Origin: an uncultured Caryophanales bacterium
Lineage (GTDB): Bacteria > Bacillota_I > Bacilli_A > RFN20 > CAG-449
Length of the DNA: 64,000 nucleotides
Direction of reading: 5' to 3'
Assembly: GCA_945873815.1 (NCBI GenBank)
Contig: CAMCEE010000005.1
Span: 1-64,000, forward strand
Shown here: positions 1 to 64,000 of the stretch, piece after piece
Layout of the letters: every line of letters starts with the position of its first letter
Position numbering within the stretch: position 1 is the first letter of the stretch
Made by a program: the position numbers and the translations under genes
The notes under the pieces: model-generated
The model's database searches: none
What the model was told of the DNA's origin: nothing
The model's input: the letters and a program-made list of their open reading frames with translations, nothing else

Positions 1-19
1 GTTAATTATAACAGAAATT

Positions 20-54
20 GAGTCATTATTCTTTAGAATAATGGCTCTTTTTCT
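20..54 (+). terminator. Rho-independent terminator of a gene upstream of the window
   Basis: An 11-bp stem (GAGTCATTATT with AATAATGGCTC, one G-U pair) closes a 6-nt loop and is followed by a T-run. It would end a plus-strand gene lying before base 1. Confidence 0.75.
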
Positions 55-73
55 AGCTTTTTTATAAATTAAA

Positions 74-118
74 AAGGACTGTAAGAAACAATCAATCATG
101 ATTTATTTCTTTACAGCC
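74..118 (-). terminator. Terminator of the TerB-like gene
   Basis: On the minus strand, CTGTAAAGAAA pairs with TTTCTTACAG across a short AT-rich loop, then TCC and a T-run follow. The hairpin begins inside the stop codon region of the minus-strand gene that ends at 111, so it is the natural end of that transcript. Confidence 0.65.
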
Positions 119-542
119 CCTTAGCAAATATTTCGGAAATAAGAGCTTCCTCAGATTCGGTAATTGAATTATCGATAGTCATTATTGATAAACCAAAGAT
201 TAATGCTGACATTTGCGTATCCGTATCCATTTTTAATATCATTTCTCTAGTTTGTTCTTTAAATGTTTTGTCATTTCCATCTTCTGTGATTTTTTCAAAT
301 TGTTCTTCTGTGAAATTCACTCCAAATGTTTTATTGAATAATTCACGTTCTAAAGAAGTGCAAACATGATCTGCATATGTAAATAATTTTACTAACGAAA
401 AGAAGATGTCCCCGACTTCAATTTCGCTTAAATTGTGCTTATCTCCATATGCCTCAATCTCTTTTACTGCTTCTTTAGCGTATATGATTTTTTGTTCTTT
501 ACGCATTGCATTTATTTGGTTAATTGTATCTTTTAGTGCCAT
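111..542 (-). CDS. TerB-like (tellurite-resistance TerB fold) protein
   Basis: A soluble, acidic, all-helical protein of 143 residues. The pattern of short amphipathic helices ending in an Asp/Glu-rich turn (IDNSITESEE near residue 125) resembles the TerB / DUF533-type fold. These proteins are thought to bind metal or sit beside membrane stress complexes, but no activity can be read from the sequence. The start ATG (540–542, complement) has a GGAG about 10 nt upstream. The gene runs opposite to its right-hand neighbour, and the 543–716 gap must hold both promoters. The family assignment is by pattern only. Confidence 0.55.
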   Translation of the reverse strand: MALKDTINQINAMRKEQKIIYAKEAVKEIEAYGDKHNLSEIEVGDIFFSLVKLFTYADHVCTSLERELFNKTFGVNFTEEQFEKITEDGNDKTFKEQTREMILKMDTDTQMSALIFGLSIMTIDNSITESEEALISEIFAKGL

Positions 543-716
543 TTATTTACTCCATATATCTTTATTATATAATCATAATATGTTCTCTAACAATATTTAT
601 AGTGATTATCGAATAATTTTGCAATTAAAAATTTTATGCAGTGTTTATTATAAACAATATGATTATGTTTACATTACGCTTTTATGATTTTACAATGTTT
701 ATAGGAGGATATTTTT

Positions 717-1472
717 ATGGATTTATTCTTTTGTATATGCGTTCTATTTTCATTTGGTTCAATGATAGGGTGGGTTATTGAATTATTATTTAGACGATTT
801 TTCTCATCAAAAAAATGGATTAATCCTGGCTTTTTAGTTGGTCCTTATCTCCCTTTATATGGATTTGGATTATCAGGATTATTTCTCATCGATTATTTTA
901 TAGATTTTGAAAAATGGATTAATTGTGCTCCTTGGGTAAATGATTTGCTTGTTATTGTTATTATGACTTTAGTAATGACTTTGATTGAATATATCGCTGG
1001 AATTATTTTCATTAAGGGAATGGGAATAAAATTATGGGATTATTCTGATAGAAAAGGGAATATACAAGGTATTATATGTCCATTATTTTCCTTATTTTGG
1101 GGAATAATCGCAGCTTTCTTCCATTTCGTTATTATGGGTGTATGTGAAAAGTATCTTAGTTGGTTTGCTTCTTCATCACTAAATAATGCTTGGCTTCCAT
1201 TCTTGCTTGGAATGTTCTATGGAATCATCATCGTTGATTTTGGATATTCTTTAAAAATTACTACCAAGATTCGTTCATTTGCAAAGGAGCATAATATAGT
1301 TGTTAGATATGAAGAATTGAAAAAGCATATTCGTGATTTCCAAGAAAAAGCTAAGGAAAAGATTTCATTCGTTCTTCCTTTTAAATCTGGTTTATCATTG
1401 AGTGAACAACTTAAATCATACTTAAATAGGGTAAAAGAGGGAATTTCAGATTATAAAAACAAGAAAAAATAA
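717..1472 (+). CDS. PF06541-type integral membrane protein (putative ABC transporter permease, CmpB-like)
   Basis: A 251-residue membrane protein with about five hydrophobic segments. The N-terminal stretch has FGSMIGWVIE followed by NPGFLVGPYLPLYGFG, the hallmark of the PF06541 putative ABC-transporter family common in gut Firmicutes. The C-terminal ~60 residues are charged and probably cytoplasmic. The family name implies transport, but no ATPase partner lies nearby and the substrate is unknown. The ATG follows a clear AGGAGG. It stands alone: the next gene has its own promoter. Confidence 0.75.
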   Translation: MDLFFCICVLFSFGSMIGWVIELLFRRFFSSKKWINPGFLVGPYLPLYGFGLSGLFLIDYFIDFEKWINCAPWVNDLLVIVIMTLVMTLIEYIAGIIFIKGMGIKLWDYSDRKGNIQGIICPLFSLFWGIIAAFFHFVIMGVCEKYLSWFASSSLNNAWLPFLLGMFYGIIIVDFGYSLKITTKIRSFAKEHNIVVRYEELKKHIRDFQEKAKEKISFVLPFKSGLSLSEQLKSYLNRVKEGISDYKNKKK

Positions 1473-1551
1473 TACTTATTTATTGATGATATTATTTATT
1501 TCAGCGATAGATAATAAAAATAGGAAAAAATATATTATATTTATAACATAA

Positions 1552-1580
1552 TTGACAATAAATTACATTTTATTTAAAAT
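1552..1580 (+). promoter_or_regulatory. Sigma-A-type promoter for the four-TM gene
   Basis: TTGACA at 1552–1557, a 17-nt spacer, and TAAAAT at 1575–1580. GACAAT (1554–1559) and ATTGTC (1579–1584) form an inverted pair that brackets the promoter and could be an operator; that last point is inference. Confidence 0.7.
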
Positions 1581-1632
1581 TGTCTTGTATAGTTCAATTT
1601 TATCGTGAAACACATAAGGGGGACGTGTATTT

Positions 1633-2814
1633 ATGAATAAAGTTAAAACAAGATGTGCAGATTTAAATTGCGCAAAATTTCATTATGGTAGCAAACAAAT
1701 GTTCTTTGAATTGAAAATATTCAAATTCATTTTGTACTCCTTGAATATCATCCCAGTTGCAATTTGCTTTTTGCCTACTTCTGATAATAATGTAAAAATC
1801 GCTTGTTCATTAGTATCATTTGGTTTAACGTTACTTAATGAAGTCTTCTCTCAACTTATCGCTGATTTTAAAGAAAAAGCTATTCTTCTTCAACAATTAT
1901 ATGAATCAACTATAACAGGTTCTACATTTTCCAAAATTGAATATGATAGAGAATCAACTAATGAAATGCATGAATTAGGAATTAGAAAAGGGAATCCTCG
2001 TTTCTTTAAAGCAAAAAAGGTTCATATTGTTGATGTACCTGAAGATATATCTGATGATTATAGTTATTTATATATCGCACGTCAAACTGCTGCAAAGACT
2101 AGATTCCTATTAAGCCGTCAATTTTATTTCTATATGATTTTACTTGCAGTAATTGCTACTGTATTAGTATTTGCAACAACATTTATTGGTGACACACAAT
2201 ACAGTCTATATTACATTATCTGTTTCTGGCCATTAATTGTTCCTCATATTAGAAATGCTTCTTCATGTAAGAAGGCTTCAAGACAATGTGTAAAGATCTG
2301 CGCTGATATTGATAACTTCTTCGCAGATGGAGATGATTCAATCGAAAGACTTGCAAGATTCTATTTCTATGTACAAAATATAGAATTTGAAATGATGGTT
2401 ATGAAGCCAATAATCTTCAAAATTATTGAAAAACTTTGTTCACGTCAAATTAGAACACTTTCACAAGGTGTTACATATCGTTTTAAGGAAGCAATTACAG
2501 AATTGAAGAGTAAGAAATACATCTCTCAACCAAAAGGAAAATCATTGATTACTAAGATTGATTACGATTTAGAAACGCTAAAGAAGAAAGAATTAGCTGC
2601 AAAACAAAAGAAAAAGGAAGAATCGCTAAAAAAATCTGAAGTGATAATGGCTAAACCTACTGAATCGGTTGATTTAGGAAAGAAGAAAACTCCTACTCAA
2701 CCATCTAAGAAGGTTGAAAAAAAGACTACTGATGCAGCTAAAAAGGCTGCTCCTAAAAAGGTTGAGAAGAAAGTAGTTTCTAAAACTCCATCAAAAAAAG
2801 GTGCAAAAAAATAA
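1633..2814 (+). CDS. Four-TM protein resembling S-4TM putative pore-forming effectors, with a lysine-rich tail
   Basis: 393 residues. Two hydrophobic helices near the N-terminus (about 30–47 and 55–75), a ~90-residue soluble part, two more helices (about 178–200 and 205–220), a second soluble part, and a Lys/Ala/Pro-rich tail from about 310 (repeated AAKKAAPKK-like units). The 2TM–soluble–2TM–soluble plan matches the S-4TM family, known as predicted membrane-disrupting effectors associated with nucleotide-signalling defence. No nucleotidyltransferase or sensor gene adjoins it, so it would be an orphan effector or simply a housekeeping membrane protein. The histone-like tail is not typical. 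The ATG follows GGGGG. It has its own promoter and terminator, so it is monocistronic. Confidence 0.45.
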   Translation: MNKVKTRCADLNCAKFHYGSKQMFFELKIFKFILYSLNIIPVAICFLPTSDNNVKIACSLVSFGLTLLNEVFSQLIADFKEKAILLQQLYESTITGSTFSKIEYDRESTNEMHELGIRKGNPRFFKAKKVHIVDVPEDISDDYSYLYIARQTAAKTRFLLSRQFYFYMILLAVIATVLVFATTFIGDTQYSLYYIICFWPLIVPHIRNASSCKKASRQCVKICADIDNFFADGDDSIERLARFYFYVQNIEFEMMVMKPIIFKIIEKLCSRQIRTLSQGVTYRFKEAITELKSKKYISQPKGKSLITKIDYDLETLKKKELAAKQKKKEESLKKSEVIMAKPTESVDLGKKKTPTQPSKKVEKKTTDAAKKAAPKKVEKKVVSKTPSKKGAKK

Positions 2815-2821
2815 TTTCTTG

Positions 2822-2858
2822 ATGTACTTGATTCAATATCGAGTACATTTTATTTTTC
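2822..2858 (+). terminator. Terminator after the four-TM gene
   Basis: ATGTACTTGAT (2822–2832) pairs fully with ATCGAGTACAT (2838–2848), allowing one G-U, and is followed by a T-rich run. Confidence 0.8.
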
Positions 2859-2878
2859 TTGCATATCTTAATAGTGAT

Positions 2879-3685
2879 ATGAAGAAAATAATCTCAAACC
2901 TCATTACTCCTTTTAACTCTGATTTAGAAGTCGATTACGACAATTTGAATAAGATAATTGAAATGAATGAACGTAATTCCATTGATGAATTATCTTTATT
3001 CTCATTAACGAGTGAGACCTTGAATTTGAATGAAATAGAAAAAAGAAATATATACAATTATGTTAAAGAGAATTCAAAATTAAATCGAGTTATTAATATT
3101 TATTCTTCCGACATTAACGAAGTGATTGATAAAACAAAAATGTATAATGTTGATGATACTATCTATTTACATAGACCATATTTATATGAAGTAAAAAGAG
3201 AAGATATTCTCGATTTTTATGAGAGTATTATTGTAAGACTTTCATCATATAAGTTCTATTTAGAATGTGATGGATTAATAAGGAAGGATTTATTGAGATT
3301 GATTAAGCATAATAATGTGAAAGGAATTGTCTTAAAAGACGTGTATTATGCGACAAAGGAAAATGAATTATTTGATAAAGTAATTATTGAAAATGATAAT
3401 AATATTACTAATCATGTATTTGATGGGTATGATAAATATATATCAAATATCGCGTTTGCGTTTGGAAATATTATTAATGAGATAATAGAGGATTCAAAGA
3501 TCCATTTTAAAAACATCTTACTTTATTCATATTTGGATTTAGTCAATGAGGTATTTAATGAGTTACCACTTCCTATTAATGTAAAGTATTATTTATCATT
3601 AAAGGGAATAGAAAGAATGATGAATTATAAGATTCCGCTCTCGTTTGATAATAATACATATAATCATTTTGATTTACTAATCTAG
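2879..3685 (+). CDS. Degenerate dihydrodipicolinate synthase / N-acetylneuraminate lyase (DapA) family protein
   Basis: 268 residues from the ATG at 2879; the frame is open upstream to 2801 but that stretch crosses the terminator and is not DapA-like. The N-terminus (NLITPFNSDLEVDYDNL) matches the DapA start. The usual GTTGE phosphate-binding motif is SLTSE here. A lysine in GIVLKD falls near the Schiff-base lysine, and LPLPINVKYYL matches the late NPIPVK motif. The catalytic tyrosine region (usually YNVPSRTG) is not recognisable. The fold is probably a TIM barrel, but aldolase activity is doubtful. No good ribosome site is seen, so translation may be weak or leaderless. It is not next to other lysine or sialic acid genes. 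Confidence 0.6.
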   Translation: MKKIISNLITPFNSDLEVDYDNLNKIIEMNERNSIDELSLFSLTSETLNLNEIEKRNIYNYVKENSKLNRVINIYSSDINEVIDKTKMYNVDDTIYLHRPYLYEVKREDILDFYESIIVRLSSYKFYLECDGLIRKDLLRLIKHNNVKGIVLKDVYYATKENELFDKVIIENDNNITNHVFDGYDKYISNIAFAFGNIINEIIEDSKIHFKNILLYSYLDLVNEVFNELPLPINVKYYLSLKGIERMMNYKIPLSFDNNTYNHFDLLI

Positions 3686-3729
3686 GAAAGAGTATTTCAT
3701 CTAGATAATGTAAAATCCTGATAAAATTA

Positions 3730-3738
3730 TGTTATAAT
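3730..3738 (+). promoter_or_regulatory. Extended -10 promoter for holA
   Basis: TG-T-TATAAT forms a consensus extended -10; no good -35 is seen 17 nt upstream. It lies about 50 nt before the holA start. Confidence 0.6.
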
Positions 3739-3789
3739 GGGTAAGTCTTAAAGAAATTCTTATAAAATAGAATTCAATGGAGTTTATCG

Positions 3790-4773
3790 ATGGTTATATT
3801 AATTTATGGTAGTCAATACCCATTAATCAGTAAAAGATGTAAAAAAGTAGTTTCTTCGATTTTAGGTGAAGAAATTGATGATTTTTCTTATGTCAAATTA
3901 AATGCAAAAGAAGTTTTGGTTCAAGATATAGTTTATGAGTGTTCACTTCTTCCATTAGGTGGAAAGAAGGTAGTTCAAGTAGATAATCCATATTTTTTAG
4001 GAACGATTAAAGATAAGGTGGATATTGAAAAGAATCAGAATTATGATGAATTAGTCGAATATATTGATAAGGATAAATCAGAAGAGGTATATTTACTTTT
4101 TTTTATCGAAATTGATAAATTAAATGAAAAGAGTGAAGTAGTTAAAGCTTTGAAGAAAAATGCGAATATTTATTTTGAAGAGGGTTTAACTATAGATTCG
4201 CTTCGTCAAAGCGCAGGATTATATTTTCAAAAGAAAGGATGTACTATTTCGGAAGGTGCAATAAATCTTTTATTTGAAAGAATTGGTGATAATGTAACTA
4301 GTTTTATCCAAGAGGCGGATAAATTGTCATTATATAAAAAAGATATAAAAGAAGAGGATGTTGCAGTTATGGTTCCAATTCCTCTTGAACAAAATGCTTT
4401 TAATATATGTGAGAATTTGATTAATGGTAATATCTCTACCTCTTTAAAAACATTTAGAGATTTAATTGTTCAAAAGGAAGAACCAGTATTAATTTTGAAT
4501 CTTCTAGCTTCTCAATTTAGAACATATCAAGAGGTATCGTATTTATATACAAAAGAGAAAATGTCTCTAGATAATATTGCAAAAGAATTAAAGATGAATC
4601 CTTATCGAGTAAAGATTTTATGTCGTACTTTAGTTAGATTAGATTATTCATCTATCTGTAATATTATGGAACATCTTTATTCTATTGATTGTAAGATAAA
4701 AGGAATGGAGATTGATCCTGTTAATGCAATTGAATTATTCATAATTAATTTTTGCGATATAAAAGGCAAATAA
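3790..4773 (+). CDS. holA: DNA polymerase III subunit delta
   Basis: 327 residues, the normal size. HolA is the clamp-loader subunit that opens the beta clamp. The N-terminus (ILIYGSQYPLISKRCKKVV), the early SLLPLGGKKVVQVDNP segment and the C-terminal helical collar region (around ILNLLASQFRTYQEV) are characteristic of the family. It lacks a real P-loop, as expected for delta. The ATG follows GGAG. In many Bacilli holA lies next to rpsT, which is absent here; a GerE-like regulator follows instead. Confidence 0.9.
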   Translation: MVILIYGSQYPLISKRCKKVVSSILGEEIDDFSYVKLNAKEVLVQDIVYECSLLPLGGKKVVQVDNPYFLGTIKDKVDIEKNQNYDELVEYIDKDKSEEVYLLFFIEIDKLNEKSEVVKALKKNANIYFEEGLTIDSLRQSAGLYFQKKGCTISEGAINLLFERIGDNVTSFIQEADKLSLYKKDIKEEDVAVMVPIPLEQNAFNICENLINGNISTSLKTFRDLIVQKEEPVLILNLLASQFRTYQEVSYLYTKEKMSLDNIAKELKMNPYRVKILCRTLVRLDYSSICNIMEHLYSIDCKIKGMEIDPVNAIELFIINFCDIKGK

Positions 4774-4814
4774 TTATTTTTTTCATATACTAAGACGTAT
4801 AGGAGTGATCTATT

Positions 4815-5018
4815 ATGCCTTCAATATTAACTAAACGGGAACGGGAAGTATTTGAACGAGTAATCATTAATAAGACGACAAAAGAAATTGCAGATCAATT
4901 GTTCATTTCTGAAAAAACTGTACGCAATCATATATCTAATGTTATGCAAAAACTTGGTGTTAAAGGTAGAGCACAAGCTGTATGTGAGTTATTAAGAATG
5001 AATGAATTGGAATTATAG
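4815..5018 (+). CDS. GerE/LuxR-type single-domain HTH regulator
   Basis: 67 residues that are almost entirely a LuxR-type helix-turn-helix: LTKREREVFERV, then the recognition part SEKTVRNHISNVMQKLGV and RAQAV. This size and layout match GerE, the small late sporulation regulator of Bacillus, and related stand-alone LuxR domains. No receiver or ligand domain is present. Whether it has a sporulation role cannot be told from the window. The ATG follows TAGGAG. It is 41 nt after holA and could be cotranscribed. Confidence 0.85.
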   Translation: MPSILTKREREVFERVIINKTTKEIADQLFISEKTVRNHISNVMQKLGVKGRAQAVCELLRMNELEL

Positions 5019-5036
5019 ATAGAATATCGTTTTTTC

Positions 5037-5065
5037 TTGAGATTTCTTTTACTATAGTTTAATAT
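5037..5065 (+). promoter_or_regulatory. Promoter of the manganese riboswitch transcript
   Basis: TTGAGA (5037–5042), a 17-nt spacer and TAATAT (5060–5065), placed directly ahead of the riboswitch aptamer. Confidence 0.6.
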
Positions 5066-5072
5066 ATTCTTG

Positions 5073-5164
5073 TAAATGAGGAGTAGCTTACTCGGTTAAT
5101 ATCGTCAAGACATGTGAAAAACATCGGTATTAACAATCCTAACAAGATTTGGCGAGATCATTAA
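5073..5164 (+). ncRNA. yybP-ykoY (manganese) riboswitch aptamer
   Basis: The order and bases of the conserved core are visible: GGAGTAGC (5080–5087), CGTCAAG near 5103, a small hairpin with GTGAAAAAC, CATCGG, TTAACAATC, and GGCGAGATC (5151–5159). TAAATGA (5073–5079) and TCATTAA (5158–5164) can form the closing P1 helix. The 3' strand of P1 is also the 5' strand of the following terminator, so metal binding should free transcription (an ON switch), as known for the Mn2+-sensing yybP-ykoY class. Confidence 0.75.
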
Positions 5165-5190
5165 CGATAATGTCGTTAGTGATTTTTTTT
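5157..5190 (+). terminator. Riboswitch-controlled intrinsic terminator
   Basis: ATCATTAACGA (5157–5167) pairs with TCGTTAGTGAT (5173–5183) with one G-U, then eight T. It shares bases with the riboswitch P1 helix, so the two structures exclude each other. Confidence 0.85.
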
Positions 5191-5209
5191 CTAACGGGAA
5201 AGGATTTTT

Positions 5210-5401
5210 ATGAAATACGATGAAGTAGAATATATCTACGATAGAGATGAAGTATTGAAATCTAAGAAAACGATTAAGCTTAGTGACATCGATGTATTAT
5301 CTTCCATGATTGGAATAAGATTTTTATGTCAAATAAGAAGAAATCAAAGAAGAATGAAAAGAAGAATAGCTCGTAATATTTTAAGAAATATTCATAAATA
5401 A
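5210..5401 (+). CDS. Small basic protein of unknown function under the manganese riboswitch
   Basis: 63 residues. The first ~30 are mixed and acidic (KYDEVEYIYDRDEV); the second half is a very basic amphipathic stretch rich in Arg (RRNQRRMKRRIARN). There is no membrane segment. I do not recognise a family. The ATG follows AAAGGA and begins 20 nt after the riboswitch terminator, so it is the first gene read when the switch is on. The basic helix might bind RNA, DNA or membrane surface, but nothing proves a role. Confidence 0.55.
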   Translation: MKYDEVEYIYDRDEVLKSKKTIKLSDIDVLSSMIGIRFLCQIRRNQRRMKRRIARNILRNIHK

Positions 5402-5538
5402 TGATTTTAAACTGTAATGATTTATGTATAAATCGTTAAATTTCACAATGAGAGGATGAATGGAAATAAGGATAATCACTGTGTAGATATTTTGTAATGA
5501 ATTCATAGAAGAAGAAATATTTTTATATAGGTGGTTTT

Positions 5539-6267
5539 ATGATTTTTTTACTTGATTTTGATTCTAATATCGATGTAATTCTCTTTATTATTCAGATGAT
5601 TGGATGTATCTCTTTTGCAACTAGTGGAGCAATCACTGCTTTAAGAAAAAAAGTTGACATTTTAGGTGTTTGGATTCTAACTCTTATTGGGATATTTGGG
5701 GGAGGCTTATTAAGAGATTTAATTATTAATAATGGACCTCCTCATATTTTTTGGGATTCTCAATATTTGATTCTTGCACTAGCTGCTATTATTATTTCTA
5801 CAATATGGTTTTTCATTGCTTATTATAAAAAGACTGTATTTATAATTGATATTCATGCTCACGACTTATGGATATATGTGATAGATGCGCTTGGAACAGC
5901 AATATTTTGTATATATGGGGTAAAGGAAGCGTATGATGCCATTCCAGTAAATGCCTCTTTAATTGAAAAATATGTGTTTGTAATTACTCTTGGGGTTATT
6001 TCAGGTGTAGGAGGTAGAATGTTTAGAGATGTCTTTATAGGTGAGATTCCTAATATTTTTAAAAAGCATTGTTATATTACACCCAGCATTATTGGAAGTA
6101 CTATATATGCAATTTTGTATTCTTTGAATGTCAATGATATTTTTTCTATTTGCATTAGCAGTGGAAGCGTAGTTGTATTAAGGAGTTTAGCGTCAATTTA
6201 TCGATGGAATCTTCCTTCTGCAAAAGCGTATAATATGTTATTAGATGAAAAAGAAAAGAAAATATAA
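5539..6267 (+). CDS. TRIC-family (UPF0126) membrane protein
   Basis: 242 residues with about seven hydrophobic helices in two internally similar halves. ATSGAITALRKKVDILGVW and the motif GIFGGGLLRDLII are diagnostic of UPF0126/TRIC; the second half repeats it as GVISGVGGRMFRDVFIGEIP. Bacterial TRIC proteins form trimeric cation channels. The ATG follows an AGGTGG. The 137-nt gap after the small basic gene has no convincing terminator, so it may lie in the same manganese-riboswitch operon, which would suggest a link to metal or counter-ion balance. The operon link is inference. Confidence 0.85.
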   Translation: MIFLLDFDSNIDVILFIIQMIGCISFATSGAITALRKKVDILGVWILTLIGIFGGGLLRDLIINNGPPHIFWDSQYLILALAAIIISTIWFFIAYYKKTVFIIDIHAHDLWIYVIDALGTAIFCIYGVKEAYDAIPVNASLIEKYVFVITLGVISGVGGRMFRDVFIGEIPNIFKKHCYITPSIIGSTIYAILYSLNVNDIFSICISSGSVVVLRSLASIYRWNLPSAKAYNMLLDEKEKKI

Positions 6268-6275
6268 TTGAATAA

Positions 6276-6304
6276 TTGAATTAATTTTTATGATTATTTA
6301 TAAT
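6276..6304 (+). promoter_or_regulatory. Promoter of the alaS T-box leader
   Basis: TTGAAT (6276–6281), a 17-nt spacer, and a perfect TATAAT (6299–6304). Confidence 0.75.
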
Positions 6305-6311
6305 GGTTTTG

Positions 6312-6530
6312 CAATCGATGAAAAAGATTATTTATTGATTTTATATTTAGAGAGAATATGGATGGTGAAAATGTTCTATAATTCAATAAATTGCTACTTT
6401 GGAGATTTAGGGTAATTCCTACGTTTGATCTACGTTATAGATTATTAATTAAGAGCTCATTTCAATAGAAATGTTGAATCAGGATGGTACCGCGAATTTT
6501 TCGTTCCTGTATTTCGGTACTTTTTTTATT
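6312..6530 (+). promoter_or_regulatory. T-box leader with an alanine specifier
   Basis: The 3' end has the canonical T-box AGGATGGTACCGCG (6481–6494) opposite CGTTCCT (antiterminator). GTACCG can instead pair with CGGTAC ahead of a T-run (terminator, ending about 6528). Stem I carries the AGAGAGAAT/GGATGGTG elements (around 6350–6367). A GCT codon (6393–6395), followed by ACTTTGGAG, sits in the specifier position and reads alanine, which fits the alaS gene behind it. Uncharged tRNA-Ala should switch transcription on. Confidence 0.9.
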
Positions 6531-6546
6531 TTTTGGAGGTATGTTT

Positions 6547-9153
6547 ATGAAAAGTATGACATCATCTGAAATCAGACAAATGTGGCTTGATTTCTTTAAA
6601 AGTAAAGGACACTACGTCGAACCTAGTGCTTCATTAATTCCAAATAATGATCCTACTTTACTTTGGATTAATGCTGGTGTTGCAGCATTAAAGAAATATT
6701 TTGATGGTTCGGAAATCTCAAAGCATAGTAGAATTACTAATGCTCAAAAAGCTTTAAGAACAAACGATATTGAAAATGTTGGTAAAACAGCCCGTCACCA
6801 TACTTTCTTTGAAATGCTTGGAAACTTTTCAATCGGTGATTATTTTAGAAATGAAGTTATTCCTTGGGCAGTTGAACTATTAACTGATGAAAAATGGTTT
6901 GCTTTCCCAAAGGATAAACTATATATTACTCATCATCCAGACGATATTGCTTCACGTGATTTATGGATTAAATGTGGAATCGATCCTACTCATCTAATTC
7001 CTCTTGAAGATAATTTCTGGGAAATCGGTTCTGGCCCTTGTGGACCTGATACGGAAATCTTCTTTGATAGAGGAGAAAAATACGATCCTGATCATCTTGG
7101 AATAAAATTATTAGAGGAAGATATTGAAAACGATCGTTATATCGAAATCTGGAATATCGTTTTCTCGCAATATAATGCTGAAGTTGGAGTTGATAGAAAA
7201 GACTATAAAGAACTCCCTTCGAAGAATATTGATACAGGTGCTGGTTTAGAAAGAATTGCTTGCGTCATTCAAGGAGTAGAAACAAATTACGATACAGATC
7301 TATTCTATCCATATATTGAATATGCAATGAAATTGTCATCTCTTCCTTATGAAGGTGAAAATAAGATGGCATATCGCGTTATCGCAGACCATATTAGAAC
7401 ATGTACATTTGCTTTAGCAGATGGAGCATCTTTCTCTAATGAAGGAAGAGGATATGTTTTAAGAAGAATCTTAAGAAGAGCAGTTAGATATGGAAGAAAA
7501 TTGGGAATAAATAAGCCATTTTTATCAGATTTAGTTCCTATTGTATGTGAGAATATGAAATCATATTATCCTTATTTATTGGAAAAGAAAGATAAGGTAA
7601 TGAAGATGATTAATGCAGAGGAAGTAAAATTTGCTTCTACATTGAATCAAGGAGAAGTTTTATGTAAAAAAATGCTTCAAGAAACTGAATCAGTTCTTTC
7701 AGGAAGTGATGCATTTAAATTATATGATACATATGGTTTTCCTTATGAATTGACTGAAGAAATCGCAGAAGAAGAAGGAAAAACATGTGATAGAGAAGGC
7801 TTTGAAAAAGAGATGAAGACACAAAAAGATCGTGCTAGAGCTGCACGCGGTGAACGTGAATCGATGAGAAGCCAATCATTTGATTTAATGAACTTCAAAG
7901 ATGAAAGTGAATTCATCTATAAGAATGAATGCATTGATGCTACTGTTATTGGTTTATTTAAAGATGGGGTTAAAGTTGATTCCATTGATGATGAAGGGGA
8001 AATTATATTTGATAAAACTACCTTCTATGCAACAATGGGTGGTCAAGTTGCAGATAGTGGAACAATTGATAATGACAATTGCTCTTTAGAAGTACTCGAT
8101 GTTACAATCGCACCTAATAAACAACATTTACATAGTGTTAAGGTTTCATATGGTGAAGTCAAAGTAGGAGATAAATTTAGACTTAATCTAAATACTGAAA
8201 GAAGAAGAGCAATTGAAAGAAATCACTCTGCAACTCACTTATTACAAAAAGCATTACAAGTCATTTTAGGTGATCATGTTCGTCAAGAAGGATCTTTTGT
8301 ATCGGAAAATTGTTTGAGATTCGACTTTGCACATTTTGAAAAAATTTCCTTTAAACAATTAGCACAAATCGAAAAGACTGTTAATGAATATATCGTTTCT
8401 GGAAAGGATGTTATTACTGAAATTCTTCCTATAGATGAAGCAAAAAAGAAAGGTGCAATGAGTTTATTTAATGAGAAATATGGAGATACTGTAAGAGTAG
8501 TAGAAATGGGTGATATTTCTAGCGAATTCTGTGGTGGAACTCACGTTTCAAATACTAGAGATATTGGTTCATTTGCAATTTCTTATGAAGAATCTGTTGC
8601 AGCAGGAATTAGAAGAATAGAAGCTCGTACAGGTATTGAAGCTTATGATTTATTAAAGAATAAAGATGTATTATTGAATTCAATTCAAGGTTTAGTAAAA
8701 GCTGGTTCACCAAGTGAAATTGCTTCAAGAATTAATTCATTAATAGAAGAGAATAATAAATTGAAAAAGGAAAATGGAGTATTGAATCAAGAAGTAAGTA
8801 ACTTTAAATCTAAAGAGATTGAGAATGAATTTGAAGTGATTAATGGAAAACACGTTTTATTAAAAACAGTATCGAATATGAATAAAGAAATGTTCTCATC
8901 ATTATTCGATTCCTTAAAAGTTAAGTATGATTCAAGCATCGTAGTTCTTGCAAATGTATTAGATGATAAGATTCAATTTATTGCTTCAGTATCAAAGGAT
9001 TTAATTGGTACATATAAAGCAGGTAATATTATTAAAGAAGTTGCAACTACTTGCGGTGGAACTGGTGGAGGAAGACCAGATGTTGCTCAAGGAGGAGGAA
9101 AGGATCCTTCTAAAATTGATTTAGCATTTGCAAATCTTAAGAAACAATTCTAA
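6547..9153 (+). CDS. alaS: Alanyl-tRNA synthetase
   Basis: 868 residues from the ATG at 6547, which lies 6 nt after GGAGGT; the frame stays open back to 6484, through the T-box terminator, so earlier starts are not real. It charges tRNA-Ala in the cytoplasm. The catalytic domain starts at SEIRQMWLDFFKSKGH; motif 2 is around KTARHHTFFEMLGNFS. The editing domain has the zinc motifs HSATH and CGGTH, and the C-terminal C-Ala domain ends with GGGRPDVAQGGG. All key residues are present. It is controlled by the alanine T-box. Confidence 0.97.
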   Translation: MKSMTSSEIRQMWLDFFKSKGHYVEPSASLIPNNDPTLLWINAGVAALKKYFDGSEISKHSRITNAQKALRTNDIENVGKTARHHTFFEMLGNFSIGDYFRNEVIPWAVELLTDEKWFAFPKDKLYITHHPDDIASRDLWIKCGIDPTHLIPLEDNFWEIGSGPCGPDTEIFFDRGEKYDPDHLGIKLLEEDIENDRYIEIWNIVFSQYNAEVGVDRKDYKELPSKNIDTGAGLERIACVIQGVETNYDTDLFYPYIEYAMKLSSLPYEGENKMAYRVIADHIRTCTFALADGASFSNEGRGYVLRRILRRAVRYGRKLGINKPFLSDLVPIVCENMKSYYPYLLEKKDKVMKMINAEEVKFASTLNQGEVLCKKMLQETESVLSGSDAFKLYDTYGFPYELTEEIAEEEGKTCDREGFEKEMKTQKDRARAARGERESMRSQSFDLMNFKDESEFIYKNECIDATVIGLFKDGVKVDSIDDEGEIIFDKTTFYATMGGQVADSGTIDNDNCSLEVLDVTIAPNKQHLHSVKVSYGEVKVGDKFRLNLNTERRRAIERNHSATHLLQKALQVILGDHVRQEGSFVSENCLRFDFAHFEKISFKQLAQIEKTVNEYIVSGKDVITEILPIDEAKKKGAMSLFNEKYGDTVRVVEMGDISSEFCGGTHVSNTRDIGSFAISYEESVAAGIRRIEARTGIEAYDLLKNKDVLLNSIQGLVKAGSPSEIASRINSLIEENNKLKKENGVLNQEVSNFKSKEIENEFEVINGKHVLLKTVSNMNKEMFSSLFDSLKVKYDSSIVVLANVLDDKIQFIASVSKDLIGTYKAGNIIKEVATTCGGTGGGRPDVAQGGGKDPSKIDLAFANLKKQF

Positions 9154-9176
9154 AATAGAATTAATAGAGGTGGCAA

Positions 9177-9425
9177 ATGGAAAAAGATAATGTTATCATC
9201 TTTGAAAATGATAAAGGTGAAAAGGAAGAATTAAAGATTTATTTTACTTATCATAGTGATAAATTCAATAAAGATTACATCGTTTTCTTTAAAGATGCTG
9301 AATGCACTGAATTAGTTGCTGGAACAGTTGATAATGAAGGAAATATTCATGATATTGAATCCGATGAAGAATATGATGAATTAGATGAAATAATCGAAGA
9401 ATATCAAGAAAATAATGAAAACTAA
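9177..9425 (+). CDS. DUF1292 / UPF0473 protein (YrzB-like)
   Basis: 82 acidic residues. The start VIIFENDKGEKEELKIYFTY and the central YIVFFKDA typify DUF1292, a small protein of unknown role that usually sits after alaS and ruvX (yrrL) in Bacilli. Here ruvX is missing between them. The ATG is 23 nt after alaS, behind AGAGGTGG, so the gene is cotranscribed with alaS. A terminator follows at once. Confidence 0.88.
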   Translation: MEKDNVIIFENDKGEKEELKIYFTYHSDKFNKDYIVFFKDAECTELVAGTVDNEGNIHDIESDEEYDELDEIIEEYQENNEN

Positions 9426-9433
9426 ATATAATG

Positions 9434-9462
9434 CACAATGAAGAAATCATTGGGTTTTTTAT
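9434..9462 (+). terminator. Terminator of the alaS operon
   Basis: CAATGA (9436–9441) and TCATTG (9447–9452) form a short stem followed by GG and six T. Confidence 0.65.
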
Positions 9463-9531
9463 TGAGATTTTTTTCTCTTGTAATGTAGAATTAAATGCTA
9501 AAATGATATTGTAGATTATTAGGAGAAGATA

Positions 9532-10533
9532 ATGAAATTAATTAAAGTAAATAATGAATATATAAAAGAAATAGAAGAATTCAAAAAAGAATTAATTGAA
9601 GCAAATTCATCTTGTGATGGATGTTCATTACTTCAAGAGTATGATGATATTCATGAATGGATAAATTGGGTGAGCTCTCTTGAATCAATAATCTACTCTA
9701 AAGATGAGCCCAATGTCGTTCCTACTGTTCAGTACATTTTAGTAGAAAATGATAGAATACTTGGAATGTTTAATCTTCATTTGATTTGTTCTAGTATATT
9801 TAAGGAATATGGTGGTCACATTGAATATGTAATTAGACCTAGTGAAAGAAGAAAAGGATATGGAGTAGAGGGATTAAAACTTCTCCTTGGTGAATGTAAA
9901 AAATTTCATTTTGATGAAATAGAGGTTACTTCGCTTTCCTCTAATGAAGGGGCATTAAAGACAATTCAAAATAATGGGGGAATTTTCAAAGAAGACTTTA
10001 TCTATGACAATCATTCTTTTAAACGTTATATTATTCCTTTATACTTCACTGTATCGAATAAAAGATATGAGATAATTAAATATTTAGGAAAAGGAAAAGG
10101 CGGGTATTCATATTTAGCATCGGAAAATGATAAATTAGTTACTTTAAAGAAAATTCATCATGAACCTTGTTCGTATTATAATTTTGGAGATAAGATACAA
10201 GCGGAAAAATTAGATTATAATCGCATTCAACAAACAGGTGTTCGAGTTCCAAAAATGATTTTGATTGATGAAGTAAAAGAGATTATTATTAAAGAGTATA
10301 TTGATGGTCCAACTATAAAAGAATTAATAGATAGAGGAGAGAATATAGATAAATATATTCCTCAAGTTCAAGAAATGGCAAGATTATGCTATAATAAAAA
10401 TCTAAATATTGATTATTATCCGACAAATTTTGTCGTCAATAATGATTTACTATATTATATAGATTATGAATGCAATGTTTATTCAGATGAATGGAATCTA
10501 GAAAATTGGGGGTTAAGCACATGGAAAAAATAA
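9532..10533 (+). CDS. GNAT acetyltransferase fused to a small protein-kinase-like domain
   Basis: 333 residues. Residues 1–165 are a GNAT domain with the acetyl-CoA site VIRPSERRKGYGVEGLKLLL and the following EVTSLSSNEGALKTIQNNGG. Residues 175–330 look like a compact Ser/Thr or aminoglycoside-type kinase: a Gly-rich loop LGKGKGGYSYLA, a lysine in VTLKKI, a hinge IIKEYIDGPTIKEL, a catalytic-loop-like NIDYYPTNFVV, and YIDYE in place of the DFG region. The catalytic Asp and Asn appear preserved, so the kinase part may be active. The partner substrate is unknown. The fusion suggests acetyl- and phospho-transfer on one target, which is inference. The ATG follows AGGAG. Confidence 0.7.
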   Translation: MKLIKVNNEYIKEIEEFKKELIEANSSCDGCSLLQEYDDIHEWINWVSSLESIIYSKDEPNVVPTVQYILVENDRILGMFNLHLICSSIFKEYGGHIEYVIRPSERRKGYGVEGLKLLLGECKKFHFDEIEVTSLSSNEGALKTIQNNGGIFKEDFIYDNHSFKRYIIPLYFTVSNKRYEIIKYLGKGKGGYSYLASENDKLVTLKKIHHEPCSYYNFGDKIQAEKLDYNRIQQTGVRVPKMILIDEVKEIIIKEYIDGPTIKELIDRGENIDKYIPQVQEMARLCYNKNLNIDYYPTNFVVNNDLLYYIDYECNVYSDEWNLENWGLSTWKK

Positions 10534-11474
10534 AAGAAAGATTACCAAAAATTTTAGAAACAATTATTCCTATTATTATTTTTGTGACTTTAATATTAGT
10601 TGCAACAGTATATGACTTACAAATATCAAAAGCTTTAGTAAACGGACTTAAACCTGGAAAGTATTATACGACTAATTTTGTCGCAGAACTCGTTGAAATT
10701 GGAGGAAGTTTTCCAATATGGGGAATGACTTTCTTTGGATGTCTTATCTTATATCGAGTTACATATTTAAGGGAAGATAAATGGAAATACCTTCAATATG
10801 TGTTTGCACTAGGCGCGGTAGGAGTTGCTGCAATATTCTGTCGTGATTGTTTTAAATATTATTATCGTTATGAAGGCAGTGAACATTTATTAAACAAATT
10901 CGATATGTTATTAATATATGGATTATTCGGACTTTTTTGTGCGTTTTTAGGATTAGTTTTCATTAGAAAGTTGAATGATGATCATGCAAATAAATTCCTT
11001 AGGATGACTTTTGTTATCATTGGTTCTTGCGCATTCTATCTTCTAATTGAAATTATTAAAGGCCCTGCTGGAAGAATCAGGTTTAGAGCGATGAATCAAC
11101 TTGATGATTTCTCCATCTTTATGCCATGGTATAAATTCGGAAATAAGTCTATTCCTAATATTGGAGAATTAAAAGAAATGTTACCAAGTGATGCTTTTAA
11201 ATCTTTTCCTTCTGGACATACCTTTTCTGCGTCGATGATATTTAATTTATTATGTTTACCTTCCTTATTTAAAAAATTTGATAATATGAAATGGAAGACA
11301 ATTATTTATTCAGGTTGCATTTTGTATGTTGTTTTTGTCGGGTTATTTAGAATAATCGCTGGTGCACATTTCTTAAGTGATATTACATTCGGTGGTTTCA
11401 TAGGATATACTGCAGTTAGATTCTTTAAATATTTGTTTATCGATAGAAAGAATAGATTAGAAAAAACTCAATAA
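10521..11474 (+). CDS. PAP2-family membrane phosphatase
   Basis: 317 residues with about six membrane helices. The PAP2 signatures are present in order: IKGPAGRIRFR (a KxxxxxxRP-like site, with Phe where Pro is usual), FPSGHTFSASM and RIIAGAHFLSDITFGG. The catalytic His residues are in SGHT and AGAHFLSD. It probably removes phosphate from a lipid such as undecaprenyl pyrophosphate, phosphatidylglycerol phosphate or phosphatidate at the membrane. The start at 10521 is preferred over the in-frame ATG at 10491 because GGGGG sits 9 nt upstream and the hydrophobic part starts soon after. It overlaps the kinase fusion by 13 nt. Confidence 0.85.
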   Translation: MEKIKERLPKILETIIPIIIFVTLILVATVYDLQISKALVNGLKPGKYYTTNFVAELVEIGGSFPIWGMTFFGCLILYRVTYLREDKWKYLQYVFALGAVGVAAIFCRDCFKYYYRYEGSEHLLNKFDMLLIYGLFGLFCAFLGLVFIRKLNDDHANKFLRMTFVIIGSCAFYLLIEIIKGPAGRIRFRAMNQLDDFSIFMPWYKFGNKSIPNIGELKEMLPSDAFKSFPSGHTFSASMIFNLLCLPSLFKKFDNMKWKTIIYSGCILYVVFVGLFRIIAGAHFLSDITFGGFIGYTAVRFFKYLFIDRKNRLEKTQ

Positions 11475-11479
11475 TTATT

Positions 11480-12115
11480 ATGAAGTATAAGTATGTTGTT
11501 TTTGATTTTAATGGAACGATAATTAATGATGTAGATCTTTGTTTGAATTTGCTTAATAAGATGTTAATGAAAAAATCATTACCTCCAATAGATTTAGAAA
11601 GATATAAGGAAATATTTACTTTTCCTATTATCGAATATTATAAAAAAGCAGGGTTTACATTTGAAGGATATACATTTGAAGAATTGAGTCTTGATTTTAT
11701 AAAAGATTATCAACCATCTTCTTTTAAATGTAACCTTTATGATGGAGTAGAGGATTCATTAAATAAATTGAAGGAAAAAGGATATAAACTTATCCTTCTT
11801 TCCGCATCGGAAATCAATAATTTAAAAGAACAAATTTCGATGTTTAAAATCGATAAATATTTTGATGCTGTACTAGGACTTGATAATGTTAAAGCTTCTT
11901 CAAAAATCGATATTGCAAAAGAATATTTTAATAAAAATGGGATTGATCCTAATGAATGTTTATTCATTGGAGATTCAACGCATGATTTTGAAGTAGCTAA
12001 ATCTATTGGTGGAGAAGTGATTTTATTATCTTATGGTCATCAATCTAGAAATGTGTTAAGCAAAGTCGATGCTCCTATAATCGATTCACTTTATGAATTG
12101 GAGAAGTATTTATGA
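11480..12115 (+). CDS. HAD-superfamily hydrolase (phosphoglycolate-phosphatase-like)
   Basis: 211 residues. Motif I is FDFNGTI, with the second Asp of the usual DxDGT replaced by Asn; motif II lies in LILLSASE, motif III is the Lys in VKASSKID, and motif IV is FIGDSTHDFEVAKSIG. An alpha-helical cap follows motif I (C1 type). DxN versions occur in some HAD phosphatases, so activity is possible but not certain. It starts 5 nt after the PAP2 gene and its TGA stop overlaps the next HAD gene (ATGA), so the two are translationally coupled. Confidence 0.85.
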   Translation: MKYKYVVFDFNGTIINDVDLCLNLLNKMLMKKSLPPIDLERYKEIFTFPIIEYYKKAGFTFEGYTFEELSLDFIKDYQPSSFKCNLYDGVEDSLNKLKEKGYKLILLSASEINNLKEQISMFKIDKYFDAVLGLDNVKASSKIDIAKEYFNKNGIDPNECLFIGDSTHDFEVAKSIGGEVILLSYGHQSRNVLSKVDAPIIDSLYELEKYL

Positions 12116-12777
12116 TTAAGTGCGTATTGTTTGATATGGATGGAACGATTATCAATTCGGAAAAATATACTATTTCTAGTAAGATAATTGAAGGGAAAAA
12201 ACTTGGGTACGATGTATCTAGGGAAGCGGTAATAGGCTCTTTTGGATTATCTAGAGAAAACTCTAAAAGATATTTTAAAAATATTTATGGTGAAGATTTT
12301 CCTTACGATATTCTTTCTGAATATCGCTTTGAATACATTATTAACGCGATGAAATCTAATGAACTTGAAGCGATGCCTTATGCTGAAGAATTAATACTTT
12401 TTTTAAAAAAGCATAATATAAAAATATGTTTATGTACATCGACTAATTCGAAAAGAGTTGAGGTTTATCGAACTTTGTTCCCTTTGTTAAATGAATTTGA
12501 TTATTACATTACAAATGACATGGTGAAGCAAGGAAAGCCTAGTCCTGATATCTTTATTGAAGGAATGAGACAATCTAATTGTTTACCATCTGAAACAATA
12601 GTAGTTGAAGATGCAATAAGCGGCGTAGTAGCAGGATTAAAAGCAAATGCGACTACAATTATGGTTCCAGATTATGTGAAACCGGATGAATTTGTTTATA
12701 ATTCGACTGCACTTATTATGAATTCGTTAAAAGAAGTTAAAGAATATATCATAAAAACTAACAATATCAAGGAATAA
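12112..12777 (+). CDS. HAD-superfamily hydrolase, beta-phosphoglucomutase / sugar-phosphatase type
   Basis: 221 residues with a complete set of motifs: FDMDGTIINSE (I), LCTSTNS (II), KQGKPSPDIF (III) and VVEDAISGVVAGLKANA (IV), and a helical cap between I and II. The GKPxPDIF and VVEDxxxGVxAG pattern is typical of beta-phosphoglucomutase-like and sugar-phosphate phosphatases. The substrate cannot be read. Its ATG overlaps the previous stop, so it is coupled to the other HAD gene; a pair of unlike HAD enzymes behind a PAP2 phosphatase suggests a phosphate-recycling operon. Confidence 0.88.
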   Translation: MIKCVLFDMDGTIINSEKYTISSKIIEGKKLGYDVSREAVIGSFGLSRENSKRYFKNIYGEDFPYDILSEYRFEYIINAMKSNELEAMPYAEELILFLKKHNIKICLCTSTNSKRVEVYRTLFPLLNEFDYYITNDMVKQGKPSPDIFIEGMRQSNCLPSETIVVEDAISGVVAGLKANATTIMVPDYVKPDEFVYNSTALIMNSLKEVKEYIIKTNNIKE

Positions 12778-12809
12778 ATAGTAATATAAATATAGAGGTG
12801 CATTAATAT

Positions 12810-13310
12810 ATGGTTATATTAAAGATTAAAAATTTTGGTGAAATAAAATTAGAAATGGATTACCGATATGCAAAGAATACTGCTGCAAATTTCGTAGAAT
12901 TATGTAGAAAAGGATTCTATAATGGCTTGACTTTTCATCGTGTCATCAAAGGCTTTATGATTCAAGGTGGGGATCCTAAGGGAAATGGTACTGGAGGACC
13001 TGGCTATTCCATTAAAGGTGAATTTGATCAAAATGGAGTATTAAATCCTCTTTCTCATGAACGTGGAGTTATTTCAATGGCTCGATCAATGATGCCTAAT
13101 TCTGCAGGCTCACAATTTTTTATAATGCATAAAGATGGTAAATTTCTCGATAAGCAATATGCTTCATTTGGTAAAGTTGTTGAAGGTATTGAAGTAGTTG
13201 ATGCTATTGTAAAAGTTAGAACAACTCCAAATGATCGTCCATACGATCCAGTAATTATTGAAAGCGTTCAAGTAATCGACGAACCTGAATACGAAGTAGA
13301 AAAATTATAG
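12810..13310 (+). CDS. Cyclophilin-type peptidyl-prolyl cis-trans isomerase
   Basis: 166 residues with the bacterial single-domain cyclophilin core: TAANFVELCRKGFYNG, the active-site LTFHRVIKGFMIQGGDP, GPGYSIKGEF, and GSQFFIMHKDGKFLDKQYASFGKV. The Arg of FHRV and the Phe/Gln of FMIQGG needed for proline isomerisation are present. There is no signal peptide, so it acts in the cytoplasm in protein folding. The ATG lies behind GAGGTG. Confidence 0.93.
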   Translation: MVILKIKNFGEIKLEMDYRYAKNTAANFVELCRKGFYNGLTFHRVIKGFMIQGGDPKGNGTGGPGYSIKGEFDQNGVLNPLSHERGVISMARSMMPNSAGSQFFIMHKDGKFLDKQYASFGKVVEGIEVVDAIVKVRTTPNDRPYDPVIIESVQVIDEPEYEVEKL

Positions 13311-13333
13311 ATAATATGTAAAGGGGGCTTATT

Positions 13334-14443
13334 ATGACAATTAATGATATTAAAGCAAGATTAGGTAATGTCAATAATATTGAGATTGCGCAATCTACAT
13401 GTTCTAAATATGATGCTTTAACAAAAATTGTAGCTGAAATTGAAAAGCATGGACTAGATGTAGATGATGTATATTTAGATTTTTTGAAGCGTTTAGAATT
13501 TGAAAACGTTTTTGTTGATGTTAAATATCTTCCAATTTATTATACTACTGCAATTGCAAAATTATCTTGGAAGGAAAGAAAAGAGGGCGAAGAACCTACT
13601 GACCATCAAGAATTTGTTAGATTTAATTCTTTATTCTATGCTCGTCAAAATAACAAAAAAGAACGTATTAATAAATTAGATATTCTAAAAGTCCTTGATA
13701 AAAAGTCTTATAAAGCAAATGAAACGGCAGTTTCAGGAATTTTGGAAACAAATCAAATCAATCCAGAAGTTAAACTTTTAGGGATGGAAGGATACGTACC
13801 ACAAGTTATTATGGATGTTCCTATTCAAGAAGGGGAATTTTACCCTTTAGATAATCAATTTGTTTTAGGACAAACAGAAATCGAACAAGAAGTACAAAAA
13901 TCGCTTGAATTAACTAAATCTTATCGTCGCTTACAAAAGCAAAAAGAAAAATGGTCAAATATTGAACAAATTAATGTCAATGTTGTCCTTGTTCCAATTG
14001 CTTGCGTTCACGTTGGAAATCACGATCAAATCGTAAACTGTGCAAATGGAGAGATGGATGTTCAATATGAAGTATCTAAAACTATTTCTAAAGAGTTGCA
14101 TAACGCGCGTTTACTCGTCTATCCTTCAATAATCGTATTAGGGTTAATGTTAATTACAAATTTTATTTTAATGTTGATTCCTCAAGTAACTCCTATTATT
14201 TTTGATTCTATTAGCTTTGCTCCTTTCCAATCATTTAATGGTTGGATATGGTTGATTTCATTATTGATGGGAGGAGTATTTACTCTTATTGCAATTCCTT
14301 CTAGACAGGGAATCATTAAACGTAAAACCAATAATAAGAATTCAATCACTATTTCAAAGATATTTGCCTTACTTATTTATGCAATCGATTATTCTTTATT
14401 GATTTTATTGTTTACTATAATTCAATGTATTATTGCAAAATAA
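13334..14443 (+). CDS. Unknown protein with a large soluble N-terminal part and three C-terminal membrane helices
   Basis: 369 residues; I do not recognise a family. Residues 1–250 are soluble with mixed charge and include a conserved-looking segment KLLGMEGYVPQVIMDVP. Three hydrophobic helices follow at about 258–280, 295–313 and 342–364, leaving a short Lys/Asn-rich loop between the last two. It has the look of a tail-anchored cytoplasmic domain. The ATG follows GGGGG, 23 nt after the cyclophilin stop, so it ends that operon; a strong terminator follows. Confidence 0.7.
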   Translation: MTINDIKARLGNVNNIEIAQSTCSKYDALTKIVAEIEKHGLDVDDVYLDFLKRLEFENVFVDVKYLPIYYTTAIAKLSWKERKEGEEPTDHQEFVRFNSLFYARQNNKKERINKLDILKVLDKKSYKANETAVSGILETNQINPEVKLLGMEGYVPQVIMDVPIQEGEFYPLDNQFVLGQTEIEQEVQKSLELTKSYRRLQKQKEKWSNIEQINVNVVLVPIACVHVGNHDQIVNCANGEMDVQYEVSKTISKELHNARLLVYPSIIVLGLMLITNFILMLIPQVTPIIFDSISFAPFQSFNGWIWLISLLMGGVFTLIAIPSRQGIIKRKTNNKNSITISKIFALLIYAIDYSLLILLFTIIQCIIAK

Positions 14444-14487
14444 AATTATTAATAAAAATATTATGATTATCATTTATAATCTATAGT

Positions 14488-14512
14488 AAAAAGAGGGGAA
14501 TCCCTCTTTTTA
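14488..14512. terminator. Bidirectional terminator between convergent genes
   Basis: AAAAGAGGG, loop GAAT, and CCCTCTTTT give a perfect stem with A and T runs on both sides. It can end both the plus-strand gene at 14443 and the minus-strand gene that ends at 14561. Confidence 0.85.
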
Positions 14513-14560
14513 GTTATGAATCATAATTTAGAAAAATCGTGTAGTTTCAGAAATAAATAA

Positions 14561-14794
14561 TTATGCAATCGATTCAACGTTATTTAATGTAATTTTCTCT
14601 TTTTGATTATTGATTAAGATATCAAGAGCTCTTTGGCTTGCGTAATATTGTAATTCTATATCGTTAAGCTTTCGTTCTCTAAGTGTTGAATCTTTATATT
14701 TTTTACATGTATTTTTAACATCTTTTCTATATTGTTTTTCTAAACGTTTTTCACATTTTAATAAAGTAAGATATGTATTTCTCATTTTCTTCAT
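14561..14794 (-). CDS. Small basic helical protein of unknown function
   Basis: 77 residues, strongly basic in the first 45 (KKMRN, EKRLEKQYRKDVKN) and helical throughout, possibly a short coiled coil. No membrane segment or known motif. The start has a clear GGGGAGG about 6 nt upstream on the complementary strand, and the gene ends at a bidirectional terminator, both of which support it being real. The role is unknown. Confidence 0.6.
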   Translation of the reverse strand: MKKMRNTYLTLLKCEKRLEKQYRKDVKNTCKKYKDSTLRERKLNDIELQYYASQRALDILINNQKEKITLNNVESIA

Positions 14795-14875
14795 ATAGGA
14801 CCTCCCCTTTTGATAATTCCATTATATTTGGGAAATGAAATAATGTGTACCTACGAATTAAAAATCTTCTTCTAC

Positions 14876-14947
14876 CGGCGTTTTTATTAATTCTACTAGA
14901 TGTTTTTATAACTCTCTTATTAGTAGAAATGCCTAAATATCGGCGTT
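14876..14947. repeat. Small inverted and direct repeats in the divergent intergenic region
   Basis: TTCTACTA (14891–14898) and TAGTAGAA (14921–14928) are inverted repeats 22 nt apart, flanked by direct copies of CGGCGTT (14876–14882 and 14941–14947). The region separates the minus-strand small gene from the DUF4011 helicase and could be a regulator-binding site. The rest of 14795–15069 shows nothing else convincing apart from a TATAAT at 15016–15021. Confidence 0.3.
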
Positions 14948-15069
14948 AAATGATGTGAAATCATAGAATCATAATTATATTCTATAAAGATAATTAAAAT
15001 GAAAAAATTGTTTAATATAATTTAACGAGGGAAATAGAAATGATATACTTACTTTGGTAGGTAAATTAT

Positions 15070-18000
15070 ATGGATAGAATAGATGAAAGATTTTCAATTG
15101 CAAGAAAAGAATTGTTGGATTTGTCTTTAAAGAATCCTCTTATAAATTATAAACTAAGAGCAACTACTGGACTTGAATTTCCTTCTTGTAATATTTCTGA
15201 TGTTTTTGATTATTTAGTTAATGATGGAAAGAATGTATATTTCTCTTTAGAAGAAACTAATTCTCCAAATAAATTATATGTTAATAGGGATGAAAAAGAT
15301 GTTCATGCAAGGCTTGTAAGAACATATCGTTCCATGAATCTTTTTAAGGAAGAAAAAGGAGCAAACCTTCTTTTCTTAGCTTTGGGTTTTTTAAAGTGGT
15401 CTGATAATGATGAGGTGTTTTATCGTTCTCCTTTAATTCTTGTTCCTGTTGAATTATGTAAAATTGAAGCACAAGATCGATACTATATTCATTATTCAGG
15501 AGATGAGATTAGATTAAATGTTTCGCTTATCACTAAATTGAAAACGGAATTTAGCGTCGATATTGACTTTGATTTCGAAGAAGAGATTAAAGCTATTGAT
15601 AACTATATGCGTTTTGTCGATGATCGTATTTCGAAATCTCGTTATCATTCATGGAGCATTGAAACGAATTCTGGAGCTTTTGATTTCTTTTCATATGCTA
15701 AATTTTTAATGTATAAAGATTTAGATTTAGATACTTGGATGGATGATAATGGAGAATTGAATAACCCAGTTCTAAAAAAATTATTTGTGACAAATTTTGA
15801 TGATAAATTATCAACTGATATCGATGAAGAAAGTGAGTTATTACCATTAAAGATTTGCAATGTTGTCGATGCGGATTCTTCACAAGCTAAAGTTATTTAC
15901 GATATTAATAAAGGGAAGAATATGGTTATCCAAGGCCCTCCAGGAACTGGTAAATCTCAAACGATTACTAATATTATTGCTTCTAGTATTGCAAATGGAA
16001 AATCAATTCTTTTTGTGTCTGAGAAGATGGCGGCTTTAGAAGTTGTTAAGAATCGTTTAGAAAAAGTAGGTTTAGGAGATCTTGTTTTAGAACTTCATTC
16101 TTCAAAGGCAAATAAAGTTGAAGTTTTAAAATCAATTGATCATACCTTAAAACTTGGTGAACCAAAGAAGATTGATGATAAACAATTAAATGATCATTAT
16201 GAAGATATTAGAATCGAATTAAATCGTTATCAAAATTTGATGAATAAGATAATAGGCAATTCTAAGCTTCGTCTTATCGATATTTATGGAAATGCGCTAA
16301 AGATTAAAGAGACGATTGAAGAAGAAAATCTTAAATTACCTCGTATATCTTTTGATGAAATAGAAACATGGTCCAATGATGATTTTAATTCAAGATTAGA
16401 ATTAGTTAAGGAATATGAGAATCTTCTTGAAACAATTGGTAATGTGGAGAAACATCCATATTATGGAGTGGGATTATTAGACTTATTACCTTATGAACAA
16501 GTATCGATAAAAGAGAAATTATCTGATTTAGAAGATGCTTTATCTTCTCTTGTTACTGTTATTAATGAGATAGGAACGGTGTTTGGAAATAAAACTACAA
16601 ATAACATCTTCGATTCCAAAAGATTAATTAATTCTATTGATGAAGTCGTTCATTATAAAAAACTAGATTGCATCAATTGCATAGATTCTTATTATGTTTC
16701 TAATGTAAGGGAATTGGATTTATTGATTGATGAAGTTAAGTACTTACAAAATTGTAAATTGAATGAAATGATAATTAAAGATGAGATGAAGGATGATGCT
16801 ATTATCTATTTAGACTCATATAAGAATTATTATGGAACGAGATTCTTTAAACGTAAAGAAGTATCATTTTTAAAAGATAAACTTAAGGAGATTGCAAATA
16901 AGTACCATTATAAGAATTTAAAAGAATTGAATAAAGATTTTTTAAATTATCGTATTGTTAAAGAACATGAGGAATTATTATCTCATTTATTTAAGGATTT
17001 ATATAATGGTTTATTTGATACAAATTGGGATGTTATCGCTAATGATTATCTTCCTTTAATACGTGAATTCCATACTAAAGTTATTAATTATAATATTATA
17101 TCTCAAGCAAAATTCGTTCTTGGAGATGAAGAAAAAATTGCAAGATTACTCGAATTAGAACAAACGTATTTTGAAAGAAAGAAAACCTTCGAGGATAAGA
17201 TTGAAGAATTCTTTGATTTATCGAGCTATGATTATCGAAAGAAATTTGACTATTATTATTGGTATATGGACCTTCCATTTGCCGATTTAAGAAAGATTAT
17301 TTTAGGATGGAAAAATAATGTTGATTCTATCGTACAAATAGTTGAATATAACAGCTTAAGGGATAAGATTATCGAATTAGGAATGAAGAATCTTTTAGAG
17401 TATTCAAAAGATGGTAATAAGAATAAGAATTTAGATATTATCCTTTCGTATGAATATTTCGATTCATTAATTAATTTAGCATATAAAGAAAATCCATCTC
17501 TTTCATCTTTTAGAGAATATAAATTTGAACGAATAATCGATATATTTAAGGATCTCGATGTTAAGATTCAAGTAGAGAATATTAGAAATATTCTAGATAA
17601 ACATTACTCTTCAATGCCAAAAATCAATGATAATATCAAAGAGATGAATATCATTAGAAGAGAACTTCAAAAGAAGAGAAATCAAATGCCAATAAGAAAA
17701 CTCTTTCTAAAATCTGGTTCGATTATTCAAAAGATTAAACCGGTATTTATGATGTCACCAATTTCTGTTGCAAGTTTCTTGCCTCCTAAACAAATAACTT
17801 TTGATTTAGTTGTTTTTGATGAAGCTTCTCAAGTTCGTCCAGTTGAAGCATTTGGTGCCTTATTAAGAGCAAAACAAATCGTTGTTGTAGGAGATTCTAA
17901 ACAATTGCCTCCAACTACATTCTTTGATACTATGACTTCTAAATATGATGAGGTAAACGATGAAGATTATGATATTACCAATATGGAGAGTATCTTGTCT

Positions 18001-19626
18001 TTATTGCTTGCAAAAAACATTCCTCAAAGAACATTATCTTGGCATTATAGAAGTAAGAATAGATCGCTTATTATGTTATCGAACAATGAATTCTATAATC
18101 ATTCATTAAAGATTTTCCCTTCTGTTAATGATCTTGATCCTGAACAAGGATTAATATTTAGACACATTCCTGAATCAGTTTATGATCGAGGCGGAAGAAG
18201 AACTAATTCAATTGAAGCGAAAGAAGTAATTAAAGAAGCATTTGCTCATGCGATTAATTATCCTCATTTGTCCTTAGGTATTGCAAGTTTTTCATTAGCT
18301 CAACAAGATGAATTATATAAAGAATTTACAGAACAAATGAAAACGAATTCCGACCCTCGTATTAAAGCATATTTCCAAGGACATAAGGATGAACCATTCT
18401 TTATTAAGAATTTGGAATCTGTTCAAGGTGATGAAAGAGATGCAATCTTTATTTCAGTTGGATATGGGTATGATAAAAACCATACTATTACGATGGATTT
18501 CGGTCCTTTAAATAAGGACGGTGGTGAAAGAAGACTTAATGTTTTAATCACGCGTGCTAAAGTCAAGTGCGTCGTCTTTTCAAATATTACTTCTCACGAT
18601 ATTAATTTATCAAAGACTAATGCGCAAGGTGTGGCTTCATTAAAGAGATTCTTAGAATATGCGCAAAATAGAATAATTTATAAGATGAAGACTAGTGAGA
18701 TTGATAAGGATCAAATTGTTGAATATTTAAACGATCGACTTCAAGATTATGGATATGAAATCGATAATAATATCGGAAGAGAAGTCGGGGTTGATATTGC
18801 AGTATATGATAAGGAATTAAAACGCTTTATATGCGGATTGGAATGTGATGGTGGAGCTTATAAGGATTTAGCAAATACAACCGATAGAGAAAGAATAAGA
18901 AGAAATATGCTAAAATCTCTCGGATGGAAAGTTCATCATGTTTGGTCACCAGATTTTTATCGTAATCCAAAGAATGAATTTGAAAAGATTCTCGATTTCA
19001 TCGCTGATGCTAAGGAAAATGAAACTGATTCTTCTATTATGATTAATGATTCAATCGTCATTCAAAGAAATAATAATGAGGAAGTAATAAAAGAAGTTAA
19101 GGTAGTTCCTTATAAGTTATATTCTGGAATTAAAAGAAGAGGAATCATCTTTAATGATAGAGATAGTTTAAAGAAATTAATCGAAAAAATTGTAAAAGTT
19201 GAAAGTCCGATATCCATTTCTATGTTAAAGAAGAGATTAGTATCCATCATTGATTTATCTAAATTTAACGATGAACAAAATGATATGATTATGGACATCA
19301 TTCATAGTGATGAATCGATATTTATCAATGATGATTTTGTTTTTGATAAAGAACAAGACAAGGTTCCTGTAAGAAATAGAAATTTACTTGATAAATCGAT
19401 GAAAAAATTAGAATATATCGCAAAAGAAGAATTCATTGCCGCGATTTATTTATCAATTGAAAGTGGGGATGTCTCTACATATGAAGATGTATATAAGGTT
19501 GTTTCTGAATATTTAGGAATGAATAAGAGCACTAATCTAAAGAATAAATTGAAAGACTTAATCGATGAATTAGTGATGAATAATAACCTTTATATTGAAG
19601 ATAATTGCTTATATATCAATGATTAA
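15070..19626 (+). CDS. DUF4011-type SF1 helicase with a C-terminal PD-(D/E)XK nuclease-like domain
   Basis: 1518 residues. The N-terminus (ARKELLDLSLKNPLINYK) is the DUF4011 signature. The helicase core has Walker A GPPGTGKS at 289–296, a long helical insertion (about 330–880), Walker B VVFDEASQVRP near 915, GDSKQLPPT, ESVQGDERDAIF and VLITRAK. The last part has an endonuclease-like fold of the Vsr/DUF559 kind: GVDIAVYD, GLECDGGAY, ERIRRNMLKSLGW and HHVWSPDFY, near residues 1240–1300. It should unwind and cut nucleic acid; relatives are found in defence islands and as stand-alone repair genes. The ribosome site is weak (GGTAGGT). The neighbouring DUF697 and nuclease-helicase genes may form one operon with it. 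Confidence 0.85.
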   Translation: MDRIDERFSIARKELLDLSLKNPLINYKLRATTGLEFPSCNISDVFDYLVNDGKNVYFSLEETNSPNKLYVNRDEKDVHARLVRTYRSMNLFKEEKGANLLFLALGFLKWSDNDEVFYRSPLILVPVELCKIEAQDRYYIHYSGDEIRLNVSLITKLKTEFSVDIDFDFEEEIKAIDNYMRFVDDRISKSRYHSWSIETNSGAFDFFSYAKFLMYKDLDLDTWMDDNGELNNPVLKKLFVTNFDDKLSTDIDEESELLPLKICNVVDADSSQAKVIYDINKGKNMVIQGPPGTGKSQTITNIIASSIANGKSILFVSEKMAALEVVKNRLEKVGLGDLVLELHSSKANKVEVLKSIDHTLKLGEPKKIDDKQLNDHYEDIRIELNRYQNLMNKIIGNSKLRLIDIYGNALKIKETIEEENLKLPRISFDEIETWSNDDFNSRLELVKEYENLLETIGNVEKHPYYGVGLLDLLPYEQVSIKEKLSDLEDALSSLVTVINEIGTVFGNKTTNNIFDSKRLINSIDEVVHYKKLDCINCIDSYYVSNVRELDLLIDEVKYLQNCKLNEMIIKDEMKDDAIIYLDSYKNYYGTRFFKRKEVSFLKDKLKEIANKYHYKNLKELNKDFLNYRIVKEHEELLSHLFKDLYNGLFDTNWDVIANDYLPLIREFHTKVINYNIISQAKFVLGDEEKIARLLELEQTYFERKKTFEDKIEEFFDLSSYDYRKKFDYYYWYMDLPFADLRKIILGWKNNVDSIVQIVEYNSLRDKIIELGMKNLLEYSKDGNKNKNLDIILSYEYFDSLINLAYKENPSLSSFREYKFERIIDIFKDLDVKIQVENIRNILDKHYSSMPKINDNIKEMNIIRRELQKKRNQMPIRKLFLKSGSIIQKIKPVFMMSPISVASFLPPKQITFDLVVFDEASQVRPVEAFGALLRAKQIVVVGDSKQLPPTTFFDTMTSKYDEVNDEDYDITNMESILSLLLAKNIPQRTLSWHYRSKNRSLIMLSNNEFYNHSLKIFPSVNDLDPEQGLIFRHIPESVYDRGGRRTNSIEAKEVIKEAFAHAINYPHLSLGIASFSLAQQDELYKEFTEQMKTNSDPRIKAYFQGHKDEPFFIKNLESVQGDERDAIFISVGYGYDKNHTITMDFGPLNKDGGERRLNVLITRAKVKCVVFSNITSHDINLSKTNAQGVASLKRFLEYAQNRIIYKMKTSEIDKDQIVEYLNDRLQDYGYEIDNNIGREVGVDIAVYDKELKRFICGLECDGGAYKDLANTTDRERIRRNMLKSLGWKVHHVWSPDFYRNPKNEFEKILDFIADAKENETDSSIMINDSIVIQRNNNEEVIKEVKVVPYKLYSGIKRRGIIFNDRDSLKKLIEKIVKVESPISISMLKKRLVSIIDLSKFNDEQNDMIMDIIHSDESIFINDDFVFDKEQDKVPVRNRNLLDKSMKKLEYIAKEEFIAAIYLSIESGDVSTYEDVYKVVSEYLGMNKSTNLKNKLKDLIDELVMNNNLYIEDNCLYIND

Positions 19627-19662
19627 ATATATGATAAAATATAAAAAAGGGGTGATTTTATT

Positions 19663-20808
19663 GTGAAAAAGAACCTACCATCTGTAAGTGATGAAGTGAT
19701 AGAAAAAGAAAGTGAAAGAAATAGTAATTCTTTATCAACTAAGAGATTTATTAAAAAATTAGAAAGAGAAGAAGAGAGAAGAAAATTCCTTGCAAGAGGG
19801 AAGAAAACCGATTGCGTTGTTGATACTTCTTCTAAAGAAGAAAGAATTCTAAAGAAAGCCAATAGTAAATTTTGGAAAGTCTTAGCTTTTTCTTGCTCAA
19901 TTTTGATGAGTGTTTTAATCATTGCATGCTTGATTGATATTTTCAATTTTGTGCGTGGATTCTTTAGCGATATCACAACTGGGAATATTGTTGGAGGATG
20001 TGTTACTGGTTTTTTTGTTCTCTTATTAATAATATTTGTCATTCGTCCAATTGTTGTTGCTTTATCTACTCCTGTTTTTACTCTTGATATAGTCGATGAT
20101 GAGAATAAGAAGAAGATATCGAGAAAGAATTTTAAAAAACTTCAAAAAGTTGCGAAAAATATCATTTTAACTAACGATAATGTTTCTCAAGATTCAAAAA
20201 ATAAGATTTCAACTTTTATAGGAAATAGAAAAGAATTGAATAATGTATTAAAGAATATATATGAAAACGAAATCAGTAAAGATATTCAAAAGACGATTAA
20301 TTCTGCATCAACAAAAGCACTAATTACGACGGCTATTTCACAAAATGCAAAATTTGATGCTGCATCTGTAATCATAATCAATATTAAGATGATTATGCAA
20401 ATTTGTGTTAAATGCGGATATCATCCAACATATGCTAGATTATCTAAATTGATAGTAAAAGTCTTTAGGAATGCGTTAATCGCTTATGCGGTTCAATCAT
20501 TAAATTTAGAAGATATAATTATTAATGGCATTGATAAACTTGCAAAAGGGGCTCTTTCTGCAATTCCAGGAGTTTCTGAAATAAGTAAGAGTTTAACTCA
20601 AGGAGCATCGAATGCATTACTCACTTTAAGAGTAGGTATTATCACAAGAAAATATTTGTATGAAGAATACAATATTCAAGCAATGATTGAAAACCCAGAA
20701 GATATAGAAGCGGAAATTGTAGAAGAAGCAGTTCTTGAAGCAAATAATAATATTGATTCTATTGTTTTAGAATGTAAAAACGGAATGAAAAGAAAAGTGA
20801 AAGCATAA
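19663..20808 (+). CDS. DUF697 (YcjF-like) membrane protein
   Basis: 381 residues, starting at a GTG 8 nt after AAGGGGTG. The N-terminal ~65 residues are highly charged; two membrane helices follow at about 75–95 and 105–130. From about 200 to 345 there is a DUF697-type domain with AKFDAASVIIINIKMIMQIC, IPGVSEISKSLTQGASNA and RVGIITRKYL. DUF697 proteins often accompany dynamin-like or Era-like GTPases, but no GTPase is here. The stop overlaps the next start (TAATG), so it is coupled to the nuclease-helicase. Confidence 0.7.
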   Translation: MKKNLPSVSDEVIEKESERNSNSLSTKRFIKKLEREEERRKFLARGKKTDCVVDTSSKEERILKKANSKFWKVLAFSCSILMSVLIIACLIDIFNFVRGFFSDITTGNIVGGCVTGFFVLLLIIFVIRPIVVALSTPVFTLDIVDDENKKKISRKNFKKLQKVAKNIILTNDNVSQDSKNKISTFIGNRKELNNVLKNIYENEISKDIQKTINSASTKALITTAISQNAKFDAASVIIINIKMIMQICVKCGYHPTYARLSKLIVKVFRNALIAYAVQSLNLEDIIINGIDKLAKGALSAIPGVSEISKSLTQGASNALLTLRVGIITRKYLYEEYNIQAMIENPEDIEAEIVEEAVLEANNNIDSIVLECKNGMKRKVKA

Positions 20809-23141
20809 TGAAAATAGTAAATATCTCAACCCATAGTCTAGTAGACTTCCTTTTAAGACGAGGAAGCATTGATAATCGCGTATACAATAAATCCTCAATG
20901 GCTGAAGGTACTCGAATTCATTTGCGTTACCAACAAATGCAAAATGGATCGTATTTGAGTGAACAAGAACTTATTTGCACCGTTGATTACGAGGATTATG
21001 AATTCATTATTTCAGGAAGAGCAGATGGAATCATATTAAGAAAAGATTATCCGATAATTGATGAAATTAAATCAACAGTTATGGATTTAAATGAGTTCTA
21101 TAATGAACAAAAAGATTGGCATCTAGGACAAGCAAAACTTTATGCATATATGTATGCAAAGGAAAAGGAATTAGACACGATTGGAGTAAGATTAACTTAC
21201 ATTTCACAAAGGGATGAAGAAGATAAACTAATCCTCAATTTTAAATATGATTTATTTGAATTAGAAAAATTTGTTGTAGATTTAATTACTCAATACATGG
21301 AGTTTTATCGTCAAATAGATGCACATATAGAAGAAAGAATCTCTTCTTCAAATAGCCTTGAATTCCCATTTAAGGAATATCGTAAGGGACAAAGAGAACT
21401 CGCAAAATATGTCTATGGAACGATAATAAACGACGATACCTTATTTATCGAAGCTCCTACAGGAATTGGAAAAACAATGTCGACACTTTTTCCTGCGGTT
21501 AAGACTTTTTCTTGTTCTAATACGGATAAAATATTTTACTTATCTGCAAAAAAAGTAGCAAAAGATGTTGCTTTTGAGGCTTCGAAAATCTTAGTTAAAA
21601 AAGGTTTAAAAGCAAGATGTATCAAATTTTCTTCTAAAGAGAAAATGTGCATGACTGATTTAGGACATTGTAATCCAGATGAATGTCCTTTTGCCTTAGG
21701 ATATTACAATAAGATAAAAGAAGTATTAAATGAATTAATTAATAATGAGGATATAATCGATGAGACGGTGATTAATTCATATGCAATTAAATATACAGTT
21801 TGTCCTTTTGAACTTCAACTTGATGCTTCATTATTCTCAGATATTATCATTTGTGATTATAATTATTTGTTTGATCCTTTAGTGTATTTAAAAAGGTATT
21901 TCGATGATGCGAAAACAAATTATGTGGCTTTAATTGATGAGACGCATAACTTAGTAGATCGCTCTAGAGATATGTATTCGACTAGCATATCGCTTAAAAC
22001 GCTATTAAACGTCAAATATAAGATGAAGAAATTAAAACATCCAAAATTTAAAAAAGCACTAAAAAAAGGAATCTTATATCTCTCTGAATTCAGCGAAGGA
22101 ACAGATATTGTGATGGTTGAAGGAAATATTGATATTAAACTTAATTCCATTTTGAATCAATTATTTAAACAAGGACAAGATATATTGAAGAATTATCAAT
22201 CTTTTGTCAATGAAGACTTCTTGAATTTCTTCCGTGAAGTCAATGAATTTTTGAAGATATCTGAATATGTTTCGAATGATTTTAAGATGTACTATGAACG
22301 TACTATAGATGATGTAATCGTTAATATTAGATGTGTTGATTCTTCAAAATTAATCGCAAAAACTTTGAAAAAACTAAAATCAGCGGTATTCTTTTCTGCA
22401 ACACTTACTCCGATTGATTATTATGTTAAGTGTTTGGGGGGAAATGAATCTACACCGGTTATCAAATTAGAATCACCTTTTCCTTCTGAACATTTACTTA
22501 CACTAGTAAGAAATGATATTTCTACCCGCTATCGCGATAGAGAATTATCATATAAAAATATCGCGTTGACGATTGAAAGTGTTATTAAAAAAAGAAAAGG
22601 TAATTATTTAGTTTTCTTCTCTTCTTATCAATATCTAGAAAATGTCTATATGCACTTGAACTTAAGCGATGATATTAATTGCATTAAGCAAACTAGAGAT
22701 ATGACCGATGGAGAAAGAGAGGAATTCTTATCGCATTTCGTCATTGAACCAAATAAGACTACTTTAGGCTTAGCGGTTTTAGGTGGAGTCTTCTCAGAAG
22801 GAATTGACTTAGTGGCCGATAAATTGATTGGATCAATTATCGTAGGAGTTGGATTACCTCAAATCAGTTTTGAAAGAGATTTGATTAAAGAGCATTTCGA
22901 TGAACAAGAAATGAATGGATATGATTATTCTTATGTCAATCCGGGAATTACAAAAATCATTCAAGCCGCAGGAAGAGTGATTAGAAGTGAAAAAGATATT
23001 GGGGTAGTTGTTTTTATCGATGACCGATACACTTATAGCAAATATCGCGATATCATCAATAAGCAATATAAAAATTGTCATTATGTTTCTTCAATTAATG
23101 AAATCGAAAGGAAACTAACGATATTTTGGCAAGACAAATAA
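20808..23141 (+). CDS. XPD/DinG-type Fe-S helicase with an N-terminal RecB/Cas4-like nuclease domain
   Basis: 777 residues. Residues 1–165 have a RecB-family nuclease core: D73 in GRAD, E86-I-K88, and the QxxxY motif at Q108–Y112. The helicase has Walker A APTGIGKT at 216–223, four cysteines (about 281, 288, 293, 332) positioned as the XPD iron-sulfur cluster, the DETH box at 377–380, and the last motif QAAGRVIRSEKDIG. It is predicted to be a 5'-to-3' DNA helicase with single-strand nuclease activity for repair or degradation of foreign DNA. No Cas genes are near. Its start overlaps the DUF697 stop. Confidence 0.88.
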   Translation: MKIVNISTHSLVDFLLRRGSIDNRVYNKSSMAEGTRIHLRYQQMQNGSYLSEQELICTVDYEDYEFIISGRADGIILRKDYPIIDEIKSTVMDLNEFYNEQKDWHLGQAKLYAYMYAKEKELDTIGVRLTYISQRDEEDKLILNFKYDLFELEKFVVDLITQYMEFYRQIDAHIEERISSSNSLEFPFKEYRKGQRELAKYVYGTIINDDTLFIEAPTGIGKTMSTLFPAVKTFSCSNTDKIFYLSAKKVAKDVAFEASKILVKKGLKARCIKFSSKEKMCMTDLGHCNPDECPFALGYYNKIKEVLNELINNEDIIDETVINSYAIKYTVCPFELQLDASLFSDIIICDYNYLFDPLVYLKRYFDDAKTNYVALIDETHNLVDRSRDMYSTSISLKTLLNVKYKMKKLKHPKFKKALKKGILYLSEFSEGTDIVMVEGNIDIKLNSILNQLFKQGQDILKNYQSFVNEDFLNFFREVNEFLKISEYVSNDFKMYYERTIDDVIVNIRCVDSSKLIAKTLKKLKSAVFFSATLTPIDYYVKCLGGNESTPVIKLESPFPSEHLLTLVRNDISTRYRDRELSYKNIALTIESVIKKRKGNYLVFFSSYQYLENVYMHLNLSDDINCIKQTRDMTDGEREEFLSHFVIEPNKTTLGLAVLGGVFSEGIDLVADKLIGSIIVGVGLPQISFERDLIKEHFDEQEMNGYDYSYVNPGITKIIQAAGRVIRSEKDIGVVVFIDDRYTYSKYRDIINKQYKNCHYVSSINEIERKLTIFWQDK

Positions 23142-23204
23142 AATAAATTGAAATATATCTTTTTATAAGATATCTTTATATAGAATGAGAAAGGAAGTGA
23201 GAGT

Positions 23205-25019
23205 ATGAATTACGATAATGAACATATAAGAAATTTTTGTATTATCGCTCATATCGATCATGGTAAATCTACTTTAGCAGATAGAATTTTAGAACTTACG
23301 GAAACGGTTTCTAAAAGAGAAATGAAGAATCAAATTCTCGACTCTCTTGATTTGGAAAGAGAAAGAGGAATTACTATTAAGTTGAATGCAGTTAGTTTAA
23401 AATACACTTCTAAAAATGGAGAAGAGTACCTATTTAATCTAATCGATACTCCGGGACATGTCGACTTTAGCTATGAGGTTAGTAGATCTCTTGCCGCATG
23501 TGAAGGTGCTTTACTTGTTGTTGATTCTACTCAAGGAGTGGAAGCACAAACTCTTGCGAATGTATATTTAGCACTTGATAACGATTTAGAGATAATACCT
23601 GTAATAAATAAGGTTGATTTACCAAGTGCAAACGTTGAAGGAACGAAAAAAGAAATCGAAGATACAATTGGTTTACCTTGTGATGAAGCTTGTTTAGTTT
23701 CAGCTAAAACGGGATTAAATGTTGATAAAGTTTTAGAAGAAATCATCACTAAGATTCCAGGACCAAAAGGTAATAAAAATGATAAATTTAGAGCCCTCAT
23801 TTTCGATTCATTCTACGATTCATATCGTGGGGTTATTGCTCAAATTCGCGTAAAAGAAGGATCGGTAAAAGTGGGAGATAAGATCCTATTAATGAATACT
23901 AATCTTGATTATACGGTCGAAGAAATGGGTATTAGAACTCCAAAAGAAGTAAAAACAAACGAATTAGTCGCGGGGGAAGTAGGATGGTTATCCGCACAAA
24001 TAAAAGATATTGTCGATGTTCGTCCAGGTGATACAATCACTTTAAAAAATGATCCTGCTAGTGAACCTCTAGCTGGATATAAAGCAATGAATCCTATGGT
24101 TTATTGCGGTCTTTATCCATGCGATTCAAAAAAATATTTAGATTTAAAAGATGCATTAGAGAAATTAAAATTAAACGATGCTTCGTTAACTTATGAACCA
24201 GAAACCTCTCAAGCTTTAGGATTTGGTTTTAGATGTGGATTTTTAGGACTACTTCATATGGATGTCATCCAAGAAAGATTGGAAAGAGAGTATAACATCA
24301 ACCTTATTTTAACTGCACCAAGCGTCATTTATCACGTTTATAAATATGATGGAACGATGGTTGAACTTGATAACCCTGCAAAAATGCCAGACTTAACGAC
24401 AGTAAAAGATATTGAAGAACCTTATGTTGAAGCTAAGATTATGACTCCAAATGAATATGTTGGATCAATTATGAAATTATGCCAAGAAAGAAGGGGTACA
24501 TACGTTTCACTCGACTATCTTGATTCTACTAGAATGCAATTAACATATAATATTCCTCTTGCAGAAATCATCTATAACTTCTTTGATAAACTTAAATCTT
24601 ATTCTAGAGGTTACGCTTCACTTGATTACCATATTATTGGGTATCAAGTAAGTAAACTTTGTAAGATGGATATCTTATTAAATGGAGAGTCTATTGATGC
24701 TCTTTCATCTATCGTTCATCGCGATTTTGCATATAATCGTGGTAATCAAATCGTAAGAAAATTGAAAGATTTAATTCCAAGACAACAATTTGAAGTACCA
24801 ATTCAAGCTGCGATTGGAGGAAAAATCATTGCAAGAAGTGATATTAAGGCTGTTAGAAAGGATGTTCTTGCAAAGTGTTATGGTGGAGATATATCTCGTA
24901 AAAAGAAACTTCTTGAAAAACAAAAAGAAGGTAAAAAACGTATGAAAGCAATCGGTAGCGTTGAAGTTCCACAAGAAGCATTTATGGCTATTTTGTCGGT
25001 TGATGATGATGAAGAGTAG
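23205..25019 (+). CDS. lepA: Elongation factor 4 (LepA), ribosomal back-translocase GTPase
   Basis: 604 residues, full length. G motifs: AHIDHGKST (G1), [10 protein letters not shown] (G2), DTPGHVDF (G3), NKVDLPSA (G4) and SAKTG (G5). The family-specific C-terminal domain ends with [17 protein letters not shown]. It is a translation GTPase that acts on stalled ribosomes and in initiation. The ATG follows AGGAAGTGAG. A terminator follows within 45 nt. In many Firmicutes lepA, hemW and hrcA are adjacent; here hemW follows after two other genes and hrcA is 6.6 kb away. Confidence 0.98.
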
Positions 25020-25062
25020 ATTGTAGCGAAATTTGCTAGTAAAAAATTAGTAAATTATTAGT

Positions 25063-25091
25063 AAGCCTCTTGTCTATGAGGCTTTTTTTAT
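25063..25091 (+). terminator. Terminator after lepA
   Basis: AAGCCTC (25063–25069) and GAGGCTT (25078–25084) form the stem, followed by a T-run. Confidence 0.85.
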
Positions 25092-25120
25092 TATAAAATT
25101 AATAAAGGATGGTGATTTTT

Positions 25121-26551
25121 ATGGAGAAAGATCATGGTATTAGATTTAGTGACGAAATATATGCAACTAAAGATGATGTTAAGCGCGCGCTAAATATGTC
25201 TAGTATTGATTCAATTTGGGAGAAAGTTACTACGTATCGTTCATATTATTTGCATCAAACTCCTTTAAAAAATGTTGAAAGAGTTCCTTTTAGTGTCGTT
25301 CTTCCACCTAGATTAACTAGCAATATTGTTTCTCTTGAAAAGAGAATGTCTAAATTGCTTATCAAATATTCGCGTCATGGTTCTTTTGGTAGTGAAGTGA
25401 TAAGAGATTTTGATAGGAAAGAATACACAAATATTTTACGTATTTTAGCTGAAATTAATGAGATAAATATTGGTGAAGATACGCTTAGAGCGATAATCGA
25501 CGAATCATTACCAACTATTCCAGTTGAATATCTTGTCATTAATAATTATTATTTAACACTAAAATATTACAAAAATAGATATGCTGGACCAATCAGCCCT
25601 ATGCTAATTTGTTCGATGTATTCACAATTATTACATACTGATTTTGATCCTACATCATTAGTTTCTTATTATCGTAAAACTGAATTGAATGATAAAGCAG
25701 ATCATGTGTTTATTGGAAGACATTACGAGGCTGCACCAATTGATAGGATTGATGAGATGCTTTCTTCTTTATGTGATTTTTTAAACACTTCGTCATTATT
25801 TGGAATCGTTAAGTCAGTTATTGCATATTTCTACATATTGTATATTAAACCTTTTGATGATTTTAACGAAGAGATTGCAATTCTAACGATGAAATATGTT
25901 TTAGCTCATTGCGATAATGAAGATATTGCAACGTTCTTATCCTTAGAAGAATTGCTTCAAAAAGATAGAAAAAACTATATTAAATCATTAAATCTTGAAT
26001 CAGAAATGAAATTGGATTTTACATATATTTTAAGCTATATTGTTCAACTTATTGATGAGATGGTCGCAGATATTGAAAATAATATTCAAAGCCTTGATGC
26101 GATATTGTTATTTCAAGAACAAAGAAGAGAAGACCATCCAAGCGTTGAACAACATGTTCGTCAAATCCTAGTTTCTCCTTCTCCTCAAATTGAGAAACAA
26201 GAAGATAATGAAGAGGAACAAATAATGGAAGTGAAAGCTTCACCTTCATATAATGTTGAAAGAAAAGTTGCTCTTCCTGTTCTTCCTGTAGGACTTGATG
26301 AAAATGATGCTGAACTTGTTGCACAACATCTTATTGAATTATATCCAACGATGAGAAAAAACCAAGCTGAATTCTATGCACGTCATTGTACGATTGGTAA
26401 ATATTATACGATTAGTCAATATAAAAAAGAGCAAAATGTTGCTTATGAAACGGCAAGAACAAGCATGGATAACCTAGTTAATTTAGGTTTTTATAAAAAA
26501 GAAAATATTAGAAATAAGTTTGTTTACACGCCAACTTTAAAAGATAATTAG
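25121..26551 (+). CDS. Fic-fold protein without the catalytic motif, with a C-terminal winged helix
   Basis: 476 residues from the ATG at 25121; an in-frame ATG at 25109 lies inside the likely ribosome site AAGGATGG. Residues 90–330 follow the Fic layout: a YEAAPIDRIDEMLSSLCDFLN segment before a helix and the core IAYFYILYIKPFDDFNEE. In active Fic enzymes this is HPFxDGNGR; here His is Lys and the GNGR part is lost, so AMP transfer is not expected. A Glu/Gln-rich linker (about 345–390) leads to a C-terminal domain that looks like a winged helix (ISQYKKEQNVAYETARTSMDNLVNLGF), typical of Fic regulators. It may act as a binding or transcription factor. Confidence 0.6.
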   Translation: MEKDHGIRFSDEIYATKDDVKRALNMSSIDSIWEKVTTYRSYYLHQTPLKNVERVPFSVVLPPRLTSNIVSLEKRMSKLLIKYSRHGSFGSEVIRDFDRKEYTNILRILAEINEINIGEDTLRAIIDESLPTIPVEYLVINNYYLTLKYYKNRYAGPISPMLICSMYSQLLHTDFDPTSLVSYYRKTELNDKADHVFIGRHYEAAPIDRIDEMLSSLCDFLNTSSLFGIVKSVIAYFYILYIKPFDDFNEEIAILTMKYVLAHCDNEDIATFLSLEELLQKDRKNYIKSLNLESEMKLDFTYILSYIVQLIDEMVADIENNIQSLDAILLFQEQRREDHPSVEQHVRQILVSPSPQIEKQEDNEEEQIMEVKASPSYNVERKVALPVLPVGLDENDAELVAQHLIELYPTMRKNQAEFYARHCTIGKYYTISQYKKEQNVAYETARTSMDNLVNLGFYKKENIRNKFVYTPTLKDN

Positions 26552-26561
26552 GAGGAGACTT

Positions 26562-26771
26562 ATGCGTTTATTAGAAGCAAATCCAGGATTGAATGTCGTA
26601 TGGATTTTACTTGGAGCAATAGGCTTAGGATTAATAGTATTTTTATTAAGAAAATTTATTCCTGGATTAAAAGGAGAAGATACTATTGAGGATGAAAAGA
26701 AAGTCGCAGAAGACAATGTAAAAAGAAGGATAGTTGAATATAAAGAAGAAGAGAAGGATGAAGAAGAATAG
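26562..26771 (+). CDS. Small single-pass membrane protein with an acidic cytoplasmic tail
   Basis: 69 residues: one membrane helix at about 11–31 and a Glu/Lys-rich tail that is probably helical. The ATG follows a perfect AGGAGG. It overlaps the start of hemW. The family is unknown; the size and the ribosome site support it being real. Confidence 0.6.
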   Translation: MRLLEANPGLNVVWILLGAIGLGLIVFLLRKFIPGLKGEDTIEDEKKVAEDNVKRRIVEYKEEEKDEEE

Positions 26772-27819
26772 AGGATTATACATTCATATTCCATTCTGTA
26801 CTCATCTATGCTCTTATTGTGATTTTTCGAAATTATTATATGATAAAGATTTAGTAAAAAGATATCTTGATGAATTAAATCTTGAATTGCAAGAAAGAAA
26901 GATTAAAGATATTACGTCTATTTATATTGGTGGAGGAACTCCAACGAGTTTAGATGAAGAAGAATTGGAATATCTTTTAAAGATGATTGATGAATTTTTC
27001 ATTGAAGGGATTTCTTATACGATTGAAGCTAATGTTGAAAATCTCACTCCAAATAAAATTAAAATATTAAAAAAACATGGTATTAATCGCATATCGCTTG
27101 GAGTTCAAACATTTGATGATAATCTACTAAAATTAATCAATCGCTTTCATTCTTATAATGATACAAAAAGAGTAATTAATGAAATCGTAGAGAATGGGAT
27201 TAATGATATAAATATCGATTTAATTTATGGCCTTCCTTTGGAAGATATGAATCTATTAAAAAAGGATCTAGATATCGCGATGACTTTACCTCTTACTCAT
27301 ATTTCAACTTATTCACTTATGATAAATAAGAATACAAAGATGTACATTGATGGATGGAAAGAAAAAGATGAAGATGAGATTCGAAAGATGTATGATTATA
27401 TTGTTTCGTATTTAAAAGAACATGGATTTAATCGATATGAAGTAAGTAATTTTTCAAAAGATGGTTACGAATCAAAGCATAATTTAATTTATTGGCATAA
27501 TGAAGAATATTATGGGGTAGGGTTAGGTGCTTCTGGCTATATTGATGGAATTAGATATACAAATACAAAATCTATCAATAAATATCTTAATCATATGAGA
27601 AACTATGAAAGCGAAATATTAAAAGAAGATGATATTTGTTTCTATGATGTAATGTTGGGATTAAGGTTAAAGGAAGGAATTCTAGAAAATAAAATTATTA
27701 ATAAGGAAAAGATGAATGAATTAATAAGGCGCAATCTATTAGTAAGATGTGAAAATAGAATTAGAGTGAACGATGAATATTTATTTATATTAGATTATAT
27801 TTTAAAAGAATTGTTGTAG
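26758..27819 (+). CDS. hemW: HemW-like radical SAM protein (heme chaperone / coproporphyrinogen oxidase-like)
   Basis: 353 residues from the ATG at 26758; an in-frame TTG lies at 26734. The radical SAM cluster motif is CTHLCSYCDF (CxxxCxxC). SIYIGGGTPTSL, the GGGTP SAM motif, and GINRISLGVQTFDDNLLKLINRFHSY are typical of HemW, as are NIDLIYGLP and the C-terminal EYYGVGLGASGYIDG. HemW carries heme to respiratory targets; older annotations call it oxygen-independent coproporphyrinogen oxidase. No other heme gene is seen in the window. It overlaps the small membrane gene upstream by 14 nt. Confidence 0.92.
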   Translation: MKKNRGLYIHIPFCTHLCSYCDFSKLLYDKDLVKRYLDELNLELQERKIKDITSIYIGGGTPTSLDEEELEYLLKMIDEFFIEGISYTIEANVENLTPNKIKILKKHGINRISLGVQTFDDNLLKLINRFHSYNDTKRVINEIVENGINDINIDLIYGLPLEDMNLLKKDLDIAMTLPLTHISTYSLMINKNTKMYIDGWKEKDEDEIRKMYDYIVSYLKEHGFNRYEVSNFSKDGYESKHNLIYWHNEEYYGVGLGASGYIDGIRYTNTKSINKYLNHMRNYESEILKEDDICFYDVMLGLRLKEGILENKIINKEKMNELIRRNLLVRCENRIRVNDEYLFILDYILKELL

Positions 27820-27830
27820 AGAGGAGTAGT

Positions 27831-28238
27831 ATGCAAATTGCTAGTTTTGAAAAGAGATTATTAGCTTTTATTATTGATTATGGGATTGGTATAGCGTTAG
27901 GTGTCCTATTATATTTTTTTGTGTTTAATGGATTACTTGGATGGCATATTGCTTATATATTTGTCATAATTCTTGTGACATTATTCATCTATTATGCTTT
28001 GATTGTGGATTTGATTACGTATTTTACGAATGGTTATTCTATTGGAAATTTTATTGTTGGAATTAAAATGGTTTCAATCAAATTCCATAGGTTGTCATTT
28101 AGACAAATTCTTGTTAAGTATATTTCTTTATCATTATTACCTTGTTGCATGATAAATGCTGTATACATGCTTCTTAAACATACAGAAAAAACAATATTTG
28201 ATGAATTGAGTCATACTGTTAGTATTTCAATAAGATAA
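27831..28238 (+). CDS. RDD-family membrane protein
   Basis: 135 residues with about three membrane helices. The start FEKRLLAFIIDYGIGIALG is the RDD pattern (Arg then Asp-Tyr in the first helix) and NGYSIGNFIVGIKMV is the second family motif. The function of RDD proteins is mostly unknown; some act in ion transport. The ATG follows GAGGAG, 11 nt after hemW. Confidence 0.85.
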   Translation: MQIASFEKRLLAFIIDYGIGIALGVLLYFFVFNGLLGWHIAYIFVIILVTLFIYYALIVDLITYFTNGYSIGNFIVGIKMVSIKFHRLSFRQILVKYISLSLLPCCMINAVYMLLKHTEKTIFDELSHTVSISIR

Positions 28239-28248
28239 GGAGGCAGTT

Positions 28249-28611
28249 ATGAAATTATTAGGAAATCTTATATGGTTAATTTTTGGTGGATTATTATGGA
28301 GTCTTGCTTTAACTATCATGGGAGTCTTATGTTGCGTTACTATTATTGGGATTCCAATGGGTGTGCAACTTTTCAAGATGGCAGGATTTGTTCTTTTACC
28401 TTTTGGAAAAACAGTTACTCCATCTAAACCATCAGGTCTTAAACTTGTATTAAACGTTATTTGGGCAATATTCTTTGGATGGGAAATTGCGTTAGGTTTC
28501 TTAGCTACAGGATTAGTTTATTGCATTACAATTATTGGAATTCCATTTGGTATTCAATATTTTAAACTAGCTTCATTTGTTATATTGCCATTAGGACAAG
28601 ATTTCAGATAA
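28249..28611 (+). CDS. YccF-family inner membrane protein
   Basis: 120 residues in two halves, each with the YccF repeat: NLIWLIFGGLLWSLAL, then CCVTIIGIPMGVQLFKMAGFVLLPFG, and again NVIWAIFFGWEIALGF with YCITIIGIPFGIQYFKLASFVILPLG. Four membrane helices are likely. The function is unknown. It follows the RDD gene by 10 nt behind AAGGAGG and ends the operon. Confidence 0.92.
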   Translation: MKLLGNLIWLIFGGLLWSLALTIMGVLCCVTIIGIPMGVQLFKMAGFVLLPFGKTVTPSKPSGLKLVLNVIWAIFFGWEIALGFLATGLVYCITIIGIPFGIQYFKLASFVILPLGQDFR

Positions 28612-28623
28612 TAACTATTTTTT

Positions 28624-28664
28624 ATCAAATTTTTCAAAAACGCTTGAAATATTTGATTTTTTTC
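28624..28664 (+). terminator. Terminator after the YccF gene
   Basis: ATCAAATTTTTCAA (28624–28637) pairs with TTGAAATATTTGAT (28644–28657) with one mismatch, then a T-run. The 3' arm also contains the -35 box of the next promoter. Confidence 0.75.
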
Positions 28665-28672
28665 AATATACT
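28644..28672 (+). promoter_or_regulatory. Promoter of the lysine riboswitch and ABC importer
   Basis: TTGAAA (28644–28649), a 17-nt spacer and TATACT (28667–28672). The -35 box lies inside the upstream terminator stem. Confidence 0.7.
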
Positions 28673-28691
28673 CAAAAACATAAATTGGATT

Positions 28692-28900
28692 GGATAGAGG
28701 AGCAACACAGAATAGTATTTACTGGAGAAGGCGTTCGATGAAAGTAAAGAAAGGCAAGGTTGCCGAAACAATATGAAGGCATTCATATATGTTGGGATGT
28801 AGTATAAGATATTACATACTCCTACATTATTTGTAGAGGCGCTATTAATGAACGTTGATTTCTTAGATTGTATCATTAATAGGTGATGCAATCTTTTTTA
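28692..28900 (+). promoter_or_regulatory. Lysine riboswitch (L-box) with terminator
   Basis: Conserved L-box blocks are in order: AGAGGAGC, AGTA, GGAGAAGGC, GATGAAAG, GAAAGGCAAGGTTGCCGAA, TTGGGATG and ACTCC (to about 28822). The expression platform offers two exclusive helices: CTATTAATGA with TCATTAATAG (antiterminator, about 28842–28882), or GATTGTATCA with TGATGCAATC (28866–28893) followed by six T (terminator). Lysine binding is expected to favour the terminator and shut off the importer genes that follow. Confidence 0.85.
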
Positions 28901-28916
28901 AAAGAAGGAGACGTAT

Positions 28917-29786
28917 ATGAAGAAAAATTTATTAAGAAGTGCACTATTAGTATCATTATGTGCAGCAGGAGTTTCAGGATTTTCATCCTGTGGTGGAAAT
29001 GTAGTTAAAGGACTTGATGATGGAGTTTTAACTATTGGACTTGAATGTGATTATGCTCCATTTAACTGGACTACATCGGTTGAAAGTGAACACACATTAC
29101 CAATTTCAAATTCTGCAGGTAATTTTGCAGATGGGTACGACATCAATTTTGCAAAAAAATTAGGCGAACAATTAAATGTAGAAGTAAAGATTGTTAAATT
29201 AGAATGGAGCGCATTAATCGTCAATCTTAATAGCAATGTTATCGATTGTATTATCGCTGGTATGACCGATACAGAGGAAAGAAGAGAATCCATTGATTTT
29301 ACTAACGAATACTATCGTAGTGAATTAGTATTTATAACCCAAAAATCTATATCTGATTCATATCAAAATCAAGTATTGTCAAATGAACAAATTAATACTG
29401 TATTTGGAGGAAAGAACTTAATAAGCCAAGTTTCAACTGTTACAGATGAAGTTTTAGATATTTTTGCAACAAATTATAATTCTGTTCATTTAACACCGGT
29501 TGAAACATTTGCTCGTGCAGCAAACGATGTAGTTACTGGTGCAGCATTTGCAATGTCTGCAGAATTACCTGTTGCTCAAGCAATCTGTTCACAAAATGAC
29601 GGTTTAGGTATAGTTCACGTTAATCAAGAAGTACTTGGTTCATATTTAAGTGAATTAGGAGTTTCAGTTGGTATAAGAAAAGGTGATAATGAATTGAAAG
29701 ATGCAATTAATAATGTACTAGCATCATATGATACTGCAGCAAGAGTAAATGATATGACTAGTGCAAATGAAAGGGTTAGCGCATAA
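28917..29786 (+). CDS. Amino-acid ABC transporter substrate-binding lipoprotein (probably lysine or other cationic amino acid)
   Basis: 289 residues. A lipoprotein signal peptide ends in the lipobox SGFSSC, so Cys near residue 25 is lipidated and the protein is held outside the membrane. The rest is an SBP_bac_3 fold: LTIGLECDYAPFNW, GYDINFAKKLGEQL, EWSALIVNLNSNVIDCIIAGMTDTEERR and FTNEYYRSELVFI. The Arg in the TEERR site binds the ligand carboxylate. The L-box in front points to lysine. The ATG follows AAGGAG. The stop overlaps the permease start. Confidence 0.9.
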   Translation: MKKNLLRSALLVSLCAAGVSGFSSCGGNVVKGLDDGVLTIGLECDYAPFNWTTSVESEHTLPISNSAGNFADGYDINFAKKLGEQLNVEVKIVKLEWSALIVNLNSNVIDCIIAGMTDTEERRESIDFTNEYYRSELVFITQKSISDSYQNQVLSNEQINTVFGGKNLISQVSTVTDEVLDIFATNYNSVHLTPVETFARAANDVVTGAAFAMSAELPVAQAICSQNDGLGIVHVNQEVLGSYLSELGVSVGIRKGDNELKDAINNVLASYDTAARVNDMTSANERVSA

Positions 29787-30583
29787 TGTTTCTTTCAAAT
29801 GTATTTGACGATGTTGGAAGTTTACTCGCAAAAGAAGAATACGTTAATTGGATATTACAAGGTCTTGCTGGCACAGTTGTAATTGCTTTAATTGGTACTC
29901 TTGGAGGTCTTCTAATCGGTATCTTCTTAGCTTTTGGAAAAAGGTTAGTAATCGAAAAGAATTCTCCTTGGTATCAAAAATTGTGGAAATATCCTCTTAG
30001 ATGGCTTGCAACTGTTTATTCAGTTATCGTTAGAGGAACCCCAATGATGGTTCAAGCTTTGCTATTTCAACAATTATTCCTCTTATTTGGCGTTAATTTT
30101 AATAATATATGGAATGATGTTCCAGTATTCAATGGTTGGTTTTTAGCTGGCTCTATAATCATTGTTCTTAATACTACCGCTTATATGGGAGAGATTATCA
30201 TCGCAGGATTAAATGGTGTTGGACAAGATCAAATCGAAGGAGCAAAAGCTTTAGGAATGAATGATTTTCAAATCTTGATTCATGTTACATTACCTCAAGC
30301 AATTAAGAATTCAATTCCAACTATTGGAAATGAATTAATTGTAAATATCAAAGATTCGTCTGTTTTAAATGTTATTAGTGTTACTGAACTGTTCTTTCAA
30401 GCAAAGACAATTGCAGGGAAATCATATAAATACATGGCAATTTACCTTATTATTGCAGCATGCTACTTATTATTAACATTATTAGCAACAGCAATACTAA
30501 AAATCGTTAGTATGAAATTAGAAGGAAAGAAGATAAATTGGAGTTTCTTCCATTATTCGAATCCTAAAATGAAAGGAGATTAA
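29786..30583 (+). CDS. Polar amino-acid ABC transporter permease (HisM/GlnP type)
   Basis: 265 residues with about five membrane helices. [39 protein letters not shown] and the EAA loop [24 protein letters not shown] stretch ([19 protein letters not shown]) show the HisM-type permease that contacts the ATPase. A single permease gene implies a homodimer. The start overlaps the binding-protein stop (TAATG), so the two are coupled. Confidence 0.93.
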
Positions 30584-30588
30584 TCGTT

Positions 30589-31362
30589 ATGAAGAAGAAT
30601 TTATCAGTTTTCGATATTGATGATTATAAAGATCCGATCATTTCAATTGAACATTTAAAGAAGAATTTTGATAATACCGAAGTTTTAAAAGATGTTTCTT
30701 TTACTGTTAATAAGGGTGAATGCGTAGTTATTATTGGTTCATCTGGCTCAGGTAAATCAACGATGTTAAGATGTATTAATCTTCTAGAAAGACCAACATC
30801 TGGTTCTATTAAATTTAAGGGAATAGACATACTTGATAAAAATATTCCTGTTAATAAATTAAGAGAAAAAGTTTCGATGGTTTTTCAATCCTTTGATTTA
30901 TTCAATAATATGAATGTTTTGAAGAATTGTATTATTGGACAAACTAAAGTACTTAAAAGAAATCCTCTCGAGGCTAAAAAGATTGCGCTTGATAATCTTA
31001 CTAAGGTTGGAATGATTGATAGAAAAGATTTTAAGATAAGTGAAATATCGGGTGGACAAAAACAACGTGTTGCAATTGCAAGAGCTCTATCAATGTCTCC
31101 AGATGTTATTCTATTTGATGAACCTACTAGTGCACTAGATCCTGAGATGGTTGGAGAAGTCCTTGGAGTAATGAAGGAACTAGCTAAAGAAGGAATGACG
31201 ATGATTGTGGTAACTCACGAAATGGCTTTTGCACGTGATGTTGCAGATAAGGTTATCTTTATGGATAATGGTTACATCGTTGAAACGGGTACATCAGAAG
31301 AAATATTCTCATCCCCAAAAGAAGAAAGAACAAGAGAATTTTTATCTCGTTATATTGGATAG
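30589..31362 (+). CDS. Polar amino-acid ABC transporter ATPase (GlnQ/HisP type)
   Basis: 257 residues. Walker [11 protein letters not shown]-loop VFQSFDLF, signature [15 protein letters not shown], Walker [15 protein letters not shown] and the switch His in [15 protein letters not shown]. The GlnQ class is clear from the VFQ and [11 protein letters not shown] pattern. It powers the importer encoded just upstream. About 20 extra residues precede the usual start and are in frame behind AAAGGAG. Confidence 0.95.
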
Positions 31363-31371
31363 AATTATATG

Positions 31372-31401
31372 AGGCCACTTTATAAGGTGACCTTTTTTTT
31401 T
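31372..31401 (+). terminator. Terminator of the ABC importer operon
   Basis: AGGCCACTTT pairs with AAGGTGACCT (one mismatch, one G-U) before a run of nine T. Confidence 0.75.
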
Positions 31402-31538
31402 GAATTTCGACATGAATAAACTATTCTTAATTAATATAAACTAATCCGTTTTTTTCTTTATATACTACGCGATATTTTTTAGATAAAAGAACGCTTTAAT
31501 TTTATTTATATAAAATAAAAAATAAAAAATAAAAAAAA

Positions 31539-31565
31539 TTAGCACTCTTTTGTTGACTTTGCTAA
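31539..31565 (+). promoter_or_regulatory. Second, degenerate CIRCE element
   Basis: TTAGCACTC (31539–31547), exactly 9 nt, then CTTTGCTAA (31557–31565). The left arm is perfect; the right arm keeps TGCTAA of GAGTGCTAA. It overlaps the -35 box, so HrcA bound here would block RNA polymerase. Confidence 0.6.
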
Positions 31566-31580
31566 GAAATTGAATATAAT
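31553..31580 (+). promoter_or_regulatory. Heat-shock operon promoter
   Basis: TTGACT (31553–31558), a 16-nt spacer and TATAAT (31575–31580), placed between and over the two CIRCE elements. The rest of the 31402–31538 gap is AT-rich with no other signal recognised. Confidence 0.8.
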
Positions 31581-31584
31581 ATAA

Positions 31585-31611
31585 TTAGCACTGAAAGAAA
31601 AAGAGTGCTAA
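31585..31611 (+). promoter_or_regulatory. CIRCE operator (HrcA binding site)
   Basis: TTAGCACTG, 9 nt, GAGTGCTAA; one base away from the consensus. It lies just after the -10 box, around the transcription start. HrcA, encoded next, should repress from here. Confidence 0.93.
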
Positions 31612-31622
31612 AGGAGGCTTAA

Positions 31623-32669
31623 ATGTCATTAACAAGAAAGCATCAAATATTAAAATATATTGTAGAATATTTCATAAAGACTGCTGAACCTGTTGGAAGT
31701 AATACTCTCATTAATGAATATCATGTTCCATATAGTTCTGCAACTATAAGAAATGATATGGCTGATCTTGAAAAAGAGGGTTACATTGAAAAGACTCATA
31801 CTTCTAGTGGTAGAATTCCATCTAGTAAAGGTTACCACTTCTATATTGATTTCTTACGTGAAAAGAGTGTAGATGAAGAAGTTAAGTACCAATTAGCTAA
31901 CATTTTTACGCAAAGAGAGAAGAGCGTAGATGATGTAATCAAAGAATCTTGTGAGATTCTATCTCATATGACCAACCTTGCCTCAGTAGTTCTTGGTCCT
32001 AGTGCAAATGATGAACATTTATTATCTGTCAATATCTATGCTTTAAGTAGTAATTCTGCAACTGCAGTATTCATTACAGATAAGGGGTATGTAGAAAATA
32101 AAACATTTGTTCTAAAGGATGAAGTGAAAGTTAAGGATTTGGAAGAATGTGTCAAATTATTAAATGATCGATTAAAAGGTGCTCCTATTAGTCAATTAGT
32201 TGAGAAAATGGAGGCATTAAAACCAATACTTAGTGATTATATTAAGAGTAATGATGCGATTTATCGAGCAATTGCTGATGCGTTAATTCGATTCAGTTCA
32301 GAAAGAGTATCAATGTTTGGACAATCAAATTTATTGAATCAGCCAGAATTTAATGATACGGAAAAATTGAAAACATTATTAAAATTTATTGAGGATCCAG
32401 ATAAATTTGCTGGAACTCTAAAAACTACTAAAAATGGTGTTGATGTTCATATCGGTGAAGAAAATGAACATCTTGACGATGTATCTGTCGTAACTTCTGA
32501 TATCAATGTTGGAGGAAGACAACTAGGAAAAATTGCTTTAGTTGGTCCAACTCGTATGGATTACGATAAGGTACTATCCGCATTAGAATACGTCATAGAG
32601 AAATTTAATGAAGTTTATGGGGCGGATGAAGGAAAGGAAGAGGAAGATGACGAAAGAAGAGCAAATTAA
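31623..32669 (+). CDS. hrcA: Heat-inducible transcription repressor HrcA
   Basis: 348 residues. The N-terminal winged helix has KHQILKYIVEYFIKTAEPVG and SSATIRNDMADLEKEGYIEK, with the family motif THTSSGRIPSSKGYHFYID. The C-terminal effector domain ends with GPTRMDYDKVLSALEYV. It binds CIRCE and is kept active by GroEL or a similar chaperone. The CIRCE elements just upstream show autoregulation. Confidence 0.97.
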   Translation: MSLTRKHQILKYIVEYFIKTAEPVGSNTLINEYHVPYSSATIRNDMADLEKEGYIEKTHTSSGRIPSSKGYHFYIDFLREKSVDEEVKYQLANIFTQREKSVDDVIKESCEILSHMTNLASVVLGPSANDEHLLSVNIYALSSNSATAVFITDKGYVENKTFVLKDEVKVKDLEECVKLLNDRLKGAPISQLVEKMEALKPILSDYIKSNDAIYRAIADALIRFSSERVSMFGQSNLLNQPEFNDTEKLKTLLKFIEDPDKFAGTLKTTKNGVDVHIGEENEHLDDVSVVTSDINVGGRQLGKIALVGPTRMDYDKVLSALEYVIEKFNEVYGADEGKEEEDDERRAN

Positions 32670-33222
32670 CGAAGAAACAGAAGAAGAAAAACTTTCAAAG
32701 AAGGAAAAGAAAGGGCTCGACAAAGCAAATGAGAAGATTGCTTTATTAGAAGAAGAAGTCAAAACATGGAAGAATAAATATTATGAAGTTTATGCAGATA
32801 TGGATAATCTTCGTAAGAAGATGAGTAAAGATCAAGAAATGATGTATAAATATAGAGGTCAAGGCTTCTTAGAATCCTTAATTCCAATATTTGATAACTT
32901 CTATAATTGTTTCAAATTTAAACCAGAAGATCCTATGCTAAAAGCATATTGTCAAGGATTCGAAATGATTTACAATCAAATGGTTAACGCTATTGAAAGT
33001 GAAGGCGTTAAGGAATTTCTTCCTGAGATAGGAAGCAAATTTGATTCTTCATCTATGCATGCTGTTGACGTAGTTGAAGGAGAAGAAGATGACGTTGTTA
33101 CTAACGTTGTTACAAAAGGCTATTTCTTAAAGGATAGACTTGTAAGAGCAGCAGGGGTTGTTGTTTCTAAGAAAGCAAAACCTCAAGAAGATGGTCAAGA
33201 AGATCCATCTAAAGCAAATTAA
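32647..33222 (+). CDS. grpE: Nucleotide exchange factor GrpE
   Basis: 191 residues from the ATG at 32647 (behind GGAAGAGG), overlapping hrcA by 23 nt; the frame is open to 32608 but those residues are not GrpE-like. An acidic N-terminal region and long helix (about 1–90) carry KNKYYEVYADMDNLRKKM; the beta domain has FDSSSMHAVDVVEGEEDDVV and KGYFLKDRLVRAAGVVVSK. It releases ADP from DnaK. Confidence 0.95.
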   Translation: MTKEEQINEETEEEKLSKKEKKGLDKANEKIALLEEEVKTWKNKYYEVYADMDNLRKKMSKDQEMMYKYRGQGFLESLIPIFDNFYNCFKFKPEDPMLKAYCQGFEMIYNQMVNAIESEGVKEFLPEIGSKFDSSSMHAVDVVEGEEDDVVTNVVTKGYFLKDRLVRAAGVVVSKKAKPQEDGQEDPSKAN

Positions 33223-33227
33223 TTTGA

Positions 33228-35090
<1,863 letters not shown>

Positions 35091-35101
35091 TAGAATAAAC
35101 T

Positions 35102-35126
35102 TATGGTGGGCTTATAGCCCACCATA
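35102..35126 (+). other. Intercistronic hairpin between dnaK and dnaJ
   Basis: A perfect 10-bp stem (TATGGTGGGC with GCCCACCATA) and a 5-nt loop, without a T-run. It may protect the dnaK mRNA end, act as a processing site, or partly attenuate dnaJ. Confidence 0.6.
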
Positions 35127-35152
35127 TTGTCGTATATTAAGGAGGATGTAAT

Positions 35153-36310
35153 ATGGCATCTAAAAGAGATTATTACGAAACTTTGGAATTAACAAAAGGT
35201 GCTAGTGCAGATCAAATTAAAGCCAATTATCGTAAACTTGCTAAAAAATATCACCCAGATTTAAATAAGGAGCCTGGTGCAGAAGAAAAATTCAAAGAAG
35301 TGCAAGAAGCTTATGATGTTCTTTCTGATGACCAAAAAAGAGCTGCTTATGATCAATATGGGTTTGCTGCTTTTGATCAAAATGGAAATCAACAAGGTGC
35401 TGGTGGTTTTGGTGGCTTTGGTGGATTCAATGGTTCATTCCAAGACGTTGATTTAGGCGATATATTTAGTTCTTTCTTTGGTGGAGGAACTTCTAGAAGA
35501 AGACAATCAAATGGTCCTCAAAGAGGTAATGATCGTCTACTTAATGTTAAAATCAATTTCATGGATGCGATTAAAGGTAAAAAAATTGAACTTAATGTAA
35601 CTATGGATGAAACATGTACTTCTTGTAATGGTTCTGGTGCAAAATCTCCAAATGATATTAAAACATGTAGTCAATGTCATGGTACAGGATATCAAACAAA
35701 GAGAATGCAATCAATTTTTGGAATGATTCAAGAAACTCAAACTACTTGTACAGCATGTGGTGGTAATGGTAAAACTATTACGAATCGTTGCCCAAACTGT
35801 GCTGGTAAAGGTTTTATTAGAACTAAGAAAACTGTTGATGTCAATATACCAGCTGGTATTAATAATGGTCAACAAATTAGAGTTGCTGGTAAGGGTGAAA
35901 GAGGTATAAATGGAGGACCAAATGGCGATCTTTATATCGAAGTAGTTGTCGAAAAAGATAAACTCTTTAGAAGAGAAGGAAACGATATTCATATCGATAT
36001 TGACATGAATATGGTTGATGCAGCCTTAGGATGTATCATTGATGTTCCTACTGTATATGGTTCGGTCGAAATGAAGATACCAGAAGGTAGTCAAAATGGA
36101 CAAATTTTGAAGCTAAAAGGTAAGGGCGTAAAGGACATTAGAAATCCGCAATTGTTTGGTGATCAATACGTTCATATAACTGTTTCTACACCGACAAAAA
36201 TGACACAAGAACAAAGAGATCTTTTACAAAAATTTCAAGCAATTGAAGAAGAAAAAAAAGGAAAAAATGAGTCATTTTTCGATAAATTAAAGAAAAAAAT
36301 GAAAAAATAA
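35153..36310 (+). CDS. dnaJ: Chaperone protein DnaJ (Hsp40)
   Basis: 385 residues. The J domain has the HPD motif (KKYHPDLNK), then a Gly/Phe-rich linker (about 75–110), four zinc-binding repeats (CTSCNGSG, CSQCHGTG, CTACGGNG, CPNCAGKG) and the C-terminal substrate domain. It stimulates DnaK ATPase and delivers clients. The ATG follows AAGGAGG. It is the last gene of the HrcA operon. Confidence 0.98.
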   Translation: MASKRDYYETLELTKGASADQIKANYRKLAKKYHPDLNKEPGAEEKFKEVQEAYDVLSDDQKRAAYDQYGFAAFDQNGNQQGAGGFGGFGGFNGSFQDVDLGDIFSSFFGGGTSRRRQSNGPQRGNDRLLNVKINFMDAIKGKKIELNVTMDETCTSCNGSGAKSPNDIKTCSQCHGTGYQTKRMQSIFGMIQETQTTCTACGGNGKTITNRCPNCAGKGFIRTKKTVDVNIPAGINNGQQIRVAGKGERGINGGPNGDLYIEVVVEKDKLFRREGNDIHIDIDMNMVDAALGCIIDVPTVYGSVEMKIPEGSQNGQILKLKGKGVKDIRNPQLFGDQYVHITVSTPTKMTQEQRDLLQKFQAIEEEKKGKNESFFDKLKKKMKK

Positions 36311-36318
36311 TTTCGATG

Positions 36319-36348
36319 AATCCACGTTGCTTTTCGTGGATTTTTTTT
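36319..36348 (+). terminator. Terminator of the heat-shock operon
   Basis: AATCCACG (36319–36326) and CGTGGATT (36335–36342) form the stem, followed by T-run. Confidence 0.85.
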
Positions 36349-36368
36349 ATACAAAAATTATTGTATAA
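36347..36368. promoter_or_regulatory. Distal inverted repeat upstream of the giant operon
   Basis: TTATACAA and TTGTATAA are perfect inverted arms 6 nt apart. The same arm sequence recurs in the palindrome over the promoter about 140 nt downstream, suggesting two sites for one regulator. Confidence 0.45.
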
Positions 36369-36480
36369 ACGCCTAAAAATTGGGGGAAAAAATTACAATT
36401 TCACAAATGATGTTTAAAATATTCATTTATTTACAAAATATTCCTATCAATGTAGTTGATTTCCATTTGCTTTTTTTGTG

Positions 36481-36509
36481 TTGGAAATCTATACAATATA
36501 TTGTATAAT
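36481..36509 (+). promoter_or_regulatory. Promoter of the giant surface-system operon
   Basis: TTGGAA (36481–36486), a 17-nt spacer and TATAAT (36504–36509). The -10 box lies inside the palindrome at 36490–36507. The first gene starts 45 nt further on, behind TAGGGG. Confidence 0.65.
36490..36507. promoter_or_regulatory. 18-bp perfect palindrome overlapping the promoter (candidate operator)
   Basis: TATACAATA followed by its exact reverse complement TATTGTATA, covering the spacer and part of the -10 box. AT-rich palindromes can arise by chance, but the shared arm with the site at 36347–36368 argues for an operator. Confidence 0.5.
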
Positions 36510-36553
36510 TGTGATATAGATATATTCAGAAATCTTTATAGGGGTATAAGATT

Positions 36554-39500
36554 ATGTTAAAACATGAAAAAATAATTAGAAGAATGTCATTAAAAGACAA
36601 AATAACTTTTTTGTTTAGTAGTTTGAAATTTAGAAATTCAGAATTAGAAGATTTTGAATTTCCACTTTTTAATATTTCAGATGAAGTTTCTTTTGTTAAT
36701 AAGGACCAAACAAAACTTGTTTTATCAAATAAAGCAATTGCAAGTACATGGAATAAAAATACATTTAACGATGTTTATATGCAAGTTTCGAAAAATTTAC
36801 TTACAAATGGAATTCTTCAAATTTTCAGTATTGATGGTAATGTTCAAAATAATAATATTTCTGAAGACTTTTTCTTGAACTTACAACTTCAAAAAGAAGG
36901 AATTAAAGTATTAAGAAAAAATAAAAGTTTAACTTGTTTATCCCTTATCGATTACAAACCTGACTTAAATAAAGATTTCGAAACATCATCTTCTATTTTT
37001 GAATCAATATTTAAATCTACTGGAGTAGATGCTGTTCTAGTTTCAACAGTTGATGATTATAAAGATGTCAAAAACAAAGTGAATTTTGATGGATATTTTT
37101 TCGGTTATACTAATTCAATTAAAGAAGCAATTAAATTTTTAAATGCTGGTAGTGTTGTTACTTTTATTGATGATATCGACGAAGAAGATCTTCAAAGAGA
37201 AATCGTTCAAGCGATGAATGAGTATGCATATAGTTCAAAAGGCTTAAAGGATGAAATGATTACTAAGGAAACCTTCAAGATGAGAATTGATGAAGGAGAG
37301 ATCACTTCGATTGATATTATTGATAAAGCATGTAATCAACTTATTGAATTGTTCGTTGAATTATCAAGAAGAAATGGTGATGATTGCATCAATAATAACG
37401 TTAGCAGTTTTACATCATTCAACAAACATGTTGCACTTGAAGATTGTGCAGAACAATCAGTCATTCTTCTTAAAAATGATGAATCTATTCTTCCTTTAAA
37501 ACATAAAACTAGAGTTGCGATTCTAGGTGATGCAATCAATCAAAACTATAGTACCTTTGCAAAAGAGAAGAATCCTCTTGATTATATTAAAAAATGCGAA
37601 GAATTAGTTTCTATTGGTTACGCCCAAGGATATATGCTTAACCATCCTACTGATGCTATTTTAGTTAATGATGCATATAATTTAGCAATTTCTGCAGATG
37701 TATCAATCGTTTATCTTTCAATTGATAAAAATGGACGTGTACCTGCAAATCAATTAACTTTACTTAACACTTTGAAGAAAAATGGAATTAAAATTATCGG
37801 TGTATTAAATAATCCAGAAACTAAAGATTTCAGTTACGTAGATTATTGCGATGCAGCTATTTTCTCATATTATGAACGTAATTCAAATGCAAAAGCGGTT
37901 CTTGATGTAATCATTGGAGAAATTAATCCTTCTGGTAAATTAGTTGAAACCGTATTAGTTGGTGAAAAACCTAATGATGGAGAGATTGTACCTCTTTATT
38001 CTCGTAACCTAGAATACAAATTTCCATTTGGCTATGGCTTAAGTTATACATCTTTTGAATATTCTAATCTTGAAGTTGATGAAAAAGGTGTTAGGTTTAC
38101 TGTAATGAATATTGGTAATAGCGCAGGATATACAACTCCTCAATTATATATTCAATGCAAGGATTCTAAACATGCGTTAAGAAATAAACTTTTAAGAGGC
38201 TTTGATAAGGTTTATTTAAGAAAAGGTGAAGCAACAAAAGTTTTCATTCCATTTACTGAAAATACTTTCAGATATTATAATGCTGAAAAGAAATTATATG
38301 GAGTAGAAAAAGGGGAATATCATATTTCTATTGGTGAATCCTATGCAGATACTAAATTAGAAAAGAACATTTTCTTAGAGGATTATCTATATGGCGATGA
38401 AACTTATAGAAGTATTAGAGATGTTAATTTTAACAATGTTGATAATCAATATGAAGAATTTATGGAAATTAATGATGGAAGTGAAATCGTTATTAAAGAT
38501 AAATTTTCTAAGAAAACTAGACTCGCAATTACTGGTGCAGTAGCAGCATTATTTGTTCTATGTGATGTTTTTGTACTTGTAAGTTATTGGATTTCCTTTG
38601 GATTAAAACTTGATGCTTTTTCTAGTGTGATGCTCGTTCTTATCCTTTTAATTCTTTTACTTGCAACTGTTTTTGTTGTATATTTCGTTAAGCAAAAAGA
38701 AGTCATTGTCAATGATGATGTGAATGGTACTCTTACAGAAATTGTGGAAGAAGTTAATGAGTTCTATACCGAAACTAAAGAGGTATATGCAACTTATGTT
38801 CCTCCAGTTGAAGAAGAGGAAATTGTTAAAGAAATTTCTGAAAATCCAGAATATGAAGAAACAGTCGAACAAGAAACAAAAGAAGAAATCGAAAGAAAGT
38901 ATGTTGCAAATTACGAATCGAAAGATACTTCTATTACATTTAATGATTATAATTCAATTGAGGAATTATGTTCTCAATTTATGACATATACTCGATCAAA
39001 GGGTGTTGCAATTGAAATCGAATCTGCAAGAAGATTATGGAGTGCTGTTCTATCTTCAAAACTTGTATTTTTATCTTCTAACGACAATGAATTATTAAAC
39101 GTCGTTATTCAATGTTTGATTGAATATTTAGGCTCAAATACATTCATTCAAGAAGCATCGAATAGATGGAAGAAAACTAAAGATACTTTATGGAAGAAAA
39201 CTAGAGTTGAATTCTTACCAACTAATTTTGCTAATTCATTAAATAATGCATGTAATTCGAAGGAATGTTTGAATATTGTTCCTTTAGTTAATGTTAGAAT
39301 TGAGAATTTATTCTATTATTTTAACGATTTTATTGAAAATGCAAATAATCCATTATCAGAGATTAAGATTGAATTGAATGAGAATGAGACGATTATTCTT
39401 CCTAAAAATATCTGTTATATCTTAGTTCCTGCAGATCCTAGTTTCTATGATAATTTACCATATTATATCTCCAATATTTCATTTGAAGTTAATTTGATTC

Positions 39501-40363
39501 TTGAAAAGATTGAACCAGAAGAAGCAATGGATATTAAACATATTTCATATAAGAATTTACTTGAGATTATTTCAAGTGGAAAAGAAAAATTCTTTATGAG
39601 TGAAAGCAAATGGAAAAATTTCGATGAATTCGAAGATGCAGTTTCAAAAACCGATAATTTCGTTATTGGCAATAAAGCGACATTACAAATCGAAAGCTTC
39701 GTTTCTTGTTATTTAGAATGTGGTGGAGATGTCAATGACATTAATGATGTTATCTTTGTCACAAAGATTATTCCAATGATGAAATCTACTTCATTATATA
39801 AGAATGAAACAGGAGAAAAAGATCTTGTATCATTAATTCAAAATGTCTTTGAAAACGATGATATGACTTCAAGTATTAAAGCATGTAAGAGAATTGAGAT
39901 GGTTACTCCTTTTGAGGTACCAGATGAAAGCGACGAAAGCGAAGAAAACTATGAAGAAGCTAAAGAAGCACCAATTGATTTAGTAATTTCAAATGATGAT
40001 AAATTATCCATTGAAATAAGTAATGTAATTGATGATGGTACGAATGTAGAAAATAAAGAAACAACAGAAGACGTTGAAGTTATTGAAAATTCGATTATAG
40101 AAAATAAAGAGGAAGAAAAGATTTCTGAATTAGAAGAAATTAGTGAAGATACTCCAAAAGAAGAACCTGAATCTAATCAAGAAAAACCAAAAACAAAAAC
40201 GAAAAAAGAACCAAAGAAAACAACACGTAAATCAAAAAAGGATGTAGATACAAAAGATGATGATAAAAAAGTAGTTGAAGAAGCTAAGTTAGAAGAAGCA
40301 TCAAATATAGATAATTCTTCTATTATCGAAAAGAAAACTACAAATGAGGAGGGTGATGCATAA
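36554..40363 (+). CDS. Pseudo-GH3 domain fused by two membrane helices to a pseudo-AAA+ (McrB/MoxR-like) domain
   Basis: 1269 residues, no signal peptide. Residues 1–600 follow GH3 glycosidases: RMSLKDKITFL at the start, SVILLKNDESILPL (302–315), SGKLVETV (460–466) and FPFGYGLSYTSFEYS (490–504), then a FnIII-like end. The nucleophile site, normally VSDW after GFDG, reads FDGYFFGYT (178–186), so the Asp is lost. Membrane helices lie at about 657–681 and 688–711 with Lys on both outer sides, placing both large domains in the cytoplasm. Residues 800–1115 align with the AAA+ proteins encoded next (for example FVIGNKATLQIESFVSCYLECGG against LTFGNRIMKQIRVYVPVLVACGG, each read in pieces), but Walker A reads SSNDNELL and Walker B LVNVRI. 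The tail is acidic, then Lys-rich. Probably a structural or regulatory scaffold. Confidence 0.7.
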   Translation: MLKHEKIIRRMSLKDKITFLFSSLKFRNSELEDFEFPLFNISDEVSFVNKDQTKLVLSNKAIASTWNKNTFNDVYMQVSKNLLTNGILQIFSIDGNVQNNNISEDFFLNLQLQKEGIKVLRKNKSLTCLSLIDYKPDLNKDFETSSSIFESIFKSTGVDAVLVSTVDDYKDVKNKVNFDGYFFGYTNSIKEAIKFLNAGSVVTFIDDIDEEDLQREIVQAMNEYAYSSKGLKDEMITKETFKMRIDEGEITSIDIIDKACNQLIELFVELSRRNGDDCINNNVSSFTSFNKHVALEDCAEQSVILLKNDESILPLKHKTRVAILGDAINQNYSTFAKEKNPLDYIKKCEELVSIGYAQGYMLNHPTDAILVNDAYNLAISADVSIVYLSIDKNGRVPANQLTLLNTLKKNGIKIIGVLNNPETKDFSYVDYCDAAIFSYYERNSNAKAVLDVIIGEINPSGKLVETVLVGEKPNDGEIVPLYSRNLEYKFPFGYGLSYTSFEYSNLEVDEKGVRFTVMNIGNSAGYTTPQLYIQCKDSKHALRNKLLRGFDKVYLRKGEATKVFIPFTENTFRYYNAEKKLYGVEKGEYHISIGESYADTKLEKNIFLEDYLYGDETYRSIRDVNFNNVDNQYEEFMEINDGSEIVIKDKFSKKTRLAITGAVAALFVLCDVFVLVSYWISFGLKLDAFSSVMLVLILLILLLATVFVVYFVKQKEVIVNDDVNGTLTEIVEEVNEFYTETKEVYATYVPPVEEEEIVKEISENPEYEETVEQETKEEIERKYVANYESKDTSITFNDYNSIEELCSQFMTYTRSKGVAIEIESARRLWSAVLSSKLVFLSSNDNELLNVVIQCLIEYLGSNTFIQEASNRWKKTKDTLWKKTRVEFLPTNFANSLNNACNSKECLNIVPLVNVRIENLFYYFNDFIENANNPLSEIKIELNENETIILPKNICYILVPADPSFYDNLPYYISNISFEVNLILEKIEPEEAMDIKHISYKNLLEIISSGKEKFFMSESKWKNFDEFEDAVSKTDNFVIGNKATLQIESFVSCYLECGGDVNDINDVIFVTKIIPMMKSTSLYKNETGEKDLVSLIQNVFENDDMTSSIKACKRIEMVTPFEVPDESDESEENYEEAKEAPIDLVISNDDKLSIEISNVIDDGTNVENKETTEDVEVIENSIIENKEEEKISELEEISEDTPKEEPESNQEKPKTKTKKEPKKTTRKSKKDVDTKDDDKKVVEEAKLEEASNIDNSSIIEKKTTNEEGDA

Positions 40364-41850
40364 TGATTAATGCTTTAGAAGCATCTTCTCCAATTGAAAG
40401 AGTATTTGAAAACATTTGGGATACATTATCTAGTAGAACAGCAATCATATTTTATGTTGTTATTATCGCAATATGTGTTATTATCCTTATCTTTCAAATA
40501 TTAAAGGGTGAGCAAAAAAGAGAAGAAATCCTTACGTATAGAGATAAGAATTTAAAGGATATTGAAAAAGAAAATTTTGCTGAAGGATTTGCAAAAAAAG
40601 AAATGAATGATAATCCTTTTGGAACATCGAATAGTTCAATTGCTTCGACAATTATTTCTAGCGATTCATCGATAAGTATTAATAAAGCCTCATCAAGAGG
40701 AGATTTAGGATCAACTCATTCTAGTGATAGTGATGGAAATGAAGATGATATCATCAATAGTGAAGATGGCTCATCTAGATTCTATATGTTATCTCAAATC
40801 GATCAAAAAATGGAATTTAAAACTCCTGTTAAATATGATAAATCGATGAATTTAAAAGAGATTTGCGATGATTTTAGAAACTTCGCTTGCAATAGATTGA
40901 AACTCTATTACGATATTGAAGATATTAGAAGATTCATCGGTGGATTATCCGTTACAAAACTTATCATCCTTCAAGGTATGTCAGGTACTGGTAAAACTTC
41001 CTTAGCTTATGCTTTTGGTGAATATCTAGATAATAAAACAACCGTTATCCCTATTCAACCGATGTGGAAAGAAAGAACGGATTTAATTGGGTATTATAAT
41101 GAATTCACAAAGAAGTTCAATGAGACGACCTTATTATATAAGATGTATGAAGCTAATTATAATGATGATATTTATATTACCGTATTAGATGAAATGAATA
41201 TCGCAAGAGTTGAATACTATTTTGCAGAATTCCTATCACTTTTGGAATTACCAAATCCAGATGGAAGAAACCTCGATGTAGTTGCAGATAAATGGAGCAA
41301 TGATCCTAAGTTACTACGAGAAGGAAAATTGAGATTGCCGATCAATATGTGGTTTATTGGAACTGCGAATAACGATGACTCTACATTTGCAATTTCCGAT
41401 AAGGTATACGATAGAGCAATGGTATTAAATCTTGATAAGAAGGCAGTACCATTTGAAGCACCTTATGTAGAATCAAAGAGGATTTCATCAAGTTACTTAT
41501 ATCAATTGATGAATGATGCACAAAAGGAATATTCAATATCTGATCGTAATTTAAGAAGAATTAGGGAATTAGATAAATTCATGATCGAGAAATTCCATTT
41601 AACATTTGGTAACCGTATTATGAAACAAATTAGAGTATACGTTCCAGTGTTAGTCGCATGTGGAGGAACGGAATTAGAGGCAATCGATGATATACTTGCA
41701 AGAAAAGTATTTAGGAAATTGGAATCTAAGAATCCAGTATATGTAAAACAAATGGCAGAATCTGTATGTTCGTATCTAGATGAATTATTTGGAACAGATA
41801 AATTGCCATTATGTAAAGAAGTTATTAGGCTTATCGAACAAAATGTTTAA
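40363..41850 (+). CDS. Membrane-anchored McrB/MoxR-type AAA+ ATPase, copy 1
   Basis: 495 residues. One membrane helix at about 26–47, a Ser/Asp-rich linker (85–135), then the AAA+ domain: Walker A GMSGTGKT 205–212, Walker B VLDEMN 274–279, ARVEYYFAEFLSLLE, sensor 1 FIGTANNDDS near 331–340, and the Asp-Arg of VYDRAMVL (350–351). The DEMN-ARVEYYF pattern belongs to McrB-like AAA+ proteins that usually pair with DUF2357/McrC partners. All ATPase residues are intact. The start overlaps the previous stop (TAATG). From about residue 128 to the end the protein is identical to copy 2. Confidence 0.8.
   Translation: MINALEASSPIERVFENIWDTLSSRTAIIFYVVIIAICVIILIFQILKGEQKREEILTYRDKNLKDIEKENFAEGFAKKEMNDNPFGTSNSSIASTIISSDSSISINKASSRGDLGSTHSSDSDGNEDDIINSEDGSSRFYMLSQIDQKMEFKTPVKYDKSMNLKEICDDFRNFACNRLKLYYDIEDIRRFIGGLSVTKLIILQGMSGTGKTSLAYAFGEYLDNKTTVIPIQPMWKERTDLIGYYNEFTKKFNETTLLYKMYEANYNDDIYITVLDEMNIARVEYYFAEFLSLLELPNPDGRNLDVVADKWSNDPKLLREGKLRLPINMWFIGTANNDDSTFAISDKVYDRAMVLNLDKKAVPFEAPYVESKRISSSYLYQLMNDAQKEYSISDRNLRRIRELDKFMIEKFHLTFGNRIMKQIRVYVPVLVACGGTELEAIDDILARKVFRKLESKNPVYVKQMAESVCSYLDELFGTDKLPLCKEVIRLIEQNV
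40744..41846 (+). repeat. 1.1-kb near-identical direct repeat, copy 1
   Basis: Covers the AAA+ part of the first ATPase gene. By eye it differs from the copy at 44382–45484 at only four bases (40789, 41823, 41827, 41829), all silent. The offset is a constant 3638 nt. Confidence 0.95.
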
Positions 41851-41869
41851 TTAAAGAAAAGGAAAGACA

Positions 41870-43909
41870 ATGAACAAGATTGACGTTTACTACCGCGCGT
41901 TTAAATCATATCGTAAAGAAACTAAGGAGCGTAAAGACTGCCTTACTGATTTAAGTTTGATTAAAGAAGCGCAAGCTAAAAATGATATTCTTGAAGCAAC
42001 GAAGTATTTATGCATTGTTGATGAAGAGTGGGTCCAACGTATTGAGGTTGGTCTTACTTTTGTCGAGAAAGCTTTAGCTGAAGAACGTCAATTTATTCGT
42101 TCTGATGGAGAGATTGTTCCTATTGAGAAAGTAAAGAAGATTTCTCGTTCATCTGTTGAGCATCTTGCTCGTCATAGCAATATGATTACTCATGTTCCTG
42201 AAGAAGGTAATGATTTAGTTCCTGATAAGATCTATATGGTTGAGAAATTGTCAGATTATGCAGTATATGAAAATAGATTTTTATATATGTTATTATCGTA
42301 TTTACATGAATTTATCATGTATCGCTTAGAAAAAATCGAAAAAATATCTGCAACGTATGATAGTATATTGGAACTCAATAAGGATGTAACATTTAACAAT
42401 CAAAAAATCAAATATGAAGTAAAAATAACAGATCATCGAGAGAATAATCCATATTCGATTAAAGATGAAAAATCAGCTTTGATCATTCAAAGAATAAGAG
42501 ATTGTGATCAAATAATTAACTCGATGCTAAATACTGATTTAATGATTCAAGTTTCGAAATCTCCAATGATTAAACCACCAATAACAAAAACTAATGTTTT
42601 AAAAATGAACAATAATTTTAAAAATGCACTTGCCTTATATGATTATATTGCAGGTTATAGTGGTTTAGGATTTGAAACGGAAGAGGTAAAACGTGAATTC
42701 CATCCATTTAATGATTTTAATGCAAGTGAGATTGCTGAAGCTTTGAATTTAACATCTTTTATTTCCTATAAGATTGGTAACGAAATTGAGGATGTACTAA
42801 ATACTGCTTATGAGGAAGAAGAGGAAAGAAGACGACAACAAGAAGCACAAAAGATGGTTGATCGTATTAATAGAATTAAAAAGAAAGCACGTGAAAATGG
42901 GCAAACTTTAGAAGAATATATGCTTCTTCTTGAAGATCGTAATAAAATGCTTGAAAAAGATAGTCAAGAATTAATTCTTGCAAGAAATAAAGTGTTTGAA
43001 TTGAATAAAATTATTGATGATTTGAATCAAGAAAAAATTGAATTAAATCATCAAATAGCTGATTTAAATTTAGAAATTGCAGAAAAAGTAAAAGAGATTG
43101 ATCGTCTTAATCAAAAATATATCGATGATATGAAGGCTATTAAACTTCAACACGAAGAGGATATTAAAAATCTTAATAAAGAGCATGCGGATAAGATTGC
43201 AGAAATTCATAATTCGTATATAGAAAGAATTGATGAAATTAATGAAAATCATCAAATTGAAATCGATGAATTAAATTATAAGCATCAAGAAGAAGTCGAT
43301 GCACTTAATGATTCACATTATCGTGAACTAAATGATATGCGTGAAGAATATGAGAATGAGCGTTCACAATTGATTACTAATTACAGTTCTAGAATCGATC
43401 AATTAAATGATGATTTGCAAAAGAATATTCAAGAGCATAACGAAATGAAAACTTCATTAGAAAATAAGATTGATGATTTGAATTCAGCCTTGAAAGATAC
43501 AATTGATGAAAGAAAAGCTATCGTAAAAGAATATGAACAAAAACTCGTTGATTTTGAAAATAGCAGCAATGAGATTATAGAAGGAGAGAAACGTCGTAAT
43601 CGTATCTTACAAAGAGAAAAAGAGATGATGCGAGGCGAAATGAATGCGATGAGACTTCAAAATGGTAAAATTGAAGTTGGAAGTGAGTTCGCAACGCGTG
43701 AACGTTTCATGGAATTAGAAGAAGAGTTTGTCGCATTCAATGCTTTCTTTAAAGAACAATGGAAATATACTAAAAAAGAAATTAGAAAGATGATTCTTTG
43801 GGAAAGAAAGGAAAAGAAAAAGAAAATTAATAGTCCAATAGAAGAGATTATTCCTTCTACATCTAATGGAACTGAAGAGAATAATTCCGAATCTAATAGC
43901 GTTAATTAA
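41870..43909 (+). CDS. DUF2357-like protein with a long coiled coil and no nuclease domain
   Basis: 679 residues. The N-terminal ~300 residues contain SRSSVEHLARHSNMI and VYENRFLYMLLSYLHEFI (131–149), the YENRF pattern of DUF2357, the domain that couples McrB-type AAA+ proteins to McrC-like nucleases. Then an Arg/Glu-rich helix and a long coiled coil (about 305–610) with repeated D-x-L/N-x-x-I heptads, ending in a basic stretch and a Ser/Asn-rich tail. No PD-(D/E)XK residues are seen. It has no signal or membrane helix, so it is cytoplasmic and probably a rod-like partner of the AAA+ proteins on either side. The ATG follows AAAGGAAAG. The DUF2357 match is moderate. Confidence 0.6.
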   Translation: MNKIDVYYRAFKSYRKETKERKDCLTDLSLIKEAQAKNDILEATKYLCIVDEEWVQRIEVGLTFVEKALAEERQFIRSDGEIVPIEKVKKISRSSVEHLARHSNMITHVPEEGNDLVPDKIYMVEKLSDYAVYENRFLYMLLSYLHEFIMYRLEKIEKISATYDSILELNKDVTFNNQKIKYEVKITDHRENNPYSIKDEKSALIIQRIRDCDQIINSMLNTDLMIQVSKSPMIKPPITKTNVLKMNNNFKNALALYDYIAGYSGLGFETEEVKREFHPFNDFNASEIAEALNLTSFISYKIGNEIEDVLNTAYEEEEERRRQQEAQKMVDRINRIKKKARENGQTLEEYMLLLEDRNKMLEKDSQELILARNKVFELNKIIDDLNQEKIELNHQIADLNLEIAEKVKEIDRLNQKYIDDMKAIKLQHEEDIKNLNKEHADKIAEIHNSYIERIDEINENHQIEIDELNYKHQEEVDALNDSHYRELNDMREEYENERSQLITNYSSRIDQLNDDLQKNIQEHNEMKTSLENKIDDLNSALKDTIDERKAIVKEYEQKLVDFENSSNEIIEGEKRRNRILQREKEMMRGEMNAMRLQNGKIEVGSEFATRERFMELEEEFVAFNAFFKEQWKYTKKEIRKMILWERKEKKKKINSPIEEIIPSTSNGTEENNSESNSVN

Positions 43910-43928
43910 TGATTAGGGGGTGGAGATT

Positions 43929-45488
43929 ATGAAAAAACTAAGAGTTACATTCGTAGTTATCGGATTGTCTTTTATGTTGCTTATTATCTCTATTTTACAT
44001 CAACTAAACGTTAATGGAATCAATGGTATTAGGATTTCAGATAATGCCTTTAAATACGTCCTTATGGGACTTATGATTGGTATCATCATATTCCTTGTTA
44101 TATTTAATATTTTATTGAATAAATCGACAAGAGATGATTTTAAACGCGTAAGCAATGAATATCTTGGTGTTGATTTTACTGAAGAAGTTGAGGAACCTTC
44201 AACTGAAGAAATCGCACCAAAAAGAAAAAAGATTACTATTTATAATCCTAGTGGAGGTCAAGTTTCAGCTTATATTGGTGGTAGTAGTGGAATTAATGGA
44301 CCAACTTCATCATCTTATTTTGATACTACTAGCGAAAATGAAGTATCAAATGATCATTCAGATGATGGAGAAGAGAATGAGGATGATATCATCAATAGTG
44401 AAGATGGCTCATCTAGATTCTATATGCTATCTCAAATCGATCAAAAAATGGAATTTAAAACTCCTGTTAAATATGATAAATCGATGAATTTAAAAGAGAT
44501 TTGCGATGATTTTAGAAACTTCGCTTGCAATAGATTGAAACTCTATTACGATATTGAAGATATTAGAAGATTCATCGGTGGATTATCCGTTACAAAACTT
44601 ATCATCCTTCAAGGTATGTCAGGTACTGGTAAAACTTCCTTAGCTTATGCTTTTGGTGAATATCTAGATAATAAAACAACCGTTATCCCTATTCAACCGA
44701 TGTGGAAAGAAAGAACGGATTTAATTGGGTATTATAATGAATTCACAAAGAAGTTCAATGAGACGACCTTATTATATAAGATGTATGAAGCTAATTATAA
44801 TGATGATATTTATATTACCGTATTAGATGAAATGAATATCGCAAGAGTTGAATACTATTTTGCAGAATTCCTATCACTTTTGGAATTACCAAATCCAGAT
44901 GGAAGAAACCTCGATGTAGTTGCAGATAAATGGAGCAATGATCCTAAGTTACTACGAGAAGGAAAATTGAGATTGCCGATCAATATGTGGTTTATTGGAA
45001 CTGCGAATAACGATGACTCTACATTTGCAATTTCCGATAAGGTATACGATAGAGCAATGGTATTAAATCTTGATAAGAAGGCAGTACCATTTGAAGCACC
45101 TTATGTAGAATCAAAGAGGATTTCATCAAGTTACTTATATCAATTGATGAATGATGCACAAAAGGAATATTCAATATCTGATCGTAATTTAAGAAGAATT
45201 AGGGAATTAGATAAATTCATGATCGAGAAATTCCATTTAACATTTGGTAACCGTATTATGAAACAAATTAGAGTATACGTTCCAGTGTTAGTCGCATGTG
45301 GAGGAACGGAATTAGAGGCAATCGATGATATACTTGCAAGAAAAGTATTTAGGAAATTGGAATCTAAGAATCCAGTATATGTAAAACAAATGGCAGAATC
45401 TGTATGTTCGTATCTAGATGAATTATTTGGAACAGATAAATTGCCATTATGTAAAGAAGTCATTCGACTTATCGAACAAAATGTATAG
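43929..45488 (+). CDS. Membrane-anchored McrB/MoxR-type AAA+ ATPase, copy 2
   Basis: 519 residues from the ATG at 43929, behind GGGGGTGG (a GTG at 43920 is in frame but overlaps the ribosome site). Two membrane helices at about 5–24 and 40–60 replace the single helix of copy 1; a Ser/Gly-rich linker follows. The AAA+ part has Walker A near 229–236, then Walker B, sensor 1 and Asp-Arg exactly as in copy 1; the last ~370 residues are identical. Distinct anchors on one ATPase domain suggest either a mixed hexamer or two rings for different membrane partners. Confidence 0.8.
   Translation: MKKLRVTFVVIGLSFMLLIISILHQLNVNGINGIRISDNAFKYVLMGLMIGIIIFLVIFNILLNKSTRDDFKRVSNEYLGVDFTEEVEEPSTEEIAPKRKKITIYNPSGGQVSAYIGGSSGINGPTSSSYFDTTSENEVSNDHSDDGEENEDDIINSEDGSSRFYMLSQIDQKMEFKTPVKYDKSMNLKEICDDFRNFACNRLKLYYDIEDIRRFIGGLSVTKLIILQGMSGTGKTSLAYAFGEYLDNKTTVIPIQPMWKERTDLIGYYNEFTKKFNETTLLYKMYEANYNDDIYITVLDEMNIARVEYYFAEFLSLLELPNPDGRNLDVVADKWSNDPKLLREGKLRLPINMWFIGTANNDDSTFAISDKVYDRAMVLNLDKKAVPFEAPYVESKRISSSYLYQLMNDAQKEYSISDRNLRRIRELDKFMIEKFHLTFGNRIMKQIRVYVPVLVACGGTELEAIDDILARKVFRKLESKNPVYVKQMAESVCSYLDELFGTDKLPLCKEVIRLIEQNV
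44382..45484 (+). repeat. 1.1-kb near-identical direct repeat, copy 2
   Basis: Second copy of the AAA+ coding block; see 40744–41846. The repeats start within the acidic linker (shared EDDIINSEDGSSRF) and end at the last codon, so the repeat matches the ATPase domain almost exactly. Confidence 0.95.
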
Positions 45489-45503
45489 AGAGGAGGAAAA
45501 AAC

Positions 45504-48500
45504 ATGAAAATAAAATCATTTATATTAATTATTGGTTCATTGCTTATATGTGCAATATCATCTATTGCTACATATTTAGGTTTATCTTCCGCTGGTATCA
45601 TTAAAGGAGATAAGATCGATTTGATTTATTCGTTAAAAGATTATTCTGCTGAATATAATGGAGAAACGATTACAGCAAATGAAGAAATTTGTCCATTTGA
45701 ATTAATAGAAGGGAAACTTCTTAATGGACATTCTGAATATTTTGTTTATTCTGGTTCTTTACAAAATGTTGGAGAGACAAAAGTTCATGCTTCAGTGAAG
45801 ATTCTTGATAAAGATGGGTATGATGTTTCTAACGAATATACGATTAGAGTAAATCCTTCTAAATTAACGATTACTGAAAGAGAGATATTAGTTGCAATTG
45901 ATTCAACGAAAATAGAATATAGTGGTTCTGATATTATTGCAGGTGACAATTTAATTGTCATCACAAAAGGTGCTTTAGCTCAAGGAGACCGTATTGTTCC
46001 TTCATTATCATTTAATGAAGATCGTACTGGTATTGATGTTGATGCTAAAGTTTATGACGTTTTTGGAACAAATAAAACGAATAATTATAAGATTTCTTTT
46101 GATGAAAATAATAGTTCTGTTGAACTTGCTAGACTTCCTTTATTAATTGAACCGATTTCAACATCGAAAGTATATGATGGAAAACCATTGAATTTTTCAG
46201 AATATCGTATTAAAAATGGTACATTATTGACTGGTCATCATTTAGAAATTGATTATGGTGATGGTATTGTTAACGTTGATGATTCAGGTACAAACTATAA
46301 GATTAGAAATGCATATGTATTTGATGAAAATGGAACAAATGTATCCGATATGTATAATATCGATATTAAATCGACAGCTAATCTAACGATTAGACCTGTT
46401 ACTATTCCTGTTAAAGTGAATGCACTTCAAAAAACGTACGATGGAAAAGGTTTTGACTCTGATCAAATCGCTAAAGATAAAATATTTTCAAGTTCAATTC
46501 CAGATGAATTGAAAGAGAATGGATTCTATATTGAATTAATAAACTATAATACTATTGTTGATATTTTAAGTGGATATAGTAGCGTTAATAGAAGCGAATT
46601 TAATTGTAAATTTGAACTTAGAAATGATAATTTCATAGTAAATTCTTCAAACTATAATATTGAAGTTACAAATAATTCATATGAAGTAGTTCCTTGTGTA
46701 GTTCATATTGTTTTTAAGGATCTTGGAACATTAGAATATCAATCAGAAGGATTAGATATTGATAGTCCTTTAGATGTTATTACGAATTTCTTCCTAGAGA
46801 ATAATAGTAGTGCACAAGCAAATGATGAATTTAATAATTTAACGATTGCGTTTGAAGATGAAAACAATGCGATTTCATATTTCAAGAACTTGTCATCAAT
46901 CGGTGATCATTTCTATACAGTGAATTTAGCATTATTAGATAAAAATGGTAACAAAAACAATAATTTTAGAATTGTATATGATAATCGAGGAAGAATTATT
47001 ATTACAAAGATTAAGATGAATATTGTAGGACTTTCTGGGGAATTACAATATAATGGAGAAGAACAAAGTTTAACTGTTGATGAGAGTGGCAAAAGTTATG
47101 AAACTTATTCAGGTAACCTTCTAAATGGTCACGAAATCAAGATTACATATAATGATAAATTAAAGTCTATTGGTACGAAAGTATGTAGTAATTCGGTGTA
47201 TAAAATCGTTGAAAAAACTGGCTTAAAAAGAGATGTAACAGATCAATATTATGATATTAATTTTATTCCTGGTGAATTAACTATAGTTCCTAAAGAAATT
47301 ACAGTAATGTATAATGGTTCATCTAATGAAGTTGAATTAACTTATGGTGATTCAATTAATCTTAGTGATTATATGCCACTTTACTCGACTGGCTGGATTA
47401 AAGGCGAAAAAATATCCGTTCGATATACCCCTACTTCGAATTATGAACAATTTGATCCAGTTGGTGTTTATAATGTATTTTATAGTGGTGCGATAGCAGC
47501 AGATGATAGTAAACAATATATATTGGAAAACTATGTTTTTAATTATGTTCCACTTGTATTAAATGTTGTTCAAAAAGAAGTTGAATTAATTTGGGGAAAT
47601 ATTAATCTAACCTATAATGGAAAGGTTCAAAAACCAACATGTGAGGTTAAAGGAATCTTTGATCATGATGAATGTTTCCTTATCACTTCAGAAGGTAATA
47701 TTAACGCTTGTGAAACTGGGACAAATTATGAAGTGGAAGCGATTAGATTATCAAATTCGAATTATAAGCTTCCGCTAGAGACAAAGAAGACTTATGTCAT
47801 CAATAAAGTAGAATTAGTATTAAAAGCAAATGATAATACGATTGTTTTTGGTGAAGAAGCTAAGCATAATGGATACACAATAACTGGATTCGTTAATGGT
47901 GAAGATGAATCATATATTGAGAATTTAAGCTCTTTATCATATTCTTATTCTACTAATCCTGATCCTTTCGAACCAAGAGATATTGTGATTACTGAAAATC
48001 CTGATTTGAAATTGACTGCGACAAATTATACGTTTAAACCTTTCCAAAAAGGTACTTTATATACGATTAAAACTTCTCTTAAAGTTAAACTTATTAATGC
48101 CGAGTTAGAATATGGAGAAGATTTGACTCCTGAAAAACTTTCTGAATATTATGAAAATGGTCAATTAGTAATCGATGGATTCAAGGAAGAGAGTCATAAG
48201 GATATGATTGTTTTCTCTTCGGCATCCTACATTTCTAATTATGCCCCTGGAAAAGCGATAGGTTCTTATCGTGTGACACTTCAAAACTTAACAGCAACTA
48301 TTGGAGAATTTTCATATTATGATTTTGAATATATAGAAAGCACTATTACTGTAAATGCAAGAACAATTGAAGTAATGTATCAAAATTTTGATCCAAATAA
48401 TATTACTTACTCGGGAAAAAATCTAACAATTCAAGGAACTAACTTCACAACTGGTCCTAAAGAATTATTTATAAATGATAGTTTTAAAACACTAAATTTG

Positions 48501-48959
48501 GATAATGTATTTACTTTAAATTCAAATAGTTATGCAGTTAAGCCGGTTATTGTTGATAATAATGGCAATGATGTTACTAATAACTATGAAATGAGTACTG
48601 CTGCATTAACTATACAAACTTCATCAGGTGTAACTCCGTTGGTAGTTAATGTCGAATATGTCATTAAACAATTCACGTATTATGATGGGATATTTGATTT
48701 ATTCAGTAATCCTACATATGGTAATAAACTAGTTAAGATAAATTCCGAATTAGCTCCTGGTGATCGTATTGCTTCGTATAGTGCAATTTTAACTGAATCA
48801 ACAGATGAAACTGCAGAAGGAGTAGTGATTTATAATCTTCTTCTTGTTGATTTGATTATTGTTAATGAAAATGGAGAGGAGATTCAAGATCGTTATTATG
48901 AAACTCCAGGAGATCCAATTATTGGTAAAATCATTATTACAAATTGCCCATCTTCATAA
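45504..48959 (+). CDS. Secreted or membrane-anchored MBG/YDG-repeat surface protein
   Basis: 1151 residues. A hydrophobic segment at about 5–30 after MKIK acts as signal or signal-anchor; no clear cleavage site and no LPXTG at the C-terminus (ends ITNCPSS). The rest is about a dozen ~90-residue beta units, each with a Y-D/N-G-like strand (KVYDGKPL, KTYDGKGF, LQYNGEEQ, LTYNGKVQ, ITYSGKNL) and often a closing NVGxYxVxxxxL-type strand. These match MBG/YDG-type Ig-like domains of bacterial adhesins. It is likely a shorter partner or base of the giant protein that follows. The ATG follows GAGGAGG, 15 nt after the second ATPase. Confidence 0.75.
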   Translation: MKIKSFILIIGSLLICAISSIATYLGLSSAGIIKGDKIDLIYSLKDYSAEYNGETITANEEICPFELIEGKLLNGHSEYFVYSGSLQNVGETKVHASVKILDKDGYDVSNEYTIRVNPSKLTITEREILVAIDSTKIEYSGSDIIAGDNLIVITKGALAQGDRIVPSLSFNEDRTGIDVDAKVYDVFGTNKTNNYKISFDENNSSVELARLPLLIEPISTSKVYDGKPLNFSEYRIKNGTLLTGHHLEIDYGDGIVNVDDSGTNYKIRNAYVFDENGTNVSDMYNIDIKSTANLTIRPVTIPVKVNALQKTYDGKGFDSDQIAKDKIFSSSIPDELKENGFYIELINYNTIVDILSGYSSVNRSEFNCKFELRNDNFIVNSSNYNIEVTNNSYEVVPCVVHIVFKDLGTLEYQSEGLDIDSPLDVITNFFLENNSSAQANDEFNNLTIAFEDENNAISYFKNLSSIGDHFYTVNLALLDKNGNKNNNFRIVYDNRGRIIITKIKMNIVGLSGELQYNGEEQSLTVDESGKSYETYSGNLLNGHEIKITYNDKLKSIGTKVCSNSVYKIVEKTGLKRDVTDQYYDINFIPGELTIVPKEITVMYNGSSNEVELTYGDSINLSDYMPLYSTGWIKGEKISVRYTPTSNYEQFDPVGVYNVFYSGAIAADDSKQYILENYVFNYVPLVLNVVQKEVELIWGNINLTYNGKVQKPTCEVKGIFDHDECFLITSEGNINACETGTNYEVEAIRLSNSNYKLPLETKKTYVINKVELVLKANDNTIVFGEEAKHNGYTITGFVNGEDESYIENLSSLSYSYSTNPDPFEPRDIVITENPDLKLTATNYTFKPFQKGTLYTIKTSLKVKLINAELEYGEDLTPEKLSEYYENGQLVIDGFKEESHKDMIVFSSASYISNYAPGKAIGSYRVTLQNLTATIGEFSYYDFEYIESTITVNARTIEVMYQNFDPNNITYSGKNLTIQGTNFTTGPKELFINDSFKTLNLDNVFTLNSNSYAVKPVIVDNNGNDVTNNYEMSTAALTIQTSSGVTPLVVNVEYVIKQFTYYDGIFDLFSNPTYGNKLVKINSELAPGDRIASYSAILTESTDETAEGVVIYNLLLVDLIIVNENGEEIQDRYYETPGDPIIGKIIITNCPSS

Positions 48960-48989
48960 TAGATTATAAAAAAAAGAAAGGAGGATTCT

Positions 48990-51900
48990 ATGTCATCGTA
49001 CGATTCTTATGTGAGTAAGATAGAAAAGATAGCAAAAGTGAAAAATTTTGTGGTTAAACACAAGATTCCTTTCATCGTGGGAGCAGGAATTGTTGCAGCA
49101 CTCACTACTTCTTTTGTATCTACTAAAGGAATCATTGTTCAAGATATAGTTCTTCCTGACAAAATCGTTTATGGTAGTGATTTTGAGTTTGAAAAAGAAG
49201 CTATTGGTTTATTTGGCTCAGAAATATATTACGAATATCGATTAGAAGGAGAAGATTGGTCGACTCAAAAACCTTTAAAACCTGGACATTATAATGTAAG
49301 AGCAGTTTCAACAAACTCTTTTGGTGGAAAGATATATGGTAATGAAGTATCTTTTGAGATTGGAAGAAAAGACATCACATTTGTGATTAATGATAGTATT
49401 ATCCCATATGGAGATTATGAAAATATCTCGTATTCGATTTATGATGGTACTCCTGATGATAAAGATATCTATTCTAAGGGTTTAGTTGGAAGCGATTCTA
49501 TCTATACTATTGATTTTGAATTCGAAGATACGTCAAAAAATTCGACGATGTGTAGAGTAGAACAAGAATCTGTAACAATTATTAACCAAGATGGAAATGA
49601 TGTTAGTGCTCTATATAAAGTTCATACTGTTTATAAAGATATTACATTTGCAAAACGTGATATCGTTCTTGAACCAGAATTAGTTAATAAAGTATATGAT
49701 GGAACACCAATTGAATATAATAATGAATATACTTCTAGCACTGCGAAAGATATCGCAAAAGGCGATACATTAACAATTTATACATCGATAGAAGATAAAA
49801 ATGGAGATGAATTAGAAGAACTTCCAATTGAAGCGGGATCTTATTTGAATTCTATAGATAGTTTTAAGATTGTTAATAGTAAAGGTGATGATGTCACTGT
49901 TAATTACAATATCAAATATAAACCTAATTATTTAGTTATTTCAAAACGTGATATCACTATTCAAGCGGGAAGTAGTGAAAGAGTATATGATGGAACAACT
50001 CTTTCTAATTATGATTATGAAAGTATTGTTTCAGGATCATTAGTTGAAAATGAATACATCGTATATGATTCATCTAAAGAAACAGAATTTCCATCGATGA
50101 AAGATGTATATTATGTTGATGGATTAGTTTCTTCGATTGAAAATAAGATTAAATATCTAATTACTGATGGAACAAAAGATAAATCTAAAAACTATAATAT
50201 TACTGTTTTACCAGGAGAATTAAAGATTCTTCCTCTTGAATTAAATATTACTCCACTTGAACAAGAATCTTTTGTTTATAATGGTGAAAAAGTTGAATAC
50301 AGTAAAGAAAAGAATAATTTCCATGAGGTTAATGGAGTATCTTTGCCAGAAGGTGTTGAACTTAATGTTAAAGTATATTATGAACTTTATGATGATCTTG
50401 AGTTGTTTTCACCTCTTGATTCTGTGATGGATGCTGGTCCTTATGCGATTAATATTAAATCATATTCTATAATTAATGATCTTGAATCAAATTATATAAT
50501 AAATACTATGCCAACATATTTTGATATATATAAACGTGATGTAACCGTTTCTATTATCAATCTAGATGATTGTGAGTATGATGGAAATGGTTTTGCGTAT
50601 GATGGTTTATCGTATAATATTACATCTCCTTTAGGTTTTGTTGATGGAGAAAAAATCAAAGTTATTGCAAAATATAGTGCGGATGGAGTAAATTTTTCCA
50701 CTTCTCAACCAAGAAATGCTGGAACTTATTATGTAAAATTAGATTCTTTTGAGTTTATGTTAAATGCAAAAGAAAAGAATTATAATATTACCCTATTAGA
50801 TACAATTGAAGAATTTGATATCCTTCCTAGAACTATTTCAATATATGCAAATAGCTTGCCTAATGCAATTTACAATAAAACCATTCAAGATACGTATGAC
50901 AAAAATTCATTATTATATGATAAGGGTTCAAAAACAATTGTAACAGAAGATAAATTCAGTGTTTCCGTTGATTATCGTTATCTTGATGGAAATATAGAAA
51001 TATTACAAAATCCTAAGAATGCTGGTGATTATCGAATTTATATTTCTAGCATTAATTTTGAAGATGAAATCAATGCAGGAAACTATAATATCTTATATTC
51101 TAAAGGTAAATATGGGGAATATAGAATTGAACCTAGAAGCGTTTATATAAAAGCAAATGATATGGAATCTATCATTTATGATGGAAATAATCATTCGGAA
51201 TATGATAGTACTTCATATACACTATTGAATGATACTTCTTTTGTTGAGGGAGATGGTGTTCTTGTTTCTCCAAAATTCTATTTAGAGAACAAAGTTGATG
51301 ACGCTAATAATGTAATTGAACCTAGAAATGCAGGTACTTATTATATTTTCATTGATTCCTTTGAATATACAAATGAGACGATGAATGGAAACTATTCAGT
51401 TATAATCAATGATTTAGAAGGAACTGGTGGTATTTTTACCATTAATAAACGTAAAGTAACGATTAAAGCAGTTGATGTTGAATCGAGTGTTTATAATGGA
51501 AAAATACAAGATTATTACGATATTAATGATTATACATACGAGAATGATTCTTTAGAAATCGTTGATAAAGCAACTGTATCATACCGTTATATAAATGATG
51601 AAAACAACGATGCTATAACACTTAATGCATATAAATATGGTATCTTACTAAATGGTATAAGTTTTGAAGATGAGAATAATTTAAATAACTATATCATTAA
51701 TTATTCAACTGAAAAAGGATGGTATGAAATCTTAAAGAAAGATCTATTGATTACTTCAGTTGATAAGGAAATAATTTATGGACAAGAGTTCGTTGATAAA
51801 GAAGTATCATATACTGGATTTGTTGAAGGAGAAGATGAAAGCGTCTTAAATGGTACTTTATCAATCAGTACTTCTTATAATAAATATGATAATGTCGGGT

Positions 51901-54900
51901 CATATCCTATTATTTCTTCAGGTTTAATGGGAGATAATTACGATATTACATATGAAGAGGGATTATTAACTGTTTCTAAAGCAACATTAGTTAATAAGAC
52001 TGAGAATCTAGATATTGTGTATGATGGAAAAGAACATTTCTTGACCTTTGAATTTGATGGTCTTGTTTCTAAAAATTCTGATTATCCTTCTGATAGAATA
52101 GAGGAATTAGATCAAATTATAAATATTTCACTTGATGGAAGTTCGTATTCTACAGAATATGAAATGTTTAAGAATGCCTGTGAGATTACAACGATTTATT
52201 ATATCTTATCATTTAGAAATTATAAAGATATTAATTCATCTAATACCATTAAAATCAATAAGCGTGATTTAACGATTAAAGCAAGTGATAAAACAATTAC
52301 ATTTGGTGAAGAATTTACTCTTTCTGAATATGAAGCAACTGGATGGGCAGAAGGGGAAGATATTTCTGTACTTGAGGGAAAACTATCCTTTGTTGTAAAT
52401 TATAATCAATTTGATGATATTGACCCATCAACGGACTATAAGATTTATGTCGAAGGATGTACATCTAATAACTATAACATTGAATACGTTCCTGGAAGAT
52501 TGACAATCTTAAAAGCTACATTAACTGATGCTTCTATGAATTATGAAGGAACATATGATGGCAATGAACATGGAATCCTTATTAGTGCAGTTGGTTTCCT
52601 AAAAGGTGAAATCTTTAGTGAGGTTGCAACGATAAAATATTCATTAGTAGAAGATGGTGAATATACTTCAGAAAATATTAAATTAATAAATCATACTCCT
52701 GATCCAGTTGTTGTTTACTATATCATTACGTTTGCAAACTATAATGATATTAGAGACTTTAAAACGATTAAGATTAACAAAGCAATTTTAACTGTTACTC
52801 CAAAAGAACATACGATTCAATATGGTGAGGAACCTTCAAATGATGGATTATCATTTAGAGGATTTGTTAACGATACAGAAGATGAATCATTATTATCGAT
52901 TTCTTCAGCGGTATATTCGTATTCATATACAAAATATGATGACGTTGGAGATTATGAGATTAGCGTTTCTAATATTCCTGATACATTGAATTATCATATT
53001 GTATATGAAAAGGGAATATTGCACGTTATCCCACGTTTTGTTGATGTTATTTGGGGCTCTACAACATTAACATATAATGGTAAGGTTCAAGCTCCAAGCG
53101 CAAGTGTTGTTACTTGTAATGAAGATGAATGTATTGTTACATTGAACATTCCTTCTACAAATAAAGATGTTAATGATAATGTAGGTGATCCAAAATATAT
53201 TGCTTATGCTGTTTCGTTATCTAATCCTAACTATCAATTAGGCGAAAATACATCTATTGAATATATTATTACAAAAGCACAATTAGATATTTCCCCATCC
53301 GAAAAGAGAATTGAATATGGTAAAGATTTTGATTTAAGTGATGTACACTTACTCTTTAATGGATTTGTCAATAACGAAGATATCAATGTTTTAGATATTG
53401 TCGATGTTGAAGATAAATTCTATACTAACTATGTTAAATTCGCTCCAGTTGAAGATTCATTGACTCATGAAGAAATCCTTTATTATATTGAAATTTATGA
53501 TGGATGGATTAGTGCTAAAAACTATAGTATTACATTTAAAACTTCGAGATTATATGTTTCAAAAGCTGAATTAATAGATGAATCAAAAGGATATGAAGGC
53601 GTATATGATGGATGTGATCATTCGATTACTTTGAAATTTTCTAAATTTTTGAATGATGATTCGGAAGCAACACAAAAGCAAATCGTATCATATAAACTTG
53701 AAGGTGATACATCTTATGATCTCGATAACCCAATGATTAAGAATTATACAGGCGAAGAGGGAATCAAGGTTTATTATAGAGTTACCTTTATTAATTATAA
53801 AACAATCGAAAGTTATAAAACCGTTATTATTAAACAAAAATCTATTACAATAACTGCTAATGATTGCTCTATTTCTTACGGTAGTAATGCGATGAATAAT
53901 GGAGTAAGAGTTAATGAAGATGATTTAGTTGTAGTTAATGGAATAAGAGAAACAATTGAAGTACATTTGAATAATCTAGAGGGTTTATCATTTACATATT
54001 TTTATAATACATTCGACAACGTTGGAACTTATGATATTATTCCTTCTGGTTTATCATCCTTAAATAATAATTATAAATTTGTTTATGTAAATGGTAAATT
54101 GAATGTTGTCCAAAAAGAAATCGACGTTATTTGGGATGAAAATGATTCATTATCATATAATGGTTTATCACAAATTATTAATGTATCTATTTTAGGACTT
54201 GTAAATTCTGATACATGTGATGTCTTATTTAGCAATAATAGTTATGGAATTGAAGTAAATTCTTATACTGCAAAGATTATCGGTATATCAAATGATAATT
54301 ATTGTCTTAAACCATCTCAAGTAACGGAGAAAGTTTATAATATTATTAAGGCTAACTTAATAATTAAAGCAAATGATGTTTCAATCACTTATGGTGAAGA
54401 TCCAGAAAGTGCTTTTGATATGGAAAATGGCGTCACATATGAGGGATTTGTAAACGGGGAGGATCAAACTGTTCTTTCGGGAACCTTGGTTCTTTCTACG
54501 ATAGATTATAATAGATATGATGATGTAGGTACTTATAAGATTATACCTTCTGGACTAACCAGTTCAAATTATGAAATCGTATATAAGGAAGGCGATTTTG
54601 TTGTTAATCAATTAGAGGCAACCATTTCTTGGAGTGAAAATGATGAATTTACATACGATGGAAATGAACATTGTATTGAGGCAGTAATCTCAAATCCTGT
54701 TAATGGTGATGAATGTTCTTTAACTATTGAAGGAAAGAAGAAAAATGCAGGTACTTATGTCGCAACTGCGATTGCTATAGTCGGGGCAAAGAGTAAAAAC
54801 TATAAACTTCCAAGTAATGTTACTGCAAGTTTTACGATTTTAAAGAAAGAACTTATTGATAAAACTGAAAACTTAGAATTTGTATATGATGGAGATAACC

Positions 54901-57900
54901 ATTATATTAATGTTGTTTTAGAAGGGTTTATTGAATCAGAAAAAGATGAGGATTTTGCTATTAATCTACCTGTTCAATATTCTATTAATGGATTCAGTTG
55001 GAGCAATACAAATATTGGGTTTATACACGTTTCAAATTCAACTAGTGGAGCAGTTTATGACGAAACGAGCAACGGACATCCGATTTTCTATCGTGCAGAA
55101 TTTGATAATTATTACATTAATTATTCAAATGGCTCATATAATACTAGATACGTTAAGATTACTCCAAAAACATTAACTGATGTGACGGAGGATATTAATG
55201 TAACTTATGATTCATTAGAACATTCTATTTCCTTATCATTAACAGGTTTTGTTGTAGGAGCTAGTGAATATCTCGAGGCAAAAGTAGATAAGATTCGTTA
55301 TTATTACAACGATTCGATTCAATTGAATAATCCTAAATTCAAGAATGTTGGAGAATATGAAGTTAAATATGAACTAACATTTAAAAATGCGGATTATTAT
55401 CCACTTTCTGGAACTAAAACAATAATTATTACTCGCGCGGATGCTATTGACCAATCAATTGGTTTTGAAGATGTTTATAATGGCTCTGCACATGGAATTA
55501 GCGTTTACGCAGGATTATGTGGTGATGATGTTTTCAATTCATTAGCTACTATAAAATATTCATTAGTAGAAGATGGTGAATATACTTCAGAAAATATTAA
55601 ATTAATAAATCATACTCCTGATCCAGTTGTTGTTTACTATATCATTACGTTTGCAAACTATAATGATATTAGAGGCTTTAAAACAATCAATATTTTACAA
55701 AGAGATTTATTCGTTTATTCAAATAATGTAACTATTACTTATGGAGATAATCCAGAAGGTAATGGAATCTATTTTGGCAATGATCCAGAAAACCCAAATA
55801 AATCCGGATTCTTTGGTAGTGAAAATGAAAATACTGTTATTGATAGGAGTAATTTATCCTATTCATTCGACTATTCACAATTTGATGATGTAGGAACTTA
55901 CAAATTTAGAGCAAATGGTCTTTTACCAAAAGTTCCTGCAAAAGATAATTATAATTTCATTTATATCGATGCTGATTTAACTGTTAATAAAAAAGAGATT
56001 ACTGTAGATTGGGAAAATACAGTATTTACGTATAATGGATATACGCAATATCCAACTCCTATTGCAAGTGGCTTTGTAAATGGTGATTCATTTGATTTAG
56101 AAGCATATGTAAGTGAAGAAAGCTTATTACCTATAAGAGCTGGTAACTATATTGCTTTTGCAAGATTTAATAGCGAAGTAAAGAATTATAGTATTCCGAA
56201 TAATAATTCTGTTGATTTTGTTATAAATAAGCTTGCAATATCCTTAAAGCCAAATGAAACTATCAATCCATTAACTAATGTTTCAAAGATTTATGATGGA
56301 TTATGTTATGAATATGATGTTAACAACCCTGGTAATTATGAAATAAGTGATACAGAAAATGCAAAAATCGGTCATTCAAACGAAGATAAAATCACAATTT
56401 ATGTTAAATATTTATTAAATGATATAGAGATTAATGGTAATCCAAAAGATGTCGGAACATATAAGGTTGTTATCGATAGTTTTGTTGTTACTCATTTAGA
56501 AGGTGAAGATAATGTCGATTACACAGATTGTTATATCCTCAATCAATCTGCTGAAGTTCTTTATGTTATTGGTTGTTTAGATATCATTATTGAAGCTAAT
56601 AATATGGATGAATTTACTTTCGATGGTCAACAACATTATTATCCTTCAAATTCTAAAAATTATAATATTGTTCCTTCAATTGATTCTCAATTAGAAACAA
56701 GAATTGCAAATGAATTAGATTTCACAGTTTATGCTAAATTCATCCTCTCAGGAACTAGTGCTAAACTTGATTCTATAAGAAATGTAGGAACATATTCGAT
56801 TAAGATTGAATATGATAATCATTCTTCCAAAAATTTGAATATTAGATATTATGAGGAATCAACTGCTAGTGTGACAATTAATCCTAAAGAATATGAAATT
56901 GACCTAGAAGATAAGACAGTAACATATAATGGAAAGAAGTTCATTTATGAAGATATATTATTATTAGATGGCGATAAATTAGTCCTAAATGTTATATATA
57001 ATAAGATTAAGAATAGTAGTGGTATATCGGATAATCAAAATAATGTCGATGCGATAAATGCTGGTCTTTATGAAATGACATTATCCGAATCTAATAATTG
57101 GTATTCGTTGTCTCTTACTGAAAGATCAATTGTTGAAAACTATGAAATAAATCTTGTTTCTAGTTCAGTTAGTAAGCAATTAGTAATACAAAAGAGAGAT
57201 GTTTATATAATGACGGAATATCAAGATAGTGCGATTTATGATGGAAGTGAACATACTTATAAAGGATCATTTGTCTACTATGGTGATTCTGAAAATAACA
57301 TAAATAATCAATTCATCGAGGGAGAAATTCTTGAGCTCGCGGTTTTCATCAATAACGAAGATGGTAGTAGAGCACAACCTATCAATGCTGGAACTTATTA
57401 CGTAGTTATTGATAAGGATTCGACAAAAATAAAGGTTCAAGGACAAGAGGATAAGTTGTCAGTTCTTGAGAATTATGAAGTTCATAATGAATATTCTTCG
57501 AAATTTATTGTTAAAAAACGTAAAGTTGGACTTTTACCAATCGCTTATGATGATAAAATATATGACAATGAAACTTTAAGTGCATATCAAACAGGATATG
57601 GTAATTTTAGGTACGATAAAAATATATCTTCATTTGAATTAGTAGAAGGAGAAGAATTATCTGTTGTTGTTAATTTCTATCTAGATTTATCAATAGTTGA
57701 ACTTGAAAATGTCATAAACGCTGGAACATATTCTTATAATGTATCTGTTGATAGTATAAATAATCTCAATATGAATAATTATGAGTTCATTTGCAATAAT
57801 CTATCCTTGACCATTAGTAGGAGAACTGTTTATATTTCTCCTTTACAAATTGAATCTATTGAATATGATAGATTAGAACATCAATATTCTGATTATAAAG

Positions 57901-60900
57901 ATGATTCATATCAATATTATGGATTATCAGTATCAGATTCAAAATATCAAATTGCAAATGGAGAAACTTTATCTATCGTTGTCTTCTTTGGCGATAGTCT
58001 ATGTGTAGTAAACTCTGGAAGATATAACATGATTATCGATAATGATTCTTCTACTATTACGCGTGGAGAAAATGTCTATAATGCTTCAGTTAACTATAAT
58101 ATTGTTACATACACTGGAAACGAGTATGTCTTTGAAATTCGTCCTCGCGAATTAACAATTAGCGCAGTTAATAAAGAATCTGTTTATGATGGAAATGTTT
58201 ATGAATATGTAGCTTATACAAGCGAGAATATTACGACTGATTTTATAGTTAATGGATTAATTGAAGGCGATGAAGATAATATTTCTGTCATCAAATTTAT
58301 TTATAAACAAGGAGAGAATATTGTTAATCCAATAAATGTAGGAACATATGATATCGTGTTGGATGTTGATAATTGCGAAATATCTACCAACTATTCTTTA
58401 AAGATTGATCCAACTGAATCACCAACGTTAACTATCTTGAAACGTAAGATTACTATTTCGATTAAATCATTATCATACACTTATGTAAATAAGGTATATG
58501 ATTCAAGTTATAATGAATATGTAGTTTATTATACAGATGAACCTTCGTTAAGTGGATTTGTAAATGAAGATGATAAAAATGCATTCTCATTAATCAAATA
58601 TATTTATTCGGTTGATGATAAGGTAGTAGATCCTATTAATGCAGGAACTTATTCTATCTCTTTAGAGTATGAGTTCACTGATATAACGGTTAAAAATAAT
58701 TATGAAGTATATGAAATTATCGAAGGTCAATTATCAATTTTGAAACGTAAAGTTACCGTTATGCCAAAATTTGATGATGAAATTAAGACATATGATGGAC
58801 AAGCATACGTTTATCCAGTTGAAGAAGATAATTATATCCTTAAGGAAAATTCATTAGATGTATGTGAAGGTCATATCCTAACGATTAAAGTCGCGTTTGA
58901 TCATGCAGTTGCAACCGGTCTTTATAACGAAACAATTAATTTACATAAATTGTTTGGAAGTGAATGTTTCTATGATAAAGTTACTGAAGCAGCAACTTAT
59001 AAAGCAAGTGCATATATGTATCTAATTAATGGAAAAGAAAACGAAAATTATGAATTCCATTCTGAATATGTTGATTTCTCAATTCAAAAGAGAAATATTC
59101 TTCTATATAATGGTGACTTTGAATTTATCTATAATGGAAGTGAACAAAGTTTACACGATTTAGTTAACAAAGAGATTAATTATGTTAATAGCCCTATTGA
59201 TAATGAAGATACAGTTCAATTCTTATCATTATTACACTATAAGGTTTTTGTTGATACTAGTGAAGATATGGAAAAATTCATTGATGTAGCTTGGAATGAA
59301 GAGATAATGGGCGTTTCTTCATATGTTAACAATGCATACTTAAGATTATTTAAGGATGATATTGATCGTACATATAATTTTGAAGTAGAGATTGAAAAAG
59401 GATCTATTACAATTCTTCCTAAGGATGTTAATTTTATCATCGATGTTCCTGAAGAAGATGCAACTACTATATTTACTGGTTTAGCTTTTGAATTCTTTGA
59501 GGATAATTTCCGTATTGAAACATTATGCGATGGACAAATTTTGAAGATAAATTCATGGAATACTCTTGCGGAAGGTATTATTAGAACGGGAACATATTCG
59601 ATTAATGACATCGATTATACTTCAATTGAATTTGTCATTTTGAAAGATGATATACTTGTAAGTTGTTATAATTATACGATTAATTATGTAATGATTAGAG
59701 ATATTGTTATTAATAAAGCACATCTTGATTTCACGATTAATAATGCGCAAAAAGAATATTGTGGTGAAATAATTCCTATCAATGAATTCTTAAATCCAAT
59801 CAATGCGGAAGGAGCATTTGAATTAGAGAATAGTAAAATTTCAATTGAAGATAATGTACCAACGATTTTCTATTATTTTGATGATTCTAGTAATAGAGAT
59901 AGAGTATTTGAAATCAAGGATGCAGGTGTATATCAAGTTTCAATTTATTATTATGACTTAGTTATTTATGGTGAAACGAGAAATAGAGATTTCGATTTTG
60001 ATTACGATAATGGTAAACTTGAATTTGAAATCACGATAACTCAATACGATTTCAAACAAAAAATGAAGATTGTAACTGGTTCGAGTATTGTTCCATTTAT
60101 TTACGATATTAATAACGAGCAAGAAGCTTACTCTCGTGATTATAGTTGTAATTTAGATGAGGTATTTACTAATAAAGGATTTACGACGGATTATGCAGAA
60201 AAATTCTATATCAGAGATTACACTGTATATCGTCCAAAAGAAGAAGCTTTATTGAATACCTTACCAATCATCATCATTGATCCAGATGGAAATAATGTTA
60301 CTAGAAACTTCTTATGCTCAAAACAAAATGATTATGGAGAGTGGGTTATTGACTATGAATCACCAACGATAGTTGCAGAGGTTGGTTTGATCAATATTGA
60401 TTCAAAGATGACACTAATTTATGAAAATAAGGATAGCGCAAAAAAATATGACGGAAAGAATTTAGTTTTTGAAGGAAATTATATTGTTGGGCAACTATAC
60501 AATTCAGAATCCCAATTTTCGAATCTTTATTTCAAAGCGGAAATCCATAAGATACATTATCGTAGAGGTTCTATTTCATATGAATTAACTGGTAATCAAG
60601 GTATTTGTTTAGTGGGTGAATATATCGTCGTAGTGAAAAATATCCAAGCATATGTAAATTCAAATTATGTTATCAAGTTACCAGATGATTATTATATTAG
60701 TTATAATAATTATAAAGATGAAGAGGATGCAGTATATATTGAAGGTAATGATTCTTTATATGTATGTAAACTTAATATTGTTCAAAGAGATATTTACATT
60801 AAGCCAGTTGATTTAGTTGATGTATATTACGATGGAAATGTTATTGAAGCGACTGAATGGGAACCGGTAGGAGATGCAATTAACGATACGAGTAAGCAAG

Positions 60901-61730
60901 TCGTTCCAGGTCATACAATTGATATTGAAACAACAATCAAAATCGATCTTGAAAGCATCCATAATTACATTGTTAAAACAACCAAAAATACCATCGATGC
61001 TTCTAAAACGAAGATTTATGATGAAGATGGTAATGATGTAACATTCTGTTATAAGATTATATCTACTGCTACTGAAGGCAATAAAGCGGAAGCTTATAAA
61101 TATTATGGAAAGATTACTCTTGCAAAACGTTATATTGTCATTTTACCTCATGGTAATGTCGATTCTCCTCATATTTATGATGGAGAATACATCTACAATA
61201 CTGGATTTGATTACATTTCTCGATATCAAAATGCAACTGAAGTAAGCTCATTATGTACGGAAAGATCATATGGATTATTAGAAAATCATGTGATGATACC
61301 TTATGAAATGAGTCCATGTATTGCAAATGTTGGAACTAAATTCAACAAATTGGTATTCGATATTAGAGATGAAACGGGTGGAAGTGTTTCTTCGATATAT
61401 AAAATAGTATATCGTGATGATCCATCTGCATATTTAGTTGTTGCTCCAAGAGAAATAATAATTAGAACTGGAAGCAAATCAGTCTCATATTACGAAGGAA
61501 TGGAACCAGTAACATGCCATGAATTTACGGTAGAAAATTTGCTTGAAGGTCATTATATCGATGAAAATAAAATCGTATGGGAAGCTACCTTAGATAAACC
61601 AGGTAGAATTAATAATAGTATATCGATTAACTTATCTAAATCCAATAAGGCGATTTTAGACAAATATAATACAGTTGTTTCAACAAATTATACAATTAAA
61701 TATATTTACGGAAGCTTAATTGTTAGTTAA
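48990..61730 (+). CDS. Giant MBG/YDG-repeat surface protein (4246 residues)
   Basis: A Lys-rich N-terminus (to about 29), one membrane helix (about 30–48), then roughly 40 beta units counted by their YDG/YNG/YGE strand. Two unit types alternate in stretches: KVYDGTPI-like units with NAGTYYVxIDSF ends, and MBG_2-like units such as IQYGEEPSNDG with GFVNGEDxSVL and YDDVGxYxI. No LPXTG, no C-terminal anchor and no catalytic domain is seen; the last unit ends YIYGSLIVS. The topology is expected to be N-inside, repeats outside, anchored by the N-terminal helix. It is probably a long flexible fibre for attachment or cell–cell contact. The ATG follows AAAGGAGG. Confidence 0.8.
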   Translation: MSSYDSYVSKIEKIAKVKNFVVKHKIPFIVGAGIVAALTTSFVSTKGIIVQDIVLPDKIVYGSDFEFEKEAIGLFGSEIYYEYRLEGEDWSTQKPLKPGHYNVRAVSTNSFGGKIYGNEVSFEIGRKDITFVINDSIIPYGDYENISYSIYDGTPDDKDIYSKGLVGSDSIYTIDFEFEDTSKNSTMCRVEQESVTIINQDGNDVSALYKVHTVYKDITFAKRDIVLEPELVNKVYDGTPIEYNNEYTSSTAKDIAKGDTLTIYTSIEDKNGDELEELPIEAGSYLNSIDSFKIVNSKGDDVTVNYNIKYKPNYLVISKRDITIQAGSSERVYDGTTLSNYDYESIVSGSLVENEYIVYDSSKETEFPSMKDVYYVDGLVSSIENKIKYLITDGTKDKSKNYNITVLPGELKILPLELNITPLEQESFVYNGEKVEYSKEKNNFHEVNGVSLPEGVELNVKVYYELYDDLELFSPLDSVMDAGPYAINIKSYSIINDLESNYIINTMPTYFDIYKRDVTVSIINLDDCEYDGNGFAYDGLSYNITSPLGFVDGEKIKVIAKYSADGVNFSTSQPRNAGTYYVKLDSFEFMLNAKEKNYNITLLDTIEEFDILPRTISIYANSLPNAIYNKTIQDTYDKNSLLYDKGSKTIVTEDKFSVSVDYRYLDGNIEILQNPKNAGDYRIYISSINFEDEINAGNYNILYSKGKYGEYRIEPRSVYIKANDMESIIYDGNNHSEYDSTSYTLLNDTSFVEGDGVLVSPKFYLENKVDDANNVIEPRNAGTYYIFIDSFEYTNETMNGNYSVIINDLEGTGGIFTINKRKVTIKAVDVESSVYNGKIQDYYDINDYTYENDSLEIVDKATVSYRYINDENNDAITLNAYKYGILLNGISFEDENNLNNYIINYSTEKGWYEILKKDLLITSVDKEIIYGQEFVDKEVSYTGFVEGEDESVLNGTLSISTSYNKYDNVGSYPIISSGLMGDNYDITYEEGLLTVSKATLVNKTENLDIVYDGKEHFLTFEFDGLVSKNSDYPSDRIEELDQIINISLDGSSYSTEYEMFKNACEITTIYYILSFRNYKDINSSNTIKINKRDLTIKASDKTITFGEEFTLSEYEATGWAEGEDISVLEGKLSFVVNYNQFDDIDPSTDYKIYVEGCTSNNYNIEYVPGRLTILKATLTDASMNYEGTYDGNEHGILISAVGFLKGEIFSEVATIKYSLVEDGEYTSENIKLINHTPDPVVVYYIITFANYNDIRDFKTIKINKAILTVTPKEHTIQYGEEPSNDGLSFRGFVNDTEDESLLSISSAVYSYSYTKYDDVGDYEISVSNIPDTLNYHIVYEKGILHVIPRFVDVIWGSTTLTYNGKVQAPSASVVTCNEDECIVTLNIPSTNKDVNDNVGDPKYIAYAVSLSNPNYQLGENTSIEYIITKAQLDISPSEKRIEYGKDFDLSDVHLLFNGFVNNEDINVLDIVDVEDKFYTNYVKFAPVEDSLTHEEILYYIEIYDGWISAKNYSITFKTSRLYVSKAELIDESKGYEGVYDGCDHSITLKFSKFLNDDSEATQKQIVSYKLEGDTSYDLDNPMIKNYTGEEGIKVYYRVTFINYKTIESYKTVIIKQKSITITANDCSISYGSNAMNNGVRVNEDDLVVVNGIRETIEVHLNNLEGLSFTYFYNTFDNVGTYDIIPSGLSSLNNNYKFVYVNGKLNVVQKEIDVIWDENDSLSYNGLSQIINVSILGLVNSDTCDVLFSNNSYGIEVNSYTAKIIGISNDNYCLKPSQVTEKVYNIIKANLIIKANDVSITYGEDPESAFDMENGVTYEGFVNGEDQTVLSGTLVLSTIDYNRYDDVGTYKIIPSGLTSSNYEIVYKEGDFVVNQLEATISWSENDEFTYDGNEHCIEAVISNPVNGDECSLTIEGKKKNAGTYVATAIAIVGAKSKNYKLPSNVTASFTILKKELIDKTENLEFVYDGDNHYINVVLEGFIESEKDEDFAINLPVQYSINGFSWSNTNIGFIHVSNSTSGAVYDETSNGHPIFYRAEFDNYYINYSNGSYNTRYVKITPKTLTDVTEDINVTYDSLEHSISLSLTGFVVGASEYLEAKVDKIRYYYNDSIQLNNPKFKNVGEYEVKYELTFKNADYYPLSGTKTIIITRADAIDQSIGFEDVYNGSAHGISVYAGLCGDDVFNSLATIKYSLVEDGEYTSENIKLINHTPDPVVVYYIITFANYNDIRGFKTINILQRDLFVYSNNVTITYGDNPEGNGIYFGNDPENPNKSGFFGSENENTVIDRSNLSYSFDYSQFDDVGTYKFRANGLLPKVPAKDNYNFIYIDADLTVNKKEITVDWENTVFTYNGYTQYPTPIASGFVNGDSFDLEAYVSEESLLPIRAGNYIAFARFNSEVKNYSIPNNNSVDFVINKLAISLKPNETINPLTNVSKIYDGLCYEYDVNNPGNYEISDTENAKIGHSNEDKITIYVKYLLNDIEINGNPKDVGTYKVVIDSFVVTHLEGEDNVDYTDCYILNQSAEVLYVIGCLDIIIEANNMDEFTFDGQQHYYPSNSKNYNIVPSIDSQLETRIANELDFTVYAKFILSGTSAKLDSIRNVGTYSIKIEYDNHSSKNLNIRYYEESTASVTINPKEYEIDLEDKTVTYNGKKFIYEDILLLDGDKLVLNVIYNKIKNSSGISDNQNNVDAINAGLYEMTLSESNNWYSLSLTERSIVENYEINLVSSSVSKQLVIQKRDVYIMTEYQDSAIYDGSEHTYKGSFVYYGDSENNINNQFIEGEILELAVFINNEDGSRAQPINAGTYYVVIDKDSTKIKVQGQEDKLSVLENYEVHNEYSSKFIVKKRKVGLLPIAYDDKIYDNETLSAYQTGYGNFRYDKNISSFELVEGEELSVVVNFYLDLSIVELENVINAGTYSYNVSVDSINNLNMNNYEFICNNLSLTISRRTVYISPLQIESIEYDRLEHQYSDYKDDSYQYYGLSVSDSKYQIANGETLSIVVFFGDSLCVVNSGRYNMIIDNDSSTITRGENVYNASVNYNIVTYTGNEYVFEIRPRELTISAVNKESVYDGNVYEYVAYTSENITTDFIVNGLIEGDEDNISVIKFIYKQGENIVNPINVGTYDIVLDVDNCEISTNYSLKIDPTESPTLTILKRKITISIKSLSYTYVNKVYDSSYNEYVVYYTDEPSLSGFVNEDDKNAFSLIKYIYSVDDKVVDPINAGTYSISLEYEFTDITVKNNYEVYEIIEGQLSILKRKVTVMPKFDDEIKTYDGQAYVYPVEEDNYILKENSLDVCEGHILTIKVAFDHAVATGLYNETINLHKLFGSECFYDKVTEAATYKASAYMYLINGKENENYEFHSEYVDFSIQKRNILLYNGDFEFIYNGSEQSLHDLVNKEINYVNSPIDNEDTVQFLSLLHYKVFVDTSEDMEKFIDVAWNEEIMGVSSYVNNAYLRLFKDDIDRTYNFEVEIEKGSITILPKDVNFIIDVPEEDATTIFTGLAFEFFEDNFRIETLCDGQILKINSWNTLAEGIIRTGTYSINDIDYTSIEFVILKDDILVSCYNYTINYVMIRDIVINKAHLDFTINNAQKEYCGEIIPINEFLNPINAEGAFELENSKISIEDNVPTIFYYFDDSSNRDRVFEIKDAGVYQVSIYYYDLVIYGETRNRDFDFDYDNGKLEFEITITQYDFKQKMKIVTGSSIVPFIYDINNEQEAYSRDYSCNLDEVFTNKGFTTDYAEKFYIRDYTVYRPKEEALLNTLPIIIIDPDGNNVTRNFLCSKQNDYGEWVIDYESPTIVAEVGLINIDSKMTLIYENKDSAKKYDGKNLVFEGNYIVGQLYNSESQFSNLYFKAEIHKIHYRRGSISYELTGNQGICLVGEYIVVVKNIQAYVNSNYVIKLPDDYYISYNNYKDEEDAVYIEGNDSLYVCKLNIVQRDIYIKPVDLVDVYYDGNVIEATEWEPVGDAINDTSKQVVPGHTIDIETTIKIDLESIHNYIVKTTKNTIDASKTKIYDEDGNDVTFCYKIISTATEGNKAEAYKYYGKITLAKRYIVILPHGNVDSPHIYDGEYIYNTGFDYISRYQNATEVSSLCTERSYGLLENHVMIPYEMSPCIANVGTKFNKLVFDIRDETGGSVSSIYKIVYRDDPSAYLVVAPREIIIRTGSKSVSYYEGMEPVTCHEFTVENLLEGHYIDENKIVWEATLDKPGRINNSISINLSKSNKAILDKYNTVVSTNYTIKYIYGSLIVS
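52632..52765 (+). repeat. 134-bp internal DNA repeat in the giant gene, copy 1
   Basis: Encodes KYSLVEDGEYTSENIKLIN and onward to NYNDIRDFKT. It matches 55551–55684 with one base change (Asp to Gly), far closer than any other pair of units, so it is a recent duplication or gene conversion. Confidence 0.93.
55551..55684 (+). repeat. 134-bp internal DNA repeat in the giant gene, copy 2
   Basis: Second copy, 2919 nt downstream of the first, in the same reading frame and at the same place in its repeat unit. Confidence 0.93.
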
Positions 61731-61751
61731 AATAATAATAGGGGGTAGTGT

Positions 61752-62846
61752 ATGGTAAGAAAATATAGTACGTATTTAAAAGAAGGTTTTAAAACTTCTT
61801 CTACTACGATGAAAAGAAGAGGAAATAGATTGAAATTTCATCTATTCTATTTGATTAAGATTTTATCGATTATTTTTCCATTCTTTTTCCCAGTTGTTGC
61901 TTCAGCTGAGATAAGAATGTCTAAGAATTCGATTAAATATAATGATATAGGTGTATATGATTCGTTTAAAGAAGGAACTAAACCAAAGAAATATTGGAAT
62001 ATTCTTGTCGCATATTTACTTTCTTTCTTTACCATTTTTTCTGGACTAATTGTTATTTCACTTATCACTTCTTTGTTTGTACTTGTTGGAGTAGCAGTTG
62101 GTAGATTAAGCGATAATATGCCCAATCAATTTATTGCGTTAATATTTTCTATCCCTGGAATTGTATTTGCACTCATATTTGTCGTATTAATCCTTTTATA
62201 TTTTTCACCAATACCTTATATTTCAGAAACAATTTCTGATATTGAAGGATACTTAATCGTTAAAAAGAGTGTTGATTCGATGAAAAAGGGCAAATTGATT
62301 ATCCTTTTAAATACATTTATCATTTCCTTATTGATATTTATTATTGTTGGATTACCTTTATTATTCTTACCAATTGTAATGAGTTCATCTCCTTTTGTAT
62401 TAATTATTTACGCTATTATTGTTACTTTATTCATAATTGCAGTTTTGATATTTTCCCCTACAATATTTATGGGATTCATTAATGCAAATACACTTCTTTA
62501 TGAAGATATTGTTCTTGATGATATTAGTGAAAAGAAGACGGTTCGTGGAATTGTAATTTCTAAGAATAAACGTGATTTAAAGAATAATTTGCTTAATATC
62601 TTTAATCGTACTCAAGAAACGCATTTCACTACTAAAAATCATATTGATGATTTATCTAACGAATCATATGAAGAGGATGACTATGATGAGGAGGAAGATG
62701 AAGAATTCGAAAATGAATTAGCAAAAGAAGGCTATGATGAATTAGAAGAAATCGAAAAAGAATTAGCAAATATGGATTCTTTAGAAGAAGTAGAAGGTGA
62801 TGTCACCGAAGAAACTATAAAGAAAAATAGTGATGAGGTGAAATAA
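61752..62846 (+). CDS. Multi-pass membrane protein with an acidic cytoplasmic tail (weak DUF975 resemblance)
   Basis: 364 residues. A basic N-terminus (KRRGNRLKFH), then about five or six hydrophobic stretches (near 30–50, 82–116, 128–152, 181–209, 213–240). VKKSVDSMKKGKLIILLNTF recalls DUF975-type membrane proteins. From about 290 the chain is strongly acidic (EEDDYDEEEDEEFENE), probably cytoplasmic. No catalytic motif. It could be a membrane channel or assembly platform for the surface proteins, which is inference from position only. The ATG follows GGGGGTAG, 21 nt after the giant gene. Confidence 0.65.
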   Translation: MVRKYSTYLKEGFKTSSTTMKRRGNRLKFHLFYLIKILSIIFPFFFPVVASAEIRMSKNSIKYNDIGVYDSFKEGTKPKKYWNILVAYLLSFFTIFSGLIVISLITSLFVLVGVAVGRLSDNMPNQFIALIFSIPGIVFALIFVVLILLYFSPIPYISETISDIEGYLIVKKSVDSMKKGKLIILLNTFIISLLIFIIVGLPLLFLPIVMSSSPFVLIIYAIIVTLFIIAVLIFSPTIFMGFINANTLLYEDIVLDDISEKKTVRGIVISKNKRDLKNNLLNIFNRTQETHFTTKNHIDDLSNESYEEDDYDEEEDEEFENELAKEGYDELEEIEKELANMDSLEEVEGDVTEETIKKNSDEVK

Positions 62847-62847
62847 T

Positions 62848-63567
62848 ATGATTAGTTTACTTACATGGAGAGCATTTGCAATTGTTGCATTTATATTCTT
62901 TATTGCTTCAATTGTAGTACTAATAGTTACAAAATTACTAAAGAATAATTTTTATTATGATTATCGTGAAGATGAATTGATTAAAGAAACTAAGAGTATG
63001 AACTCTAATAATAGTCTTTATTTTACTTCTGATCCTTCGACATATCAATACATTAAGAAATACGTTTTATGTAAGACTGTTTCTGATAAATATTGCATTT
63101 GTCAATATGATAGAGAATTCAATAAGATTGTGTTCTTTATTATTCAATATTCTAAAAATAATAAAATAGTTGCGATTACAAAATGCAGCGAAATTAAGAA
63201 TAATGAGGCATCCAGAGTTATTCCTTTAAATAGAAAAACAGATAAGATTAATATCATTATTTCAAAAGTTGATAAGATGGAGATTAATTCTTCAGTTATA
63301 AAACCATTAAATAAAGTTAAAGTTCTTTTATATTGTCTATTAAAATTCGATTATAGCTTTACTGGATTATTTGTTCTTAGACATATTATAGTTGAATGTT
63401 TAGGACAATCATTTACTGCTTCATATTTTAATTCGATTTACAATTTAATTTCGATATTAGGTTGCTTATTATTTGGATTAATCGTTTCAATAGCATCATA
63501 CATTTCTTTGAAAAAGAGAAATCTTATTATGCATAGAGGAGGTGTAATTGAATATGAATTTATTTAA
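62848..63567 (+). CDS. Unknown membrane protein with an N-terminal and two C-terminal helices
   Basis: 239 residues: one helix at about 8–30, a soluble middle (35–165), and two helices near the end (about 172–190 and 203–225). The middle has two Cys-containing beta-like stretches (YVLCKTVSDKYCICQYD). I do not recognise a family. The ATG is 1 nt after the previous stop, behind GATGAGGTG, so it is translationally coupled. Confidence 0.6.
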   Translation: MISLLTWRAFAIVAFIFFIASIVVLIVTKLLKNNFYYDYREDELIKETKSMNSNNSLYFTSDPSTYQYIKKYVLCKTVSDKYCICQYDREFNKIVFFIIQYSKNNKIVAITKCSEIKNNEASRVIPLNRKTDKINIIISKVDKMEINSSVIKPLNKVKVLLYCLLKFDYSFTGLFVLRHIIVECLGQSFTASYFNSIYNLISILGCLLFGLIVSIASYISLKKRNLIMHRGGVIEYEFI

Positions 63568-64000
63568 TAACATCGAAAAGTTTTCTTATACGGAAGAAGA
63601 GAAAAAGTGTGTTTCTTTAGAAGAGTACATTATCTTTGAAGATGAGAGAAATCTTGAGAAATATATAGTATTCAAATTCAGAAACAATTTGCTTCAAAAT
63701 CTACATGAAATTCGATTTGAAGTTTCACAATATGATGAAAACAAAAATCTTGTTGAAAGAGCTTCTTTAGTTTATTCTGATTTTTCTGCTCAACCGGAGG
63801 AAATGTTTGTTCCTAAAGCAAAATTGAAAGCTAATTATCTTTGTAAGACGATTAGTGTTAGATTGATTTATGCAAAGTTTGATACGGCATATTTTGAAAA
63901 TGACAAATTGAGTTCAGCTACTTTCTCATTTGAAAAATATAACGAACAAATTAATCACGATAAAAAGAAAAATATGACGAAAAAAGAAATTCGTCAATTG
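63554..64000 (+). CDS. Partial unknown protein, cut by the window end
   Basis: 149 residues are visible from the ATG at 63554 (behind AGAGGAGG), overlapping the previous gene by 14 nt; no stop before the window ends. The visible part is soluble and mostly beta-like, with EEYIIFEDERNLEKYIVFKF and SFEKYNEQINHDKKKNMTKK. No motif is recognised. It continues the same operon. Confidence 0.65.
   Translation, partial: MNLFNNIEKFSYTEEEKKCVSLEEYIIFEDERNLEKYIVFKFRNNLLQNLHEIRFEVSQYDENKNLVERASLVYSDFSAQPEEMFVPKAKLKANYLCKTISVRLIYAKFDTAYFENDKLSSATFSFEKYNEQINHDKKKNMTKKEIRQL

Follow-up and report, generated by a model that had tools for sequence, protein, structure and literature searches.

Nuclease-less, membrane-anchored homologs of McrB with an NxD motif, fused to an FtsB-like transmembrane (TM) and coiled-coil region and associated with signal peptidases, have been named CoCoPALM, their study being deferred (Bell & Koonin 2024, PMC11090510). 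CoCoPALM is the nearest known system to the operon analyzed here, which lies in a 64,000-nt stretch of DNA, hereafter the window (G000:C5:1-64000), from the 1.80-Mb draft genome of an uncultured Caryophanales bacterium. Both have a McrB-like motor of the NxD type, with a TM segment at the N-terminus, and a DUF2357 partner with a coiled coil, both lack a nuclease, and both are tied to extracellular structures. TM helices were found in all AAA motors examined, and could correspond to the FtsB-like region of CoCoPALM. In contrast to CoCoPALM, no signal peptidase neighbors the window's operon or the operons of the same type (type A, defined below) that we examined; type A further differs in that two AAA genes flank one DUF2357 gene, accompanied by a dead AAA domain, two giant MBG proteins, and four or five membrane genes. 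Because the signal peptidase is missing, we do not file type A as CoCoPALM but regard it as an apparent sister system that would work in the same way. The initial annotation of this DNA had known of no named system with this gene set. The nuclease-less, membrane-anchored NxD-McrB/DUF2357 branch does carry a name (PMC11090510), but the form so named is linked to signal peptidases, not to MBG giants.

Other described systems share less with the locus. McrBC type IV restriction has the AAA+ fold and the pairing of an AAA with a DUF2357 protein in common with the operon, which, however, has no PD-(D/E)xK nuclease and no DNA-binding domain, carries NxD instead of NxxD, and has membrane anchors. CoCoNuTs share the NxD motor and coiled coils, but a nuclease is always found within or beside them (Bell & Koonin 2024, PMC11090510), whereas the operon has none. 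The TapA-SipW-TasA systems likewise form sortase-independent surface fibers, and SipW/TasA-type genes occur in the type B family (see below) of the window's order; MBG repeats, however, are not TasA. To our knowledge, the B. subtilis TapA-SipW-TasA operon contains no AAA/DUF2357 pair. Literature searches on SipW/TasA/McrB, on AAA proteins with giant surface proteins, and on PDC-M26 returned nothing on this gene set, and the paper on B. cereus TasA/CalY mentions no ATPase or AAA. On the evidence set out below, we think it somewhat probable that the operon, itself horizontally transferred, codes for a membrane-bound AAA+ machine that is dedicated to a pair of giant surface proteins.

Nine plus-strand genes inside the window and two past its end form one tight 11-gene unit, with gaps or overlaps of 1 to 30 nt between neighbors and GGAGG-like ribosome sites before most gene starts. 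The initial annotation had described this spacing and the strong ribosome sites correctly, and had the strand and positions right for every gene, but counted ten genes where the window holds nine. The upstream neighbor is the hrcA-grpE-dnaK-dnaJ cluster; downstream, past the window end, lie mgtE and then ATP synthase genes. A pattern scan places a terminator-like hairpin of nine pairs with a T run after dnaJ, between that cluster and the operon (36318-36343, plus strand), and a possible promoter, TTGGAA-17-TATAAT, matching at 10 of 12 positions, at 36481-36509 (plus strand). Because such hairpins are found at chance level and such promoter matches occur no more often than in shuffled sequence, the two sites are weak evidence, compatible with a separate transcription unit. 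Elsewhere in the window (15070-19626), a 1518-aa DUF4011/helicase/REase_MTES_1575 protein matches PADLOC PDC-S37 at 1387 bits and is likely a solo anti-phage candidate unrelated to the operon. Membrane topologies given below derive from hydropathy, and all compared genomes are metagenome-assembled (MAGs) or drafts.

The two motors, AAA-1 (40363-41850, plus strand) and AAA-2 (43920-45488, plus strand, with a GTG start or an ATG at 43929), match only AAA_5 in Pfam, with no modified-base-binding domain. Their TM helices are N-terminal, one in every AAA-1 and two in every AAA-2 across all operons, in keeping with the membrane anchoring originally proposed. Walker motifs are intact in both, and N336-x-D338 (NxD) is invariant across 26 aligned motors, with D or E next. 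Among PDB structures, sequence matches are to E. coli McrB only. By sequence, the motors fall within the nuclease-less NxD McrB-like branch.

The AAA-1 and AAA-2 motors of the window are identical over their last 371 aa. DNA identity between the two motor regions lies at 97-100% in 11 of 16 operons, compared with only 25-52% protein identity in the N-terminal anchor parts, and in a tree AAA-1 and AAA-2 pair by operon rather than by position, the G084/G091 operons being the exception. At the sequence level, the twin motors indicate concerted evolution, most simply by gene conversion; the simplest reason for keeping them identical would be that each has to fit into one shared ring and onto one shared partner. 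The duplication of McrB-like ATPases had been recognized from the start, and AAA_5 is indeed found in both, but this upkeep of identical motors had been missed. An assembly artifact was rejected as the source, as identical or near-identical copies also occur in genomes assembled in one or two contigs (G264, a single contig; G154; G062) and as the window's own two copies differ at five sites of the motor domain. Several short MAG contigs (L005, L008, L010-L013) nevertheless break within AAA motor genes, as expected of a repeat, and in the chimeric L014 a repeat-driven mis-assembly has joined AAA-2 to the start of DUF2357.

Between the motor genes lies the gene for the DUF2357 protein, D (41870-43909, plus strand). 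An alignment of 16 members and an AlphaFold2 (AF2) model divide it into a DUF2357 domain (residues 1-~300), a variable coiled coil of ~250 aa, and a conserved C-terminal helix ending K-K. Pfam DUF2357 matches the window's D at 2.7e-6, above the cut-off; 3 of the 16 members reach E 0.01, and family membership rests on Pfam at a modest score. A Foldseek search of the PDB with the AF2 model returned no McrC and no usable match. Pfam scans found no nuclease domain in any of the 16 D members, whose C-terminus is coiled coil and helix, no nuclease family in the core proteins, as the initial annotation had maintained, and no HEPN or other nuclease in the operon genes.

This last result bears on a different reading of the locus, as a membrane-bound anti-phage system descended from McrBC in which the giants act as shield or sensor. 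We keep it under consideration because the AAA matches PADLOC PDC-M26A, a candidate defense family (1.3e-44 overall, the best stretch covering only 314-430 of 724 profile positions). The relatives of the AAA are restriction systems, and the distribution described below is patchy and transferred. Against these points, the operon offers no nuclease or known effector and sits between housekeeping genes, not in a defense island; moreover, the giants are an invariant cargo and the sister family is tied to fiber and signal-peptidase genes. We regard a defense role as quite unlikely.

The first gene of the operon (36554-40363, plus strand) encodes protein X. It had been called GH3-like, and Pfam does find GH3_C and Fn3-like matches, but the expected nucleophile is absent and the protein ends in a dead AAA domain that had gone unnoticed. 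X consists of a cytoplasmic GH3-like domain (1-~610) with no signal peptide, TM helices at 658-676 and 694-712, and an AAA domain at 805-1125. Set against GH3 motifs, the nucleophile Asp has no counterpart in any of seven aligned relatives, the SDW position reading, by eye, FGYT, FVTD, FGIA, YGAA, and the like. The C-terminal domain (~320 residues) has lost both Walker A and Walker B and matches the active AAA family by HMM (E=1.1e-19). Its AF2 model (pLDDT 88.6) retrieves AAA modules of dynein, McrB, MCM, NorQ, and RavA in Foldseek at probability 1.00, with modest TM-scores of 0.33-0.51. On motifs and predicted structure, this domain is an AAA+ fold that is catalytically dead. A dead AAA stands directly upstream of AAA-1 in 15 operons (assigned in G062 and G381 from an iterated HMM search). 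It occurs alone, without GH3, in G145, G154, G264, G346, and others, and the GH3 part is therefore an addition. In genus g25 (G065, G084, G091), an LRR_5 protein takes its place.

Directly after AAA-2 come the two giants. M1 (1151 aa; 45504-48959, plus strand) has an N-terminal signal-anchor and at least eight MBG-type domains by repeat HMM and hydropathy. M2 (4246 aa; 48990-61730, plus strand) starts with a 25-aa basic cytoplasmic tail and one TM helix, followed by at least 17 detected MBG-type domains; its length would fit ~45. Pfam MBG_2 matches both proteins (1.2e-48 for M2), and the cytoplasmic tail and TM segment of M2 are conserved in a tail alignment. Both giants are predicted to be anchored N-terminally, with their repeats outside the cell. 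In several operons M1 contains a transglutaminase-like domain, as does M2 in G091 (L057 1775-5200, L058 12647-14440, L060, L180, L182; M2 as well in L060), possibly for cross-linking of surface proteins. Another giant surface protein appears elsewhere in the same genome as an ~8190-aa open frame with LRR_5-like and MBG-like parts (G000:C8:~16758-40000; L088, L089).

The giants are followed by a multi-pass membrane protein, TM364 (61752-62846, plus strand), a membrane protein, TM239 (62848-63567, plus strand), and LRR756, a membrane protein with an LRR_5 (BspA-type) region (Pfam 1.2e-19; 63548-64000 in the window, plus strand, running to 65818). TM364 has homologs in the same place in G003, G098, G099, G264, G293, and G346, and TM239 and LRR756 are likewise kept in place. 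Beyond the window lie a 1442-aa membrane protein, P1442 (G000:C5:65844-70172), and a Zn-ribbon membrane protein (G000:C5:70183-70620). P1442 was rejected as a marker of the system, as its homologs stand alone in family f27; some of these (L134-L146) adjoin, by eye, an apparent anaerobic ribonucleotide reductase gene.

The conserved tails could serve as handles for a ring that extracts misfolded or old giants from the membrane and disposes of them, and AAA+ membrane extractors are common. Such turnover or quality control nevertheless seems very unlikely to us: the operon contains no protease, and the dead subunit and the LRR and membrane partners would be left unexplained.

No sortase was detected in the window's genome, and LPXTG/sortase anchoring of the giants was rejected for that reason. 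PBP transpeptidases are present in the window's genome and other type A genomes, but none was detected in seven of them (G044, G062, G065, G084, G091, G264, and G381; 81-99% complete). On the strength of these seven genomes, a function in the wall only was rejected; type A being present in them, the apparatus seems able to do without a cell wall. Occurrence without transpeptidase, permanent anchoring at the N-terminus next to a conserved cytoplasmic tail, a long coiled coil, and LRR/TM partners would also agree with a ring that pulls on or reads tension from anchored fibers, in adhesion, gliding, or shape control, or that signals outside-in. Such force or signal coupling is, in our view, unlikely, given that no cytoskeletal or motility gene is linked and that no AAA motor known to us acts on surface fibers in such a way.

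When D, AAA-1, and an aligned set of D proteins served as queries, two sharply separate families emerged. Type A, in which AAA genes flank D (class-search scores above 280 bits), was found in 14 of 395 genomes of that search, in families f1, f4, f14, f16, f23, and f27, as well as in f5 and in the named MAG loci L005-L014; at least six families and some MAGs labeled Clostridia thus host it. M1 and M2 directly follow AAA-2 in all 18 such operons with enough contig, the window's included (G000, G003, G062, G065, two each in G084 and G091, G092, G098, G099, G101, G145, G154, G264, G293, G346, and G381); in a 19th, G044, the giants lie upstream of the core instead. The link between AAA+/DUF2357 and MBG genes, which the initial annotation had staked on conservation in relatives, is thus borne out: the giants adjoin the AAA-DUF2357-AAA core in 18 of 18 further operons with enough contig, in 17 of them directly after AAA-2. 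This conservation in 18 further operons rules out chance neighbors. The full order of dead AAA, AAA-1, D, AAA-2, M1, M2, TM364, TM239, and LRR recurs in G003, G098, G099, G264, G293, and G346, and the flanking genes differ between genomes. The genes for the dead AAA, AAA-1, DUF2357, AAA-2, M1, and M2 are inherited together.

The history of this set departs from that of its hosts. In DnaK, the congener G003 shares 83% identity with the window, against 67-75% in other genomes of the order and 57-61% in MAGs outside it, whereas D identity is 47% in G003, 47-51% in the Clostridia-labeled MAGs, and 28-31% in other genomes of the order. In the D tree, the window's family f1 groups with the Clostridia-labeled MAGs (97/93) and the window's order as a clade is rejected (p 0.006); in the DnaK tree, by contrast, the order forms one clade (100/100) and the grouping of f1 with those MAGs is rejected (p 1e-4). 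This conflict, seen in the presence of long branches, points to horizontal transfer, and the type A set appears to have moved between distant bacteria.

In type B, the sister family, one AAA accompanies D. SipW-type signal peptidase genes stand beside the core in 24 of 26 loci, MBG genes adjoin it in none of the 26, and SipW/TasA genes take the place of the MBG giants as partners. The window's genome has a type B locus of its own, an AAA/DUF2357 pair on another contig (L016 8759-13741, G000:C2), which together with most of 25 further loci fits the description of CoCoPALM. This pair is flanked by SipW signal peptidases and TasA-like genes (L016 7031-17832), followed, by eye, by GGDEF/EAL-like signaling proteins. 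In other SipW-type loci (L071-L078, L087), the genes that follow often encode a conserved membrane protein of ~520 aa and a protein of ~245 aa starting MILIIGSS-DDVLYYE.

For the machine dedicated to two giant surface proteins, we propose that AAA-1, AAA-2, and the dead AAA would form one mixed ring beneath the membrane, to which DUF2357 would bind as McrC binds McrB. The coiled coil and C-terminal helix of D may then couple DUF2357 to its target, with the ring recognizing the tails of M2 and M1, and NTP hydrolysis would drive a step in the making, placing, bundling, or removal of long Ig-like fibers. The initial annotation had put forward assembly, export, or tension of a giant surface fiber as the presumed task of the machine. 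The proposed ring would be the counterpart of the sortase or TasA/SipW of other bacteria, and the type B machine may do the same job on a different fiber, with SipW/TasA-type genes. It is possible, if somewhat doubtful, that this amounts to an AAA+-driven surface-fiber machine of a kind new to biology: a mixed ring in the membrane, with two identical motors on different anchors, a dead subunit, and a DUF2357 stalk, that handles giant anchored fibers from inside, in walled and apparently wall-less bacteria, and spreads as one cassette.

Identical motors kept on different anchors by gene conversion predict a mixed AAA ring, which a dead third subunit would fit. With two independent partner sets, MBG giants and SipW/TasA genes, the case can be tested, and CoCoPALM acquires a concrete, conserved cargo. 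For poorly known gut bacteria, the apparatus would offer a route to surface fibers independent of both sortase and wall. The recurrence of the set in distant bacteria and its apparent transfer suggest that a machine for building or working the cell surface has arisen from relatives of a DNA-defense motor, such that a lineage known for the cleavage of foreign DNA or RNA has apparently become envelope machinery.
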